Part shown: positions 1 to 64,000 of the stretch, piece after piece | Layout: the number at the start of each line of letters is the position of its first letter | Numbering within the stretch: position 1 is the first letter of the stretch | NCBI GenBank assembly: GCA_027603945.1 | Contig: JADIIU010000058.1 | Span: 17,864 to 81,863, forward strand | Direction: 5' to 3' | Origin: Terramyces sp. JEL0728 | Lineage: Eukaryota; Chytridiomycota; Chytridiomycetes; Rhizophydiales; Terramycetaceae | DNA: 64,000 nt | The notes under the pieces: generated by a model | The model's input: the letters and a program-made list of their open reading frames with translations, nothing else | Told to the model about the DNA's origin: nothing | The model's database searches: none | Made by a program: the position numbers and the translations under genes

Positions 1-914
1 TCTTGATGCTATCCCCAAGAGCTGATATGCAACCTCTTCAGGGGTTGTTTCCAAACAACAATGTGCCTGCCAAGAAAGAAGATGCGAATCGGCCAAAACC
101 AGCTCCGCTTGCGGATACATTGTCACCTAAAGTAAATACTGGGAATGGCGGCAGCAGCTTGACTACACAGCCAGTATTATCCCCTCTTTTATCACCTTTA
201 CTCAGTCCACAGTTGAAAGCGATTGAGCACACTCTTTCTCCAAAGATGAATGCTATTGATAACTTCTTGTCGTCAACTAGTTCGCCGCAAGCTCCGCAAG
301 AAGCTGAAAATTACAACTTTGACGCAAGTGCTTTTGCACTGCCACCTGTTGCCCAAGATTTACACCCAAGTATTGCTGAAATGACCCCACATTTAACTTC
401 TTTGTTTGCCGACGCTTATCCAAACACTGAGCAGCAGAATAGCGATACTATAGGGAACAATCAAAATGCTCAAGTTGTACAACAAACCCAAAACATGTCT
501 CATTTACTGCAGAATAATGCTACGTTGGACCCAGCAAACAGTGCCATACACCACAGCAGTGTCAGGTTAAACTCAGGATTAAGTAAAAGTACAAATCATC
601 CCGTGAATGAAAATATTAGTGTGACAAAGCAAAGTTTGCCAAATAACAATTCTCATCAAATATCCCAGTCCAATATCCCCCCAAAAATACGGGCTCAAAC
701 GATATCCAGTCCTACCAATCGGAAAGATGACTTTAATCAGCAGACAGAGCAGCAGGAACAATATGCAAAACCTTCTGAAGATATTTCTAATTTATTTGGA
801 GAGCCAGATCTAGGAAATTTTGACCAGTTCAACCCAAACAGCAATTTGAACCCGCAAAACAATTTTGCTAACGAGTGGTCATTTGACGGGTCCTTGTTTG
901 ATGGAAATACATAG
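1..914 (+). CDS. Left-truncated Asn/Gln/Ser/Pro-rich protein (C-terminal part)
   Basis: The frame is open from the left edge to a TAG at 912-914, so only the last 300 or so residues are visible and the true start lies outside. The protein is low in complexity: Asn, Gln, Ser and Pro dominate, with repeated LSP motifs (for example SPLLSPLLSP) and an acidic/aromatic end (FDQF, EWSFDGSLFDG). No folded domain is recognisable. Such composition is common in activation domains and RNA- or endocytosis-related scaffolds, but this is inference from composition only. No ultrashort intron is needed in the visible part. The 3' end faces the 3' end of the VPS8 gene 45 nt away. Confidence 0.6.
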   Translation, partial: LMLSPRADMQPLQGLFPNNNVPAKKEDANRPKPAPLADTLSPKVNTGNGGSSLTTQPVLSPLLSPLLSPQLKAIEHTLSPKMNAIDNFLSSTSSPQAPQEAENYNFDASAFALPPVAQDLHPSIAEMTPHLTSLFADAYPNTEQQNSDTIGNNQNAQVVQQTQNMSHLLQNNATLDPANSAIHHSSVRLNSGLSKSTNHPVNENISVTKQSLPNNNSHQISQSNIPPKIRAQTISSPTNRKDDFNQQTEQQEQYAKPSEDISNLFGEPDLGNFDQFNPNSNLNPQNNFANEWSFDGSLFDGNT

Positions 915-959
915 TATACATTACGATCAATTAATCAAAATAAAACCTTACAACCCTTT

Positions 960-3900
960 TTATTCTTCTTCCAAAAAACTGTCATTCATTTGAATTTCAT
1001 CCAAAGTCCCTCGATTCATGGTTACAGCGAGATTATTGTAAACCTCACTCATTTTAGGCTTTCCCTCCAGATACCTATCGATTTTTTCAAACTTGGTTAA
1101 TTCTTCATTCTCATTCACAGTCTACGTTAACAAAGTGTACCGCATAGTCGTGTTGAACTGTTGCTTGTTTGCCTTTGAATTTTACTTGGGAAGGTTTGCC
1201 ACATACTATACACCTGCATTAGCTTTAATTACCATAACTCGTAACCTTCGAACGAATCCTGGCTGACATGCTGTTGCGCCTTTTCCAGGGCAGATACCAA
1301 ACATATTGAATGAAAGGCATGATGGCATTTGAAAATTGCTATTTTATCTTGCTGCTCTTCGATGGTCATTGCTTTCAAGTGGAACAGCCTTCTGCACAGT
1401 TGGCATTGTCCAAGACTAGGATGGAACGACGACTTGCACTTTTGAACATACTCCCTGTACAACTCAAAACCAAATGAATTTGTCAAGGTAAGCGCTATTT
1501 CCAAAGTTTGCTTTTGATACGCAGTTGTCTCTAATAAATGGGTGATCAATTGGCGATACTTTCCAAACTCTGCTGTGGGCTGCGATTCAATCAAGTGAAT
1601 AAGAATCTTTGGTATGGGCAAATGGGCGATACACGCTTCCATTGCCTGAGATTTGATCTCAGTTACAAATTCCGAGGTATCCTCCAACGCAAAACAAATT
1701 CGATTCAGTAATTTAAGCCAGAGCTGGTGATTTGGAGTGTCCAATTCTGATAAACGGACTATATCCGCCAAGATATCGGCAGTTTTCTTTTTCATCTTTT
1801 TGATTTGATTGTCATTTTGGTCATTGTCCAACATCAAGTCTTCAACCTCCGTAAGTTGCGTCACTAGCAAATCCAAATACAAATCCACCACCTCGCCGTA
1901 ATTTCTGCTCTTTTCCAGCAACCAAATAGTTACTCTGTTCAACTTGAACTTTAAGCATAAATTTGTAACTAATTCCAAATGATAAGGTTCCTCCTTAAAG
2001 ATAGAATCTAGCCATTTCAAATATTTTAAAACTCCAGTTGGTTGGATTTCACACATTAATCCCAAATATTTATCATACAACGACTTTCCGAATTTTGGGA
2101 CAGAAGTTTGTGTTGATTTCTTGATTCCTATCAGCCCTCCAATATATTTAAATTGCAGTGATGACTGATCTTTTAATAGCTCAATGTTATCTTGGTGTTC
2201 ATGCGGCCACAAATCGTCATATAGTCCAACAATTTCGTATGTGCCATCTACCAAATCAGTTAAATGCTTTTGTATGGTTGTCTTGATTACTGCAGCGGTT
2301 TCCGGTTTTACGACGCTAATCCAGCCTCTTATTGCGGCAAACAAGGATGGCTTTCTATTTATGTCTGCAATGTATGATTCAATGGCTAAATCATAGCTTT
2401 CAACTTCCAGAACAGACTTTTCATACAATTTCCAAAAATTTGCCTTTCTGAAGGATTCCAGAAATCGTTCTCGATCTGATTCCTGCCTTTCTGGAATAAA
2501 TCCTCCGTCATATAGCGAAATAACTGCAATTTGTCGCTCTTCTGCTGTTTCCTTCAGCGGGCTGCTAACTAGAGCATTGAATATTTCCATTAGTTTCGCT
2601 TTTGAAATGTTCATGTATGCTCTATATTTACTATACGACCTGGCTACAAAGCTGAAAATTGCATCCACTTGCGCCTGTGACCATGAGTACGTTTCGATAA
2701 GGTGAAAACATACATTGATGATGTAATGGCGGGTAATAAGTAGGGAATCTTTATGCTTATCATCTTGAAGAGAAATCCCACTGTTTAACACCGGATTATC
2801 AAATACCGCTCCAGCCACTTTCAGCATTTCGTGTGTGTCCTTTTGCAATAGAAAGTACAGGTATGGCCATGGTTCTTTCCCTACTCTAAGCTCGTGTCCC
2901 TCTAGTTTGACATATGTAGGAGAACACAATATCCCAAAAATACTCCGGTACGCCAGATCTGCTGCTTCCAGCTCAAGTTCGCCGATTGGGAATGCTTTTC
3001 CTTGAAGGATATAAGCCAAGTACACAAACAGAGTGTAAAGCTCCTGCTCGCTATTTTCATTAGAATCAATTTTTTCAATTATTTCAAGTACAGGGAGCCC
3101 AAATTCCATTAAACCGCCATTGTATACATGAATAAGAGCACTGGTGAACCCCCATTCTTTACATAAATGGATGGTATTGTGCAGATCCATTGTTTTTGGA
3201 TCCAAGAGCAACAAAACTTGCTCCAGTCGACTCGCATTCTCTTGTGTTAGTTGTTCAAACATCATCTGAATAATCTGAGGGTTGGGAACGCTGGAGATTG
3301 TGCCATTTAGAATAAGGCCCTGTATAATAGAGTTGAAGATATTGAATAAAGAAACATCAACAAACCGCTCAAATATGTCTCCAAATATTAGGTCCAATCT
3401 GTTGATTGAAATGCAAGTTTCAATAATCAATGTTGCTGTGTCAAAATATATGGAGGGGTCTTCCAGATTAGAAAACCCGCTGAGTGACATTGATGTCAAG
3501 TTGAGAATTAATCCGGATAGATGTTCAGAGACTGCTTGCTCCCGCTCCTCTTTTTCAACTGGCACACCCAACACAACAATGGGATACTCTCCTTCAAACA
3601 ATTCAATGCCGTATTGGAAAGCTAACTTGAAATTGCCTGCTCGAATCAAGACTGCCAACCGCTCTTGCCAATGGAGCAGACTACCAAAACAAATTTCTTT
3701 GTCCGTCATTATGAATATTCTGTTGAAACTTGAGGATATATTGTGCTGTGGTGAAGGATGTAGCGGAATGATTTTCGGGATTGAGATATCCCAGGTATTT
3801 TCCAGCGGTCTATGGGTTGATATCTGAACAGATTCTATTCTTTTTGATAGCGTTGTATCATAGATTTCAAACTTTTGATCGACGGTGAGGCATAATATAA

Positions 3901-5350
3901 ACTAAATTAAGAAAGAGTACTTGGGAATTAATCCATTCAATAGCAGTTATTTCAAAATCAGTTTCAATTTGACAAGCAACGTTAAACAGCAGCTTCTTTG
4001 ACTGATCTTCTGCAGATTCCATTGTGGAATTCATATGGATAATACCCAGCTTCTTTCCATATGAAAACGCAAGCCTTGGCATCCTTTTTGTGCCGCCTTT
4101 TTGCGAATTAGGAACCCACCATCTGGTGCAAGAATACTCTACCGAGGTCTCTGCGTTCAATGAAGACCACATCACACGGTATTGGATCCTTGGGCTTGGT
4201 TTCATACTGAGAACAGCTAATTTGAAGGGAGAGGTCACAGCTATCAGGGATAATGCATCTCCAGGGAACTTTGCCTTTCCCTTTAGCAAAGGGGACATTG
4301 AAAAGATAGTAGTGTTGACCAATTCCGGATCATCTGGTGCTTTGAGTCTTCCATGTATGCGGTATGATTTGAATGTGCTATAAACTAGACGTTTGTAAAG
4401 TAGATGGTAATATGCAGCGCCTTGTTGGTTTGCAGAATAAAAAACATCTCTGGAATTGAATGCCAAGTGCGTTATTGCAATTCCCTTTAAATTTCCATCT
4501 CCTACACCAACTGGATCAATCGATTTCACCAACACCCGCTTTCTTATATCCCATAAAGAAATATGACCAGATTGGAACCCAGTAACTACTTGGGTCTGGT
4601 CCGGACATATATCAATTGCAGTAACCGGTCCATATTCCAGTGGTGATTCTAGTGTTGCCAGATGATTCTGAGCTAAATCATACAAAACCGTTTTAGAATC
4701 AACAGTCCCGACTGCAATTCCAGACGACACAGAAAAAACTGTAGGTTTATAGTGTCCAAACAAATTTAAAGAAAGCTCCCTAAATGAAGACCATCGAAAT
4801 ATCCCAGTTGGTCCTGGCGGGATTGAATTCAGCAAATCCTCCTGTAAATCTTTCATTTCTGGAGCAGTTCCAGAAGTTTTCAAAGATAGCCTGGAGGTTG
4901 AGTGCTTTAGCCCTAGTGTACTTCCTCGCCTAGACGGAGCACTCTGTCATAAGTTTTCTCTTACCAAGATTGAAGTGTCTGCAAATGAAATATCCTCCTG
5001 CAGTTCAGACTCGTTGTGCCTAATAAAATGCTGGTATAGTGAAATATCTCTTCCAATCCTTTCCAATAACAAAATCCCTTGATCTGAATCCTGCTGAATT
5101 ATCAGCTTCTGCAGATTCTCCAAATATGTACAAGTCTCTACCAAATCTTCTTTCAGGGTATCAATTAGCTGCATTTCTGGAATCAATGCCCTGGGATTAA
5201 GCTTTGTTACTTTAGGTACAATCCTTCTATCCGAGCGATATTTTCCAGACTGTTTGGTTCCGGGATGTCCCTTTCAATCGAAGTTTGTTCTGATTTCGAT
5301 ATCCCTTCCATTTTTAGATCTTCATCGTCTGATTCTGATATTAGCTCCAT
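960..5350 (-). CDS. VPS8: Vps8, CORVET endosomal tethering subunit
   Basis: Vps8 is the Rab5-binding subunit of the CORVET complex that tethers early endosomes. Six exons give 1430 residues, near the family size; introns are 5191-5210, 4944-4964, 3902-3920, 1214-1232 and 1122-1140 (19-21 nt). The N-terminal third has the WD40-type region (GHISLWDI, then LAFNSRDVF) typical of Vps8, followed by a long helical repeat region. A C-terminal RING-like finger lies at about residues 1295-1360: CQLC, CHHAFHSICL, then CIVCGKP in the following exon. Without splicing, the frame stops before the last zinc ligands. The start ATG at 5350 is the only one that joins cleanly to the first intron. Vps8 rather than Vps41 or Vps18 is chosen from the WD40 motif wording and C-terminal finger. 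Confidence 0.88.
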
Positions 5351-5411
5351 TATTGGTGATTGAAATGTAAAGCCAAAATTTCAAAGTCGTTCGAATAAAT
5401 ATTTATTAAAA

Positions 5412-6979
5412 CTACAGTTTAGCTCTTTGAACAGCCCAAACTAAACAATCTTGAACCGGCTCCATCACATCTATAGTCCCCTGCAACAGGTACAATTGGT
5501 TATTTTTTTCAATTTCACTAATCTGATAGTTGTAATTGACCATCATCCCGTAACTTTGTTGGAATCCCTTTTCTATGTTAGGAAAGGTAACCTGATAAAT
5601 CTGCTTTCCAATTAATATTATGCAAGCTGGCGCCATTTCGAGTGTGAAAATTGCACACAGGATCAAGTGCAAAGTTTCTCCTCTTTTCCAGCAAGAGATA
5701 TCTGCCACACAACCGAGAGAGGATGGGCTTGATGATCTTTTCAGACTCGGCCTGATAGATGCGTTCACGATCCAGATACAGCGAAAACACGTTATTAATC
5801 GGTGCAGAAGTATAAGGAACAAGAGATCGGATTGCTTTGATTTCTTTTGGCAAGAACATTTCCCTGTTCAGATTCAAATTGGTTTCCAGCCACTCTCTAA
5901 AGTTTGGTATTGGTGATAGCGTGACAAAAGTACTGATTGATGGTAGCTTAGCTTGCAATTCCTTGACTACACGCTTAATTAAAAAGTTTCCAAGGTCGAC
6001 TCCAGTTAATCCTGAATTACCAAAAGTTACCTTTCTTGGAGGACGTAATGGAATAAAAGATGGCCACTGTCGCACCTTCAGTGTCTGGATCAGGATCATT
6101 CAATATACTATCGATATTTTCGGGAATGCTTTTCATTGTGGCAACTTGAACAAACGTCAAGGGTTCAAACGGTATTGACTTGTGGAAGAAAGCAAAGCAG
6201 AATCGGCCAGGTCCCAATCGCTGTTTCAGAGCACCCCAAGTATGTATAGAATGAACAGCTTCGTATTTGATAATCTATTGTAAATCTACTGCTACTTTTT
6301 CCAGTACAAGGGCCGAACTGGTCCACGTCAGTTGTTCCAAGTCGATATTATTCAAACCAAACCATTCTTGGAATTGGATTTTCAAGGATTCGTTTATTGC
6401 CAGCAAATAGTCTTTTTGGGTTTCTGTCCTGATAAACTCCAACAAATCCTGTCTCAAGTTGATCAAAAACAGCAATCCCCCTGGCAATTTGCTGATGCTA
6501 TTGAACAATTTAGTGTAACTTGGCTGCAACTGCTTTTGAAGTCTATTTGTCGCCATCACTAACTTTCGTCCACATGAAGGTGAAGACCGCTGGTATTGCT
6601 GAATGGCGCTTTGAATTGACTTGTTATCCAATCCGAATTCCTTTCCAAGCAAATTAAAAAAGTAAAGTTTGCCGTTATTGTCGGTATTTTCATAGTATTC
6701 TGTCAATTGCTTGCAGAGTAGTACTGGCCAGATATCTCCGTCCTGTCTCTTGCTTTTGACTACATTTTCTATAAAGTTTCTAATTTGAGTATCCTGCAAT
6801 TCGGATTTCCCAAGATGAAATAATTCTGGATGATGCGTGTAAACCATAATGTCTTGCCAATACTGATTTATTACTGTTGGATTATAGTTGTGAATGGGTC
6901 TGAATGTATGTACTCGCTTATTGAGGATGACTCTGAATTTGTGTGCTCTTGAGAAATTGCAGATTGCAATATTTAGCAT
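5412..6979 (-). CDS. MLYCD: Malonyl-CoA decarboxylase
   Basis: The enzyme converts malonyl-CoA to acetyl-CoA and CO2, linking fatty-acid synthesis and oxidation. Four exons give 502 residues (human about 493); introns are 6275-6295, 6012-6030 and 5573-5591. Visible family motifs, in order: LEKIIKYEAVHSI, LGPGRFCFAFFHKS, GVDLGNFLIKRVVKEL, LSPIPNFREWL, and DPVCNFHTRNGA, which carries the catalytic His region. The second and fourth only join correctly when the short introns are removed. The protein ends in RAKL, a good PTS1 peroxisomal signal. The N-terminus (MLNIAICNFSRAHKFR) is basic and lacks acids, like a mitochondrial presequence, so dual targeting is possible. The gene follows VPS8 on the same strand with 61 nt between them. 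Confidence 0.92.
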
Positions 6980-7153
6980 ACAGGAAAATTAACAATGCAA
7001 GAAATTATATTATCAATTGGAGCTATGAAAACCACTCGCATGAGACGGGCTACCCGATAATGTCACTTTGGGAATAATAAATCAATAATAACGGGCAAAC
7101 GCAAATTGGAGTGCTTCCTCAAGGTTGCCGACTGTGCCGCCATTCTAATTGCA

Positions 7154-7792
7154 TCAATTAAGCGGTGAGATGATTATTAGAAAGGTCGACGTACAATTAA
7201 CAGCAGTTTCCACTCCACCTTTTGTAAGGGTAAAGTAGCTTTCCACTGACTTTAAAAAATCCAAATCTGTAGGTATTACTTGTGCAGTCATTCCCCATCT
7301 TGTTAATAAATAATCAATATTTCGCTTGCTGCTGCGTTCGTGGTAAGATGTGATAAACATGCAGTTTTTGTTTTTCTGAAATATCTGGTAAACAGCAGCT
7401 ATCAAGGGTTCAAATAGCGGAGGGTCATAAAACAAATCAGATCCAATTATATAATCATAATCCTCGGATTGATAACTTTTTAGCCAGTCCAACTCCTTCA
7501 CCTGTGCCGATAATCCATTGGCAACCACACATTCCCTCAAATTGGGCAATATGTCGCTCTTGTCTGTCATTACTACACTACACCCCAGCTTTGAAGCAAT
7601 CATTCCAGGTATCCCTACTCCAGCACCCAATTCAACAATCTTTTTATTTCGAAAGAGTTCCAGGTTTGCAATAATGAAATAACACAGTAAATATGCTGAC
7701 GGCCATATGTAATTTCCAAATGGAGCGTCCAGTATTTCGTTGAATTTCACCTTGATTTTCAGTTTCTTTACTTTAATTTCACAGGTCTGCAT
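7154..7792 (-). CDS. METTL23-like protein methyltransferase (family 16)
   Basis: A single-exon frame of 212 residues with a seven-beta-strand SAM-dependent methyltransferase fold. Visible motifs: PFGNYIWPSAYLL before the SAM domain, motif I IVELGAGVGIPGM, an acidic MTDKSD at strand 2, and the post-strand-4 motif GSDLFYDPP. SYHERSS resembles the YQERS wording I associate with METTL23. Members of this family methylate lysine or arginine in proteins; the substrate here cannot be read from sequence. The frame ends IIISPLN at a TGA. A coding-looking stretch just downstream (about 7060-7135, minus strand) cannot be joined with an intron of the usual size, so I end the gene at 7154. Confidence 0.75.
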   Translation of the reverse strand: MQTCEIKVKKLKIKVKFNEILDAPFGNYIWPSAYLLCYFIIANLELFRNKKIVELGAGVGIPGMIASKLGCSVVMTDKSDILPNLRECVVANGLSAQVKELDWLKSYQSEDYDYIIGSDLFYDPPLFEPLIAAVYQIFQKNKNCMFITSYHERSSKRNIDYLLTRWGMTAQVIPTDLDFLKSVESYFTLTKGGVETAVNCTSTFLIIISPLN

Positions 7793-7919
7793 CTACAAAA
7801 TTGGAAACTTTTACAGCAGATAAAGTATTAAAAGACATCTATCGATGCTGAACAGAGATGCAACTGACAATAACATCATTTAACACGTTATGTCATTCGA
7901 TTAAGTCTAAAATTTTACT

Positions 7920-8459
7920 ATGGGCAACCCGATATTTGTAGAAAAGAATGCTTTAGAAAAGTTAGAATACCCATCAGGAAGTATGCGCACAACCAGGCGT
8001 CAAGAGGACGCAAACAATCACCCAATCCAGACACTGATGGAAAGACACCATCCTGTGGATGCTGACGAGCTGGAAGATATGATTATTAGGCAGCTACAAC
8101 CGCGATCTTTCTCTTTGCTGTTTGGCCAAGAGCGCCAAGAAGAAGATTCGATGGAAACGGCAATGGGAAGACTTCGCAGACAGTTGAGACAATCTACAGC
8201 TAGGCTTGCTGAGCAGGTCACTCTTACTCATAGAAATAGTAGCATTGAAGCTAGAGACAGATTAGAAATGGATAGAATGTTTAGAAGAGTGCGCCAAGAA
8301 CGAAGAAATGAAAATATGCTATTTCAAAATGCAATATACAGGTGGAATATGAGAGATAGACAAGAAAGTGATATTGATATTTCTAGAAATGAAGCTTTAG
8401 AAAGGCTATACGAAAGGCAAAGGCAACGCGGGGTCGATCCCCGATTTGAGATTCCCTAA
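7920..8459 (+). CDS. Hypothetical Arg/Glu-rich protein, 179 residues
   Basis: An intact frame from ATG to TAA with no intron. The protein is very rich in Arg, Glu and Gln and is predicted helical over most of its length (for example MGRLRRQLRQSTARLAEQV and RMFRRVRQERRNENMLF). It lacks hydrophobic segments and cysteines. I do not recognise a family. It starts MGNP, but residue 6 is Phe rather than Ser/Thr, so N-myristoylation is not well supported. It is divergent from the methyltransferase gene (128 nt apart) and its stop lies 30 nt from the convergent kinase stop. Length, frame integrity and placement suggest a real gene. Confidence 0.55.
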   Translation: MGNPIFVEKNALEKLEYPSGSMRTTRRQEDANNHPIQTLMERHHPVDADELEDMIIRQLQPRSFSLLFGQERQEEDSMETAMGRLRRQLRQSTARLAEQVTLTHRNSSIEARDRLEMDRMFRRVRQERRNENMLFQNAIYRWNMRDRQESDIDISRNEALERLYERQRQRGVDPRFEIP

Positions 8460-8489
8460 TGCATTAGAAATAAACAATATATTACAAAT

Positions 8490-9530
8490 TTACAATTCCA
8501 TTTCAAAAATAGTGCTTTCGCTATCGACACTTGGCTTGATCTTTTCTTCAAAGCTATCATTGGGCAGCAGTTTGGATGGGCTCTTTGTATAACGTTCTGG
8601 GAAAAATGTCTGTTCGTCTGGTGAGATTGGAGTGAGTGGTAAATATTTGACAGGAATACAGTGGCAGAAATATCCAGATATTTCGCTAAATGCTGTGTGC
8701 AACTGAGCTGCTGTTGGGCGGCAAAACGGATCTAAGTGGAATATACTTCGCAACAGCTTGCAGATTTGTGGAGAAAAGCCAAACTTTTCCTGAAAAGTGT
8801 CCTGGAGCTCTTCAGAGTAAATGTGATGTTGAAAATGCTTGTCCTTGTCTGATGCCATATTCCACGGGTTCTTTGCCGTCAATAGATTAATCAAAATGAT
8901 TCCCAGCGACCACACATCATTTGCAGCGGGATGATAGGACAGTGGTATAGACTCTTCTCCTCTAGCCTCTGGAGACAGGTAGCAGGCACTCCCACAGCCA
9001 AAATCAGAGGACAAATCATCGGTAGTAGCCAGCCCAAAATCACACAACTTTATATTGTTATTCAATAAAAGTATGTTTTCAGGTTTCAAATCTCTGTGAA
9101 AGACACCTTTTTCATGACAATGAGCAACTGCGCCAGTCAATTGCAGAAAGAGTTTTTTAACCGTTGATTCATCCATTTTTTCGTTTAGTATGTAGTCAAA
9201 CAAGTCGCGATCACAGTACTCCAAGACCATGTATCTATAGTGGTGTGTTTCAATGACTTCCAATAGGCTGATGATATTTGACTGTCCAGCAACCGTTTTC
9301 ATAAACAAAATCTCCTCGTACTGGATATCTAACTGGTTTTTCGATAGCCCTTGTTTGTACAGACACTTTACTGCGTACTTTTTCTGCGAAAGTACGTTTT
9401 GGGCGAGAAATACAACGGCAAAAGAGCCTTCGCCGAGTATAGATATGATTTGAAGATTTTTAGAAACAAATTCACCCAGCTGAGTATGAGGATCAAGGTA
9501 ATCTTTCATTGTTTTGGCAAACTTTCCCAT
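8490..9530 (-). CDS. Ran1/Ksp1-like serine/threonine protein kinase
   Basis: A single-exon kinase of 346 residues. The glycine loop is GEGSFAVVF, the ATP lysine is in YAVKC, the catalytic loop is HRDLKPEN, the metal site is DFG, and the activation segment is GCGSACYLSPE. The GCGS...YLSPE wording with a short glycine-loop-proximal N-terminus matches the fungal Ran1/Sks1/Vhs1 group, which links nutrient state to meiosis and growth. All catalytic residues are present, so it should be active. About 60 residues after the kinase domain are Ser/Pro-rich with no domain. The start ATG at 9530 gives MGKFAKTMKDYL just before the kinase domain. No intron is needed. Confidence 0.82.
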   Translation of the reverse strand: MGKFAKTMKDYLDPHTQLGEFVSKNLQIISILGEGSFAVVFLAQNVLSQKKYAVKCLYKQGLSKNQLDIQYEEILFMKTVAGQSNIISLLEVIETHHYRYMVLEYCDRDLFDYILNEKMDESTVKKLFLQLTGAVAHCHEKGVFHRDLKPENILLLNNNIKLCDFGLATTDDLSSDFGCGSACYLSPEARGEESIPLSYHPAANDVWSLGIILINLLTAKNPWNMASDKDKHFQHHIYSEELQDTFQEKFGFSPQICKLLRSIFHLDPFCRPTAAQLHTAFSEISGYFCHCIPVKYLPLTPISPDEQTFFPERYTKSPSKLLPNDSFEEKIKPSVDSESTIFEMEL

Positions 9531-9555
9531 TCAATTTATACCAATCGACATTTTC

Positions 9556-9726
9556 ATGCGAGCGCCACAAATGACGGGTCACCTGAAGAATGGGGACTTT
9601 GCAATACCCCCCAAAATGAGGAAGAAGACGGAAATGCAAGCTGAAGTAGTACAAACAAGCTTATCTAGTATCGACTTTGTCGCTGCTAATAAATATCACG
9701 ATCTGTCGAGTGTTGATGTTGATTAG
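9556..9726 (+). CDS. Possible small protein, 56 residues, uncertain
   Basis: A short open frame divergent from the kinase gene, starting 25 nt from the kinase start codon. It reads MRAPQMTGHLKNGDFAIPP, then a basic MRKKTE segment. An in-frame upstream ATG at 9514 would overlap the kinase start. Inside it, 20 nt beginning gtacaaacaagc and ending cttatctag fit the intron pattern of this genome; removing them gives a 37-residue product ending YRLCRC. I recognise no family. It could be a small gene, a 5' part of something longer, or chance. Confidence 0.25.
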   Translation: MRAPQMTGHLKNGDFAIPPKMRKKTEMQAEVVQTSLSSIDFVAANKYHDLSSVDVD

Positions 9727-10239
9727 AGCTCAGATATCCTGCTTGAATAAGCGTGAGTAATATCTGGTGAGCCAAACATCAAAGCATGTAATTTCTGTAC
9801 GCAGATTTCTGCGAGAGAGACTAGCCCTCCTTGGGCCCAATGCTCTTAAAATGCTTTAGGATGCGTTATTGGCTCAATTCTAGTTCTCTCATTCTCTCAA
9901 ATGACATTCCGAAACAACGCACAGATCGAATTGCATAAGCCAACATTAAAATGCATAAAAAGGTGTTCTACCTTGTTTGAATAGCTCACTTGCCATTGTT
10001 CTAGAAATTATTTCAGAGCGGTGAAAATTCCGATGTGATTGCATAATGCAATTTCTAGCAACGTGAAATCGCAGAATAGAAAAGGCACTTGCATGAAAGC
10101 AAGTGATAACCTAATACTGGACGACAATGTGATTTGAATTTCGGTAATGCACTGTTCCTTTAGTGGTATTGAATCCGCAACTATTGAAAATGAGTCTATT
10201 AAGGCTGTTAATATCCAGACTATTTTTGTGAATCTGAAA
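9727..10239. other. Intergenic region of about 500 nt
   Basis: No coding frame, tRNA, snRNA or rRNA is recognisable on either strand. It should hold the promoter of the NEDD8-protease gene. The last 93 nt are open in the protease frame with earlier ATGs (10147 and 10189), but conservation begins only at 10240, so I read them as leader. Confidence 0.5.
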
Positions 10240-10872
10240 ATGTCGAAGCGAGAAACACTGCTGGCATACGGCGATGTACAAATATACGACGAGGATTTAG
10301 CGACACTAGAGCCCCACCAATGGTTAAACGACACTATAATAGAATTCGTATACGAATACACTGAGCTGGAACCAAACTACTCGTTCATTGACCTAGTTCG
10401 TCCTGCAATATTATTTCTAATCGCCAATACAGACTCTGACATCAAATACACAAAAGATTACGTTTTTATGCCGCTGAATGACTCTGATGGCGATGGTGGA
10501 TCACACTGGTCATTGCTGGTCTATTCTCGATTAGAAAACACTATTAGGCACTATGATTCAATGAATAATCATAACGAGTTTGTAGCTGAGCGAGCAATCA
10601 GTCGTATACAGGACAATATTGCATGCAAGAGTCCAAAGCTTTTACACATGAATACTCCACAGCAGGGGAATGGCTACGATTGCGGAGTTTATGTGTTGTA
10701 CATCACCACAATGTTGGCTGGTAGGTTGGAGCAAGATCAAGAGATTGGCGGTCGGCCTGATTCCAGTTTATGGGACATTGCTGGCGTGTTTGATCAGAGG
10801 GATATTGATGAATGTCGAAAAGAATTGTTTGTATTGATATCTGACTTGGCAACCAAATACCAAATAAAATAA
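10240..10872 (+). CDS. DEN1: NEDD8-specific cysteine protease (SENP8/Den1, ULP fold)
   Basis: A single-exon protein of 210 residues, the size of SENP8. It removes NEDD8 from proteins or matures its precursor. The C48 catalytic set is complete: His89 in SHWSLLVY, Asp106 in RHYDS, the oxyanion Gln about residue 142 in PQQGNGYDCG, and Cys148. The early EPHQWLNDTIIEF segment matches the substrate-tail groove motif (W-L-N-D) of this family. I prefer SENP8 over Ulp1/Ulp2 because the domain stands alone and short, with SLLVYxR after the catalytic His. The ATG at 10240 puts the conserved domain directly at the N-terminus. NEDD8 rather than SUMO specificity is inference from similarity. Confidence 0.85.
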   Translation: MSKRETLLAYGDVQIYDEDLATLEPHQWLNDTIIEFVYEYTELEPNYSFIDLVRPAILFLIANTDSDIKYTKDYVFMPLNDSDGDGGSHWSLLVYSRLENTIRHYDSMNNHNEFVAERAISRIQDNIACKSPKLLHMNTPQQGNGYDCGVYVLYITTMLAGRLEQDQEIGGRPDSSLWDIAGVFDQRDIDECRKELFVLISDLATKYQIK

Positions 10873-10974
10873 TTGTCAATTCTATATTTGAGAATAGCTT
10901 TCCTTGCTTCAACAATTTCCATAAAGGTACTTTACCATTGATTTGAAAGTAACAGTGCTATAGCCAAAACAAAT

Positions 10975-12668
10975 TTATGATTTATTATTCAAGACAAAGA
11001 GGGAAAGAATCTTTTTAACTTCGTTCCTAGACAATCCTTCAATCCCACTTTCCAGCAACATCAATTTCTTTTCGACAGGCAGCAAAAGCACATCCAACCC
11101 AATAAAACTCTTTTTCAGCGTAAAAAAACTATTCTCAAACTGCTTCAAATCGATTTCCAGTTGTCTTGCACCTTCGATATCATACCGCTTGAGTATAATA
11201 TTATCAAACACGAACAAATCATATTTCTGCGCTAATTGAATCCACAACTGCTCGTCATTGGTCAATTCTCGCAGTTTTTTTATGGTTTGCAGGATAATTA
11301 CAAAATCTCGTGAGGTTGTTCCTTTGTACTCCATATCAAAACTAGATTAATAGTATTTACTATTTAATATACATCAACGATGAGCTTGTTATTTCAATGT
11401 AGAATTCAGTGGATAGAAGATCGACGTACTCTTGCTGCAAGTCTGATAGTTGATCAATCCAGTAATTGAAATCTGTAGGTTTATGTAATGACAAATTGAT
11501 ATATAATTGATCTAGAGTATCCTGTTCAATAAAATCAATAATTTGCACGATGGATTCGTATGATTTTGCTAGTAGTTGCAATGCATCGTATTTTTCTGCT
11601 GTCTGATTAATTGTAAAGAAAGAAGCCTTGTATTCACTAATCCTCGATTGCAATTGGTCTTTGTAAAGCTGAACAATAGAGTAATACAGCCCAGTGAAAA
11701 TATCCAGATTTGCAATGTTTAATAATCGTGATTTTCGTTTGATTTGATTTAAAATTGAAAAGAGGATCTCGGGCGAGTAGTCTGTAATCTGGTGTTTGTA
11801 CATTTGAAATTCACACTCTTTCCAAGTTGAAATATCCAATTGGTTTATCAAATCATATTGGATCTTTGGCTGAAATTCAATTGTTTTTTGAATCAATCCA
11901 ATAAACTCGGTTGTATTGGCTTGGGATAAATCATAATTTAGTTTTCTGACTAATATTGAATATAAAGATTTCTTGTATTCGTCAATTGGATCTTCAATTT
12001 CTATTGTTTCAACATATGCTTGATTTCTATTGAATTCCTTGTAAATGTAGTCAAAATAGTACTCGGGCTATTCGTGAGTTGTACCCTACCTTATTTGTTT
12101 CTCTACCATGCTTGAAATGAAAATTGAACTTCTTTCTAAAGTCACTGGTAGTAAAATCCAGCAAATGTCCAAATTCTTTAAACTCGATTTCCACCATTAA
12201 TTTCTTTAATTCCATTAAATTCTTGTGTTCTTTTTTTATATTTAAAAATGTTGGGATTATAGTTTTGTTGTAATGAAGTTCAATGGAATCGAGCAACCTC
12301 CTGTGGGTTTCACGGTTAGTGTGTAAAGTATTTGCTTTGAATGATCCTGGAACGCTCCCATAAGCTTCGGGTAGATTTCCAGGCGATCCAAGTGGTTCAG
12401 TACTTCCCCAATCTACCTCGAGTTTCTTTAGTATCTCAAATCCACTTACTACTTCCTTGTACTGGATAAATTCATTAAACTCACAATCCTTTAATTCATA
12501 CAGTCGAGTCAGTAATCTTAAAAACAAGTAGCAAAATAGATTGTATGCAATAGAATAATTTGGCTTTTTCAGATGAAAAGATTCCAATTTTTGTTTATAT
12601 TCCTTGATTTCTTTTTTGAATTCTGCAAGTCTCTTCTTTTCTATTTCCAATTCCTTTCGCAGCTGCAT
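10975..12668 (-). CDS. RINT1/Tip20 family Golgi-ER tethering protein
   Basis: RINT1/Tip20 belongs to the Dsl1/NRZ tether that captures Golgi-derived COPI vesicles at the ER. Three exons give 550 residues; introns are 12068-12089 and 11342-11360. The N-terminus is a coiled coil (QLRKELEIEKKRLAEFKKEI). Splicing creates GRETNKPEYYFDYI, the start of the RINT1 domain. Then follow DIFTGLYYSIVQLYKDQLQ, a LLAKSYESIVQIIDFI segment equivalent to the family's central helices, and a C-terminal LLPVEKKLMLLESGIEGLSR close to the family ending. It is shorter than human RINT1 (about 790), mainly in the N-terminal half, as in yeast-type relatives. Start at 12668 is the first ATG after an in-frame stop. Confidence 0.78.
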
Positions 12669-12727
12669 TCTGAGATTGAATGAGAACTGAAGCAACGTGG
12701 CTGATACCGCTCAAAAAAAATTCCAAA

Positions 12728-13585
12728 ATGCTAAACAGCGATTTATTGCTAATGATATTCAAAATACTACAGCCTGCGGTAACCATCGATATAGAAACAC
12801 TCGAATGTAATTCACATATAATTTATACCAAAGATAAACCAATTCTATTTATTTTATTACATGTAGACAAGTTATTCAGGAAAACAGTCTTAACGCATCC
12901 GATATTCACTAGTCTTTATCATTATTTATTAACAAAAAACAAGAAACCAAAAATGATTTTACTGGACGAAATTAGGACAGCCAACCAAATAAAAATATTC
13001 CCAGGGTTGTTCAATTATCAGCTGGAAATCAAAGATCTATTGCTCATGATTAGCAAGTATGAGCATTGCCATACGATGGTACTAGTGTTGGACTGGTACT
13101 TATTGGGGAGCCAAGAACTGGAAATTATATCAAAGTTTCGATTAACAAGATTGGTTTTACAAGGAATAGAAAACAAAAAAGTATTGAAAGGATTCTCTAC
13201 CAAATTTATCAAAAATATTTATTCTTTACAGTTGAATTATTTACACTTGGATTGCTATGGATTGAAATTCAAACGAATAGTCCCGCTCTTGTCGATTCCA
13301 AAATTGTCACTGGTAAATCTAAAAGAATTGGATTTGGATCTTGTCGCTTCTACTTTATTGACTATTTATTTTAAAAAGAGAAACATGTACCAGATGGATC
13401 CTATATTGATGATGAATATTCTACTGGCGAATGAATGTAGGATTATCCCTGAAATTAAAGGGAAATTCAAAGGAAAGGAATTGAAACTGGTATTCGAAAA
13501 TCCGGATCAACTATTACCGCTTGTAGATTCACTGGGATTAAAGGTGCTGACCCGATCAAAGTCTTTTATCCTGTGTGGAAATTAA
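12728..13585 (+). CDS. F-box-like protein of unknown target
   Basis: A single-exon protein of 285 residues. The N-terminus LNSDLLLMIFKILQP resembles the first helices of an F-box (L-x-x-D-L-L-x-x-I-F), and the rest is Leu-rich with irregular strand/helix units (LRLTRL-, LHLDCYGLKF-, LVNLKELDLDL-like segments), as in LRR-type substrate receptors. No clear second domain is visible. An in-frame ATG at 12680 would add 16 residues and bring the two divergent starts (RINT1 at 12668) within 11 nt; I prefer 12728 because the F-box-like motif then begins at the N-terminus. An SCF role is an inference from the F-box-like start only. Confidence 0.5.
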   Translation: MLNSDLLLMIFKILQPAVTIDIETLECNSHIIYTKDKPILFILLHVDKLFRKTVLTHPIFTSLYHYLLTKNKKPKMILLDEIRTANQIKIFPGLFNYQLEIKDLLLMISKYEHCHTMVLVLDWYLLGSQELEIISKFRLTRLVLQGIENKKVLKGFSTKFIKNIYSLQLNYLHLDCYGLKFKRIVPLLSIPKLSLVNLKELDLDLVASTLLTIYFKKRNMYQMDPILMMNILLANECRIIPEIKGKFKGKELKLVFENPDQLLPLVDSLGLKVLTRSKSFILCGN

Positions 13586-13807
13586 ATACTCTCAGGTTCG
13601 GCATCCAGTTGCTCCATTCATCCTACAAAATAAACAAATATCTAGTTGCTGTAGAAATGAGGCTTTGCTAAACCAATCCCGCCATGCGACAGTAATACAT
13701 ACCTTGAGGTTGCTTAAAAGCTTCTGTAGCTGTCATCTCCGAAACATGGTCAGGAACTTGGGTTAGGTTTCAAACATGAGCCACAAAAAGTTTATCTCCA
13801 AGTTACA

Positions 13808-15130
13808 ATGCCAATAAAAGAACCTCTTATGCAGCAGCTCTCTGATTTTTACAAGGACAACTCTCTGTACTCTTCACTCGACATAAACTCCTATGAACAA
13901 TTAACAGCCTCAGAAATGGCTCAATTTGTGCTCTCAGTTCCGGAAAAGCTGGACGTAGTACTAGAAGACAAGTCGCTTGAAATTACACCTTTGGGGAGCT
14001 TTGAAATATGGAGTGTATTTTGTATTTAATTTAGACTGATCAAACACCACCGCCAAAATTTATTACTAGGAAAACAATAGTAAACAGAAAGGAATTCTAC
14101 GGTTGGCTTGATTCATTTGGTAAATTGCAAGTACCTATCGAGAAGGTAGAATGCAGGATTTTCTCTGGCGGACTGGAACCAAGTATCAGGGGCGAATGCT
14201 ATAAATTCCTTTTAGGAGTATATCCTTGGATGTCAACGACAGCAGAACGTAATACATATAGGGAAATCAACAAGAATACTTATTCAAGATACAAATTACA
14301 ATGGCAGACGATTCTAAGCCAAAAGAATAATTACTTGCACACCCAATACCAGGAGAATCTGTTTCGGATTGAAAAAGATGTTGTAAGAACAGATAGAAAT
14401 CATTCATTTTACCCAACAGTCGATTCTGCAGATCCATCGAAAATGATTTCCAAATGTCCGAAAATGACTTTGTTGCGAGATATATTAATGACATTTACCA
14501 GCAGCTTTCCCAATAATGAACCTGGGTTTGTGCAAGGGATGGCAGATTTGTGCTCTCCGTTGTTAATTCATATTGAAGATGAAAGTGAGGCGTTTTGGTG
14601 TTTTGCAGGATTAATGAGCAAGAAAAATGAAAATTTCAATAACGACGGAGCAGGTACATCCTATTAATACAGGTATCAAGAGACAATTGGAATTACTACG
14701 CAAGCTGGTCAAAACCATGGATTTGCCACTGTACACTAAATTGAATGAAATTGGATCAACGAACTTGTTTTGTGCGTTCAGATGGATCCTTGTCTTGTTT
14801 AAACGAGAGTTTCCATTTGAACATACGATGAAGTTATGGGATGCTTGTTTCTCCAACTATTACACCACCGATTTCCACATTTTCATCTGTTTAACAGTAC
14901 TGGAAACATATAGAAACGAAATCATTGGTAGTATTGAGGATACTGACGAATTACTATGTGTAATCACTTTTTTAAACTAGTTTGTCCATGGACTAAGTAA
15001 TAAGATGGATTGCGATTTGATATTGGCTTCCGCAGAAGATTTGTTTTTGCAATTCAAAAAGATTTGTAAAGCTCAAGGGTCCTTGCAGGATGGGCGGATG
15101 GATTTGCAAAAGACTCTGCAGTCATTTTAA
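13808..15130 (+). CDS. TBC-domain Rab GTPase-activating protein (TBC1D15/Gyp7 type)
   Basis: Four exons give 420 residues; introns are 14015-14034, 14654-14672 and 14960-14980. TBC motifs are complete: FSGGLEPSIRGECYKFLLG (domain start), the arginine-finger motif IEKDVVRTDR, the glutamine-finger FVQGMADL, EAFWCFAGLM, and NLFCAFRWILVLFKREF. The FKREF/F and dual-finger wording fit the TBC1D15/16/17 and yeast Gyp7 subgroup, which act on Rab7/Ypt7-type GTPases. Only about 100 residues precede the TBC domain, so the N-terminal Rab-binding domain of TBC1D15 is absent or lies in unrecognised upstream exons (13586-13807 has no clear coding). The second and third introns fall inside the catalytic domain and are essential to the model. 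Confidence 0.85.
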
Positions 15131-15236
15131 TAAACTGTACTATGGAAACTAACTCGTTGAATCACTGCTAGCCAAAATAACCTGAAAGGGCACATGGAAT
15201 TCTCTACTCTGTCAAGGATGTTAACTAATGTGAAGA

Positions 15237-15961
15237 ATGCAAACTTTACGCGTTATGACAAAAAATAAACGAATTGAAGTTCAAAACGACAATGCTAGCA
15301 CCACATTCATAATGGAGCCAAAACCATCCATACTAAAACGTATTTCACAACTTAAAGATATCAGTGTCTACACATCCAACCCCAAATTCACAAAGTCTGT
15401 TTTGGTGCTGGCACTGGTAACCACAGCCTGATATAGACCTCAAGCGCAGGATTAGGCATTTACATGGCAACCCAACAATCCTACTACTCGATCCTGATGT
15501 TTATCCAATTTTTTGTAGCCGCAATACCAACGCTGATGGCATTCCATTTACTAAAATTAAAGAGCTACAAACATACCCTGTGCTTGAATCTAATAGTAAG
15601 TCCAGCTAATCTAGTGTGCGATACTTACTTTTGGGGGTTTTGTTGCAATGGGGGCTTTATCTGCCACCGCCAGCGCTACAAAGCTACATACGGTTGCCCA
15701 ATGCAACTCAGGTACTTGGCTCTAAGATAGATTGCGACTTGCCCTCAAACTCGGTTTTCTCATTTTCATACAGCTGCCAGAACTACCAATGCTCGCCAGA
15801 TACGTACAACTCTTATCTTTCGTCCATACGTACATCAGCGGTTGAAATAATTACCAGTACCATTTTCCTATTTATCCAAGTAATATCCGTTAATCCAGGT
15901 TTTGCTATTTCATGTCTTGACAAACCAAATTGTAAGGCACAAAAAAGATGAAAATATTTAA
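15237..15961 (+). CDS. Four-helix membrane protein of unknown function
   Basis: Five exons give 215 residues; introns are 15417-15436, 15596-15614, 15712-15730 and 15880-15898. The spliced protein has a 50-residue hydrophilic N-terminus, then helices around SVLVLALTSSAGLGIY, ILMFIQFFVAAIPTLMAF, LNLICAILTFGGFVAMGAL and IITSTIFLFIQVLLFHVL. Between helices 3 and 4 is a loop of about 60 residues with five cysteines, which could be extracytoplasmic and disulphide-bonded. The topology recalls tetraspan families (tetraspanin, MARVEL, SUR7), but the tetraspanin CCG motif is missing and I cannot assign it. No signal peptide is evident. Each intron disrupts the frame, yet splicing rebuilds continuous helices, which supports the model. 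Confidence 0.65.
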
Positions 15962-15965
15962 TATA

Positions 15966-18027
15966 TTAATGCTTAGTACTATTTGATCTTTTCCGTGCTA
16001 GTTTCATTGGCACTGGTGGTGGTGGTTTACCGTTCAAAGGTGGAAGCGATATATTTTTCAAAGTGGATTTTGGGGAGGTGTTCAGCACATTCGCAGGAGA
16101 TTGAAACTTTAGGCTCGGCGGTCTTTCAGGCGAGAGTAAGTCTTTACAGCCTTCAGTATCTGGCTTTACATCTGGCTCTCGAATAGTACTTGTAACAGCG
16201 TTATGCTCATCGATTGCGTCAAATTGCGTAAATTCATGTGCTTGTACACTAATTGAAGGTACAGAGTATACAGAGTTTGATTTCTTTAGAGAGTTCCTTG
16301 ATGAAGTTCTCCTAGAAAACGCACCGCGGAAGTTGCTGTCAACATTGTCCACACTATATGACGGCGGTCGGGGTCGTGATGATTTTGGTGTGTCTCCTTG
16401 AATTGAAGATTTACCGCTGCTGCTGCCGGGGGAAGTATCTTCCGCCTTTGTGGCCATTTTTGCACATATATAAGAAGAAGGTTCTTTTTCCGACACTTCA
16501 GCAACTGAAATTTCCGGTTGGGCGAGGTTCGGAACACTTGCGGTAGAATTTTGCACAGAAAGTAAATCTTCAAGGCAGCCGTATAGTTGGGAAAGGGTCT
16601 TTGAATACCCAACCAACTCTGCATACTTTCTTAGCGCGAATACTTCAAATTGCCCCACTCTAAAATTTCTATTCTCTTCCATTACACTTACTACTTTATA
16701 TCTCGCTGATTCTAACAGTAGCATTGCCTTTTGCTTGACTTGCTTTGACTGCTGCCCTTTTTGGATATTGTTTGCCAAAATAGAATTGTCAATATAAGCC
16801 TGAATATACTTTGTGCCATCTTTTTCTCGATTTTCAATTTGAGATAATAATGTAACTTGATCATCAAAGAGTTGTAAAACTTGTTTGAAAACTGGATCTG
16901 CCTCGTAATTTTCTCCAGGTGCAAGTTGGGTTTTAATACTATACATGCTTGAAATCCTATTTAGTGTACTGGATTTTTTATTTCCATTTTGGTTGATTCT
17001 ACTTTTGTGGTTTGTTGGCACCAGCAAAATCAAAGGAGATGTCATATTATCGCTTGCAATCCATTTCTGGAGGACATTGAACAAGTTTGAATTATCGCCG
17101 GAATGCTAAATTATAAAACAGTTACTTCAAGATTGAGACTTGATAATATAAACAGCCAATTGAATATACTGCAAGCATGAGTTATTTCGGTCAGCCTCAC
17201 ATTTTTCCAAGAGTACGAGCATCTTTCTGCATACCGAACCCATTTCTTTAGGGTTTCCATCCGCACTTCTCTAACTTGAAGCTGTTTTGCGCTTGCATAA
17301 CCAATTTTAAACCCAGCCTTTCCGATGTCTTTCTTGTCCTTTGGAAAGGGACAGCCTTTCAACAGGGAATTCATACTTTTGTATATGCCTGAAAATGTAT
17401 CCCATACTTTAGAGTATTGGAATAGCAGCTCTTTAATCACTAATGGTGTCCGCGTTTGCCGAATTGTCATCAATTCCACCTTCTTTTCTTGGACAGACTT
17501 GTCTAGAATTTCAAATTTCCTTTTCACTTTGGCATAGTTGGAAATCATTTTGTCTTCGAGCAACATCATTGAATCCTGATCTACTGGTGTAACTTTTGGG
17601 TTCTTCTTTGCCAGTGCCATCAACTCTTTCTTGATTTTTATTCTGCACTTTATTTCATAATGCAGCTCGCGTTCCATGGCCAGTATATCCCTGACATGAT
17701 TTAGATGTTCATCGATGGTGTCCAGAAAGCCTCTTGACAGAATAAAAAACTCAGTTGACAGCATTGATAGCTGTTTAAAGACTCCTGCGATGGTCCCTTT
17801 GTCGTCATCTTCTTCATCCTAACTTTTAGTGTCTTATTACACTTGCCCAATGTGCTGCATGCAGTTGCGTTTTCTCCAATGTGTCGACAAAGTCCACTTT
17901 AATTAGTAAGGATGATACTCCACGAGGACTTGAAATCGACTCCAGAATCAATTATCTCCATCAAATACTTTTTGTTTTCCTTACTATGGAGGATTTCAAT
18001 GTCCAATTTAGAATTTGAGCATCCCAT
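15966..18027 (-). CDS. N-terminally acylated helical (BAR-like) protein with Pro/Ser-rich tail
   Basis: Four exons give 665 residues; introns are 17897-17918, 17819-17840 and 17106-17125. It starts MGCSNSK, a classic signal for N-myristoylation at Gly2 with palmitoylation at Cys3, so the protein should sit on a membrane. Residues about 30-250 are long amphipathic helices (for example FLDTIDEHLNHVRDILAMER) with a BAR/I-BAR-like look, though I cannot prove a BAR fold. A second helical block continues to about residue 430. The C-terminal 220 residues are disordered, Ser-rich, with a proline motif (PPPPVP) able to bind SH3 domains. The start is fixed by the acylation motif. Its stop is 4 nt from that of the convergent membrane-protein gene. 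Confidence 0.65.
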
Positions 18028-18080
18028 CTATCAAAAAATCGCGTAAAATCCGATCGGAAAATCTCTTTATTCACAAATAG

Positions 18081-21000
18081 CTATCTACCTCTACCTCGTC
18101 CATAACTATCTCGATAGTTACGAGGATCTCTTTTTTTCCACTCGAATTCCCTTTCCCGCTCATGCATTCCTTCAGGGTGGGGGCCAGGGCCATACATTCT
18201 ATCACGCTCGGATTGCTCTCTTGGAGGGCCAAATCTGTCATTGAAATTTTCATGGGATCTGTAGTTCTGATGGTAGTAAGGTTTTGGAAAATATGGCCTG
18301 CCTCTACCACGGTTTGAGTATTGATGTTGCGAATTCGGAGGAAACCTGTCTATCGGATTTCCTGGAAAGCGCTCATTTGAGTTGCCTTGAAATCTGTCAC
18401 TTTGGTTGGGCGGAAATCTATCATTGGAAGGCGGGTATCTTTCGTTGGAGCCTTGAAAACGATCAATTGGAGCTGGATATCGGTCTCTACTGTTGTCAAA
18501 AGTGTTCCAAGAATCTTCTCGGCGATCGTGAGGTCTAAACCCTTGCCTTTTATCACCGCTGTCCATCCTGGAGATATTTAGATCAGGCTCTCTAATCAAA
18601 CCACTTTCAACTCGATGATCCCTATCAGCCCAAGTATCCCGTTGGCCAGCGATTGTCGGACTCCTGTACTGCATTTTTTCCCTTGGCATTCTATCATTTG
18701 AAGGGGGGAAGCTTTCTCGGAAGCTTCTTCCATAAGTCGGTCTTTCTGGCATGTTGTCAAACTCTCGATCATCTGGTATTCCTTGCAAAGGTTCACTTTC
18801 CCTTCGTTCCCGCAGCCCTCGATCTGATTCACTCCAACCTTTCGATTCATATGTAGATCCATATCTGTCCATATCCAACATATCAGAATTGTAACGGGTG
18901 GATTCTCGCGCATCAATGTTTGGTTTTCCGTAATTGCTGTAAGGCTTTTGGTGTGCGCTTTCAGCATCTATTTTTGGAGAAATTTGAATGTCTTGCTTCA
19001 GATCTCTGGTATCCTCTGCTTGTTCAGTGGTGCTTATTTCCCCTACTTCACTTGCTTGATATTCAGGACTGCTACTAACCTTGGCGATAAGCAATTCGCT
19101 GGAACTTGAGATCACTACGTCTAGATTTTCTTTTGGTGGCACTACTTCTGCAGCTGATGAATCTAGATTTGATACAGCCTCGTTTGAATCTTCAATCTCG
19201 TTGGGATTATCTGTAGTTGGCGCAACAAAAGATTTTTGTTTCATAAAATCGCGCAAGGACACTCTTCTCGGTTCAATTTTTTCCTCTTCAATTTCCAGAG
19301 GTTCTTCCTTCTTGATAGGAGTGCTTGGTGCCAAAAATTCAACACTGTCTTTTGTATCGGGGTTACCCTCTTCCATTTCTACATCTTCGAACGAACTGTC
19401 AATTGTCTTGGCAGGTTCCTCTCCAAATAATAATTCTTCCATTTCCATTTTTGTCATTTCAGGTTGATTCTCTGATTCTTCGTTGACTTCACTCAATTGA
19501 GGCTCGATAACTTCACTCTCAGATTCAACATATTCAATTGAAGCACTTTCGTTGCGGTCCAGTAGCAGTTCATCTTGATTTATATTGTAATTCCAAGAAT
19601 CCAACTCCTTGTTTGTCTTCTCAGCTGCTTTGGATATTTCCACCGCCCGTTTTTCTTCCAAAGTCGAAAGGGTTTCGTAAAAGTCTTCGACAGGAATATC
19701 AGGGTCTGCTATTAAACTGATTTACCTCCAAATCTTGACCGCTTGAAGTTTTCAGATACAATAATAGTATCATTTACATGGCACGAGGTATCTTCATCGC
19801 AAACGCACGAAAAGTTGCAGGATTGGACACTGGGCTGCAAAACAATTTCTTCGCCTGCTTTGATGGCCTTTGTCGCAAAAATACACAATCTTAGGCGGTC
19901 CGAAAGTGGGACGGGTGGATCTACCAACTCTTGGTTTTGTAAAGACAAAGCAAGTTTGTCACAGTTGACCAACATTTTATCCTTGCTTTCGGAGGAATCA
20001 ATCGCCCACACCAATTTCAGCGTGGCATTACACTTTTGTAAATCTTCAGGGTTTGCACCACAGCACGATCGAACAAATCTGCCATCAAACCCTCCAAACT
20101 CTCTGGCATCCATCCATAAAGATTCTGCCAGATTCTGTTCAACATCTGGAATTCTAAATACGAACGGCGGCGCTAATTGCGCACTAGAATCCGTATTTTG
20201 CGTGCACAGTGGAATAAGAGAGTGCATACTTTCCTTTTTTTCCAAATCAGCCTTTCCGCAAATGACGCCTTTAATGTTGCACACATAACTTTCTTTTTCC
20301 ATATTGTCGATCGCAAATAATCCAAGCTTTTTTACTCCCGAAATAAATTTCTTGTCGATGCAATCATGTACAGCTTTAAAGTTCATGGAAATGCCATCCT
20401 CCAACATCGAAAGTGCATTATGCAGCTCAGCTCCATCTCCAGCTTTTTCTACAAGGTTGGGTATTGTATCAAGCACCTGGTAGAATGGAAAGGCTTTGGA
20501 TTTTTCGTCAATAGATTTTAATATTTCCAACGCAGCTGAAGTAAGGATTGAACGCGAACAGCTTGCAAATATTTGCAAATTGCAAGAATACTCACTTTCG
20601 TAGCTGTTTGAAAAGCGAGTTTGAAATTCCAGTGATGTCTCTTTTTTCCGAATAATGAATGGTTCTGGAGAATTTTGTCTTGAAAGTATCTGTGGAACAC
20701 TGTGCAAGCGTGGTCTGCCTCTTGGCTTTTGTCCTGTGAATTCCAACCCAAGATCATTCCCCAGAGCATCTTTAAACTTTTTCCGCAATGGCGATTGAAT
20801 TAATTCCTTGTTCTTTTTCTTTCTCCCGTCAATAACTTTGGGTCCTAGCTCTGGTGATTCTTTTCTCTTTCTAGGAGAAGGCTTTTCAAATCGCTCCATC
20901 CTCTTCTTTTTCTCTTCCAGCTTTTTACCTTTATTCGAGTCCTTCATCCTCTTTCCCTGAAGAATAACCGCTTTCTAATATTAAATCAGATTACCTCCTT

Positions 21001-21198
21001 GTCTAGTTTCCTTGGCTCGCACATTTCACAGAAATATAGCTCAGGAACTACAGTTAATAGCAAAACACCTGTTTCTTCTGTAATTTCAACACACACTGCG
21101 TGCTGCCAGACTAAACATTTTTCACATTGGATTGTAAACCCATCGTCATGAATAAAACCGCAAATACAGCGGATTTCACCTTCTTCCTCTGCTGACAT
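18081..21198 (-). CDS. SET3: Set3-like PHD finger and SET domain protein
   Basis: Set3/MLL5-type proteins read histone H3K4 methylation through the PHD finger and scaffold a deacetylase complex. Three exons give 1025 residues; introns are 20975-20994 and 19706-19725. The PHD finger begins almost at once: IRCICGF, DDGFTIQCEKCLVWQHAVCV, CEMCEPR. A SET-like domain follows at about residues 220-420 (FVRSCCGANPEDLQKCNA, ATKAIKAGEEIVL). In this family the SET domain often lacks catalysis; RSCCGANP replaces the canonical N-H-S/-C site, consistent with that. The last 540 residues are acidic, then Arg-rich and disordered, with many DRF/NDRFPP units and RGRGR at the end. The 3' splice site of the second intron has two AGs 3 nt apart (tandem acceptor). 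Confidence 0.85.
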
Positions 21199-21238
21199 TT
21201 TTGATGTGAGTGGAGGAAAAATTTGGAAAATCTCCAAT

Positions 21239-21957
21239 TTATTCAATGTACACTAGAAAATCGGGCCTGTTAAAATAACTTTTGGCTAGATAGTTTCCTT
21301 GATCAGTGGGCTGTGAGAAGGCAAGCGAGTCTAGCGGTAATGCAATACCATAGTAGTAATTGGTTCGGAGAAAGTCCAGCATCGATTTTGCAAGCCCTTG
21401 TCGTCTATGTACACCTGAAACCCAGATACGAGATATCCCCACTTGTGCATTTACTCTATCTCTTTGGTTTATCTCGTTGTTTGATATACGGAAAGCTTCA
21501 TCTATATCCAACGCAACAATCATTCCAATAATCTGATTTTTGGAAACACAGATGAATGCCTGGATTAACGCAGAATAACCTTGTGGTTTTGCACCTCTGA
21601 CTCTTCCTGATAAGCTGCGCCTAATTCTTTATTTACAATATTCAAAATTTCCACGAGGTTTTTCCATTTAGGATTATCTGGCTTAATCAGTGCAATGTAG
21701 TTGCAAGAAAAGCTCTCCGGAGCGCTCCAATGAAATATATTAGAGTGGTACTTTGAATGTAGTTGTAAATCTTCTTTGGAAAACCTGTTGAACTGCATTT
21801 GACAATCTACGCATGTCTCGTATTCCTTCAACTTCTTTTGTCCCAGATTCAAACACGTCTGTTTGTAGGATTTCTTGGCGGCCACTTTCTTTTGTGAAGG
21901 CTTTAATATATTCAACTTTTTGTCTGGTTTCTTGAAAAGATTCATAAAACCAATCAT
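21239..21957 (-). CDS. ECO1: Cohesin acetyltransferase Eco1/Ctf7
   Basis: Eco1 acetylates the cohesin subunit Smc3 in S phase to establish sister-chromatid cohesion. Two exons give 232 residues, close to yeast Eco1 (281); the intron is 21560-21579. An N-terminal CCHH zinc finger is present: QTCLNLGQKK, CVDCQMQFNR, HSKYH. The spliced acetyltransferase core reads KAFICVSKNQIIGMIVAL, GISRIWVSGVHRRQGLAKSML (the acetyl-CoA loop) and LAFSQPTDQGNYLAKSYF at the C-terminus, all family signatures. In many relatives a Cys precedes GISRIWV; here it is Val. ATG at 21957 is chosen; 21945 is an alternative. The gene lies 14 nt downstream of the CFAP54 stop on the same strand. Confidence 0.9.
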
Positions 21958-21971
21958 GGACAAAAATGGCT

Positions 21972-24900
21972 TTATTCGAAAGAAAATATCCAATCCAACA
22001 GCTGATTGTCGGCAGAAGCAGGTTGTGTCGGCTCCTTTACTTCAGGGAACATCTTGGTAATGAATGGATTGACTGTGCTCTTTATCTTGTCCTTGTCCGA
22101 GCCACCAACTGTTTCGCAAGCAAATATCGCAGAAAGCACTGACACATTGCTATTAGTCAATGGCGGGAATGATTTCTAAGTTAGTGATATTGTACCGGAG
22201 TCATTGGCTTCTTTCGAATTATTTGATATAGTAATGTCAACACAACTTTCCACAAGTTTTCTGCTTGCTCTTTTACTGTTAGATCTTTCGTGATAGTGTA
22301 GAATGCCAGCTTTGAATAAATTGAATTGATGGAATTTTTCGCTGTTAGACTTAGAACTTTTGGAACATTGCGCACCAAAACTTTAAAATTCAATTCCATC
22401 CCCGATTCTCTTGTTTCCAACTGCTGTTTCCCGTCAGAATCTTCTTGGCGTAACTGCTGATTATTTTGATTGCAGAACAGCACCATTACTTGAGCATTTT
22501 CAGGTTTATACAGTTCAGTAAGATTAAACAAATCCAAAGAGGACGGTGTTGACTGTAATGCCTGTCTGGCATTAACACTTTCGCTTGAGTTTGGTTTACT
22601 CGACTCGATAAACTCTTGGATTTCTTCGGATGGAATATTTTCTGGTAATCTGCAAGTGTCACTGGAAAGGTCCTTTGCAAAGTAAATTATTTCTACTGGG
22701 AGATTGTTTTCCGAATTGATAATAGGCAAATGAAGCCATGTCAAAAAATAAAATGGTGTGGTACTGGAAATTTTGACAGAGTTAAAAATATCATCTACTT
22801 TATCTTTGTAGGACTTTTGTAATTTCATAAATCTAGTGATTGCAGTCATGTATCGTTCGTTGTACTCTGCTGGCTGATCATCAAATATGTCTGTTAAAGA
22901 TTTTTTATATGTTCGCAGGTCATTGACAGTGATGGAGTGAGTACCAGACCCTTTATATTTCTCGGTTATACTATTTTCATCTGCACTTAATAGGTCAATT
23001 GATTCAAATATCGGATCATCTTTTTCGAGAGATTTGAAATTTTCAAAGTCCATTTGGATTCCAATCGGTGCATCTTTGTAGCTGAATATGTCCGAGGTGC
23101 CTGCAATGAGTTTGCATTGGCTGTATCGGTAGACTTGGCAATAAGTGTCAAAGTTATAAGGCTGTCCTGCTTCAATATCCAAAGTTAGCAAAAGAATAGA
23201 TGTGTGGAATTTCTTTTCTTCTGATTGAACAGAGAATTGCAAAATTGATTGGAGCATTTCTCGGGTAAAGTCCGTAAGGCATTTATAAATTTGATCAGTT
23301 ATTGCAAATGCAGCTCTAGCCTTGAAACTATCCAGGGCAATAATGTACTTTAAAATTGAAATCACATCAGAGTGGGCACTGAATTTACAATTAAGGACGG
23401 TCTCTCTCAGGCTGTTTGTCAAGTCAAGCACTTCCTCATTTGTGGATGTTTCAGAAATGGTGATTAATTTGCTGCGCAGTATCGAATATTTCTGTATCAA
23501 AAACTCACAGCGCCATTTAAAATAAAAAGTTGACAGATTTTCCAGTTGGTAGTTATTTTTCCAAAGAGTTATATGTTTATCCATTAGTTCAAAGTATTGT
23601 AATGCTGATTCGTAATGTTGCAGGTACAGTTCCGAATTTGCAAGAGTTTGGGCATTGTTGATCATTGCGAAAACTGCCATTGGATGTCCAATAATAGTTT
23701 CTTGAAGGCGCTGTAGTGATTTTACTCTATATTTTAGCCCTTTGTCATCTAGTCCAGAGAAAGTTAAAATGGTCAATATCAGATTCGATATTTTCGCATT
23801 GATCAATTTAGAATTCAAGGAATAATATTCTTCCTCAAATTCTTTTGCCAATGAATAAGCAAAGGAGTATTTTCCCTCGGCAAAAAGACATTTGACAATA
23901 CCATCTAGGTTTTGATACAGGAAATCATTTCCCAGTTGCGCTGTCAAATGTTGATAAATATTTTGTTTGTGTGTATCACCTGTTTTGAGATTGCTCAGTA
24001 GTTTGCGGATGGAGAGTGCCCTAGAGTTTAATTCCAAATTACCACTTCAGGGCAGATTTGAATCGTTTTTGTATCAGATATGTGTGGCGGAGAACATCAA
24101 ACAACAGGATAAGCTGCTGATAGCTGGACACGGTGCTCTCTAGATCTTTTTGATATTTTACATCATCGTCAGAGGCATTGATGATTTCCTGCTTTCCTTT
24201 AAAGTTAGTTTGCAAGTTTTGAGTGTGTTTGTAAATCATTGCTCTAACAGTGGTAATAACATCAATCTGCCAAGCATCATAGTCAAGCTTTGGAACATCA
24301 ATCCTATTAATTTCTTGTTTGTACGATTCAAACTCTTCACAAGAAGTAGTGTTGTTGGAAACACCTGCCGATTCGAATACAGTCAAAACCAATTTAATCC
24401 TGGCAATATCATAATCAACAGCAAATTTCGGTGGGTTATGCAATTTTGTCTTATCAGATAATGGTAAGATGAGGACCTGTTTCAATACCATAAAGTGATT
24501 TGCGGTCAAAGGATAAAAGCTGTTATCGAACTGCATATCTGTTCCAGCATCTTCGCTTTTCTTTTTGAGAGTGTTGGATTTCGAAGCTTGATACAGGCAG
24601 TTTACAGCCTCATTAATTAATCCAATTTGTGTTAGAGCTTCCGACTTGATAATCAATATTGCACTACATACTGGGATTGAACAAAGAATGTTCTTTGATA
24701 TATAGTCTGCAGATGCTAGTAAAGGCATGCACACTACAGCCATCTGATTTTGTATCAACAGGTTCGAGAGATATAGTAAATTGTCGACATATTCGACAGG
24801 ATTTAACTCATGTTTACTCATGAATATGTCGCTGCCAGAATATAAACTGTCAAGCTGGATATCCACATACGCCAAATAGTTTGTAGGATTTGGAATAGCA

Positions 24901-27900
24901 TAGTATAGACAAGCGATGTTCAAATGGGCGGCAATCCAGACAATTTCCAACTTTTTATCTACATTGCTGTAATACGTGTATTTAGCAATTCTAGTTAACG
25001 CATTTGCCACTTGGATTGCTTTAAATATTCCACCTAGCTTGTCAATCATAACTCTGGCATTTTCTTCGGAAAACTGGGCCGTTGTATCGATTTCAAAATA
25101 TTTCGTGATGGTTTTCAAAACGCGGTGCTGTCCTGAAAGCAAATCAAGGCCTTTAGACCAAAACGTAGTGGCACCAGAGAAATTCCCCACTTCATGAAGA
25201 AAGTTCCCAAATTCAATTGATGTCGACCCTGCTAAACATTTGTTGTTTTCCTTGGAAGCTTTTAAAATGGCATTTTCATAAATATCAAAGATTTCAGATT
25301 GCATATTTTCTTTTTCATGCAAAATCTTTCCTTCCAAGCAGCTTTCCAAGTGATAAGCCGCCACTTTATAGCGACAATAGAACAACTGTTCTTCTGCTTG
25401 TCGGCCTGGGTGGAATTCAGGAGCAGTATGCAACACAGCATTGTTGTTTTTTATCACTTCCGTGCAATACTGAATCAATGGATTCAGAATACAATCCAAA
25501 GTTGGGCCAAATGTATTTTGGACTTTTTTTGTAAATTGGAGCAATCTATTGTATCTACCAGATGAGTGAATTACTTCAATGATAAACAACAGAAATTCAC
25601 TGCAGAAAGCTAAATCTATTATTTGATGCTGGTTAAATTGTTGTCTGTCGGTCCAGCTACCTATAAATTGGTCGTGAATAACTTCAAAGTACGCTTTAAC
25701 TGGAATTACTCCTTTTTTTGCTCCTATCGGGGTTGAATTTTGTAAAAAGGCATTTCCTTGGGGAACTTTTGAAATCTGGAGGGATTTTAAAGTATCAACA
25801 ATAACATTTCCCACAGTAAAAAGCCCTCTCCATAAGGTTTGTTTCCAGAAAGGTATGTCCAGTTTTCCAGTGTAAAACATAAATTTCATTGCTACCCACA
25901 GTGATTTCGAATATTTTAGTATCTTTAGAGGATCATAGGATCTACTGGCAATTACTATTGATTGAGTAAATGCTTGTATCATATCTACGGTCTGGGTGTG
26001 CTGGAATGAGCTGGGATCCAAGTTATTTTCCTTTTTATTCAGCTGCTTAATCATAAATGATCCGCTTGATCTAAATTCTACCCATTCTGTTAACGCATTC
26101 TCCTTGAAATCGTTCAAGTTGTATTGATACAGCTTTGAGTCTTTTCTGAACTGTATAAACAGTGCTCTGGCCCTAAAATACAGCAAAGAGGACCGCCATG
26201 GGTTTTCATAATCTAAAATTAGCCGTAGCCGTCTAGCATAGCATCTGCGGTGCCACAAATAGTACAGCTTTGTATCCAAGACTTTGACCGCTTGATCAAT
26301 CCTATCCCTTTCCGCAGTAGACATCCCGCTGAAATAAGCATGTCGATGAGTTGCACGTTTCCTTTTCGCCATCTGAATTGATGTTAGTTCGCTGTCAGCA
26401 TTCGCTTCATGATTCGTATTTGGGGGGCTAGCAGAATTAGCTCTGGAAAGATCACGCTTTGGGGAACTATTCGAAGAATTTTTTGGGCTGCCTGAACTTG
26501 CTCTAGACACTGGAGCTCTAGGCGGAGTAGTTGCTGTGCTACGGGGACGTTCTTTGGAGGAATGTCTTGAACTGCTGGATCCGCTTGTCAACGACGGTGT
26601 TGTTGACGCAGGTCTTGAATCCGCTGTATTCCTTTCAGGTGAATGTTCGACAACTACTTTTTTCTTTTCTTCGCTTTTCTCCAATTCTCTGCCTCTTGTG
26701 TGGTCCCTACAGTGAAAAGTAATTACCCATGGTGCGCCTTTCCTTTTATAGACTCCATTAAAGCTGCTTTGTCTTGAGCAAACAGCTGCCGCCGTCTCCG
26801 TTTTATGACGATCTCTTTTTTATGGTGAGATACATCTTCTAGCAATTCGTCCATTCTAGACACAATCTGACACCTACTATTAGTACAGAAAATACCTTCT
26901 ATCTACCCAGTCTTCTAATTCCACACTCAATCTGATAGCTGTATCTATAGACTCCTTTTCAATGCACCAAGAAACTATTCTAGTAACAATTTCTACATAT
27001 CTTGGATGCTTTCGGAATTTAGTCAGCTCTTGCATTGTAGTTTCTGGCCCGGCTGTTATGAACAGCAAGAACACATCTTTCAAAGTTGTTGAATTATCAA
27101 GCGTCTTCCTGGACAGAGTTTTCCTAGCATTTGGATCATTCATTAGCGACAGAGGAACAGCTTTATGTTTGGCCATTAAGACCTCCATTAACTCGTAGAA
27201 CATGTCAAATTGTTTTCTTTGGAAAGAAACGCCAAATTTGCTTGGTTTTGTAACTGCAACTTTTGCCAGATAGCCAAATTCTGTGAGATAGTTGGACGAC
27301 GAACGCTTTGCCTTTCCTTTGTGGGGTTTATAGATATATCCCAACAAACTAGTCTCCATCATATTCGAGTTTATAATTTTGATTTCCGCAGAATAGGTTG
27401 AAATGTTGATTAAAGAATTTGTGTCGTATGCAACTTGAGCTGCTAATGGTACGTCTCCCAATTCAATCAGCCTTGTAACCAAATGGAATGTTATTGGCAC
27501 CAAAAATTCCCGAAGCCCTTTTGATTTGTCGTTTTCAAATGCCCCAGCTTGTTTCAACAAGGTGCTATGACACTTTAGCAGAATGTTTAAGATAAATGGC
27601 GTGTAGATGTCTGTTCGAAGGAATGGGAGGATTTCTTGATAGAGTTTAAGGATACAGAGAATTTCCAAGCTTGGTTGGTCAGTGTATTTTGCACATTCAC
27701 TGGCAATCAAGTAGTCTCTGCATAGTTCAAATCGCAAATATTGGGTAAGCAACAAACTATTTGATTGTTCGCTATTATTAAATTCTGATTTCCGCATCTC
27801 TATATAGTAAAAGCACGATTGAATAAACCCTCTTATTATAGCCTTGTTTGTAGTAGTCAGTGTTTCGTAATTAATTTCAAAAGCGGTCTGGCTGTCTTCA

Positions 27901-30900
27901 ACCGGCAGCCCATCCATGAAATTCCGTAGTAAATGCACAGGCTGTTTGCTTTTGATTAATTGCGATTCAATTGTGCTCATAGCCAGAGTTACAATTTCTT
28001 TGTCGTCCATTTCCATAGCGATTGAAAGAATGTATGTCCAACACAAATTGATGCTGAGTGGCAATGATGCTACTACAGATATTGAATCAGACTTTAGCTG
28101 GATGCCGTTGGAAGAATCTGCATTCACACTGTCATATAATGCAAAATTGACAAGATATTTAAAACTGCTATCCAGCCCTGTAAGGGTTACCAACGAATTT
28201 AAAAGCAGTGGCCTCATAATCCTAGTGCCACTTACCGTGCGAGACTTGATATTTTTGTTTGCTGTACTTCCAAACGCTTGATACCAGTGCAAAGTACGTC
28301 CTCCCTGTGATGGAATAGAAATTGTGATTGAATTCGAAGTTCGGCGGATCAACTTTGGAGCACTTGAGTTATTGTCATCTTTCATGCTATCTAATAAAGC
28401 ATCCTCCTGCTTTCTTCCATCTCGTAAATATTTCACAGCTTTTCTGAGAAGAAGCCCTCTATCTTCATAAGATAGTCCTTTTCCATGTAAAATTGTTGCA
28501 AGCAAAAACAGTCCGCGTTTTACTGGATCATCCCCGCAATTTGAGAATAAAATTGACTCATTTGGAGGCTGAAATTCAGTGGTAATTTCAAACTTTATAT
28601 GCTTGAGTTTAAGTGTTTCCTCCTTTTTTTTGCGCAATTTGCTCAAGGTTTGTTCATAGTCGTTCTTGATGATGCATCTGTAGTAGAAACTGAGAACATC
28701 CACATACAAACAGGCAAAATCTCGAATTGTTCTATCATTCGCAGTGTTTGAATATATTTTGTGGTACGATGGGTCAGCCGTCGCGCAATCCTTGAAATCC
28801 ACAGCCCCTCCAATATTAATATCTCTTGCTCTGTTGATGTTGACGCAGCATTCCTTTAATACGCTTGTTGCATCTTCAAATTTGCCCATGCATTCGTAAA
28901 TTAATGCCAGTTTTTGGGATATTCCTACACCAAGAACAATTATTTGGGTATCTGTAAAATAGTGAATTCTGCAAAATATGGAATGAATAAATCCCAATAC
29001 CAATAAAATTGCATCATCGGCTTTTAAATAGTATATCTTTGGTGCATCCAAGGTGGACTTGATATCCCTAAGGAAAGGTTCCACAAAACTCCACAATAAC
29101 AGGGCAGAATCAATCACCAGGTAAGGGGATTTTGTAAGCAATTCGCCGCATTCTAAACATTCCAAAATTGAATTGCAGAAAATAGCTGTTGTTTGCTGAA
29201 CTTGGTCTGTTAAATCAAATCTTGAAGCTCTGAAATCACTCGGTGTTGCTCTTCCAGCCAAATTTGACTGAAAAAACACTTTTCGATCAATTTGGAACGA
29301 AAATACAAACTGTGCAGCTGCAAGCCGTAAGTTTGTTTCCAAGTATAGCGGGTTTGTTCGTTTAATTGGAAATGAACGAATAATGTCAAAAAGTGTTTCC
29401 AATTTGCTCCAATTCCGGTATCTGAACAAGAATTGAGAAAACTTGACAACTTCATGAATCTCATAATTGCTATCTTCCACCTTTGGTATTTCCACCTCTT
29501 CGGCTTCAAAGTGCTGGCGCTTTTCTTTGATCTCGGCTTTTAGCGCATATGATCCACTAAGCAAATTAAAAGCTTTATCCATCAGCATTGAGATGATATA
29601 CTCCGCTAAGGAATTATCGTCAACCTTGTCTTGTATCTTCAAACGCTTGTCGAAAGTAATAATTCCTTCCAGTGCCAATGTAATAATCGAAAACTGCTCT
29701 GCTTTGGAAGTAAGAAGATCCAAAGCAGAATTAATTTCTTCCCAGCAACTTTTCTTTAGTTTCAGCTCTTCGGTATCCTCCTTTATTACCTTCTTCTTTT
29801 CCAGTTTTTTGTTGGTGTCGGGTTCAGCTTTATTTTCTTCTTTGAGCGGAACAGTGTTCGCCTCAAGTTGAGAAAAATTCTCAGTGTTTAATGGATATTG
29901 AGAAATGAATTTCCTGTATATATCCAGATGGTGACTTTTGTGATTTTGAAAATCAACGGGGAAATTAAAGATATTGTAGGAAAATAGGAAATGTTTGGAG
30001 CTCCATCCGATAATTGTTTGCATCTCCTTTTGCCAACTAAAGTTTTCGAGGAAAGATTTCGCGTTGCAAGTTGTAACTACATTGGCCGCCATTAACTGCT
30101 TTACTTTTTCAAGGATATCCGGTTTCTGTACAACACCAGATTTGATTTTCATGGAAATGATCAAAAATTGAAGCAACTTGATTCCATTTTGGATATTTTT
30201 TTGATGAGCAGTGTCTTCTGGCTTTGATATCAAAGTTAGGATTGACAGTTTGGTTTTTAAGAAATCTAATCCGCATCTATCCTCAGCTTCGTGAACAATC
30301 CATTTATATGAAGACATGGTGATGAACACAAAGACGTTTGAAATTTCCTTCATTTCATACACCGTTTGATTTTCCAAAAAGCTTAGTATCCACAGTGACA
30401 CTTCTTTTGCCTATGTTAGGTAAGCGTACCATCAATGGATTCCCAACATTGGCAAGAAATTGAGCAATTTGATATAAATGATAGACAGTCATCAAAACCG
30501 TCCATTTCAACGGGTAGTTCTGAGTCGTGAATTGGAAAGCGTTGTTCTTTAATTCATCCACCAACTGTTTAACTTGCTCTATCGTTTGAGGGTGGTTGAT
30601 CCCAAAATCAACATTTACTATTGAAAGAAACTGAACTACAAGCTTACTAAAATACAATCCAGCCTCGATTTCTTCTATTTCTCCGGCATTTTCTTCGTTT
30701 ACATCCGCAACACGCGCTATAGTTGGCATAGCACTAAAATAATCTTCTACATAGAGAAAGCAGCTTTCATATGCTAAACTGTGACATCCTTTTATTTCCA
30801 ACAAGTTGCTGCCAAAATCTAGGCATTTCTTTAAAAACAGCTTTTTATCCAGATATTTCTTGTATTTTTCCAAGCAGTGCAAGAACTGAGATGCAACAAT

Positions 30901-31080
30901 CCTATACTGGCTTACATTTTCCTTGGACAGCAGAACTGCTTGCAATGATTTTAACATGTACCGCACTTCACTTTCAAACATTGCCACCAGACCATCCAAG
31001 GCAATGTAAGAGTCTTTGACTGGCTCCCAGCCAGCTGCATCATGGCTGGGTTTGTCAGGGTTTGTATTTGTTTTTTTCAT
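21972..31080 (-). CDS. CFAP54: CFAP54-like giant cilium/flagellum protein
   Basis: CFAP54 is a very large protein of the axoneme central apparatus, needed for ciliary motility. Six exons give 3001 residues (human CFAP54 about 3096); introns are 30411-30429, 26874-26895, 26707-26726, 24021-24042 and 22176-22195. It is helical throughout with TPR-like packing (KKCLDFGSNLLEIKGCHSLAYE near the N-terminus; many Leu/Tyr helical pairs after). A low-complexity Ser/Thr/Pro insert sits about residues 1470-1560. Later segments such as SYDPLKILKYSKSLWVAMKFM and HLNIACLYYAIPNPTNYLA fit my memory of the family. Recognition rests on length, architecture and partial motif memory, not a search; CFAP46-like is the main alternative. 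One intron has a tandem TAGTAG acceptor (26874 or 26877). Confidence 0.68.
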
Positions 31081-31324
31081 CAAAAGCAAAGAGTGCGCGT
31101 TCTACTGCGTGTTATATAGTAACAAGCAGCTAATTGGGACATTAAATTCGGCAATAAAAAAGTGTGATTCGCCGTTATAACTATTCCAACAAAGTGTAGC
31201 ATATTCATTATAATGGCCGTGGTCGACTCTTATTGCAGCCTGCTTGGTTGAATGTATGCCACATGTCCATACACTGCCCCTTCAATTTGTGTAACATCAT
31301 GGCTCAAAAAAGTTTCAAGAAAAA

Positions 31325-32983
31325 ATGAGAAAGAAAGCTTGCGATTCATGCAGGCAAAAGAAGAGAAAGTGTGATGGACAAACCCCGTGCTCATATTGTG
31401 TAAAAACAGCACACCTGAACTCCAACAAATTACCAAACTGCACATATAATAGACTCCAATCTAGCACCAATGCCAAGACAGTCATACCGACTACCCCACC
31501 CTACGACGATTCAATATTTAATTACAAATTAGTGGATTCAAAGTCGCCTATATCAAATATCCTGCCTTTAAATATGGAATATGATTTGATTAGACTGTGT
31601 GTGCTGCTGAATCCGCTGTTGGTGACACATGTTGACGATATGCTCCGCATATTCAAGGATTTCAAAATTACTAAAGAACTGCATTTGACTTTGTGTGGTA
31701 ATATCAAGTTGATTATAGGCTTCGGAGTCATGTATTCTAATCACCCTCAGATATCCCCCAAAAGGGCACTGTCCTCCAACTATCTTGCAAATGCAAAAGC
31801 GATATTAGATGATTTGAGCCCTTCCGCTAATTTCGGAGTAGATTATTGCCTGGATTTACTGCGCACCTTTATCGTCATGGGAGTTTGCCAATTTGGGTTT
31901 CATGAAGTTGATTCCGCACTGGAGTGTATGGGCACTCTGCAAGAACTTATCCCAAGATTAGGGATTTTTGAAGGGATATTTGATGAAACCAACTGCATGG
32001 CTGATGGGGACAGATTGCGCAGACAAATATTATGGCAGAGCTGCTTGCTTATCGATACGCTGGGTTCAAATGCAAGCGGACAAGATTTTATTTTGGACGA
32101 CAACCTGTTTGATTGGAAAATCCAACCTTCAATATCCTATTTTGTTGGAATATCAAAGGAAAGCTTACAACCCTTCAATCAGCTAAACCCGATAACCCAC
32201 TCTCTTTGGGTTGATGAAAAGGCAACTCATTTCCTGAATGGAATGTGCGACCTTGGATTCCTGTCTGTGGAAAATGATTTGCACTACCTCACACAGTCGC
32301 GATTTTCAATCATCAAAACTTTTAGAAAAGTTATACTGTATGCTAGAGCTTATGATAAAGGATTGGCAGAGCATATTGATTACCATTCGTTACATGCCGA
32401 GCTGTTGCTATGGATGAAGGATTTGCCTGCTGCACTCAAACCAATTTCTAATCTAGAAATGTACGCCAAAACGATCCCAGCCCTTGAATCGCCTAATGAT
32501 ATATGGGCAAGGCATCCTACCGCAGTCCAGGATTTCTTGTTGTTCCTGTCTGGCCTGGTTCACTTGCATCTGCCTGGTGCGCAGAAAAACTCACAGTTCC
32601 CATATGTTCTTGACCAAAACAGCGCAGCTCAATTTACGTCAAAGGAAATTGTTCTTGCCTGCTTTAACGTACTTATCTATGTCATTGAAACAATGTACGC
32701 GTTTTCCGACAATCAGTTTATAAATTCCCCTGGCAAATTAACACCGACAATGTCGGATATGATGGCTGTTTTGCACATTTACAACATCACCTCGTCAGCA
32801 ATCATCACCAGCAGATGTTTCCCAGCAATTCAGTCTGAAATCTTATCGGTGCAATCGCTGACAGAAATTTATATCCTTCCTTTCCTAAAGTCGATTGGCA
32901 CCATTTGGCCAATGTCAGAGCATTATTATGTGAAAATATCTGCATTTATCAAGCTCGATCCTGATTTTGTTATGGAAGAGTGA
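31325..32983 (+). CDS. Zn2Cys6 fungal transcription factor
   Basis: A single-exon protein of 552 residues. The binuclear zinc cluster opens the protein: CDSCRQKKRKCDGQTPCSYC, then a Cys at residue 39. Spacing is C-x2-C-x6-C-x5-C-x2-C-x13-C; the last gap is longer than the usual 6-9, with HLNSNKLPN inserted. The basic KKRKC segment is the DNA-contact helix. The rest (about residues 80-540) is helical and resembles the fungal-specific transcription factor middle region found behind such clusters. It acts in the nucleus; the target genes cannot be inferred. This class is essentially fungal, and supports the assignment of the window. It diverges from CFAP54 across 244 nt. Confidence 0.88.
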   Translation: MRKKACDSCRQKKRKCDGQTPCSYCVKTAHLNSNKLPNCTYNRLQSSTNAKTVIPTTPPYDDSIFNYKLVDSKSPISNILPLNMEYDLIRLCVLLNPLLVTHVDDMLRIFKDFKITKELHLTLCGNIKLIIGFGVMYSNHPQISPKRALSSNYLANAKAILDDLSPSANFGVDYCLDLLRTFIVMGVCQFGFHEVDSALECMGTLQELIPRLGIFEGIFDETNCMADGDRLRRQILWQSCLLIDTLGSNASGQDFILDDNLFDWKIQPSISYFVGISKESLQPFNQLNPITHSLWVDEKATHFLNGMCDLGFLSVENDLHYLTQSRFSIIKTFRKVILYARAYDKGLAEHIDYHSLHAELLLWMKDLPAALKPISNLEMYAKTIPALESPNDIWARHPTAVQDFLLFLSGLVHLHLPGAQKNSQFPYVLDQNSAAQFTSKEIVLACFNVLIYVIETMYAFSDNQFINSPGKLTPTMSDMMAVLHIYNITSSAIITSRCFPAIQSEILSVQSLTEIYILPFLKSIGTIWPMSEHYYVKISAFIKLDPDFVMEE

Positions 32984-33046
32984 CTGTGCAAATAATAAAC
33001 AAACCTATTGTGTTGATGAAATATACGGTTTACAAATTCCACCAAC

Positions 33047-36000
33047 ATGTCTTCGGCATTCTTTTTCACTTCGGATTGGGATAGAAATGCATTCAAAGGG
33101 GAAATACCTGGAAAAGTAAAACCAATGTTGACATTAGACATTTCACCAGATCCGCATAACAGACAAAGATTTGGAAACATTACCAAGAGCAATTTATAAC
33201 GATTTTGTATCTGAATTAAAATTAAGAGAAGAAGGGGTTTCAGGCACCACTTCTTCCGATATCCGTCCCCTAAAGTACATCAACGAACCAGACTTTCTAC
33301 TGAATCTTTGCGTATACTCAAAATCAGAGCTTCCAAAAGAAGAACCTGAAAACGTGTATGACCAGACTCCAGTATTCAAAACTAACCTAGGCTGGAAGTG
33401 AAGATAATTTGGCAGACGAAAATTCAAGGACAGTGATTTTAACAGACTGGGGTATAGATATTCTGAATTTCTCTTTAAAAGATGCCATCCCGCCAATAAA
33501 CAAACCGAAAATCCCCTCTCCAGAAGAAAGACCAGTGCATATCTATGGGAAAAATGAAGCGCGATTGGGCTTTGCAGTTCATCAGAGATACAGCACTTGT
33601 CTGAATAGGCTAGCAGCAACTTTGCCCAATGAAATTGAAAGTGCATATAAAAACTGCTCAGAAATGATCACTGAAAGAGACAATTGCACCTCCAAAAATG
33701 TTTTGAAATACAAGAGAAAATTTGTAAAGAAAGAACAGGTGACAAGAGGCTTGAGCTATTTAGGAAGGGGAAACCTCGATGTACGCATGGGATGGTATTT
33801 CGTAACTAATGCTCAGGGCAAATCTGTCGCAGTTTGACAATCAAAACTATGTTGGGGATATTGCAGAAAATTTAGTTCGTGAAGATCTCGAAACTCAGCC
33901 ATCCAGTGCGTCTTTTGCAGCAGAATTAGCCCAAGCGCCTTATCAAGCAAAGCAAGCTTTACTTCGAAAGGTATCGAAAAAAGGAACCGTATCGCGACCA
34001 TCCGCCAGTGGAAGGGCAAGTGTAGAGAGTTCTAAAAAGCCAATCCTAAAATCTTTTGAGCAAGAGGCCAAGTTTGTTTCTGCTGGAATAACCTTGCAAT
34101 CGCCATCCAATTTGGACACGCAAACTCCAAAAGATATCACAGATATCAAAGAACCAGACAGCATTTGGGAATCAAAAACACAAACCGAAACCAAACACGA
34201 GCAACAGGAAAAGATTTTCAAAAGGATTTCAGTAGTGAAGGGACGATCTTCCATATTGGAGAAAAAAGAAAGCGTAAAAGATACAAAAATACAGCCAGAA
34301 GAAAAGGACGAAGAAATAAATCTAGAGGAAGAAGAGCGATGGATTGAAAGTCAGAAGAATGCAATGTTTAGTTCCAGATTCAAAGAAGATCCTTTAGTTG
34401 CTGCACCTGCCTCGAAATCAGAAATCGCTAGTGAAAATGGGCCAGTGCAATCAAAGCTCGGCAAATTAATAGAAAATTCCCCAGAATTAGCATCATTAAT
34501 GTCCTCCAAACTGAACGCTGCGCTGAAAAAGGAACAAGCTAAAGACAACGCCATGAATCCAAAAGGCGAACTGCCAACCCAAGACAATATTAGCCAGGGG
34601 AGCTTTTTATCAAGATTTGACAAAATATTGGAAAGCAATTCCAATACTATTGGCGACATCGAATCAACCACTGTTTCGCGATTTGACAAGTTTGTCGTTG
34701 CTACTAAAAAGGAAGATGAAATACCTCCTAAAGCGGAACAAGAGAATATTACGCCAAAGAGGATCTCGACTACCACCGCCGGTAAGCAGTCAAGGCTGGA
34801 AAGACTGTTAAGCATCGAAAAAGGTGCCGAACCTCCAGTAACAGCAATCGAAGAGAAAAAGGATCTTCATGAACCAATTATGATAAACGACAAGAAAGAA
34901 TTCGAAAATAAGGTCCAGTTGGCTGAATTTGATTACAATGAAATTAAACTGGAAACAAAAATAGAGATGTTTAAAGAACAGTCTCCAATCAGCGCAAATA
35001 CAAATATTTCAACCACTCCAAAAACTTTAATAGCTGAATCTTTAACATCTGCAGTTGTCCAACCCCCAACAATCGCAATTCCTGATGCGATACGAGAACA
35101 GGATGTGTCCTCTGTGTCTCCACCGCCAATCCCACCTTCATCTAGCAAACCTGCAAGGCAAGTTCCACACACCGCAGAACCTGAAAGTCATTTGGAAATC
35201 CACGAACTGCCAGAGCAGAGCCGTATCAGTTCATATTCTACGTACTCTACCACTGAAACCATTTCCGAAGGAAAGAAGAAAGGGTTAGGAGGAAAGGTAA
35301 AGAAGTGGGCAGAAAAAATGTCTGGTAAATCATCCAAAGAAAATCTTGCAAAGAGTACAGAAAGTCTCGCATCAACGGAAAAGCTTAAAGATAGTGATGA
35401 ATCGCCAAAGAAGAAGCATGGTTTGATGTCATCGATTGCCAGTAGCTTGCACAAATCAAACAACAGCATCAAAGAGTCTGTTGATGAAATACAGAGTCCT
35501 GATTCGCACGGGAGTCAACTGCGTTCCAGCTCTAGTGCCCACTCGTTAGAAATCCTTGGAGATGAATCTTCCCCAAAAAAGAAAAAAGGACTCCTAGCCT
35601 CATTTGGATTGTCTAAATCCAAAGAAAAATTAAATGAGAGCAGCAAACCAAGAGAATCAATTACCAGCCAAGCAAGAAAAAAATCTGTCGCAGAAAGTAA
35701 CATTGAGCTAGAAGCAGAATCACTTCCATTGAACAACGTAGCTGAAAGCAAGCCAGTAACCAATCGGCCAAGTCCAAACATCGAAAGTTTGCCTGTGCTA
35801 CCAACAAAAACCATTTCAAAGTCAGTAGAAAGCGTGGAAATTACATCTCAAACATTGCCTTTGGAAAATCATGTAAAGAAAGTCGACAGCCCAAAAGTTG
35901 AGGTTTCTGAACCAGAAAAGAACAAAAATGGCACCGAATCAAAATCTCCTGTTAAAATTGTTGAAGAGGTACCGAACAACGCTCAACCCCAATTTGAAAA

Positions 36001-37951
36001 TAAGACACCAGTCGAAGATAAACCATCCAAAAAAGAAGAATACATGTCCAGATTTGACAAAATTTTAGGTGAAATTTCTCCTATTTCCCATTCAATGCAG
36101 ACAACAATACAAGAAAACTCTCTTGGTGAATCAGAGCGTGAGATTGAAAAACAAAATGTTGTTTCCCCTGTAAAGACTGGCAGCATTGGCACAGGTCTTT
36201 CTACTACGCTGCAAGAGCCCCAGGTTGGAAACCAAAAGCATTTAAAGAAACCTGCTATTGATGCTCCGAAGCAATTGCCAGCTAGCCATGAATATGGGGA
36301 AGCTCTACTTCCACAAGCAAACGAATCAAAGGCTGTTAAAGAAAAAGCAGAGTTATCGATCAAACTACAAGATAAGGATATAGCCGAAAATCAAGGAATA
36401 GGATTGGCCGAAATCAAGAAACCTGGCTCTGTGCAGACCAAAGATCTAAGGAATAATAGCGGAATTAACGTTGAAAAAAAAGATGCACAAAAAAGAGAGC
36501 AGATAGATGTAAAAGACAATGTAGACATAACTTCACTTTCAAATGCATCCAACACAGTATTGGCAACAGAAACAGCCACAACTAAAGTAGATCCAACACC
36601 AAAAGCGCAAGAGTCTGCTGAAAGTAACATAAATACCACTAAATCAATTTCTGAAAATCTACAGGGCGAATCTGAAATTACTCGTGAGATGGTTATCCTG
36701 TGTATTAACTTTAGGCTCCAAAACCAAAAGTTGGTCCAAATAGCAAAAGATTTTTGAATGCAATGGATATGGCGAAAATCGAAGCAGCTCAGAAACCCAG
36801 TGAAATCAAAAAACCCGCACACGGAAATATTGACAATCAATCAACTGAGAAAGTTGAAGCCAAATCTGTTCAAAGTCTATCAACTGGGAAGATTGAAGCC
36901 AAATCTGTTCAAAGTCTATCAACTGGGAAGATTGAAGCCAAATCTGTTCAAAGTCTATCAACTGCTGAGCCAAGTACCAAACCTACAGGGAGTGTTAATA
37001 AGATTTCGGAAAATCAATCGATTCCTAACAATGCGCAGATTCCTGAAAGCAAGTCGCTGGAAAACCTGAAGAAACAAAATACAGATTTAGATTCAGAGAA
37101 ATGGGTAATTTCCTATAACCGTAGTTGGAAACCCCGCAAAAAGTTACTTGGAAAGATCACAAATGCGAAGTAAATATTACAAAATTCGAGCTGAACGCCT
37201 ACGAGGTTGGAAAATGTAATTACTTTTAACAATAGCAAAACTATTCAAGCCTTACCTTCCAATCAATTTGAGGAGGATATTATCAGTGCAGCTTGAAAAA
37301 GACACGACTGTTGTTTTCCAGTGTGTAATTCCTCACGAAGATAAAGACGGCGGTGAATTTAAGAAGGTTGCGCTTGGATTTGCTACTGCTAGTATTGCAA
37401 AGGAATGGAAGGATCACCTATTGAACCTGTCCTATGGTGGTAAGTCAAGTACCTGAGCTAGGTGTGTATGCAGAAGCATGCAAAAGAGGAATATTGGTCC
37501 TAGCTGAGAAATCTGATAAGGATAGCACTAAGCTTGTTGAAAAATATATGGTCGAAGTATTTGAGGCATCAAAGAGGCCATTTGAGTTGAAAGGTAACCA
37601 ATTCTAATAGTTAGTGGTACAGTATAATGAGTTCAGCATTTCCAATATTTTGGAAAAACAGGATTTTAAAAACCTTGGAAATATCGTTTGTACCAATTCA
37701 GATTTTATTTCTCGTTTACAGCAAGTTCTTGTTCGCAACCAACTTTGCAGTAATCCAGGTAATATAAGAGTAACTGTAGTGGTGTTAATGACTGAAAAGG
37801 ATCCGGTTGATGCTGCTCTCGATATAGTGCGATGTAACCAGAAATTAACTTAGCTTCGGTCGGGAAATCCAAGCTAGGAGTGCTGCATGTGTCTGGAACA
37901 GAGCTCAAGAGGGAAAGCCAAAAATTATTGGGAATGTTTAAAAAAAAGTAA
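33047..37951 (+). CDS. Large disordered protein with C-terminal PH-like domain, ten introns
   Basis: Eleven exons give 1564 residues. Introns: 33116-33137, 33372-33390, 33795-33816, 36692-36714, 37105-37124, 37216-37235, 37440-37461, 37594-37614, 37759-37779, 37834-37853. The first 280 residues are mixed-composition (FHQIRITDKDLETLPRAIYN). The 900-residue middle, in one long exon, is disordered, rich in Lys, Glu and Ser, with a recurring SRFDKIL/SRFDKF motif (three copies) and GLxxSxxxSLxKS-type units near the centre. A 13-residue tandem repeat follows (see 36844-36960). The C-terminal 350 residues are folded: a likely PH domain ending in FATASIAKEWKDHLLNL, then an alpha/beta region (VVLMTEKDPVDAALDIV, GVLHVSGTELKRESQKLL). 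I do not recognise the full architecture. Every junction keeps frame, so this is one gene rather than several. Confidence 0.7.
36844..36960 (+). repeat. Tandem repeat, 3 x 39 nt, coding
   Basis: Three head-to-tail 39-nt units (36844-36882, 36883-36921, 36922-36960) encode a 13-residue repeat TGKIEAKSVQSLS. Units 2 and 3 are identical; unit 1 differs at three bases (GAGAAAGTT for GGGAAGATT), so the array is recent. It lies in frame in the disordered protein gene and keeps frame whatever the copy number, so length variation between strains is likely. Confidence 0.95.
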
Positions 37952-37997
37952 TTCAATAAACCTTGTTTAATTTTGTCATTATCACAGCCTTTGGTGT

Positions 37998-40013
37998 TTA
38001 CACAGTTGCTTCTGGAAGAGGCGGAATCTTGATATCAACCAACTTTAAAATTCCTGATGAATCGTCGTTTACACTTGATTTTCTGACATACGCTATTCTT
38101 TCGTCTGATACGCTCTCTTTTCTGGATCTGGGTGGAATATCCTTTCGGTCCTGGGTATCTTGAAATTCGTCTTTGCTTAGCACCTTCAGTGTTTTTATCC
38201 TGTTGTAAGCAAAAGTTACCAGTTGTTGAAATTTTCAGTCATGGCGCTATGCCTGCTAAACTGCTCTATGATACTTTCCACTTGGTCGTTTCTAAATGCA
38301 GCCTCAGCTACTTTGTTGCAGACGTCGCACTTTAAGATGTTCATATTCTCTTCCTGCATGTCAGTCACGCATTTTTTGCAGAAAGTATGCCCACAAGGTG
38401 AGAGCGTCACTGGTTGGTGCAGTTGATTCAAACTCTTTGGGCAGATGAATCCAGTCTATGTCAGCAAAATTTTACTCGCAGCATTTCTTCCGAAAGTTGA
38501 AAGGCTATGAGCTTTTGTATCATTTCTGCCTCGACAGATTTCAAAAACAACATTCTTGGATGAAACTGTTCTTTTTCCATATCTTTGATTTTATCACTAA
38601 GCGCTGATATCAAAAAATATTACCAATTGCTTGCCTATGCTTTTCTCTGATTATTTGGTTTGCATTGTCCAAATCTGCCTTAAGAGATTTTTCTTTTCCT
38701 TGCTTTAATAATGGTTTTACTCTGCCATTTCTTTTCAATATCGGTAATCAATTCAGCATCAACGGTAGATCGTATTACTGCTTCTTCTTGTTTGCGGTGG
38801 GCGGCAGATGCAGCAGCCCTCTGCTTTTCGGCCTTTACTACTTCTTCGTTGAGCTGGTTATTCATATTCCACAGCTGTTCTTCTTTTCTTTCTAATTTTT
38901 CCTCGTACTCTGTCACAGTGTCCGAAATCTTTTGCAACAATTCAGATATATAAGACTCTTTGCCAGAAAGATTTTGTTCGCATACTTTTAGTACTTCTTC
39001 GACATCTGCCTTTGCTTTCATGCATGCTGCAAGTTCTGCCTGTACATTTTTCTTTTGTTTCTTGTTTAAATGATGGATTACCAAAGCCAGTTGGCAAGCG
39101 TTTTTGGCTTCTTCTACTTCCAACGTAAGTTCGTCGCATTCATGCTTTTTCAAATCAAAATTCTTTTTGACAATGAGATAGTTTGAAGTAACGTCTTTGT
39201 TGGCATCTATCAATTCTCTGATTCTTTTCTGTAGCTGGTCGTTTTCCTGTCCAAGCGTCGTACCCGACTCCATCAACTGTTCGGTTTTATGTTGCAAATC
39301 TACGTTCTCCTTGGACAGATTATCTAAATTTCTTTGATATTTGATTATTTCTACCTTGAGCTCATCAACCTTGAACAATTTATCACTCACGTTAAGCTAG
39401 CCCTACCTGACTGCTTTCCTCTCTTTGTCTATGGTTTCATTCAATTCCTTGATGGTTTTATCGCGCGATAGTATGGCTGCCGAGTCCTCTATTTTGCTCC
39501 TTGATTAGATATACTTACTCTTTGTATTCTTGATATTCCTTAGTAAGCAGATCCAATGTATTTTTCAACGATTGATTGGTTTTTTGTAATTCAATTCGTG
39601 TTCGAGTTTCTTGTAAGAGCATCCTCTCGGTTTCTTCCCTGAATATTAACCTCCACATACTGGGATCTATCGAATCTTGTGTAATTAGCTTTGTCGATCC
39701 GCAGTTCTGAAATGGTTTCGATTTTCTTTCTTAATTCTTCTGCCATGTTTTGATTTTGAAATTGGATTTCCTGGATAATCTCTGAATTTCGGAGGCATTC
39801 TCTTATCAAATCTACTTTAGGGCTGCACTTACTCTTATTTCTTTCAAATGAATATTCGCAGTACGCCTTCAATTTAGGGACAGTGATGTTGGCTATGGTA
39901 AATTCGCGATTACAGTCTGGTGGTGATAATATCTCAAAAATGTTTGAATAATTTGGCGGCTGCTTATTGCCTTGAGATGAATTAGCATTGAGATTTGGCA
40001 AACGAGGAAGCAT
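37998..40013 (-). CDS. Coiled-coil protein with C-terminal RING finger
   Basis: Eight exons give 623 residues; introns are 39639-39660, 39500-39518, 39386-39406, 38699-38720, 38604-38623, 38456-38475 and 38200-38219. About residues 100-470 are almost continuous coiled coil (for example KVEIIKYQRNLDNLSKENVD). A RING domain follows at about 480-530: FICPKSLNQ, LSPCGHTFCKKCV, LKCDVCNK, giving C-x2-type/C-H-C-C/C-x2-C ligands that appear only after the intron at 38456 is removed. The tail is Ser/Arg-rich and disordered. It is most likely an E3 ubiquitin ligase that dimerises or docks through its coil; the substrate is unknown. Bre1 shares this order of domains but is longer and its RING wording differs. 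The junction at 38699 uses the weaker AAG acceptor and is the least certain. Confidence 0.7.
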
Positions 40014-40228
40014 TTGAGGTAACTTGGTGACGTCGCCTGAAGGTATTTTTTAGCTTGCACAATTTGTTGTCAGCTTATTTTTGGGATGTATTCTCCACCA
40101 GTCTGCAGTCCATCTACAATAAAGATTGCAATAACTTGGAACCCAGATACTGAGATCACCCTTGCTCATGATGATCAAGTGTGGCTTCGTTAATTAAAAG
40201 TTGAAGACACCTAAAAGATTCCGCCAAA

Positions 40229-42940
40229 ATGACCGGGGAAAAAAATAAGAATGCTGCACGAGTTCGCAGTGCTACTGGCCCAACTGCGATGTATCCGGGT
40301 TGGAAGCCGTCTCCAGAAATCGCAGCCAGATGGAAGAAACTGACCGCATCCAAGGAGCTTACCGAGGAACACATTCAAGAGGAATTCGTCAATCATGCAA
40401 CTAAAACTTTAGCGCGAAGTGCTTTTAATATGGACGACTTTGCAGCATATCAATCGTCTGCTTATAGCGTTAGAGATCAATTGATCGATCAGTGGAACAC
40501 TACCCAGATGTTCCATACTACTGTCTCTCCAAAAAGGGTGTATTACCTTTCGCTTGAATTTTTGATTGGCAGAAGTATGGACAATGCTCTTTTAAACCTT
40601 GGCGTGAAAGATCGCTATGCAGGTGCAATTGACAAACTCGGATTTAACTTGGAAGATCTAGTTGAACAAGAAACGGATGCGGCTTTGGGAAATGGTGGTT
40701 TGGGACGCTTAGCTGCTTGTTTCATGGACAGTTTGGCTACGTTGGATTATCCAGGTTCATATTTATTAATGATAGCTTGGGGCTATGGCATCCGTTATAA
40801 CTATGGTATCTTTGAGCAAAGCATTGTAGACGGATACCAAACTGAACACCCGGATTACTGGTTAACCTTTGGCAACCCTTGGGAGATTCAAAGATTGGAT
40901 ATCAATTATCAAGTAGCTTTTGGAGGTACAGTTATTCGCTCCAAGGGAGCATCAGGTGGATTCGTTTACACTTGGGAACCTACCGAAAGGGTAGTAGCTG
41001 TAGCGCACGATTTCCCTATTCCAGGGTTTGGTACTAAATCCACGATTAACATTCGTTTATGGAGCTCAAAACCATCCAACGAATTCGATTTCGCAAGTTT
41101 CAATGCTGGTGAATATGAAAAATCAGTAAAGGAACAAACTGATGCCGAAAATATTACATCCTGCTTGTATCCAAACGATAATCATTATATTGGCAAGAAA
41201 CTAAGATTGAAGCAACAATACTTTTTTGTTTGTGCAACATTGCAAGATATTATCCGCAGGTTTAAGAAGACTGGCGAACCATGGTCAGAATTTCCGAACC
41301 ATGTTGCAATCCAATTGAATGACACACACCCAACAATTGGTATTGTGGAATTGCAACGTATCTTGGTTGATGAGGAAGGACTTGACTGGGATGGTGCCTG
41401 GAAAATTGTAACAAAAGTCTATTCTTGTAAGCCTATTCTAACCGTAGATACAAACCACACTGTTTTGCCAGAAGCGTTGGAAAAGTGGACTGTGCCGTTG
41501 CTCAAAGAATTGTTGCCGAGGCACATGATGATTATTTTCGATATCAACCTCTTCTTTTTGCAATCTATTGAACGCAAGTATCCTGGAGATCGTGAAAAGC
41601 TTAGTAGAATGTCTATTATTGAAGAAGGCGTCCCCCAATCTGTAAGAATGGCCTATTTGGCCGTTGTGTGTTGCCACACAGTCAATGGGGTTGCCGAATT
41701 GCATTCAGAACTTGTACAGAAGCAGCTCTTTTCTGAATTTGTTGAATATTTTGGAAAAGATAGGTTTACAAATGTTACCAACGGAGTAACTCCTCGCAGA
41801 TGGCTTCACCAAGCAAACCCCAAACTCAGTGCACTTATTACAAAGACTTTGAAAAGTCAACACTGGTTGAAAGATCTCTCAGACTTGGCAAAATTGAAAG
41901 CTTTTGCCACCAACCCTGACTTTCAAAACCGCTGGATGGAAATCAAAGCTGCAAACAAAAAGCGTCTTGCTGAACATATTGCTGCACATTGTAATGTCTA
42001 TGTCAATCCTGACGCAATCTTTGATGTTCAAGTAAATTAATGCTAATCCAAAGTGCAAGCGTATCCATGAATACAAAAGACAATTTATGAATATTTTGCA
42101 AGTCATTCATCGATATGAAGAATTGCAGAAAATGTCGAACGAAGAGCTTGCCAAGCAAGTACCTCGTGTGGTTATCTTTGCGGGCAAGAGTGCTCCAGGA
42201 TACTACATTGCCAAAATGGTTATCAAGTTGATCAACAATGCAGCTAATGTAATCAACTATAACATGAGAACGTCCAAACATCTTCAGCTTGTTTTCATTC
42301 CAAACTATAATGTCTCGTTAGCAGGTAGATAGCCTTAACCTCAGAAATCATTATCCCTGCAAGTGATATTTCCCAACATATTTCAACAGCAGGCACTGAA
42401 GCTTCTGGAACATCCAACATGAAGTTTGTGTTGAATGGCGGTTTAATTGTTGGCACTGTTGATGGTGCCAATATTGAAATTGGGGAAGAAACTGGAGCGG
42501 ATAATATCTTTTTATTTGGAGTGCTCACCCCTGAAGTTGAAGATATTCGTCACAGGCAAACTTATGGTTCTGGAATTAAAGTCGACCCAAAACTGGAGTC
42601 TGTGGTTGAATCAATCAGAGATGGAAATTATGGCCAGCCTGCAATCTTTGAACCGTTGTTGCGTAAGTATTACTAATCGTAGAAACGTTGTCAACCGACC
42701 ACTACTTGCTCCACTCTGACTTTTCAGATTGTAAATTAGTTATTCATCTTAGATATTGATACAATGAAAAAGGTGGATAAATGCTTCCAAAACAAATCCG
42801 AATGGGCTAAAAAGTCGATTCTCGCTGCAGCAAGTATGGGTAAATTCAGCAGTGACAGGTGAGTTATTATTAATGCAAGATCCATTCATGACTACGCAAA
42901 AAATATTTGGCACATTACCCCGCACCCACCCCCTGAATAA
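40229..42940 (+). CDS. GPH1: Glycogen phosphorylase
   Basis: The enzyme releases glucose-1-phosphate from glycogen using pyridoxal phosphate. Seven exons give 861 residues (yeast Gph1 902); introns are 41427-41447, 42032-42053, 42325-42344, 42663-42682, 42731-42752 and 42859-42879. Family landmarks are all present: [85 protein letters not shown], and [10 protein letters not shown] with the PLP lysine. The first intron (21 nt) has no in-frame stop: leaving it in inserts seven residues (KPILTVD plus a Cys change) inside the invariant [11 protein letters not shown]. The gene is divergent from the RING gene (215 nt). Confidence 0.96.
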
Positions 42941-43056
42941 ATGTGTTTTACTATTTTAGGTTCTTGAGAAACATCGTTACTGTACCGCGCATTGAGGCTC
43001 GACATGAGGCGCCTGACGCCTCGATATTAAAATCAAGAAATTAGTTGAAGGCAGAA

Positions 43057-44772
43057 ATGGAAGAGGAGATTCTATTTTTTAATTCGCTTGATAGAGCGAT
43101 ATTTAAAAAATATACTTTCGAAAACACAAATTCTATTGTGATCCCAGATGCCAATCAACGAGCAACCCTGTCACCTGTCAAAAGTACAGTCAGCGAAACA
43201 TCCACCATAATGGACATGAATTCGTCCAGCAGCTTCCCAACTGAACGAAGACCGTCAAACAACTCTGTGAAATCATCAGCAACAGATTCAGCCCCAAATG
43301 CAATTGCTTCCACAGCCTTTTCATTGGGGAATTTGATTTTTAAAGTATTGTTTAAATCAGAAGAAGAAATAGCTTGGCCAACATTTATATCCAAATTTGT
43401 AGAAGAATTCGCAAAAGGCATGCTGATAGACCAGCATATTTTGTACCTTGTAATGGAACCGGGAAATGGAATGGTTACTCCAAAGGTTCTGAATGAAAAA
43501 CTATTTGCATGGCAAACAGGAGTCTACAAAAATCCTTTCAAGGGGGAAGCTGCAATTATTGCTCCAACCACAGCATTTTCCTCAGACATTCGGATATTTA
43601 TAAAAGGAATACTTTGTGAAGTAAGAGTAGAATCTTCAGCAGATATGCTTAGAGTTGGCCTATTATACTACAACGGCATCGCAATACCGAAAGATTATTC
43701 TATGGCTTTCAAGTGGTTTGTAGAGGCATCCAAGAAAAAGAACTTGGAGGCCCTGGTATATATTGGAGTATGTTATTTGAAAGGCGAAGGTACTACCAAA
43801 AACGAAACTTTGGCATTCCAGCACTTTCAAAAAGCTGCCAAGCAAAAGGACGCTCTTGCCATGCTTTACTTTTCAACATGCTATAGATCGGGAATAGGGT
43901 GCGAAGCTGATATAGATAGAGCAAAGAAATGGATTGAACGCAGTGCGGCCACAAATCCTGAAGCACAGTACCAAATCGCAGTTGATTATGAAACTGGGAA
44001 TGGCATTTTCCCTCAGAACAGACCCGCATCCCTGGAGAATTACAAAAAAGCAGCCTTGAATGGCCATGTGCTTGCCGCCCATAACCTTGGATGTATATAT
44101 CGCAGTGGTAGATCGGTTGGTGTTGATTATCACCAAGCTGCAAAGTGGTTCACTCTGGCAGCAGAAAAGGGTCATGCTCCGTCGCAAAACAATCTAGCCT
44201 ACTTGTTTGAACATGGGCTTGGTCAGGATGAAGATTATAAATCTGCACTACTTTGGTACCAAAAAAGTTCCAACCAAAAATACCCCCCAGCCCAAAATAA
44301 CTTGGCATTTTTGTACATGAATGGGAAAGGAGTAACCAAAGATGTAAAAATGGCTTTCAATCTCTATACTCTTAGTGCTGCGCAAGGCTATGTTGAAGCA
44401 CAGCATCATCTAGCAAGATGCTACTTAGTTGGTGAAGGCACAGAGCAAGATATCAAGCAGGCGCACTATTGGTACAACATGGCAGCCGCAGCAGGAAATC
44501 CAAATTCTTATAACGACTTGGGATTTTGTTACGAGTTTGGAATTGGAGTTCCGTTGGATAAAATGCAAGCATTACAAAATTATCAAATGGCGGCAAACTT
44601 TGGAGAAGTCTCTGCGCTGTTTAATTTGGCAGATCTGTATGAAAACGAATTTTTCAACTATCCTATGGCTATCAAGTTTTATAAAATGGCTTCCTTGAAG
44701 GGTGATTTGCTGGCTCTTCAAAAGATGGAAGAGCTAAACTTGGAATCTCATACTAGCATGGAAATCATTTAA
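43057..44772 (+). CDS. Sel1-like repeat protein
   Basis: A single-exon protein of 571 residues. About 190 N-terminal residues are of unknown fold with a Ser/Asn-rich segment (SSSSFPTERRPSNNSVKSS). The rest is about ten Sel1-like repeats of 36 residues, each with the A..LG..Y..G.GV..D...A..W...AA..G pattern, for example HNLGCIYRSGRSVGVDYHQA and NNLAFLYMNGKGVTKDVKMA. Such solenoids are scaffolds, in fungi notably chitin synthase activators of the Skt5/Chs4 type and the ERAD factor Hrd3; no signal peptide, membrane helix or CAAX box is visible, so I cannot choose. The start at 43057 is the first ATG in frame. Confidence 0.75.
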   Translation: MEEEILFFNSLDRAIFKKYTFENTNSIVIPDANQRATLSPVKSTVSETSTIMDMNSSSSFPTERRPSNNSVKSSATDSAPNAIASTAFSLGNLIFKVLFKSEEEIAWPTFISKFVEEFAKGMLIDQHILYLVMEPGNGMVTPKVLNEKLFAWQTGVYKNPFKGEAAIIAPTTAFSSDIRIFIKGILCEVRVESSADMLRVGLLYYNGIAIPKDYSMAFKWFVEASKKKNLEALVYIGVCYLKGEGTTKNETLAFQHFQKAAKQKDALAMLYFSTCYRSGIGCEADIDRAKKWIERSAATNPEAQYQIAVDYETGNGIFPQNRPASLENYKKAALNGHVLAAHNLGCIYRSGRSVGVDYHQAAKWFTLAAEKGHAPSQNNLAYLFEHGLGQDEDYKSALLWYQKSSNQKYPPAQNNLAFLYMNGKGVTKDVKMAFNLYTLSAAQGYVEAQHHLARCYLVGEGTEQDIKQAHYWYNMAAAAGNPNSYNDLGFCYEFGIGVPLDKMQALQNYQMAANFGEVSALFNLADLYENEFFNYPMAIKFYKMASLKGDLLALQKMEELNLESHTSMEII

Positions 44773-45845
<1,073 letters not shown>

Positions 45846-47198
45846 ATGGACCTCAGAATAAAGTTGAATACCAGTATTACTCGCTCAAAGCACATTGAAA
45901 AAGCACTTGAATTCGACACTATTCACCATGACGAACCAATAGACAGCAGCACAAAATCACTTGGCAGGAAGAAAATTGCTGAGAGATCATTGTCGGAAAC
46001 CTCTCTAAAGCCAAAGCAAATTACTACGGTAGGCTTATATTAATTGTAGACCGTCGGAACCAAAGGCTTGAAAACCTTGCTATTTGCCTTCAAGGATAAA
46101 ATTAATTGGGGATACAAGCTTACAAAGGGAAGAAAGGCAACGGCTCCTGTTCCTCTCAGTGCCAAAGTCTCCAAAGTATCAATAGCTAGAAGGGATAATA
46201 TTGACATCAAAAGTGCTACAGCCTTGGATAATTCTGGTTCCTTCAATGCCGAATGGATTGACTACAAACAAGAAGCTGCAAAGGAAAGAGTTGTCCTGTA
46301 TATTCATGGCGGTGCGTTTGTATTTGCATCCAGAAGAACTCATAGAAGCATCACATGGAGATTATCCAAATATGCTGAAGCAAAAGTCTTGTCAGTTGAC
46401 TATCGTCTTGCACCTCATAGCACTTTTCCAGCCCCCCTTGTCGACGTACTTTCAGCTTACCAATATTTAATCGACCCTCCATATCCAGATCTGGTAAAAT
46501 ACAGCCCAGAACAAATCACTTTTGTTGGTGATAGTGCTGGTGGATGTCTCGCAATAGCCTGCATGCTTTACTGCAGAGATTCTGGGAAATTGCCGATGCC
46601 TGGCGCTGTAGCTACAATTGCCCCTTATGTTGATCTTTCGCAAAGTTTACCGGCATGGCAAATCAATCAGTTATACGATTACTTGCCCCAAGGAGCTGAG
46701 GATCCAAAGTATATTTCAGACACTAGAACCAATGTATATCTAGCGCACGACTCTGACTTTAACAACCCATATGCTTCTCCGATTATTACTCAGGAAACCA
46801 ATGTCCCAATTCCACCAATGCTGATCCAAGTAGGTGGGGCTGAAAGAGTCAGAGATGATGGTATTTATCTGTCGCAAGTCACTTTTAAAAATTCCGCAAT
46901 CCGTTTGGAAATTTACGAAGAGAGCGTTCATGTGTTCCAAATGTTTGCCCCTGTAGATAAATTCTCTAGAGTGGCATTGGAGAGGATGGGAAGCTTCATC
47001 AAAAGCCAAACCGGCACCAGCAAATCATATCCAGCTGTTGAAAGGGAGTGCTTGAGAGTATTGAACGCCCCTGGATTCCCAGTGCAAGAAATCCATGATG
47101 CGATGGGTATTATTGAAGATGGAATTAAAGTATGCGTGGAAAAGGGGATCTGGAAATCAGAAATGAAGGAAGGCGTGCTCAATGTATCTTTAGAATAA
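45846..47198 (+). CDS. Hormone-sensitive-lipase-type alpha/beta hydrolase
   Basis: Two exons give 443 residues; the intron is 46029-46049 (21 nt). The enzyme should hydrolyse carboxylic esters (small lipids or xenobiotics). Oxyanion motif YIHGGAFVFAS, nucleophile GDSAGGCLAIAC with the catalytic Ser, and a late acid/His pair around RVRDDGIY and ESVHVFQMF define the family. The first 60 residues, encoded mostly by exon 1, are basic and Ser-rich with no signal peptide. About 75 residues follow the last catalytic motif and include a helical tail. The hydrolase type matches fungal HSL-like steryl or arylacetamide esterases; the substrate is unknown. Confidence 0.85.
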
Positions 47199-47262
47199 AT
47201 TGTTTTTGTATCTCGATTATCATATAATGATCATCCGGCAATTTCAAAGTTTGCTTTTTTCA

Positions 47263-47996
47263 ATGAAACTGAATTCAATCTTTTTGTTTTTGGTGACACT
47301 ATTTTCCGTTGTCGCTTGTTGGGAGCCTGAAGACCAAGCAATCTTTGAACTTCAGGATGCTTTAAGAAAAGTCGATTCAAAAGCCAACTTTTATTCAATC
47401 TTGGAAGTGGAAAAAACCGCAGATTCAAAGACCATCAACAAAGCCTACCGTAAAGTTTCTTTGCAGTATCATCCAGATAAGAATCCCTCTGAAGAAGCAG
47501 CTCAACTATACAAATTGTTGACTTCCATTCAATCAACCTTAAAGAACAAAAAATTGCGAAAATTATATGTACAGTTATCTAACGATAGGATAAACATCTG
47601 AAAAGAGGTTTTCCAGTATGGAGAGGAAACAATTACTTTTACAATAGATTTGAACCAAGCATCCCATTGGTGATTTTACTAGTCGTGATATTCGTTTCAT
47701 TTGCCCAATATATCACAGCTTGGATGTTGTATTACAAGAAAAAGCATGCCCCACCGCCTGAAGAAGTCCCAAAGGAAGTCGTAAAGACTTATACTCAGTT
47801 GAAAAAGGAGCTCAAAAAACAAAAGGATGCGCCAATTATTAGCAAGAAGGAATTCAAAAAAGGAATTTCAAGTGAGCCAATTAAAGTTGACAAAGTTGTT
47901 ATTCCGCAACCGTCTGCGATGGATGTTGCATTAGTTCAATTACCACTTTGGATTTACAACAAATTCGCCCAGTCTGAAAAACCAAAAACTGAATAA
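47263..47996 (+). CDS. ERJ5: ER-membrane J-protein, Erj5-like
   Basis: Two exons give 237 residues; the intron is 47569-47588 (20 nt). An N-terminal signal peptide (MKLNSIFLFLVTLFSVVAC) is followed by a J domain at about residues 38-105 with the HPDKN motif that stimulates Hsp70/BiP. After splicing the sequence continues RKLYDKHLKRGFPVWRGNNY, the signature segment of Erj5/DNAJC1-like proteins, then a transmembrane helix (PLVILLVVIFVSFAQYI) and a basic, Lys-rich cytosolic tail. The J domain should face the ER lumen. The ATG at 47263 starts the signal peptide exactly; in-frame ATG at 47227 would add 12 residues. Confidence 0.8.
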
Positions 47997-48023
47997 AGAA
48001 TTTTGGAATAACTTTTTTTTCAA

Positions 48024-49519
48024 ATGACATTTAAAATGGAGCACTTTCCCATCAAATTAAAATCCAAAAAAGGGAGAGGAAGATTTATCGTTGCAGAAGA
48101 TGATTTACAACCAGGACAAGTAATTCTGGAAGAAGTGCCTACTGCATTCGTGGTGTTCAAAAACTTTGCCCAGCAATATTGTCAAGTCTGTCTATCGCAT
48201 TCCAAAAAGGATAATATATTTGGAGTAGGTAAAACTGGAGACGATTTAATTACTTGCATGGGCTGTCGAAAACAATGTTATTGGTGTTCAGAAGAGTGCA
48301 AGCAAAACGACTATATTCATTCTTTGGCTTGTAAATTTATCGTAGATTTGCCTGGTATTGCTGGAGCAGCGTCAGTAGATTACAATCTACTTCGACTATT
48401 GCTGAATATCATTTGCCAAAGACACTTGGAAAATACCACCGACAAAATATACAAACAAACTGATTACGAATGTTTGCAGAGTCTAGTTTCTCACCAAAAG
48501 GCATTTGATTCAAAGTTCAAGGGAGCAGTGCAATTGGCTTGCCAAGATTTGCAAGATTCATTCGTCAAATATGGGTTTGAGACTTTAAACGTGGATGAAA
48601 TGGTAAAATTAGTATGTCGTATCAATTCAAACAGGTAAACTCGATTAATTATAGTCATGCGGTTCATGATCCGGAAGGAGTTACAAATTCTGAAATTGGA
48701 GTTGGAATGTTTCCGATGGTTGCTATGCTTAATCACTCATGCGCACCTAACGCGGTGTTTGTAACAGGAGGAAATGGAATGATGGTCGTTAGGGTTGTTA
48801 CTCCAGTCGCGGAAGGAGAAGAGATTTGTGTTTCCTATGTGGACTTGTTTGCTCCAAAGTGGGAACGACAAGGAAAACTTTTAACTTCAAAATTCTTTTG
48901 GTGTCAATGCAAGAGATGCAATTATCAAGGCGATAGCGTAGACCCTGACTTGTATCTAGATGGAATCATTTGCCCTGAATGCTCAAATATATTGGACCAG
49001 GAAGCCGGCTGTAAAAGGTGTTCAAAGCAATATGGATCTGATTACTTTCAAAAGGTGATTGCTGACGTCGGGGTTGATGATGCAATGGACCTGTATAAAG
49101 CTGGAATGATTGACTCTGCGCTGATCGCACTTTTGGCCAGTTCAAAAACGGCTGAAAGGGTACTACATCCTGGGCACTATCTGCTGCTAACAATATTTAT
49201 TAATTTGGAATCGTTATATTCGCGGCTAAACCAATTCACAAACAGCATCAAGTATGCAAATAAGGCTGTAGAATTGATGACGAAAATCGCCAGAACCTCT
49301 GGTCTTGGTGAAAATATTCCAGAACTATCGAACCTGTACGAAAAATATTCTCAACTATTGCAAATATGCTCTGAAGGAACATCTCAAGGTTTAATCACAG
49401 CAGATTTATCTTCAAACGATCTCAAAGCATTGGCTGAAGAAGCACGCTTAAAATGTCTAGAGATTCGGAGAGTGTGTTTTGGCAAGGATAGCCAAATAAC
49501 CCTAGCTGTCGCTGAATAA
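48024..49519 (+). CDS. SET and MYND domain (SMYD) methyltransferase
   Basis: Two exons give 491 residues, the size of SMYD1-3; the intron is 48635-48654 (20 nt). SMYD enzymes methylate lysines of histones or cytosolic proteins. The N-terminal SET half (GRGRFIVAEDDLQPGQVILEE) is split by a MYND zinc finger (CQVCLSH, CMGCRKQCYWCSEECK, HSLAC). The catalytic SET motif LNHSCAPNAVF follows the intron, then VAEGEEICVSYVDL and the post-SET cluster FWCQCKRC with CPEC and CKRC further on. The C-terminus is a TPR-like helical lobe as in SMYD3. All SET catalytic elements are present, so it should be active. Splicing restores NSHAVHDPEG before the catalytic motif. Confidence 0.88.
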
Positions 49520-49903
49520 AATAATTCATATTTGAAAGAAAATATTGTAAACTGCGCCACGCTAATAGAAAAGGGAAAAAAAGAAGAAAAAAGTTAGGAA
49601 GATCAACACCCTCTTCAAAAGCATTTGCTGCCAGGTGTAGTCCATTATGGGCGTAATACATTGATGAAGTAGCATTTCGTCCAGAGGCTTAGTGAATATT
49701 ACATTGCAGAGAATCGGGTGTCATGGAGGAGAAACCATTGGTTTCAATTATTTTTATGACAATTTCTCTACGTACATTTATAACTATTGATAAGAGTGAA
49801 ATAATCTACCAAGCTGCCCGGTATTATTTGAAAGGATATCTATCCTAGCTGAGTCTTTCGTTTACTGCTCTGTTTACCTGACAATTGTTTGTTTTTTTCA
49901 CGA
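49520..49903. other. Intergenic region of about 380 nt
   Basis: It separates the SMYD and farnesyltransferase genes. A short minus-strand stretch (about 49590-49665) reads like half an ankyrin or TPR unit (HNGLHLAANAF) but has no joinable start or end. A purine-rich run (aaaaaaagaagaaaaaag) lies near 49575. No RNA gene is recognised. Confidence 0.5.
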
Positions 49904-51200
49904 ATGGAGCAACTTTCAAGTACGAATCTTGCAGGGTTCAAAATTCCCGATGATGGATGGTCAACATATACATCAGAGATTCAGAGTGAAGTTGAGGATT
50001 CAATTCTAGAGTATTATTTTAAAGATCATAACTAGTATTTTTGTATTTATTGCTAGCAAATTAAATAGGAAGAAGCATATCAGATATTTGAACAGTGTCC
50101 TGGACGAAGGGTTATCGAAATGGTTTGTTGCTCTGGTACTCTATATTAATTCTAGGATGCCTCTAAGCCGTGGTTGATTTACTGGATATTTCACTCTTTG
50201 GATCTTTTAGGAAGTGAAATTGATCTATCCTTAAAGGAAAGGTGATTGAAATTAACTCAGAGCTCTAGAAACGCTAAACAGCTGTCAGAACCAGGATGGT
50301 GGATATTCAGGAGGCAAAGGACAAATTTCGCATTTAGCAACCACATACGCTGCAGTAAATGCAATCGCGGTTATAGGGACTGCCGATGCTTACGATTCAG
50401 TTGACAGAAATGCTTTATATTCATTTTTGATGCAGGTAAAACAGCCAGATGGATCCTTTAAGATGCACAACGACGGAGAAGTTGATATCAGAGGATCTTA
50501 TTGCGCAGTCAACGTTGCAGTGTTGTTGAATATCCTTACGCCAGAGCTAATTGAAGGAGTACCCGAGTTTATTGCAAAATGCCAAACATATGAAGGCGGA
50601 TTAGGGTCAGTTCCGTTTTCAGAGGCACATGGTGGATATACCTACTGTGGGCTTGCAGCATTAACTTTTTTGGATAAGGTACATTTACTAGACATTGATG
50701 CCGTTCTTGATTGGACATTGTCGAGACAAATGCAGTGTGAAGGAGGGTTCCAAGGAAGGGTAAATAAGCTTGTTGATGGGTGCTATTCATTTTGGCAAGG
50801 AGGTGCGTGCGCATTGTTGGAGCTATATTTAAGCAAGCAAAAAGGTAATTTCCTTCTTACAAAGTATCCAAAATTTTTGACAGAGGTATAGTTGGACTAA
50901 TTTAGTACGGCTTCAAGAATATACACTGGTATGCTGTCAATCTGACGGGGGTGGTCTCAGAGATAAACCTGGAAAGTTTATAGATTTAATTTTAGGTCTC
51001 CCGATTACTACCATACTTGCTATTGCCTAAGTGGATTGTCGATCTGCCAGAACTACTTTATCTATGCAAATGGGGAATTACAGGTTGAAGATGCGAGTGA
51101 TGTCCTTTCCAAAGACACAAACATGTTGAAACGAATTCACCCAGTTCACAATATCAGCCTTGACAAAGTGGATGCGATTAAGGTACATTTCCACAAATAA
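49904..51200 (+). CDS. RAM1: Protein farnesyltransferase beta subunit
   Basis: The zinc enzyme adds farnesyl to C-terminal CAAX cysteines of Ras, a-type pheromones and others. Seven exons give 391 residues; introns are 50035-50056, 50136-50155, 50242-50260, 50845-50864, 50886-50905 and 50976-50995. Landmarks: KKHIRYLN, DASKPWLIYWIFHSLDLL, CQNQDGGYSGGKGQ, YAAVNAIAVIGT, KQPDGSFKMH, CQTYEGGLGSVP, EAHGGYTYCGLAAL, RQMQCEGGFQGR and DGCYSFWQGG. The zinc ligands Asp/Cys (DGCYSFW region) and His (YYHTCYCLSGLS) are present. Exon 5 (50865-50885) is only 21 nt and sits between two 20-nt introns. The DDG...WS.. start matches farnesyl- rather than geranylgeranyltransferase. Confidence 0.93.
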
Positions 51201-51218
51201 TCCGAATAAAAGCTTATA

Positions 51219-52666
51219 TTATAATGATATCTTATCCTTTTGTTGATAATAAGATGACAGGTCGATTGCAATTGTGATTATCCCGATTATAATTTCAAAT
51301 GCTGTGTCAATTATTCAGTTACCAATGAGAATAATTACAATCCATTCCAGCTGCTCACCATGAGAAGAGTTCAAATGCTCCTTCAGCATATCCAATAAAT
51401 CAGATATCACACCTACGCGCTGGTTCAGTAATTCAACTCTAAATGTTAGTGCCAGCTACCTTTGAGATATTTCCAGGTAGCCTCTTATAGCCCTGTACAG
51501 AGGTTCAAGCGCTGGCTCACTCCAAAATATTTCTGGCGTGTCGAGCACATTCGATACCAAATTGACATTGATTCTCATTATAAACAACTGTCCAATTTTC
51601 TGGTTTATCGCCATTCGAGACATGTGGATCTTTCCATCTTTTGCCATCTTTCGCGGTATGTGCTTGGTTGATTCAATAGTTTCTTCAATTAACCCCTCAA
51701 ACAGTGTCAACTTTACAGACTGTGCAATTGCATGCGAAATGGTAATCTTTAGCATGAAATTTGCCGGGTTCTTTAAGGTGATTATATCGTTGTAAATTCT
51801 TGGTTGGTAGAACGCTGAGTAAAAGATAAGTTACAATTGTAATGAAAGTAAAACTGTTCAGTTTCAACGGAATCGTTTTCTAGATAAGTATAATTTACCG
51901 ATTACATCTTCTTGGAATTGTGCAATATCATCTAGTATCCGAATTTCTTCTTCCTCTGTGAACCCCCAGAGTACAATCACACCATAGTCAAAAATCAAAA
52001 CTTCTCCTATCGGTGCAATCCTTTTGGCCAAATCTCCATAAGAAATATCTGCTGGTATTAATTTTCCGGAAGCGTCAATATTTTGTTCAAAGAAATTGTC
52101 TGCTTCTTGGATAGAGGCAGGGTGTGAATGTTCCGCTGAAACTGAAATCATATCTGGAATAATGGCCTGCTGCGCATCCAGCTCAATGATCGGATCAAAA
52201 GTAAATGGAGTGTAAATTACTTTGTAAGTTAACAGTAACCTTCATCAAAGCGCTTTGGGGCTGCTCTATGGATATGATTTTTCATCCGCAAATCTTCCAT
52301 TATCTTATCCATCTTGTACGAACTTTTTAATCAATTGTTACTTTGCAGTGCAATAAGCTGTTACGCGAGGAAGCCATTTCCGTTCAAGCTTGCTCAACCT
52401 GAGTAAAAATTATTATACCATTGCTCCTTTTGAGTCTTTGCTGTTACGTGAGGCAGCTGTGATTCATCTTCAAGTGCGGGATCAAAATCGCTGGGGTCAG
52501 TAAACCCTTCAGGAAATAAAGTTAGCTTCTGTGAAGTTTTTGTTGTTCTTTTTGGCAATCGCTGCTGCTCCTTTTTCTGAACCTGCGAATTTGAAATTGT
52601 TATCCCGCCTGATGTTGTGGGCAATAGAGGCTCTTCTTCAGATTGTCTGTGATTCCTTTTCGACAT
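51219..52666 (-). CDS. DUF155 (Rmd1/Rmd8/Sif2-type) membrane protein
   Basis: Eight exons give 435 residues; introns are 52399-52418, 52323-52341, 52220-52239, 51880-51898, 51815-51834, 51439-51459 and 51302-51322. The DUF155 core is unmistakable: RVTAYCTA, EVLIFDYGVIVLWGF, FYQPRIYNDIITL, ISHAIAQSVKLTLFEGLIEE, TKHIPRKMA, NLVSNVLDTPEIFWSEP, LEPLYRAIRGYLEISQRVEL. A single C-terminal transmembrane helix (WIVIILIAFEIIIGIITIAI) is built only after the last intron is removed. Family members include yeast Rmd1/Rmd8 and mitochondrial RMND1; lack of a presequence and an MSKRNHR start favour the non-mitochondrial group. The molecular role is unknown. Its stop lies 18 nt from the convergent RAM1 stop. 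Confidence 0.9.
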
Positions 52667-52705
52667 TTTAGCTACAGGTAAAAAAATTAATCAATATCGA
52701 TTTAT

Positions 52706-55205
52706 TCAAGCGTATTGAAAGTCCCAAGTAGCGAACCACTTTCTGGTTCTTAAGGTTGGAACATCAGGGTACCCAGTTCCATAGCAGAATGGCATAAAGT
52801 AATAGAATGATGCGAAAATAGCTAGAATGACAACAAATACTGCAACCATAAACTTGATTCCGCCTTGTCCGCCGTGCCATTTCACCATCGGTGTATTTTT
52901 TGGAATATGTGACAGAGGCTTCATAAATGATCTGCCTAGGAAATCAAAAAGCGTAGCGAATGCAATAGTAGAGAAGATATAAGCAGGCATATAATGATGC
53001 AAAAACAACTGTCTTCCCATTAAGAAAAACGGAATCCAGTGCAATAACCATGCAATGCACATAAATCCAATTGATTTATCCCACCACTGTCTGACTGCAG
53101 GGCCAAAGTCGTCAATACCTCTTCGCAATAGAATCCGGTCAACCAACCACATTGCAAAGTAAAATAGCGGGCCGATTATAGATAACCACCAGGCAATTGG
53201 ATTTCCAATCAAATAAATCTGTTTGACGCCTTCCTTCTTTTCCCAAAAGGAAATCCCCCTAATGACGAACGGCCAAGTAATGGGTGATGATGAATAAGGA
53301 TGTGAAGAAGTCAGGGCGTTGTTATGATGAATCATCAATCCCTGGAGTTCAAAGAATTTCTTCAAGAATGACATTGTTGGTTTGTTTTTTGGTTTTTCTT
53401 TTTCTACACTTAGGTTAATAGTACCTGCAACAATTTTTTCATGTTTAACATCCTGAATAGTCCAGTGGTTGGATTTTTGGGCAGTCTTTTTATTGCCGTT
53501 TATCTCTTGCATGCTGAATCCCCAATCTGGCAGTTTTTCCTTTGAGGTGAACAATGCTACGTTGTGCTTGGCACTTTGAATGACAATTGTACTCTTCTTG
53601 CTCTTGACTCGCTTTTTCTTATCTTTGTTATCGCTGATATAAATTTTCCAAACAGTGTCGTTGTACCTTGAAAGTGCTTTTTCAGGATCAAGCGTGGTCA
53701 CTTCCATGTTAGTTGTCGTCAAAGGGGATGCTACATCATGTGTAATCAAATAAGTATTTGTAGAAACGTGTCTTAAACGGACATAACAGTCATGTCTGAC
53801 ATATCTAATGCCCCTCTTCTTTTCTTCGTCTGAGAGTTCGACCTTTTCTGGGAAATATTCAGTTTCCACAGGTAGGATTTGCCAATACGAATTGTTGTCA
53901 AAATGAGCATACGCGTTCACTTGCTGGCCGTTTGAAGAGACTCTTCCGCTATCATAACGCAATGGATATACATGTTCGTGTGAGTGCAAAAAGTGGTTAG
54001 TTCCGGAGTGTGCAATCGTTATATTTGAGAAATACAACACATCTACCTATTAGTACTATATACCAGTAGCGCCAGCAGTTTTTACATTCCCTGATAACGT
54101 TTCTTGGAATTCCAAACTCATGAAAGCGTCTCCTGGTCCACTGGTGGTCAAAATTGCAAAGTGAATGTAGAAAGGGACCAAATATAGAAATATTGGTAGT
54201 GCTATTAAACACAATGCCCTTGCAGAAAAATGTTTGAAAAAGATTTTCTACATTAAAACGTTCTTACCACATCCTTATTTCTATTTATATCTAGAATTTC
54301 CCACAAATCATAAAGAGTAGCAATCCCTACTGTTGCAACCGTAAATAAGCCCACCAATTTGACCCTTTAATTATTCAAAACTTACCCCAGCACCAAAGCG
54401 AGGCCGACGCCAGTCATTGATAGCCAAAACCACCATTCAAAAGAAAAAGATCTGCGGTTAACCAAAGCTTACTTGTGACGAACTGTTTGAAATTTGACCC
54501 AAAAATAGATGGCAGTAATACAAAATAGCATTAACATACTGTCAAGCAGAATTAAGCGGGATTGTGTAGTTAAAGCGGTATCTTATCATTAGTTCTACCT
54601 TTACCAAAAACCAGCATCAGAGATCCAAGCAAACAGCCAGCAACTGAAACCCCAAGTTCTTTCATAATCAAAAATGCAATTGGCACAACCGCTGCACCGC
54701 AAGTAGCACACCATAAACGCAATGCAATATACGGCACGTTGTTTTCAGCGTAATTATCTCCAATACTGTCAAATAGGAAATGCCCATTGTATCCAACCAA
54801 CTTGCCAATGAGGGCAATCAATAGTTTTCCAAGTGGAGGGTGCACATCGAAATAATATTCACCGCGTAAATAATACGATGCAAATTTTCCAAAGTGAACT
54901 TCGTCGAAAACGACTTCCCCAGGATGATGAATCATCCAAGAACGAGTAAGTATTGCCAACAACGACACTATATAAAGCGCAATTTTGTATGCAAAATCAT
55001 TGTTTCTCGTTGCTCTAATGCCTGCTGGAATTGCTTTTTCTGGCAAAATATTTGGTTGCACTGTTTCCGACACAATCGCTTTTTGCGGTGATGCTAACAG
55101 CAAAGGTGCCTTTACATCTTCTTTTACTGGACTAGACTCTCTCGATGCTGTGGAATCTTTTTTCGAGGGATTCTTATCCTTTTTTCGCTGCTTCACTGAT
55201 GACAT
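52706..55205 (-). CDS. PMT4: Protein O-mannosyltransferase, Pmt4/POMT1 type
   Basis: It transfers mannose from dolichyl-phosphate-mannose to Ser/Thr in the ER lumen. Six exons give 797 residues; introns are 54582-54604, 54452-54472, 54365-54385, 54248-54267 and 54043-54063. The catalytic Asp-Glu loop is VVFDEVHFGKF, followed by YYFDVHPPLGKLL. Several transmembrane helices, then a lumenal MIR region (LHSHEHVYPLRYDSGRVSSN, DCYVRLRHVSTN, KHNVALFTS) and a C-terminal block of helices (WWLSIIGPLFYFAMWLV) follow. GVKLVGLFTVATVGIATL and TQSRLILLDSML appear only after splicing. Pmt4 rather than Pmt1/2 is suggested by LHSHEHVYPLRY. Residues 1-75 are Lys/Ser-rich cytosolic sequence. Confidence 0.92.
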
Positions 55206-55219
55206 GCAAAAAGCAAATT

Positions 55220-57169
55220 ATGAAATCGTACGCGAGTGCGGATGATAATTTACGAATAACAAACAATTATAGTAAATCCACTGGCTATATCAGTTTCCCT
55301 TTGTTAAATAAAACTCCCAAGTTAGAATATCGGGTCCCTGAAGAAGATGAATTTAATGTCAAGAAATATGTGGTAGGTTGGTTCGTTATATGGATACAGT
55401 ATGTTTATTCAATAATGTTTAAAGCTCGAGTCTGAAAGCACGGACTTTACTTTTCCGATCACTTGGAAAAGAAATCACTCAGTTAAAGTCAAAGGATCCT
55501 TCAAATTGGATTCAAAAAGCTGGCTAGTTAGTACGCCAACCAAAGGGTAATAATGTTCTAATATGAGCGTCTCTACAAAAATAATGGACACAAATGATGA
55601 AATGGACGAATCTCAACAGTCTTCAGGATTATGGGGGATTTTACCATCTTGGACTACTCCCAAAAAGGTAACTGAATATTTAGTTAGAACACACCCAAGA
55701 AAAGGACAAATTCGTTCTCTGGCCTTGAAGAGTCTCCAAAGCCAGTAATACACAGATCTGCGTCAACTATGATTTTATCAACACCTAGAGAAACGGAAAG
55801 GAAAAAGGAAGACTTGAAGGGCATTGATCTAACTGCTGAGCAGTATGGCGCCAAGGAACCTGTAATAAAGAAGTTCACACCAAAAAAACAACAATCACTG
55901 GACGAAATTATGCGAACCCCCCGTTTGTCTATCGGAGGAATGGTGACTTCAAAGTTTTCATTGCAATCAGAAGATTCAGTGCCACCTAAACAGTTTGAAG
56001 CGCAAGAACGCTCTTTTTTCATGGAGGATTTGCTAAATGAAACAATCGAGGATTTGGAAAATGTAGGTTTACCATTTTCAGAGACTGAGCACACTCCAGA
56101 TGATTCTGAACCAGCTTCTCATGCTGGCTCTCCGCTAAATCAAAAGTCGTTTTTTTCAAAGTTACAAGGTGTTTCAAAGCAGGATAAAGACTTTGGGCAC
56201 GAATCAATTGTTGGAAATGCATTTTCTGACCCAAAAGCTGATCATGTCAACCCTGAAAAAGAGCATTTGCAGAGTAAACTCACTCTGGAATTTGATCCGT
56301 TGATTCCCAAAGATTGGATGATGTCTTTTGACTCTCCAAATCCTGTACAGAAAGTTAAAGGCATTTCAGCATCGCAACCTACAGCTCCTGAACACAAACT
56401 ATCACTATTGGATACTTTCGAGCCAATGTCCTCCCCAAATTCCGCATTTCGTTATAACAAACATGACTTGGACCGATTGGAGAGAGATATAACTACAAAA
56501 GTCGATATCAACTAATAATAGTTTGAAAAAGAATTTGCTTTAGCTCAGGAAGAATTAAACGAGATGTCAAACAAAAACCAAGCACTAGTAGAAGAAAATT
56601 GCTCTATGCAAGCAACCCTATTGGAATGGGAAAAAGCAGTCAAATCAATGATAGGTAATTTAAGAATAATGCAAAGCTGATAAGGAAAAAGAACACGAGA
56701 CCCTAAGTGGCCAAATTACTCACTTGGAAGGAGAAAAGACAGAGTACCTCCGGGTCATTGAAAATCAAAAGAATGAGACGGATGAGCTACATTTAAAGTA
56801 CAAGCAGCTGAGGTTAGATTTGACAGACTTGCGAGAGGTACACAAATTTAACAAATAGGTCAATGAGGGTCAAAAAGAAATCGTGGCAAAAACAAAAGAT
56901 GAACTATCGGTAGCAAATGCTCGTTTCGACAAATTACGCAATCATGCTGAATCAAAGCTTGAAGAGTTAGTGAATGTCTAACTTATAGGGCGAATATTGA
57001 AATTGCGCGTGTACGGGCATCCTATGAAAAAGAACTAATTGCAACAAGATCTAAAGTTTCCAGATTAGAGTGTCAAATCAATAACTTAGAAAGAAACTTG
57101 GAGGGGAAAAACACTGAAAACGAAGAACTAATGCGGATTTGCGATGGTCTGGAAAAGCAGTTATTATAA
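55220..57169 (+). CDS. TACC (transforming acidic coiled-coil) spindle protein
   Basis: TACC proteins bind XMAP215/Alp14 and bring it to spindle poles and microtubule ends. Eight exons give 599 residues; introns are 55403-55424, 55547-55567, 55668-55687, 56501-56521, 56655-56676, 56838-56858 and 56966-56988. The first 400 residues are disordered, Ser/Pro-rich with KNTPKKRTNSFSG-like basic sites. The C-terminal 200 residues form the TACC coiled coil: WEKAVKSMI near its start, RNHAESKLEEANIEIARVRA, and KNTENEELMRICDGL at the end, which match the family closely. The coil is cut by four introns and unreadable without splicing. The first intron begins GTTTAT and is the least certain junction. The start lies 14 nt from the divergent PMT4 start. 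Confidence 0.85.
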
Positions 57170-57275
57170 ATGATTTTTTTGTTTGAATTGCTAGTATTCT
57201 CTCTTTCTAGCAGGTTGTAGTTCATTTTGAAAATTTATACAATTAATATTTCATTGTCTTTTAAAACTCCCTGCA

Positions 57276-60200
57276 ATGAATGACTCAACTTTAAAATCTC
57301 TAGGCATAAGTTCTAAAGTTTCCTCCAAGGCATTCACGTTATCTCCACCATTCTCAAAAGGAAATAAGACATACCATGCGATTGTAGAATCTAAGGTTGA
57401 TTGTATGTTCTAGCTAACTCGCAGCAATAAAAGTAAAGGCTATCTGCACCGAATCGGACGCCTTCTGCCAGGTTCAAAGGATGGATAAAGACGGGGTTGT
57501 TTCACTAGTACAGGGAAACAATACGGTTGAAATTGTAGTCGATGCACCAGATGGCTCCAAATCAAAGTATGAAATTAATGTTTACCGGCCTGGAGGTATA
57601 TACTATATATTAACTGCGTAGATTTGGATATTTCTTTGAAAGAGATAATAGTTCCCGATAGTTTGAAACTAATTCCATCATTCTCCCCAACTGAAACAGA
57701 ATATTATGTTGATGTTCCTGTAGGGGTTGAAAATTTCGAATGCAAAATAATCCCAATGAATTCCTTGAGCAGTGTGGAAATAATCGCAAATGGCGATGAA
57801 AATAGGCTGTTTTCTGGAGATACTATTTTTCAATTCAAAGTAATTTCTGAAAGCAAATCTAAAGAAGAATTGTACACAATTGTAGTGAGAAAAGGTAAAG
57901 TATATATTTAAATCATAGAAAAAACTTTTTTCAGACCCACTATTGCAAACGAATATTTAACATGCGCTGCTTGTTGTTGTGTGCTTTTCCAACCGAGGAA
58001 GCCCTTCCCGTGTGGTCATACCTATTGCCAAGCTTGTGCTAGTATATTCTTGAAGTCTGAATACAACGCATCCAACAAAGTTGAGTTTTTCTGTATCGTG
58101 TGCAACTCAAAATCCTCGGATATATCTAAAACTTCAGACAGCCAAAAAGAAAAAGAAATTGCGCAATGCCAATTCAATTGTCCATTTGGATGTTCGTCTA
58201 TGTTGTCAGTAAAATCTATAATCTCTCACATTCAGTTATGTGAACTCTCAGTGTTTACGTGTTCCGCTTGTGATGCACTTGACTTTTGTTGCAATCAAGA
58301 GAAACATAAAGGCAGTTGCTATTATTCGTGTTTGAAGTGTAACAAGAAAATTTCCAAAGTAGAAGAATTAGTGCACAATTTCAATTGCAATTTAAAATCT
58401 GAACCGGAGACAAGTTTGAAAATGAAAGAAATTAATCCAATCGAATTAAGTTTAGTTAACAAATCAAAATACAGATACGATATTGAAAATGTACTTGGAA
58501 AAGTGGACAGTTCACTATCAAGTTATGCGAAAAGTTTGAGTGCTACTTGGGAATCGACTATTCGTTGTAAAGGACAAAATTTTAATCAGCCAAGAAAGGA
58601 AGAACTCACTGAAGCCATTCAAATGACGGCAACAATGTTGTCGTTTGAAAGAGAACAAAATAATCTGAGCAACAAAACTCCAGACGGAAAATTACTCTTG
58701 ACATTTGGCAAAGTGTTGACAGAGTTGGATTTTCTTCAAACATGGTTCCCAGATTTTGAAATTGCAAAGAAAATCCAGGATGAAAACGATCAAGCGAAAG
58801 ACAGCTTCTACCAAGATGAAATTGTTGGATTGCTATTACAGCTGGGGATCTCTCCGTCTGCAAATGAAAATATCAAAATCAAAGCCATGGAAGGGGAATA
58901 TCATCGGTTGAAAAATGAAGGCAAAACCAATGAGGTAATGTCAATCCTTCTCACATAGGCGACTGAAATACAAGAACTCATCAACTGGAAGTTGAATTCC
59001 ATGAAAAAGGATCCAGTCAACTCATATGGTAAAGAAGGAAACAATGTAAAATTTAACACCTTAATAGGAGATATATATGGTGAACTAGCCAAGTTTCATC
59101 CTCAAATGCACGAAGGAGTGTAACTGTCCAATACTAATATAGTTTATCAGTAGCTCTTTGGCATTTTAACAATAGCCATTTTGCATTATCACAAGTGTAT
59201 GCCTCCAGCGCTTGTAGTATTCTTCCAGGCTGTTTAAAGTCTCAAGTAGTTTGGGCAGTTTCTTACATTTTAGCTGTCGATGATTTGCAAAAGATTGAAG
59301 AAAAGAAATTGGAAGCTGCAATGTGTTTTTTAGAGAAGTATTGGAAACTGTTGATTCAGAATATCTCAACTCCAGTGAATAATTTGGATAGAAACCCTCT
59401 ACTACAAGAATATTATGGGTTTTCGAAATTGAATATTGCCATCTTTGTCGCTTTATCCAAAGGGTTTACATTTACATCCAAAATTGCAAAAGGGATTAAC
59501 TCACTTCTCAACCTGAATTATGTGCTTCCGTCCATTATGAATATTTGCCCAAAAAAGTCTCAAGGATTTCAATGGTTAGCAGGAGAATATTGCCGAGTGC
59601 AGAATGAAATTTATGAATTGTTATATTTTGCCGAAAACGATGATGGAAAAGCTCTCAAATTAAAACTACAATCAAGTCTCTACAAAATTGCATCGTCATT
59701 ATTGGACAGCTCAAATATCAATTTCAAGTACCAAATTTGTCAAACTTTTTTATTGCACAATTTCGAAAACCTTGGCAATCTTTGCAACTTGGGTTCCTGC
59801 CAATTCCAACTTTACGAAATGAGTAATAATTTTGAGTTTTTGACATTGGCTGAACAATCATTTCTAGGTGCTTTAAAACTTGAAGGTGGAGGAAAGCCAG
59901 ATGAAATTAAACAACAATCGTGGTGGTTAGCACTTGAAAAGAGGGTTACTAATATCAAAAAATTGAATTTAGTCCGTCAACCACCTGTGATGAAAACTGG
60001 CAAACCACTGAAAGATTCTAAATCGAACCAAGCGGAAGAAGTAAAAGGGAAAAAAGCAGGGGCAATTGGAATCAGTAAATTACCTTTGGTTAGCAAACAA
60101 GCTTCCACCAAACCAATTTCAAATTCAACAGAAAAGTCTGGGCAAAACAAGAAAACTATAGAACCGAAACCTCAAAAATCTGGGGAAAAAAAGTCAGATT

Positions 60201-60850
60201 CTAAATTGGTAGCAGCATCGTCAACAAAGGCCGGTACACGTAGCAAGCCTACTTCCAACCCGCCAAATAAAACTTTAAATACAGATGAACTGCCGTCTGA
60301 GCAAATCAAAGATACAGAGAACATCCCGTCAAGCTCCAAAAGTATTCAAGCCAGAGTGGGACTAGCAAAGGTTTACAATGCAATGGTGACGCATAATTCA
60401 GCAGAGTATGAAAATTTAAATCAAGAACAACAGATAATGCTTCAAAATGCTATTCAATTCTACACAGAAGCAGTTGAATTAGATAAGTCCAACCTAGATG
60501 CGTATATTGATTTAGGGAATATTCTGATTAAACAAAAGAACGAGATTGCAGCAGTGAATATCTTTTGTGAGTTTCCATTCCAAACCATACCTAGTCAGGA
60601 TGAACTATATCTGCACACCGAAATCAACCGGCTTTTCATCAAGCACAAACAATACAAAAACCCAAAATTATTGAACAGTTTGGTCTTAGAAGGGAAAGCG
60701 AACGGAATCAAAAGCTTATCCAATTATGTTGACGCAATGGATGCTGCTGGAGAATCCAAGTTATTGATGAAGTTGTATTCCATGGTAAGTGGCAAGGACG
60801 AGCAAGATTCTGATATGATTAACTTTTTTAAATCCAAATTCTGGCTGTAA
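57276..60850 (+). CDS. Cadherin-like beta-sandwich, RING/TRAF and TPR protein
   Basis: Six exons give 1151 residues; introns are 57403-57424, 57596-57621, 57895-57918, 58935-58958 and 59120-59142 (22-26 nt, longer than elsewhere). Residues 1-195 are two cadherin-like beta-sandwich repeats (LKSLGISSKVSSKAFTLSP, then ISLKEIIVPDSLKLIPSFS). A RING finger follows (LTCAACCCVLFQP, PCGHTYCQACA, FCIVC), then TRAF-type zinc fingers (CPFGCSSML, HIQLCELSVFTCSAC). A helical region, a Lys/Ser-rich linker and TPR-like repeats (AVELDKSNLDAYIDLGNILI) complete it. It ends FFKSKFWL. This would suit an E3 ligase with two interaction modules, but I do not know a named protein with this order. A 96-nt intron at 60785-60880 is possible but less likely. 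Confidence 0.75.
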
Positions 60851-61209
60851 TAAAGATGTTTTCACTGTTTTTTGTTGCAGACTCTTCTGTTAAGCGCAGA
60901 TAATCTGAATGTTTATTGGATATTAATAGAGGGGTGTCGAATTCTCAAACAAGTCAATTCGAAAGGTCGGTTCAAATATCTGCTTCAAATTAAAACTAAT
61001 CTGCCAAGTTGCTGTTATCAATGTTAGTACAGATATGATGAAGCATTCATCTTCATTGACTCACCACTTACCGTCATCTATCATACCAGTCATACGTGGC
61101 TGAATCACTGCTATATAATCCTCGAAATTCCTGAATAATCATCGTGTTAATAAATACCCATTAACACTTATATCCTGTCTTGGGTTACTCCGTGATCAAC
61201 ATTGCACCT
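60851..61209. other. Intergenic region of about 360 nt upstream of tRNA-Phe
   Basis: No coding frame is supported. A stretch open in frame at 60881-61025 could be a last exon of the preceding gene only if a 96-nt intron is accepted. At 61035-61103 an ATGATGA and a CTGA are spaced like boxes C and D of a small nucleolar RNA, with a weak terminal stem (see findings). Confidence 0.45.
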
Positions 61210-61282
61210 GCTTCTTTAGCTCAGCTGGGAGAGCGCGGCACTGAAGATGCTGAGGTCGTGTGTTCAATCCACACAAGGAGCA
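61210..61282 (+). tRNA. tRNA-Phe (anticodon GAA), no intron
   Basis: A full cloverleaf folds: acceptor GCTTCTT with AAGGAGC (one G-T pair), D arm GCTC/GAGC around AGCTGGGA, anticodon stem CGGCA/TGCTG with loop CTGAAGA giving anticodon GAA at 34-36, and T arm GTGTG/CACAC around TTCAATC. The discriminator base is A, as expected for Phe. Internal promoter boxes A (TAGCTCAGCTGGG) and B (TGTTCAATCCA, slightly off the usual GGTTCGAATCC) are present. Unlike many eukaryotic tRNA-Phe genes it has no intron after position 37. Confidence 0.95.
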
Positions 61283-61295
61283 TTTTTTGTTTTTT
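61283..61295 (+). terminator. RNA polymerase III terminator of tRNA-Phe
   Basis: Six T residues (61283-61288) follow the discriminator base directly, then G and a second run of six T. This is the standard Pol III stop signal. Confidence 0.85.
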
Positions 61296-61513
61296 CTATC
61301 AACATTTAGAATAATGTGCATGTAAAAGCAACAATCAAAATAACATGCCAGTTTTTGACATACATCAGTATAAAATAATATTATGATAGGATTATTACCA
61401 AAGGAGGTACTTTTTTCAAATCTTAAAAGGTAACACATAAAAACCCTTAATTATTAAAATACTACTATACTTCCAAAACAATTCAATAAATAGAAACAAG
61501 AGAAATTGATATA

Positions 61514-62056
61514 TTAATTAAAATACTGTGATGCTTTCCAAAACCAATCAATAAATGGAAACAACAAAATACCAGCAATAAACCAATATTTAAAATACGA
61601 TAATTTGATAGTTCCATAGAAATAAGCATCATCTCCATAATAATACCAAGCAGGATTCTTTCCAAACAAAAACACCAAATAAAACCCTTCTACAATTTCT
61701 ATAATCCAAACAACAAACGGAAACACAAGTACAAACAAATGCTCTAGTCCATGCACTAATTCAAGAATATACGCAAGAAACAGTATATTACTAAAGAATT
61801 GATGGATAGTAGTATGACCTTTTCTATTAGGAAACGTAAATGGTGAAAATGCAATTCGTGCAGTTGAAACATTTTCTATAGTAAATTGATAGAAAAAGTA
61901 TTCTGTAGGTGCAAATAATAATGCACCAAGTAATCCTCTTATTTTCATTTCTAGTGTAGTTGTAAACAAGTAAATGAAAATGGTTGTTAAGAGTACTAGA
62001 GTAAATGTTGGAGGTGTTAGTGGAGGTTTGTATTGAGGTGCTGGTATGGCATTCAT
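61514..62056 (-). CDS. Small multi-pass membrane protein, unknown
   Basis: A single-exon frame of 180 residues with no intron. Hydrophobic segments (TFTLVLLTTIFIYLFT, FFSNILFLAYILELV, LFVLVFPFVVWIIEIVEGFY, YFKYWFIAGILLFPFIDWF) suggest four to five membrane helices. A polar aromatic stretch GKNPAWYYYGDDAYFYGTI between the last two helices is distinctive. I do not recognise the family. Codon use is more A/T-rich than its neighbours and it lies between a tRNA and a transposon, so acquisition or relaxed selection is possible but unproven. Confidence 0.55.
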   Translation of the reverse strand: MNAIPAPQYKPPLTPPTFTLVLLTTIFIYLFTTTLEMKIRGLLGALLFAPTEYFFYQFTIENVSTARIAFSPFTFPNRKGHTTIHQFFSNILFLAYILELVHGLEHLFVLVFPFVVWIIEIVEGFYLVFLFGKNPAWYYYGDDAYFYGTIKLSYFKYWFIAGILLFPFIDWFWKASQYFN

Positions 62057-62163
62057 TTGTGTTATGATATTTGACTGGTTTTAACATTTATTTTGGTCCG
62101 CATTGCCCAATCAAAAAAAGTCACCAGGGGTTTGAATTGAAACCCCAAATATGGTATAAATAA

Positions 62164-64000
62164 CAGTGGTGCTCAGCTAATAATAAATACTACTCTCCAA
62201 TTTCAGTTATCTTTATTTAGGGTGGGGCAGTTTTAGATTAAAATTAAAAAAATAATTTTTAAAACTAGTTTTAACTTTATTTTAAAATTAAAACAATGCT
62301 CAACTCGAATTATCCTGTGACTTTTCAGGATGTGAATTGGATTGCTTTGACAAATGCCTCAGCTGCATAAAGCAATTTTGCAGCAATCACTATTCAAGTC
62401 ACAATCAATCAGGTTGTTGTACCAGCTCTACTAGCACCTTTCAATTAGGTGCAGAATCGGACGACGAAAACAACCCTGCAATAAACATACAATCAATGGC
62501 TTCGAAAAACGAAGGAATTAAAGGAAATTCATCTCTTTCAGTAGAAGAAAACGAACTCTTAAAGCTTTTATCTCGGTCAATCCCAGAAATTGCAAAATGC
62601 TATGAATTAGGGAAAGGATCAAATGGGGAGTTAAAGGGTAAAGAAGCTCATATTTGCAAGATTTGCAAACACGAATTATCGGTTTGCAAGAATACTAAAG
62701 GGAGAGTATTACTAGGTAACCTTTATTATCATTTAAAGAACAAGCACCCTCAATTTCAAGAAAAGTACATTGGAATTTCAGAAATTTCAAAAAAAAAGCA
62801 ATCAAAGATAACAACTACAATGAAAGTACAATCTAAGGAAACTTTAAAAGCCGATCTGGTGGAATATTTCGTTTATACCAACACTCCATTTAGGGTTATC
62901 GACTCTAAACAGTTCCGAAAGATTATGTCGTATTTTCCACCAGAGTTTAGTAAGGTTTTTGATAGAAAAGGGCTAGCTTCCGAAATCAACAACTTTCATC
63001 ATGAATACAAAAACAAATTGATTAGCAAGTTAAAGTCTGCGAAATACCTGTCATTCACCTTCGACTGCTGGACTTCAACTAACAGACACAAGTCCTTCTT
63101 TGGCGTCACCTATCACTATATTAGTGATGAAAAAAATACATTAAAGTTGAACTGCGGATTACTGGATTTTCGTCCTGTATCAACATTGGCGCACACAGGG
63201 CTAAATCTTGCCAATGAATTTAGATCTATTTTGGATGATTTCCAAATTGAATACTCCAAGGTATTTTCGGTTACGGCAGACAATGCCAGTTCAAATGATG
63301 CAATGATCAGCAGCCTTATACCGGAAATCGTAAAAACCAATGAGCACCACCACAGGTGCATTGCACATATATTACATTTAACGGTACAGGACATGTTCAA
63401 GCAGTTTAATTATCTGATAGCACCTATTCGAGCCTGCGTAAAGCAACTAAAGAACTCTCCATCTCAAAGAATTTGGTTTCAACATTCATGTTTACAAAAT
63501 GGATTAAAGTTTACAAGCCCGATACTGGATTGTCCAACAAGATGGAATTCTGTTTGTGATATGCTTGAATATATGAGTAAGTTTAAAAGTATATTCCGTA
63601 TTTTTTTTCAACATTTAAAAGAAGAGACCAACAAAGAAACCAAGGAATTATTCAAGAACTTGAACTGGCCAAAGGAAAAGCAAGAGGATAATACGAACTG
63701 GGGTCTGGTAGATCGATTATTGGATATATTGTCAACCATCAAAGATATTTCCGAAGATTTATGTGCAGAGAAATACTGCACATTTTCGTCGGTTGTACCG
63801 TACTATGTGGATTTAATTGATCGTTTCCAAAATTTAATTGATGGATATGCAACATTGTCCATATTTAACGAAGATAGTGACTCTTTAAAAGACGCTTTGG
63901 AAGCTGGGGTAGAAAAGATTAAAAAGTATTTCAATGTCTCTAGCAAAATTGCTGTTATTGCTGCTTGTCTGGATCCGAGGATTAAATTAGATTACCTAAA
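62164..64000 (+). mobile_element. hAT-superfamily DNA transposon, left part
   Basis: The right end is outside the window. The transposase (see next entry) is unmistakably hAT. A plausible left end is CAGTGGTGCTCAGC at 62164-62177, which matches the CAGNGGTG start common in hAT terminal repeats; the 8 nt before it (ATAAATAA) would be the target-site duplication. Neither can be confirmed without the right end. The long intact frame suggests a recent, possibly active copy. Confidence 0.6.
62496..64000 (+). CDS. hAT transposase with BED zinc finger (3' end outside window)
   Basis: An uninterrupted frame of over 500 codons running off the right edge. A BED-type zinc finger comes first (HICKICKHELSVCK, then YYHLKNKHP with H-x4-H). 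The RNase-H-like catalytic domain follows: SFTFDCWTSTN with the first catalytic Asp, ADNASSND with the second, RCIAHILHL, CPTRWNSVCDML, and CLDPRIKLDYL before the dimerisation region. These are classic hAT signatures, and no stop or frameshift is seen. The frame is open without ATG back to 62292 and there encodes a Cys-rich segment. No ultrashort intron is present, unlike most host genes here. Confidence 0.9.
   Translation, partial: MASKNEGIKGNSSLSVEENELLKLLSRSIPEIAKCYELGKGSNGELKGKEAHICKICKHELSVCKNTKGRVLLGNLYYHLKNKHPQFQEKYIGISEISKKKQSKITTTMKVQSKETLKADLVEYFVYTNTPFRVIDSKQFRKIMSYFPPEFSKVFDRKGLASEINNFHHEYKNKLISKLKSAKYLSFTFDCWTSTNRHKSFFGVTYHYISDEKNTLKLNCGLLDFRPVSTLAHTGLNLANEFRSILDDFQIEYSKVFSVTADNASSNDAMISSLIPEIVKTNEHHHRCIAHILHLTVQDMFKQFNYLIAPIRACVKQLKNSPSQRIWFQHSCLQNGLKFTSPILDCPTRWNSVCDMLEYMSKFKSIFRIFFQHLKEETNKETKELFKNLNWPKEKQEDNTNWGLVDRLLDILSTIKDISEDLCAEKYCTFSSVVPYYVDLIDRFQNLIDGYATLSIFNEDSDSLKDALEAGVEKIKKYFNVSSKIAVIAACLDPRIKLDYL

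What the first reader, a model, noticed from the sequence alone, without database searches (positions are those of the whole stretch)
960..60850. Genome-wide ultrashort spliceosomal introns of 19-26 nt
In 20 of the protein genes I place 84 introns. Lengths are 19 to 26 nt with a mode of 20; 16 are 19 nt. Examples are gtactctttcttaatttag (3902-3920, VPS8) and gtacatcctattaatacag (14654-14672, TBC). Removing each restores a conserved motif across the joint, and every spliced coding length is a multiple of three. These are among the shortest known for spliceosomal introns, comparable with ciliates and chlorarachniophyte nucleomorphs, and far shorter than usual fungal introns (about 50-100 nt). 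A spliceosome in a free-living-size fungal genome that works on 19-nt introns is notable.
Basis: partly seen in the sequence, partly recalled or inferred. Interest (0 to 1): 0.9.

Follow-up and report, generated by a model that had tools for sequence, protein, structure and literature searches.

The report
A chytrid fungus with 20-letter introns
A chytrid fungus interrupts its genes with introns of only about 19 to 23 letters, close to the smallest known anywhere, so it could serve as a fungal system for asking how short an intron the splicing machinery can handle.

Summary
The window matches a contig of Terramyces sp. JEL0728, a chytrid with a 15.0 Mb assembly. Protein homologs fix 40 intron sites at 19-23 nt in eight conserved genes. 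One further site is 64 nt and is tiled exactly by three abutting units (22, 21, 21 nt); two stretches were ambiguous. A gene finder without length or motif preference shows a spike at 19-21 nt (52 of 163). Among 256 boundary dinucleotide pairs, GT..AG gives most gaps of 19-22 nt (59; median 5). The branch site is YTNAY, usually 13-14 nt from the 5' splice site. U2 and U5 snRNA, Prp8, SF1 and U2AF65 are present; U1 and U6 were not found. Similar sizes are published for heterotrich ciliates, mikrocytids and chlorarachniophyte nucleomorphs; ten searches of an open-licence library showed no fungal case in their (partly capped) lists. The public model of this genome's own PMT gene drops four conserved exons. 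No RNA data were available.

The parts
40755..40775 (+). intron, 21 nt, glycogen phosphorylase
   Evidence: restored in 38 of 40 homolog alignments
41427..41447 (+). intron, 21 nt, glycogen phosphorylase
   Evidence: 40 of 40
42032..42053 (+). intron, 22 nt, glycogen phosphorylase
   Evidence: 39 of 40
42325..42344 (+). intron, 20 nt, glycogen phosphorylase
   Evidence: 36 of 40
42663..42682 (+). intron, 20 nt, glycogen phosphorylase; the Boothiomyces JEL0838 protein lacks the 48-nt exon between this intron and the next, giving a 90-nt gap on window DNA
   Evidence: 35 of 40
42731..42752 (+). intron, 22 nt, glycogen phosphorylase
   Evidence: 35 of 40
42859..42879 (+). intron, 21 nt, glycogen phosphorylase
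   Evidence: 34 of 40; the gene finder wrongly chose 42840-42858
54043..54063 (-). intron, 21 nt, protein O-mannosyltransferase (PMT)
   Evidence: 32 of 40; 5 of 40 chose a 24-nt GC..AG alternative
54248..54267 (-). intron, 20 nt, PMT
   Evidence: 33 of 40; 5 of 40 chose a 23-nt alternative
54365..54385 (-). intron, 21 nt, PMT
   Evidence: 37 of 40
54452..54472 (-). intron, 21 nt, PMT
   Evidence: 35 of 40
54582..54604 (-). intron, 23 nt, PMT
   Evidence: 36 of 40; missed by the gene finder
51302..51322 (-). intron, 21 nt, RMD1/DUF155 gene
   Evidence: 35 of 40
51439..51459 (-). intron, 21 nt, RMD1/DUF155 gene
   Evidence: 38 of 40
51815..51834 (-). intron, 20 nt, RMD1/DUF155 gene
   Evidence: 39 of 40
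51880..51898 (-). intron, 19 nt, RMD1/DUF155 gene
   Evidence: 39 of 40
52220..52239 (-). intron, 20 nt, RMD1/DUF155 gene
   Evidence: 32 of 40
52323..52341 (-). intron, 19 nt, RMD1/DUF155 gene
   Evidence: 37 of 40
52399..52418 (-). intron, 20 nt, RMD1/DUF155 gene
   Evidence: 33 of 40
50035..50056 (+). intron, 22 nt, farnesyltransferase beta (FNTB)
   Evidence: gene finder and spliced alignment of the top PDB FTase-beta sequence agree
50136..50155 (+). intron, 20 nt, FNTB
50242..50260 (+). intron, 19 nt, FNTB
50976..50995 (+). intron, 20 nt, FNTB
   Evidence: gene finder; lies between the ORF with the VPS8 beta-propeller and the ORF with the Vps8 TPR domain
54043..54598 (-). 556-nt intron implied by the public protein HDV01_006126 (P0121); it swallows four conserved exons between five short introns

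Best explanation
These are U2-type (major) spliceosomal introns of a chytrid matching Terramyces sp. JEL0728. In the places sampled they have a narrow length range, 19-23 nt at all but one of the sites that homology fixes clearly. They are removed from the pre-mRNA by a spliceosome whose core is conserved. Shown: borders, lengths, GT-AG ends, branch motif and near-fixed spacing, and that U2 and U5 snRNA and the Prp8, SF1 and U2AF65 genes are present. Inferred: that the spliceosome removes them in vivo. Also inferred is the reason for the lower edge: 13 nt before the branch A, the A itself and 5 nt after it make exactly 19 nt. I propose that this is the sum of two abutting contacts, the 5' splice-site helix (about 6-7 nt) and the U2 branch helix (about 6 nt; contact sizes recalled), with no linker. 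U1 and U2 could then not sit side by side as in human complexes, so recognition would have to be sequential.
For: 40 sites of 19-23 nt fixed by homology in eight genes: GPH 7, PMT 5, RMD1 7, CCT6 6, AP2A 5, TOP1 4, FNTB 4, PRP8 2 (lengths 19:8, 20:14, 21:13, 22:3, 23:2). No-prior spike, 52 of 163 at 19-21 nt. With a flat length prior from 12 to 60 nt, 246 of 404 calls are 19-22 nt, with 0 at 17, 3 at 16 and 7 at 18. GT..AG gives the most 19-22 nt gaps of 256 pairs (59 of 142; next 29). Branch A with 13-14 nt upstream in 48 of 55 introns called without length or motif prior, and 13-15 nt in 18 of 19 homology introns; 272 of 375 at 13-14 in the trained set. U2 snRNA at 140 bits with GTAGTA, U5 at 86 bits, Prp8, SF1, U2AF65; predicted Prp8, SF1 and U2AF65 genes carry such introns themselves. 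P0241, a 445-aa protein 78% identical to RMD1, comes from contigs of at most 1407 nt, too short to hold the coding sequence plus seven such introns, and spans all seven sites, as a transcript of a relative would.
Against: No RNA reads. U1 and U6 snRNA were not found; 5S rRNA was not found either, so the assembly may lack such genes, but U6 stays unexplained. In one search GT..AG is not first by total coding score (7044; AA..AT 7316), a measure that favours frequent AT-rich dinucleotides. The flat-prior finder also gave 9 calls of 15 nt and 8 of 12-14 nt, and the aligner one 17-nt intron in AP2A; I think these are errors, but they blur the edge at 19. 39 of 375 trained introns have a weak branch motif. 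The trained finder's spacing is biased by its own acceptor profile (hence). The footprint explanation is untested.
Confidence: 0.92

Rival explanations
1. Assembly or sequencing indel errors, or frameshifted pseudogenes, that happen to fit GT..AG.
For: No raw reads were seen; some predicted introns are wrong.
Against: Errors have no fixed length, branch motif or GT..AG preference; GT..AG gives 59 gaps of 19-22 nt against a median of 5 over 256 pairs, and 32-40 of 40 homologs agree on each of 19 sites.
Confidence: 0.01
2. Segments removed by another route: DNA elimination as in ciliates, translational bypassing, or RNA excision without the spliceosome.
For: Lengths overlap those of some eliminated or bypassed elements (recalled, not tested).
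Against: GT..AG ends, a YTNAY branch site at near-fixed distance and a matching U2 snRNA are spliceosomal features; SF1, U2AF65 and Prp8 are kept.
Confidence: 0.02
3. Minor (U12-type) introns.
For: Some branch regions read TTAAC.
Against: The 5' splice site is GTAATT-like rather than the extended U12 consensus (recalled), and there is no long conserved branch element. U11, U12 and U6atac were not searched for in the whole genome.
Confidence: 0.01
4. Real spliceosomal introns, but the spacing floor has another cause (clearance of branching factors, lariat bending, or mutational shrinkage to a threshold) rather than abutting snRNA footprints.
For: PMC9505925 (passages) proposes steric-clash avoidance with altered Cwc25 and Isy1 N-termini in Stentor. 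Here local alignments of the reconstructed Isy1 to the eight matched PDB sequences start only at residue 32-41 (one of the eight is a 92-aa fragment). PMC10245619 (passages) discusses neutral shrinkage to a functional threshold.
Against: The Isy1 N-terminus rests on an uncertain model, no chytrid with ordinary introns was compared, and Cwc25 was not looked for.
Confidence: 0.4

Closest known systems
Heterotrich ciliate introns (Stentor coeruleus), PMC9505925: abstract and passages read
   Same: Tiny GU..AG introns throughout a genome; branch A at position 10 of 15, leaving 5 nt after it, the same 3' spacing as the commonest here; commonest intron GUAAUUUUUAUAUAG; U2AF2 and Prp8 kept
   Different: 15-16 nt there, 19-23 nt here; no strong branch consensus there, strong YTNAY here; 9 nt before the branch A there, 13-14 nt here; ciliate, not fungus
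Chlorarachniophyte nucleomorph introns (18-21 nt), as described in PMC10245619: passages read
   Same: Nearly the same length range; intron-rich
   Different: A remnant endosymbiont nucleus with an extremely reduced genome; here a 15 Mb fungal genome
Mikrocytid introns (16-17 nt), PMC10245619: passages read
   Same: Narrow length range and conserved sequence
   Different: Highly reduced spliceosome and 224 introns in M. mackini; here an extrapolated 20,000 or so introns
Paramecium and Nyctotherus introns (about 25 nt), PMC5014332: start of abstract in search listing only
   Same: Only ultrashort introns
   Different: Slightly longer; ciliates
Short-intron fungi such as Cryptococcus neoformans (mean 63 bp), PMC8476143: passages read
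   Same: Fungal, many introns
   Different: Three times longer; that survey bp relatively short

Membership tests
U2-type spliceosomal introns | GT..AG boundaries | tested here: met
   most 19-22 nt gaps of 256 dinucleotide pairs, though not first by total score; the spliced aligner allowed only GT/GC..AG
U2-type spliceosomal introns | branch site complementary to U2 snRNA | tested here: met
   T at -2 in 0.97 and A in 0.98 of 375, 39 weak sites; U2 carries GTAGTA; 52 of 55 no-prior introns have a clear site
U2-type spliceosomal introns | core spliceosome present (U2, U5, Prp8, SF1, U2AF65) | tested here: met
   U2AF65 stays below the TIGR01642 cut-off in the unspliced six-frame search but the spliced prediction matches PDB U2AF65
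U2-type spliceosomal introns | U1 and U6 snRNA present | tested here: inconclusive
   U1: no match; U6: two sub-threshold hits in a duplicated stretch, judged spurious, and two patterns without a U6-like match
U2-type spliceosomal introns | removed from mature mRNA | not testable with these tools
   no RNA data; indirect support from P0241
Ultrashort-intron genomes (ciliates, nucleomorphs, mikrocytids) | narrow length range below about 26 nt | tested here: met
   40 sites of 19-23 nt against one of 64 nt, with two ambiguous stretches; 375 of 398 finder calls are 18-26 nt, with a length prior that favours this
Ultrashort-intron genomes (ciliates, nucleomorphs, mikrocytids) | throughout the genome | tested here: met
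   window plus 20 stretches on 20 other contigs, 1.8% of the genome
U12-type introns | extended U12 5' splice site and branch element | tested here: not met
   consensus GTAATT and short YTNAY branch; the U12 consensus itself is recalled

The most novel reading that the evidence does not exclude
The spliceosome of this fungus works with a ruler: it takes introns of about 19-26 nt with the branch A 13-15 nt from the 5' splice site and cannot remove longer ones in one step. Longer introns would survive only if tiled by abutting units with zero-length or minute exons and removed in successive rounds, as the 64-nt TOP1 intron (22+21+21 nt) and perhaps the 65-nt Isy1 stretch (20+1+20+3+21) suggest.
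Probability: 0.1. Interest if true: 0.9.

Novelty: new member of a known kind. Interest (0 to 1): 0.7.

Why it matters
Human splicing is reported to need about 50 nt between 5' splice site and branch site, with 52 nt estimated from the human B complex (PMC6692369, passages read). This fungus appears to splice with 13-14 nt. Fungi are close to the yeast systems in which splicing is best studied, so a chytrid with 19-nt introns would let one ask which part of assembly is dispensable or remodelled. It adds a lineage, in the opisthokonts, to the few with introns near the lower limit. Practically, all four named Terramycetaceae proteins compared here (three genes) miss conserved residues next to tiny introns, so proteomes of this family should be re-predicted with the minimum intron size set to about 15 nt.

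Tried and rejected
U6 was sought with the Rfam model and two patterns; the hits looked spurious. An intron-split U6 was considered and could not be tested with the searches left. U1: no match. RED_N (PF07808), a factor required for short 5'SS-branch distances in human extracts (PMC6692369): no hit, but no control rang either, so absence is not shown. 15-16 nt introns: 12 flat-prior calls, 9 of them 15 nt, plus one 15-nt call in SF1 in a variable stretch; none confirmed, not claimed. 18-nt introns: 7 calls or 9, none in a gene tested by homology; uncertain. AP2A: the aligner chose 17 nt, the finder 20 nt at the same place; not counted. FNTB: one 22-nt intron (aligner) or two of 20 nt (finder) in a poorly conserved stretch; not counted. 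PMT 53404-53424 (21 nt): 2 of 40 homologs only; not counted. Alignment introns of 56, 76, 88 and 108 nt in poorly conserved parts of TOP1, many scattered ones at the PMT N-terminus and near its C-terminus, each in at most 4 of 40, and a 91-nt one in 3 of 40 for RMD1 were dropped as artefacts. The first CCT6 intron call lies outside the alignment and was not counted. Tiling of longer introns as a rule: 1 of 71 flat-prior introns of 36-110 nt is tiled, and that one is part of the TOP1 stretch; most of the 71 are probably false.
Full report
What it is. The window is bases 17864-81863 of contig C58 in a genome of 15,016,339 bases and 231 contigs. The best hit of the window's PMT protein is HDV01_006126 of Terramyces sp. 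JEL0728, on a contig of 81,863 bases, equal to the last base of the window; aligned to the window it is identical throughout, apart from implying a 556-nt intron. The glycogen phosphorylase fragment is 93% identical to Boothiomyces sp. JEL0838 and 78% to Globomyces pollinis-pini. Terramyces and Boothiomyces are in Terramycetaceae, Rhizophydiales. That they are free-living saprotrophs is recalled.

Homology evidence. A spliced protein-to-DNA aligner with a flat intron cost, no length or motif preference and GT/GC..AG ends was written. Applied to the first 40 of 120 listed homologs for each of three genes it returned 19 well-supported introns: 7 in glycogen phosphorylase (20-22 nt), 5 in protein O-mannosyltransferase (20-23 nt) and 7 in RMD1 (19-21 nt), each in 32-40 of 40 alignments. 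Sequences taken from the top PDB alignments added CCT6 (6), AP2A (5), TOP1 (4), FNTB (4) and the Prp8 N-terminus (2). Total: 40 sites of 19-23 nt (19:8, 20:14, 21:13, 22:3, 23:2). One more site, in TOP1, is 64 nt long, and two stretches (AP2A 17 or 20 nt; FNTB one or two introns) were ambiguous. What was left out is listed under Tried and rejected.

Unbiased evidence. A coding-model gene finder with GT..AG, constant cost and lengths 10-300 gave 163 gaps in 59 genes of 264 kb, 52 of them 19-21 nt; the rest are spread thinly. Repeated for all 256 pairs of boundary dinucleotides (lengths to 120), GT..AG gave 59 gaps of 19-22 nt of 142; the median pair gave 5; the runner-up, TA..GA with 29, looks like the same gaps shifted by one base. 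By total coding score GT..AG is not first (7044 against 7316 for AA..AT), which I attribute to AT-rich dinucleotides being commoner. Adding a splice motif but a flat length prior from 12 to 60 nt gave 404 calls in 88 genes: 64, 105, 56 and 21 at 19-22 nt; 7, 0, 3 and 9 at 18, 17, 16 and 15 nt. A trained version, whose length prior favours short introns, gave 398 calls in 117 genes, 348 at 19-22 nt. It is not fully accurate: 21 of 25 short calls in four genes agree with homology.

Anatomy. Consensus: AAG|GTAATTT...YTNAY...YAG. Position +5 is T in 0.41 and G in 0.21. The branch A has 13 (141) or 14 (131) nt before it in 375 introns, and 5 (141), 6 (143) or 7 (34) nt after it; 39 of 375 have a weak motif. 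Because the finder's acceptor profile includes the branch, this was repeated on sets free of that bias: 48 of 55 no-prior introns have 13-14 nt before the A (3 had no clear site), and 18 of 19 homology introns have 13-15. The smallest common case, 13+1+5, is 19 nt, where the length distribution rises. Stentor introns place the A at position 10 of 15 (PMC9505925), again 5 nt before the end, so the 3' spacing is shared and the 5' spacing differs.

Machinery. U2 snRNA (140 bits, branch-binding GTAGTA) and U5 (86 bits) are present. The predicted Prp8 matches human Prp8 without a gap through two introns of 20 and 19 nt. SF1 has its KH and SF1-HH parts. U2AF65 has RRM1, RRM2 and the C-terminal domain, although 5-7 nt after the branch leaves no room for a polypyrimidine tract. 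U1, U6 and 5S were not found; I treat this as unexplained. RED gave no hit, without a positive control.

Mechanism. Reported human requirements are about 50 nt between 5' splice site and branch site, and an estimated 52 nt for the B complex (PMC6692369). Thirteen nt is far below this. I infer that the floor equals the 5' splice-site helix plus the upstream part of the branch helix, and that U1 and U2 act in turn rather than side by side. This is a proposal. A rival is adaptation of branching factors: PMC9505925 reports non-conserved Isy1 and Cwc25 N-termini in Stentor, and local alignments of the Isy1 reconstructed here start only at residue 32-41, but its N-terminal gene model is uncertain.

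Annotation. HDV01_006126, the public protein of this genome's own PMT gene, replaces five tiny introns and four conserved exons by one 556-nt intron. Three proteins of relatives, whose own DNA I did not see, also miss conserved residues beside these sites: Boothiomyces JEL0838 phosphorylase lacks a 16-residue exon, B. macroporosus PMT lacks about a dozen residues at one junction, and B. macroporosus RMD1 (labelled partial) lacks two exons, a 174-nt gap on window DNA. These are the four named Terramycetaceae proteins I compared; their faults are most simply explained by tiny introns there too, which needs their DNA.

Literature. Ten searches of an open-licence library listed no report of introns this short in a fungus; four listings were capped and one search was for strain names. 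The 2022 PNAS paper on zoosporic fungi (recalled) was not held. A survey of 644 fungal genomes calls a 63-bp mean relatively short (PMC8476143, passages). PMC13391722 (passages) says nothing on intron length. PMC10245619 (passages) lists 15-16, 16-17 and 18-21 nt for heterotrich ciliates, mikrocytids and nucleomorphs.

A lead. The TOP1 intron (L017:3842-3905) is tiled without remainder by three GT..AG units of 22, 21 and 21 nt; 5 of 4042 GTA..AG control segments of 36-110 nt can be tiled. Isy1 has three units separated by 1 and 3 nt; removing each unit, or the first unit plus a 44-nt intron, keeps the frame, whereas removing all 65 nt at once meets a stop. Abutting pairs in 264 kb number 5 against 0.4 in shuffles, but the real sequence holds nearly twice as many units (915 against 489), two of the five pairs are the TOP1 triplet, and one is refuted by homology. 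This may be chance, ordinary single introns, or stepwise removal.

Noticed in passing
L017:3842-3905: The 64-nt intron of the TOP1 gene is exactly tiled by three abutting GT..AG units (22, 21, 21 nt), as if zero-length exons separated them.
   Followed up: partly
L042, minus strand, 1229-1293 (strand coordinates): Start of the Isy1 gene: three strong intron-like units of 20, 20 and 21 nt separated by 1 and 3 nt; removing each keeps the frame, as does the first unit plus a 44-nt intron; removing all 65 nt does not.
   Followed up: partly
L019, minus strand, 9312-9355 (strand coordinates): Two abutting strong units of 23 and 21 nt, not inside a gene listed for L019.
   Followed up: no
G000 (whole genome): U1, U6 and 5S RNA genes not found although U2 and U5 are; missing from the assembly, divergent, or (U6) perhaps split by introns.
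   Followed up: partly
L021 and L022 (contigs C199 and C111): Two contigs share a stretch of 3.1 kb at 98.9% identity; it gave the spurious U6 hits.
   Followed up: partly
P0241: Unnamed 445-aa protein from contigs of at most 1407 nt, 78% identical to the window's RMD1, spanning all seven intron sites; probably a transcript of a relative.
   Followed up: partly
window:53404-53424: Possible 21-nt intron in PMT: the Boothiomyces macroporosus and Globomyces proteins lack these residues, while the public model of this genome reads through.
   Followed up: partly
window:61209-61283: tRNA-Phe (GAA), the only tRNA that ARAGORN reports in the window.
   Followed up: no
window:33047-37951: Long predicted gene with a near-exact repeated peptide (STGKIEAKSVQSL) in its protein.
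   Followed up: no
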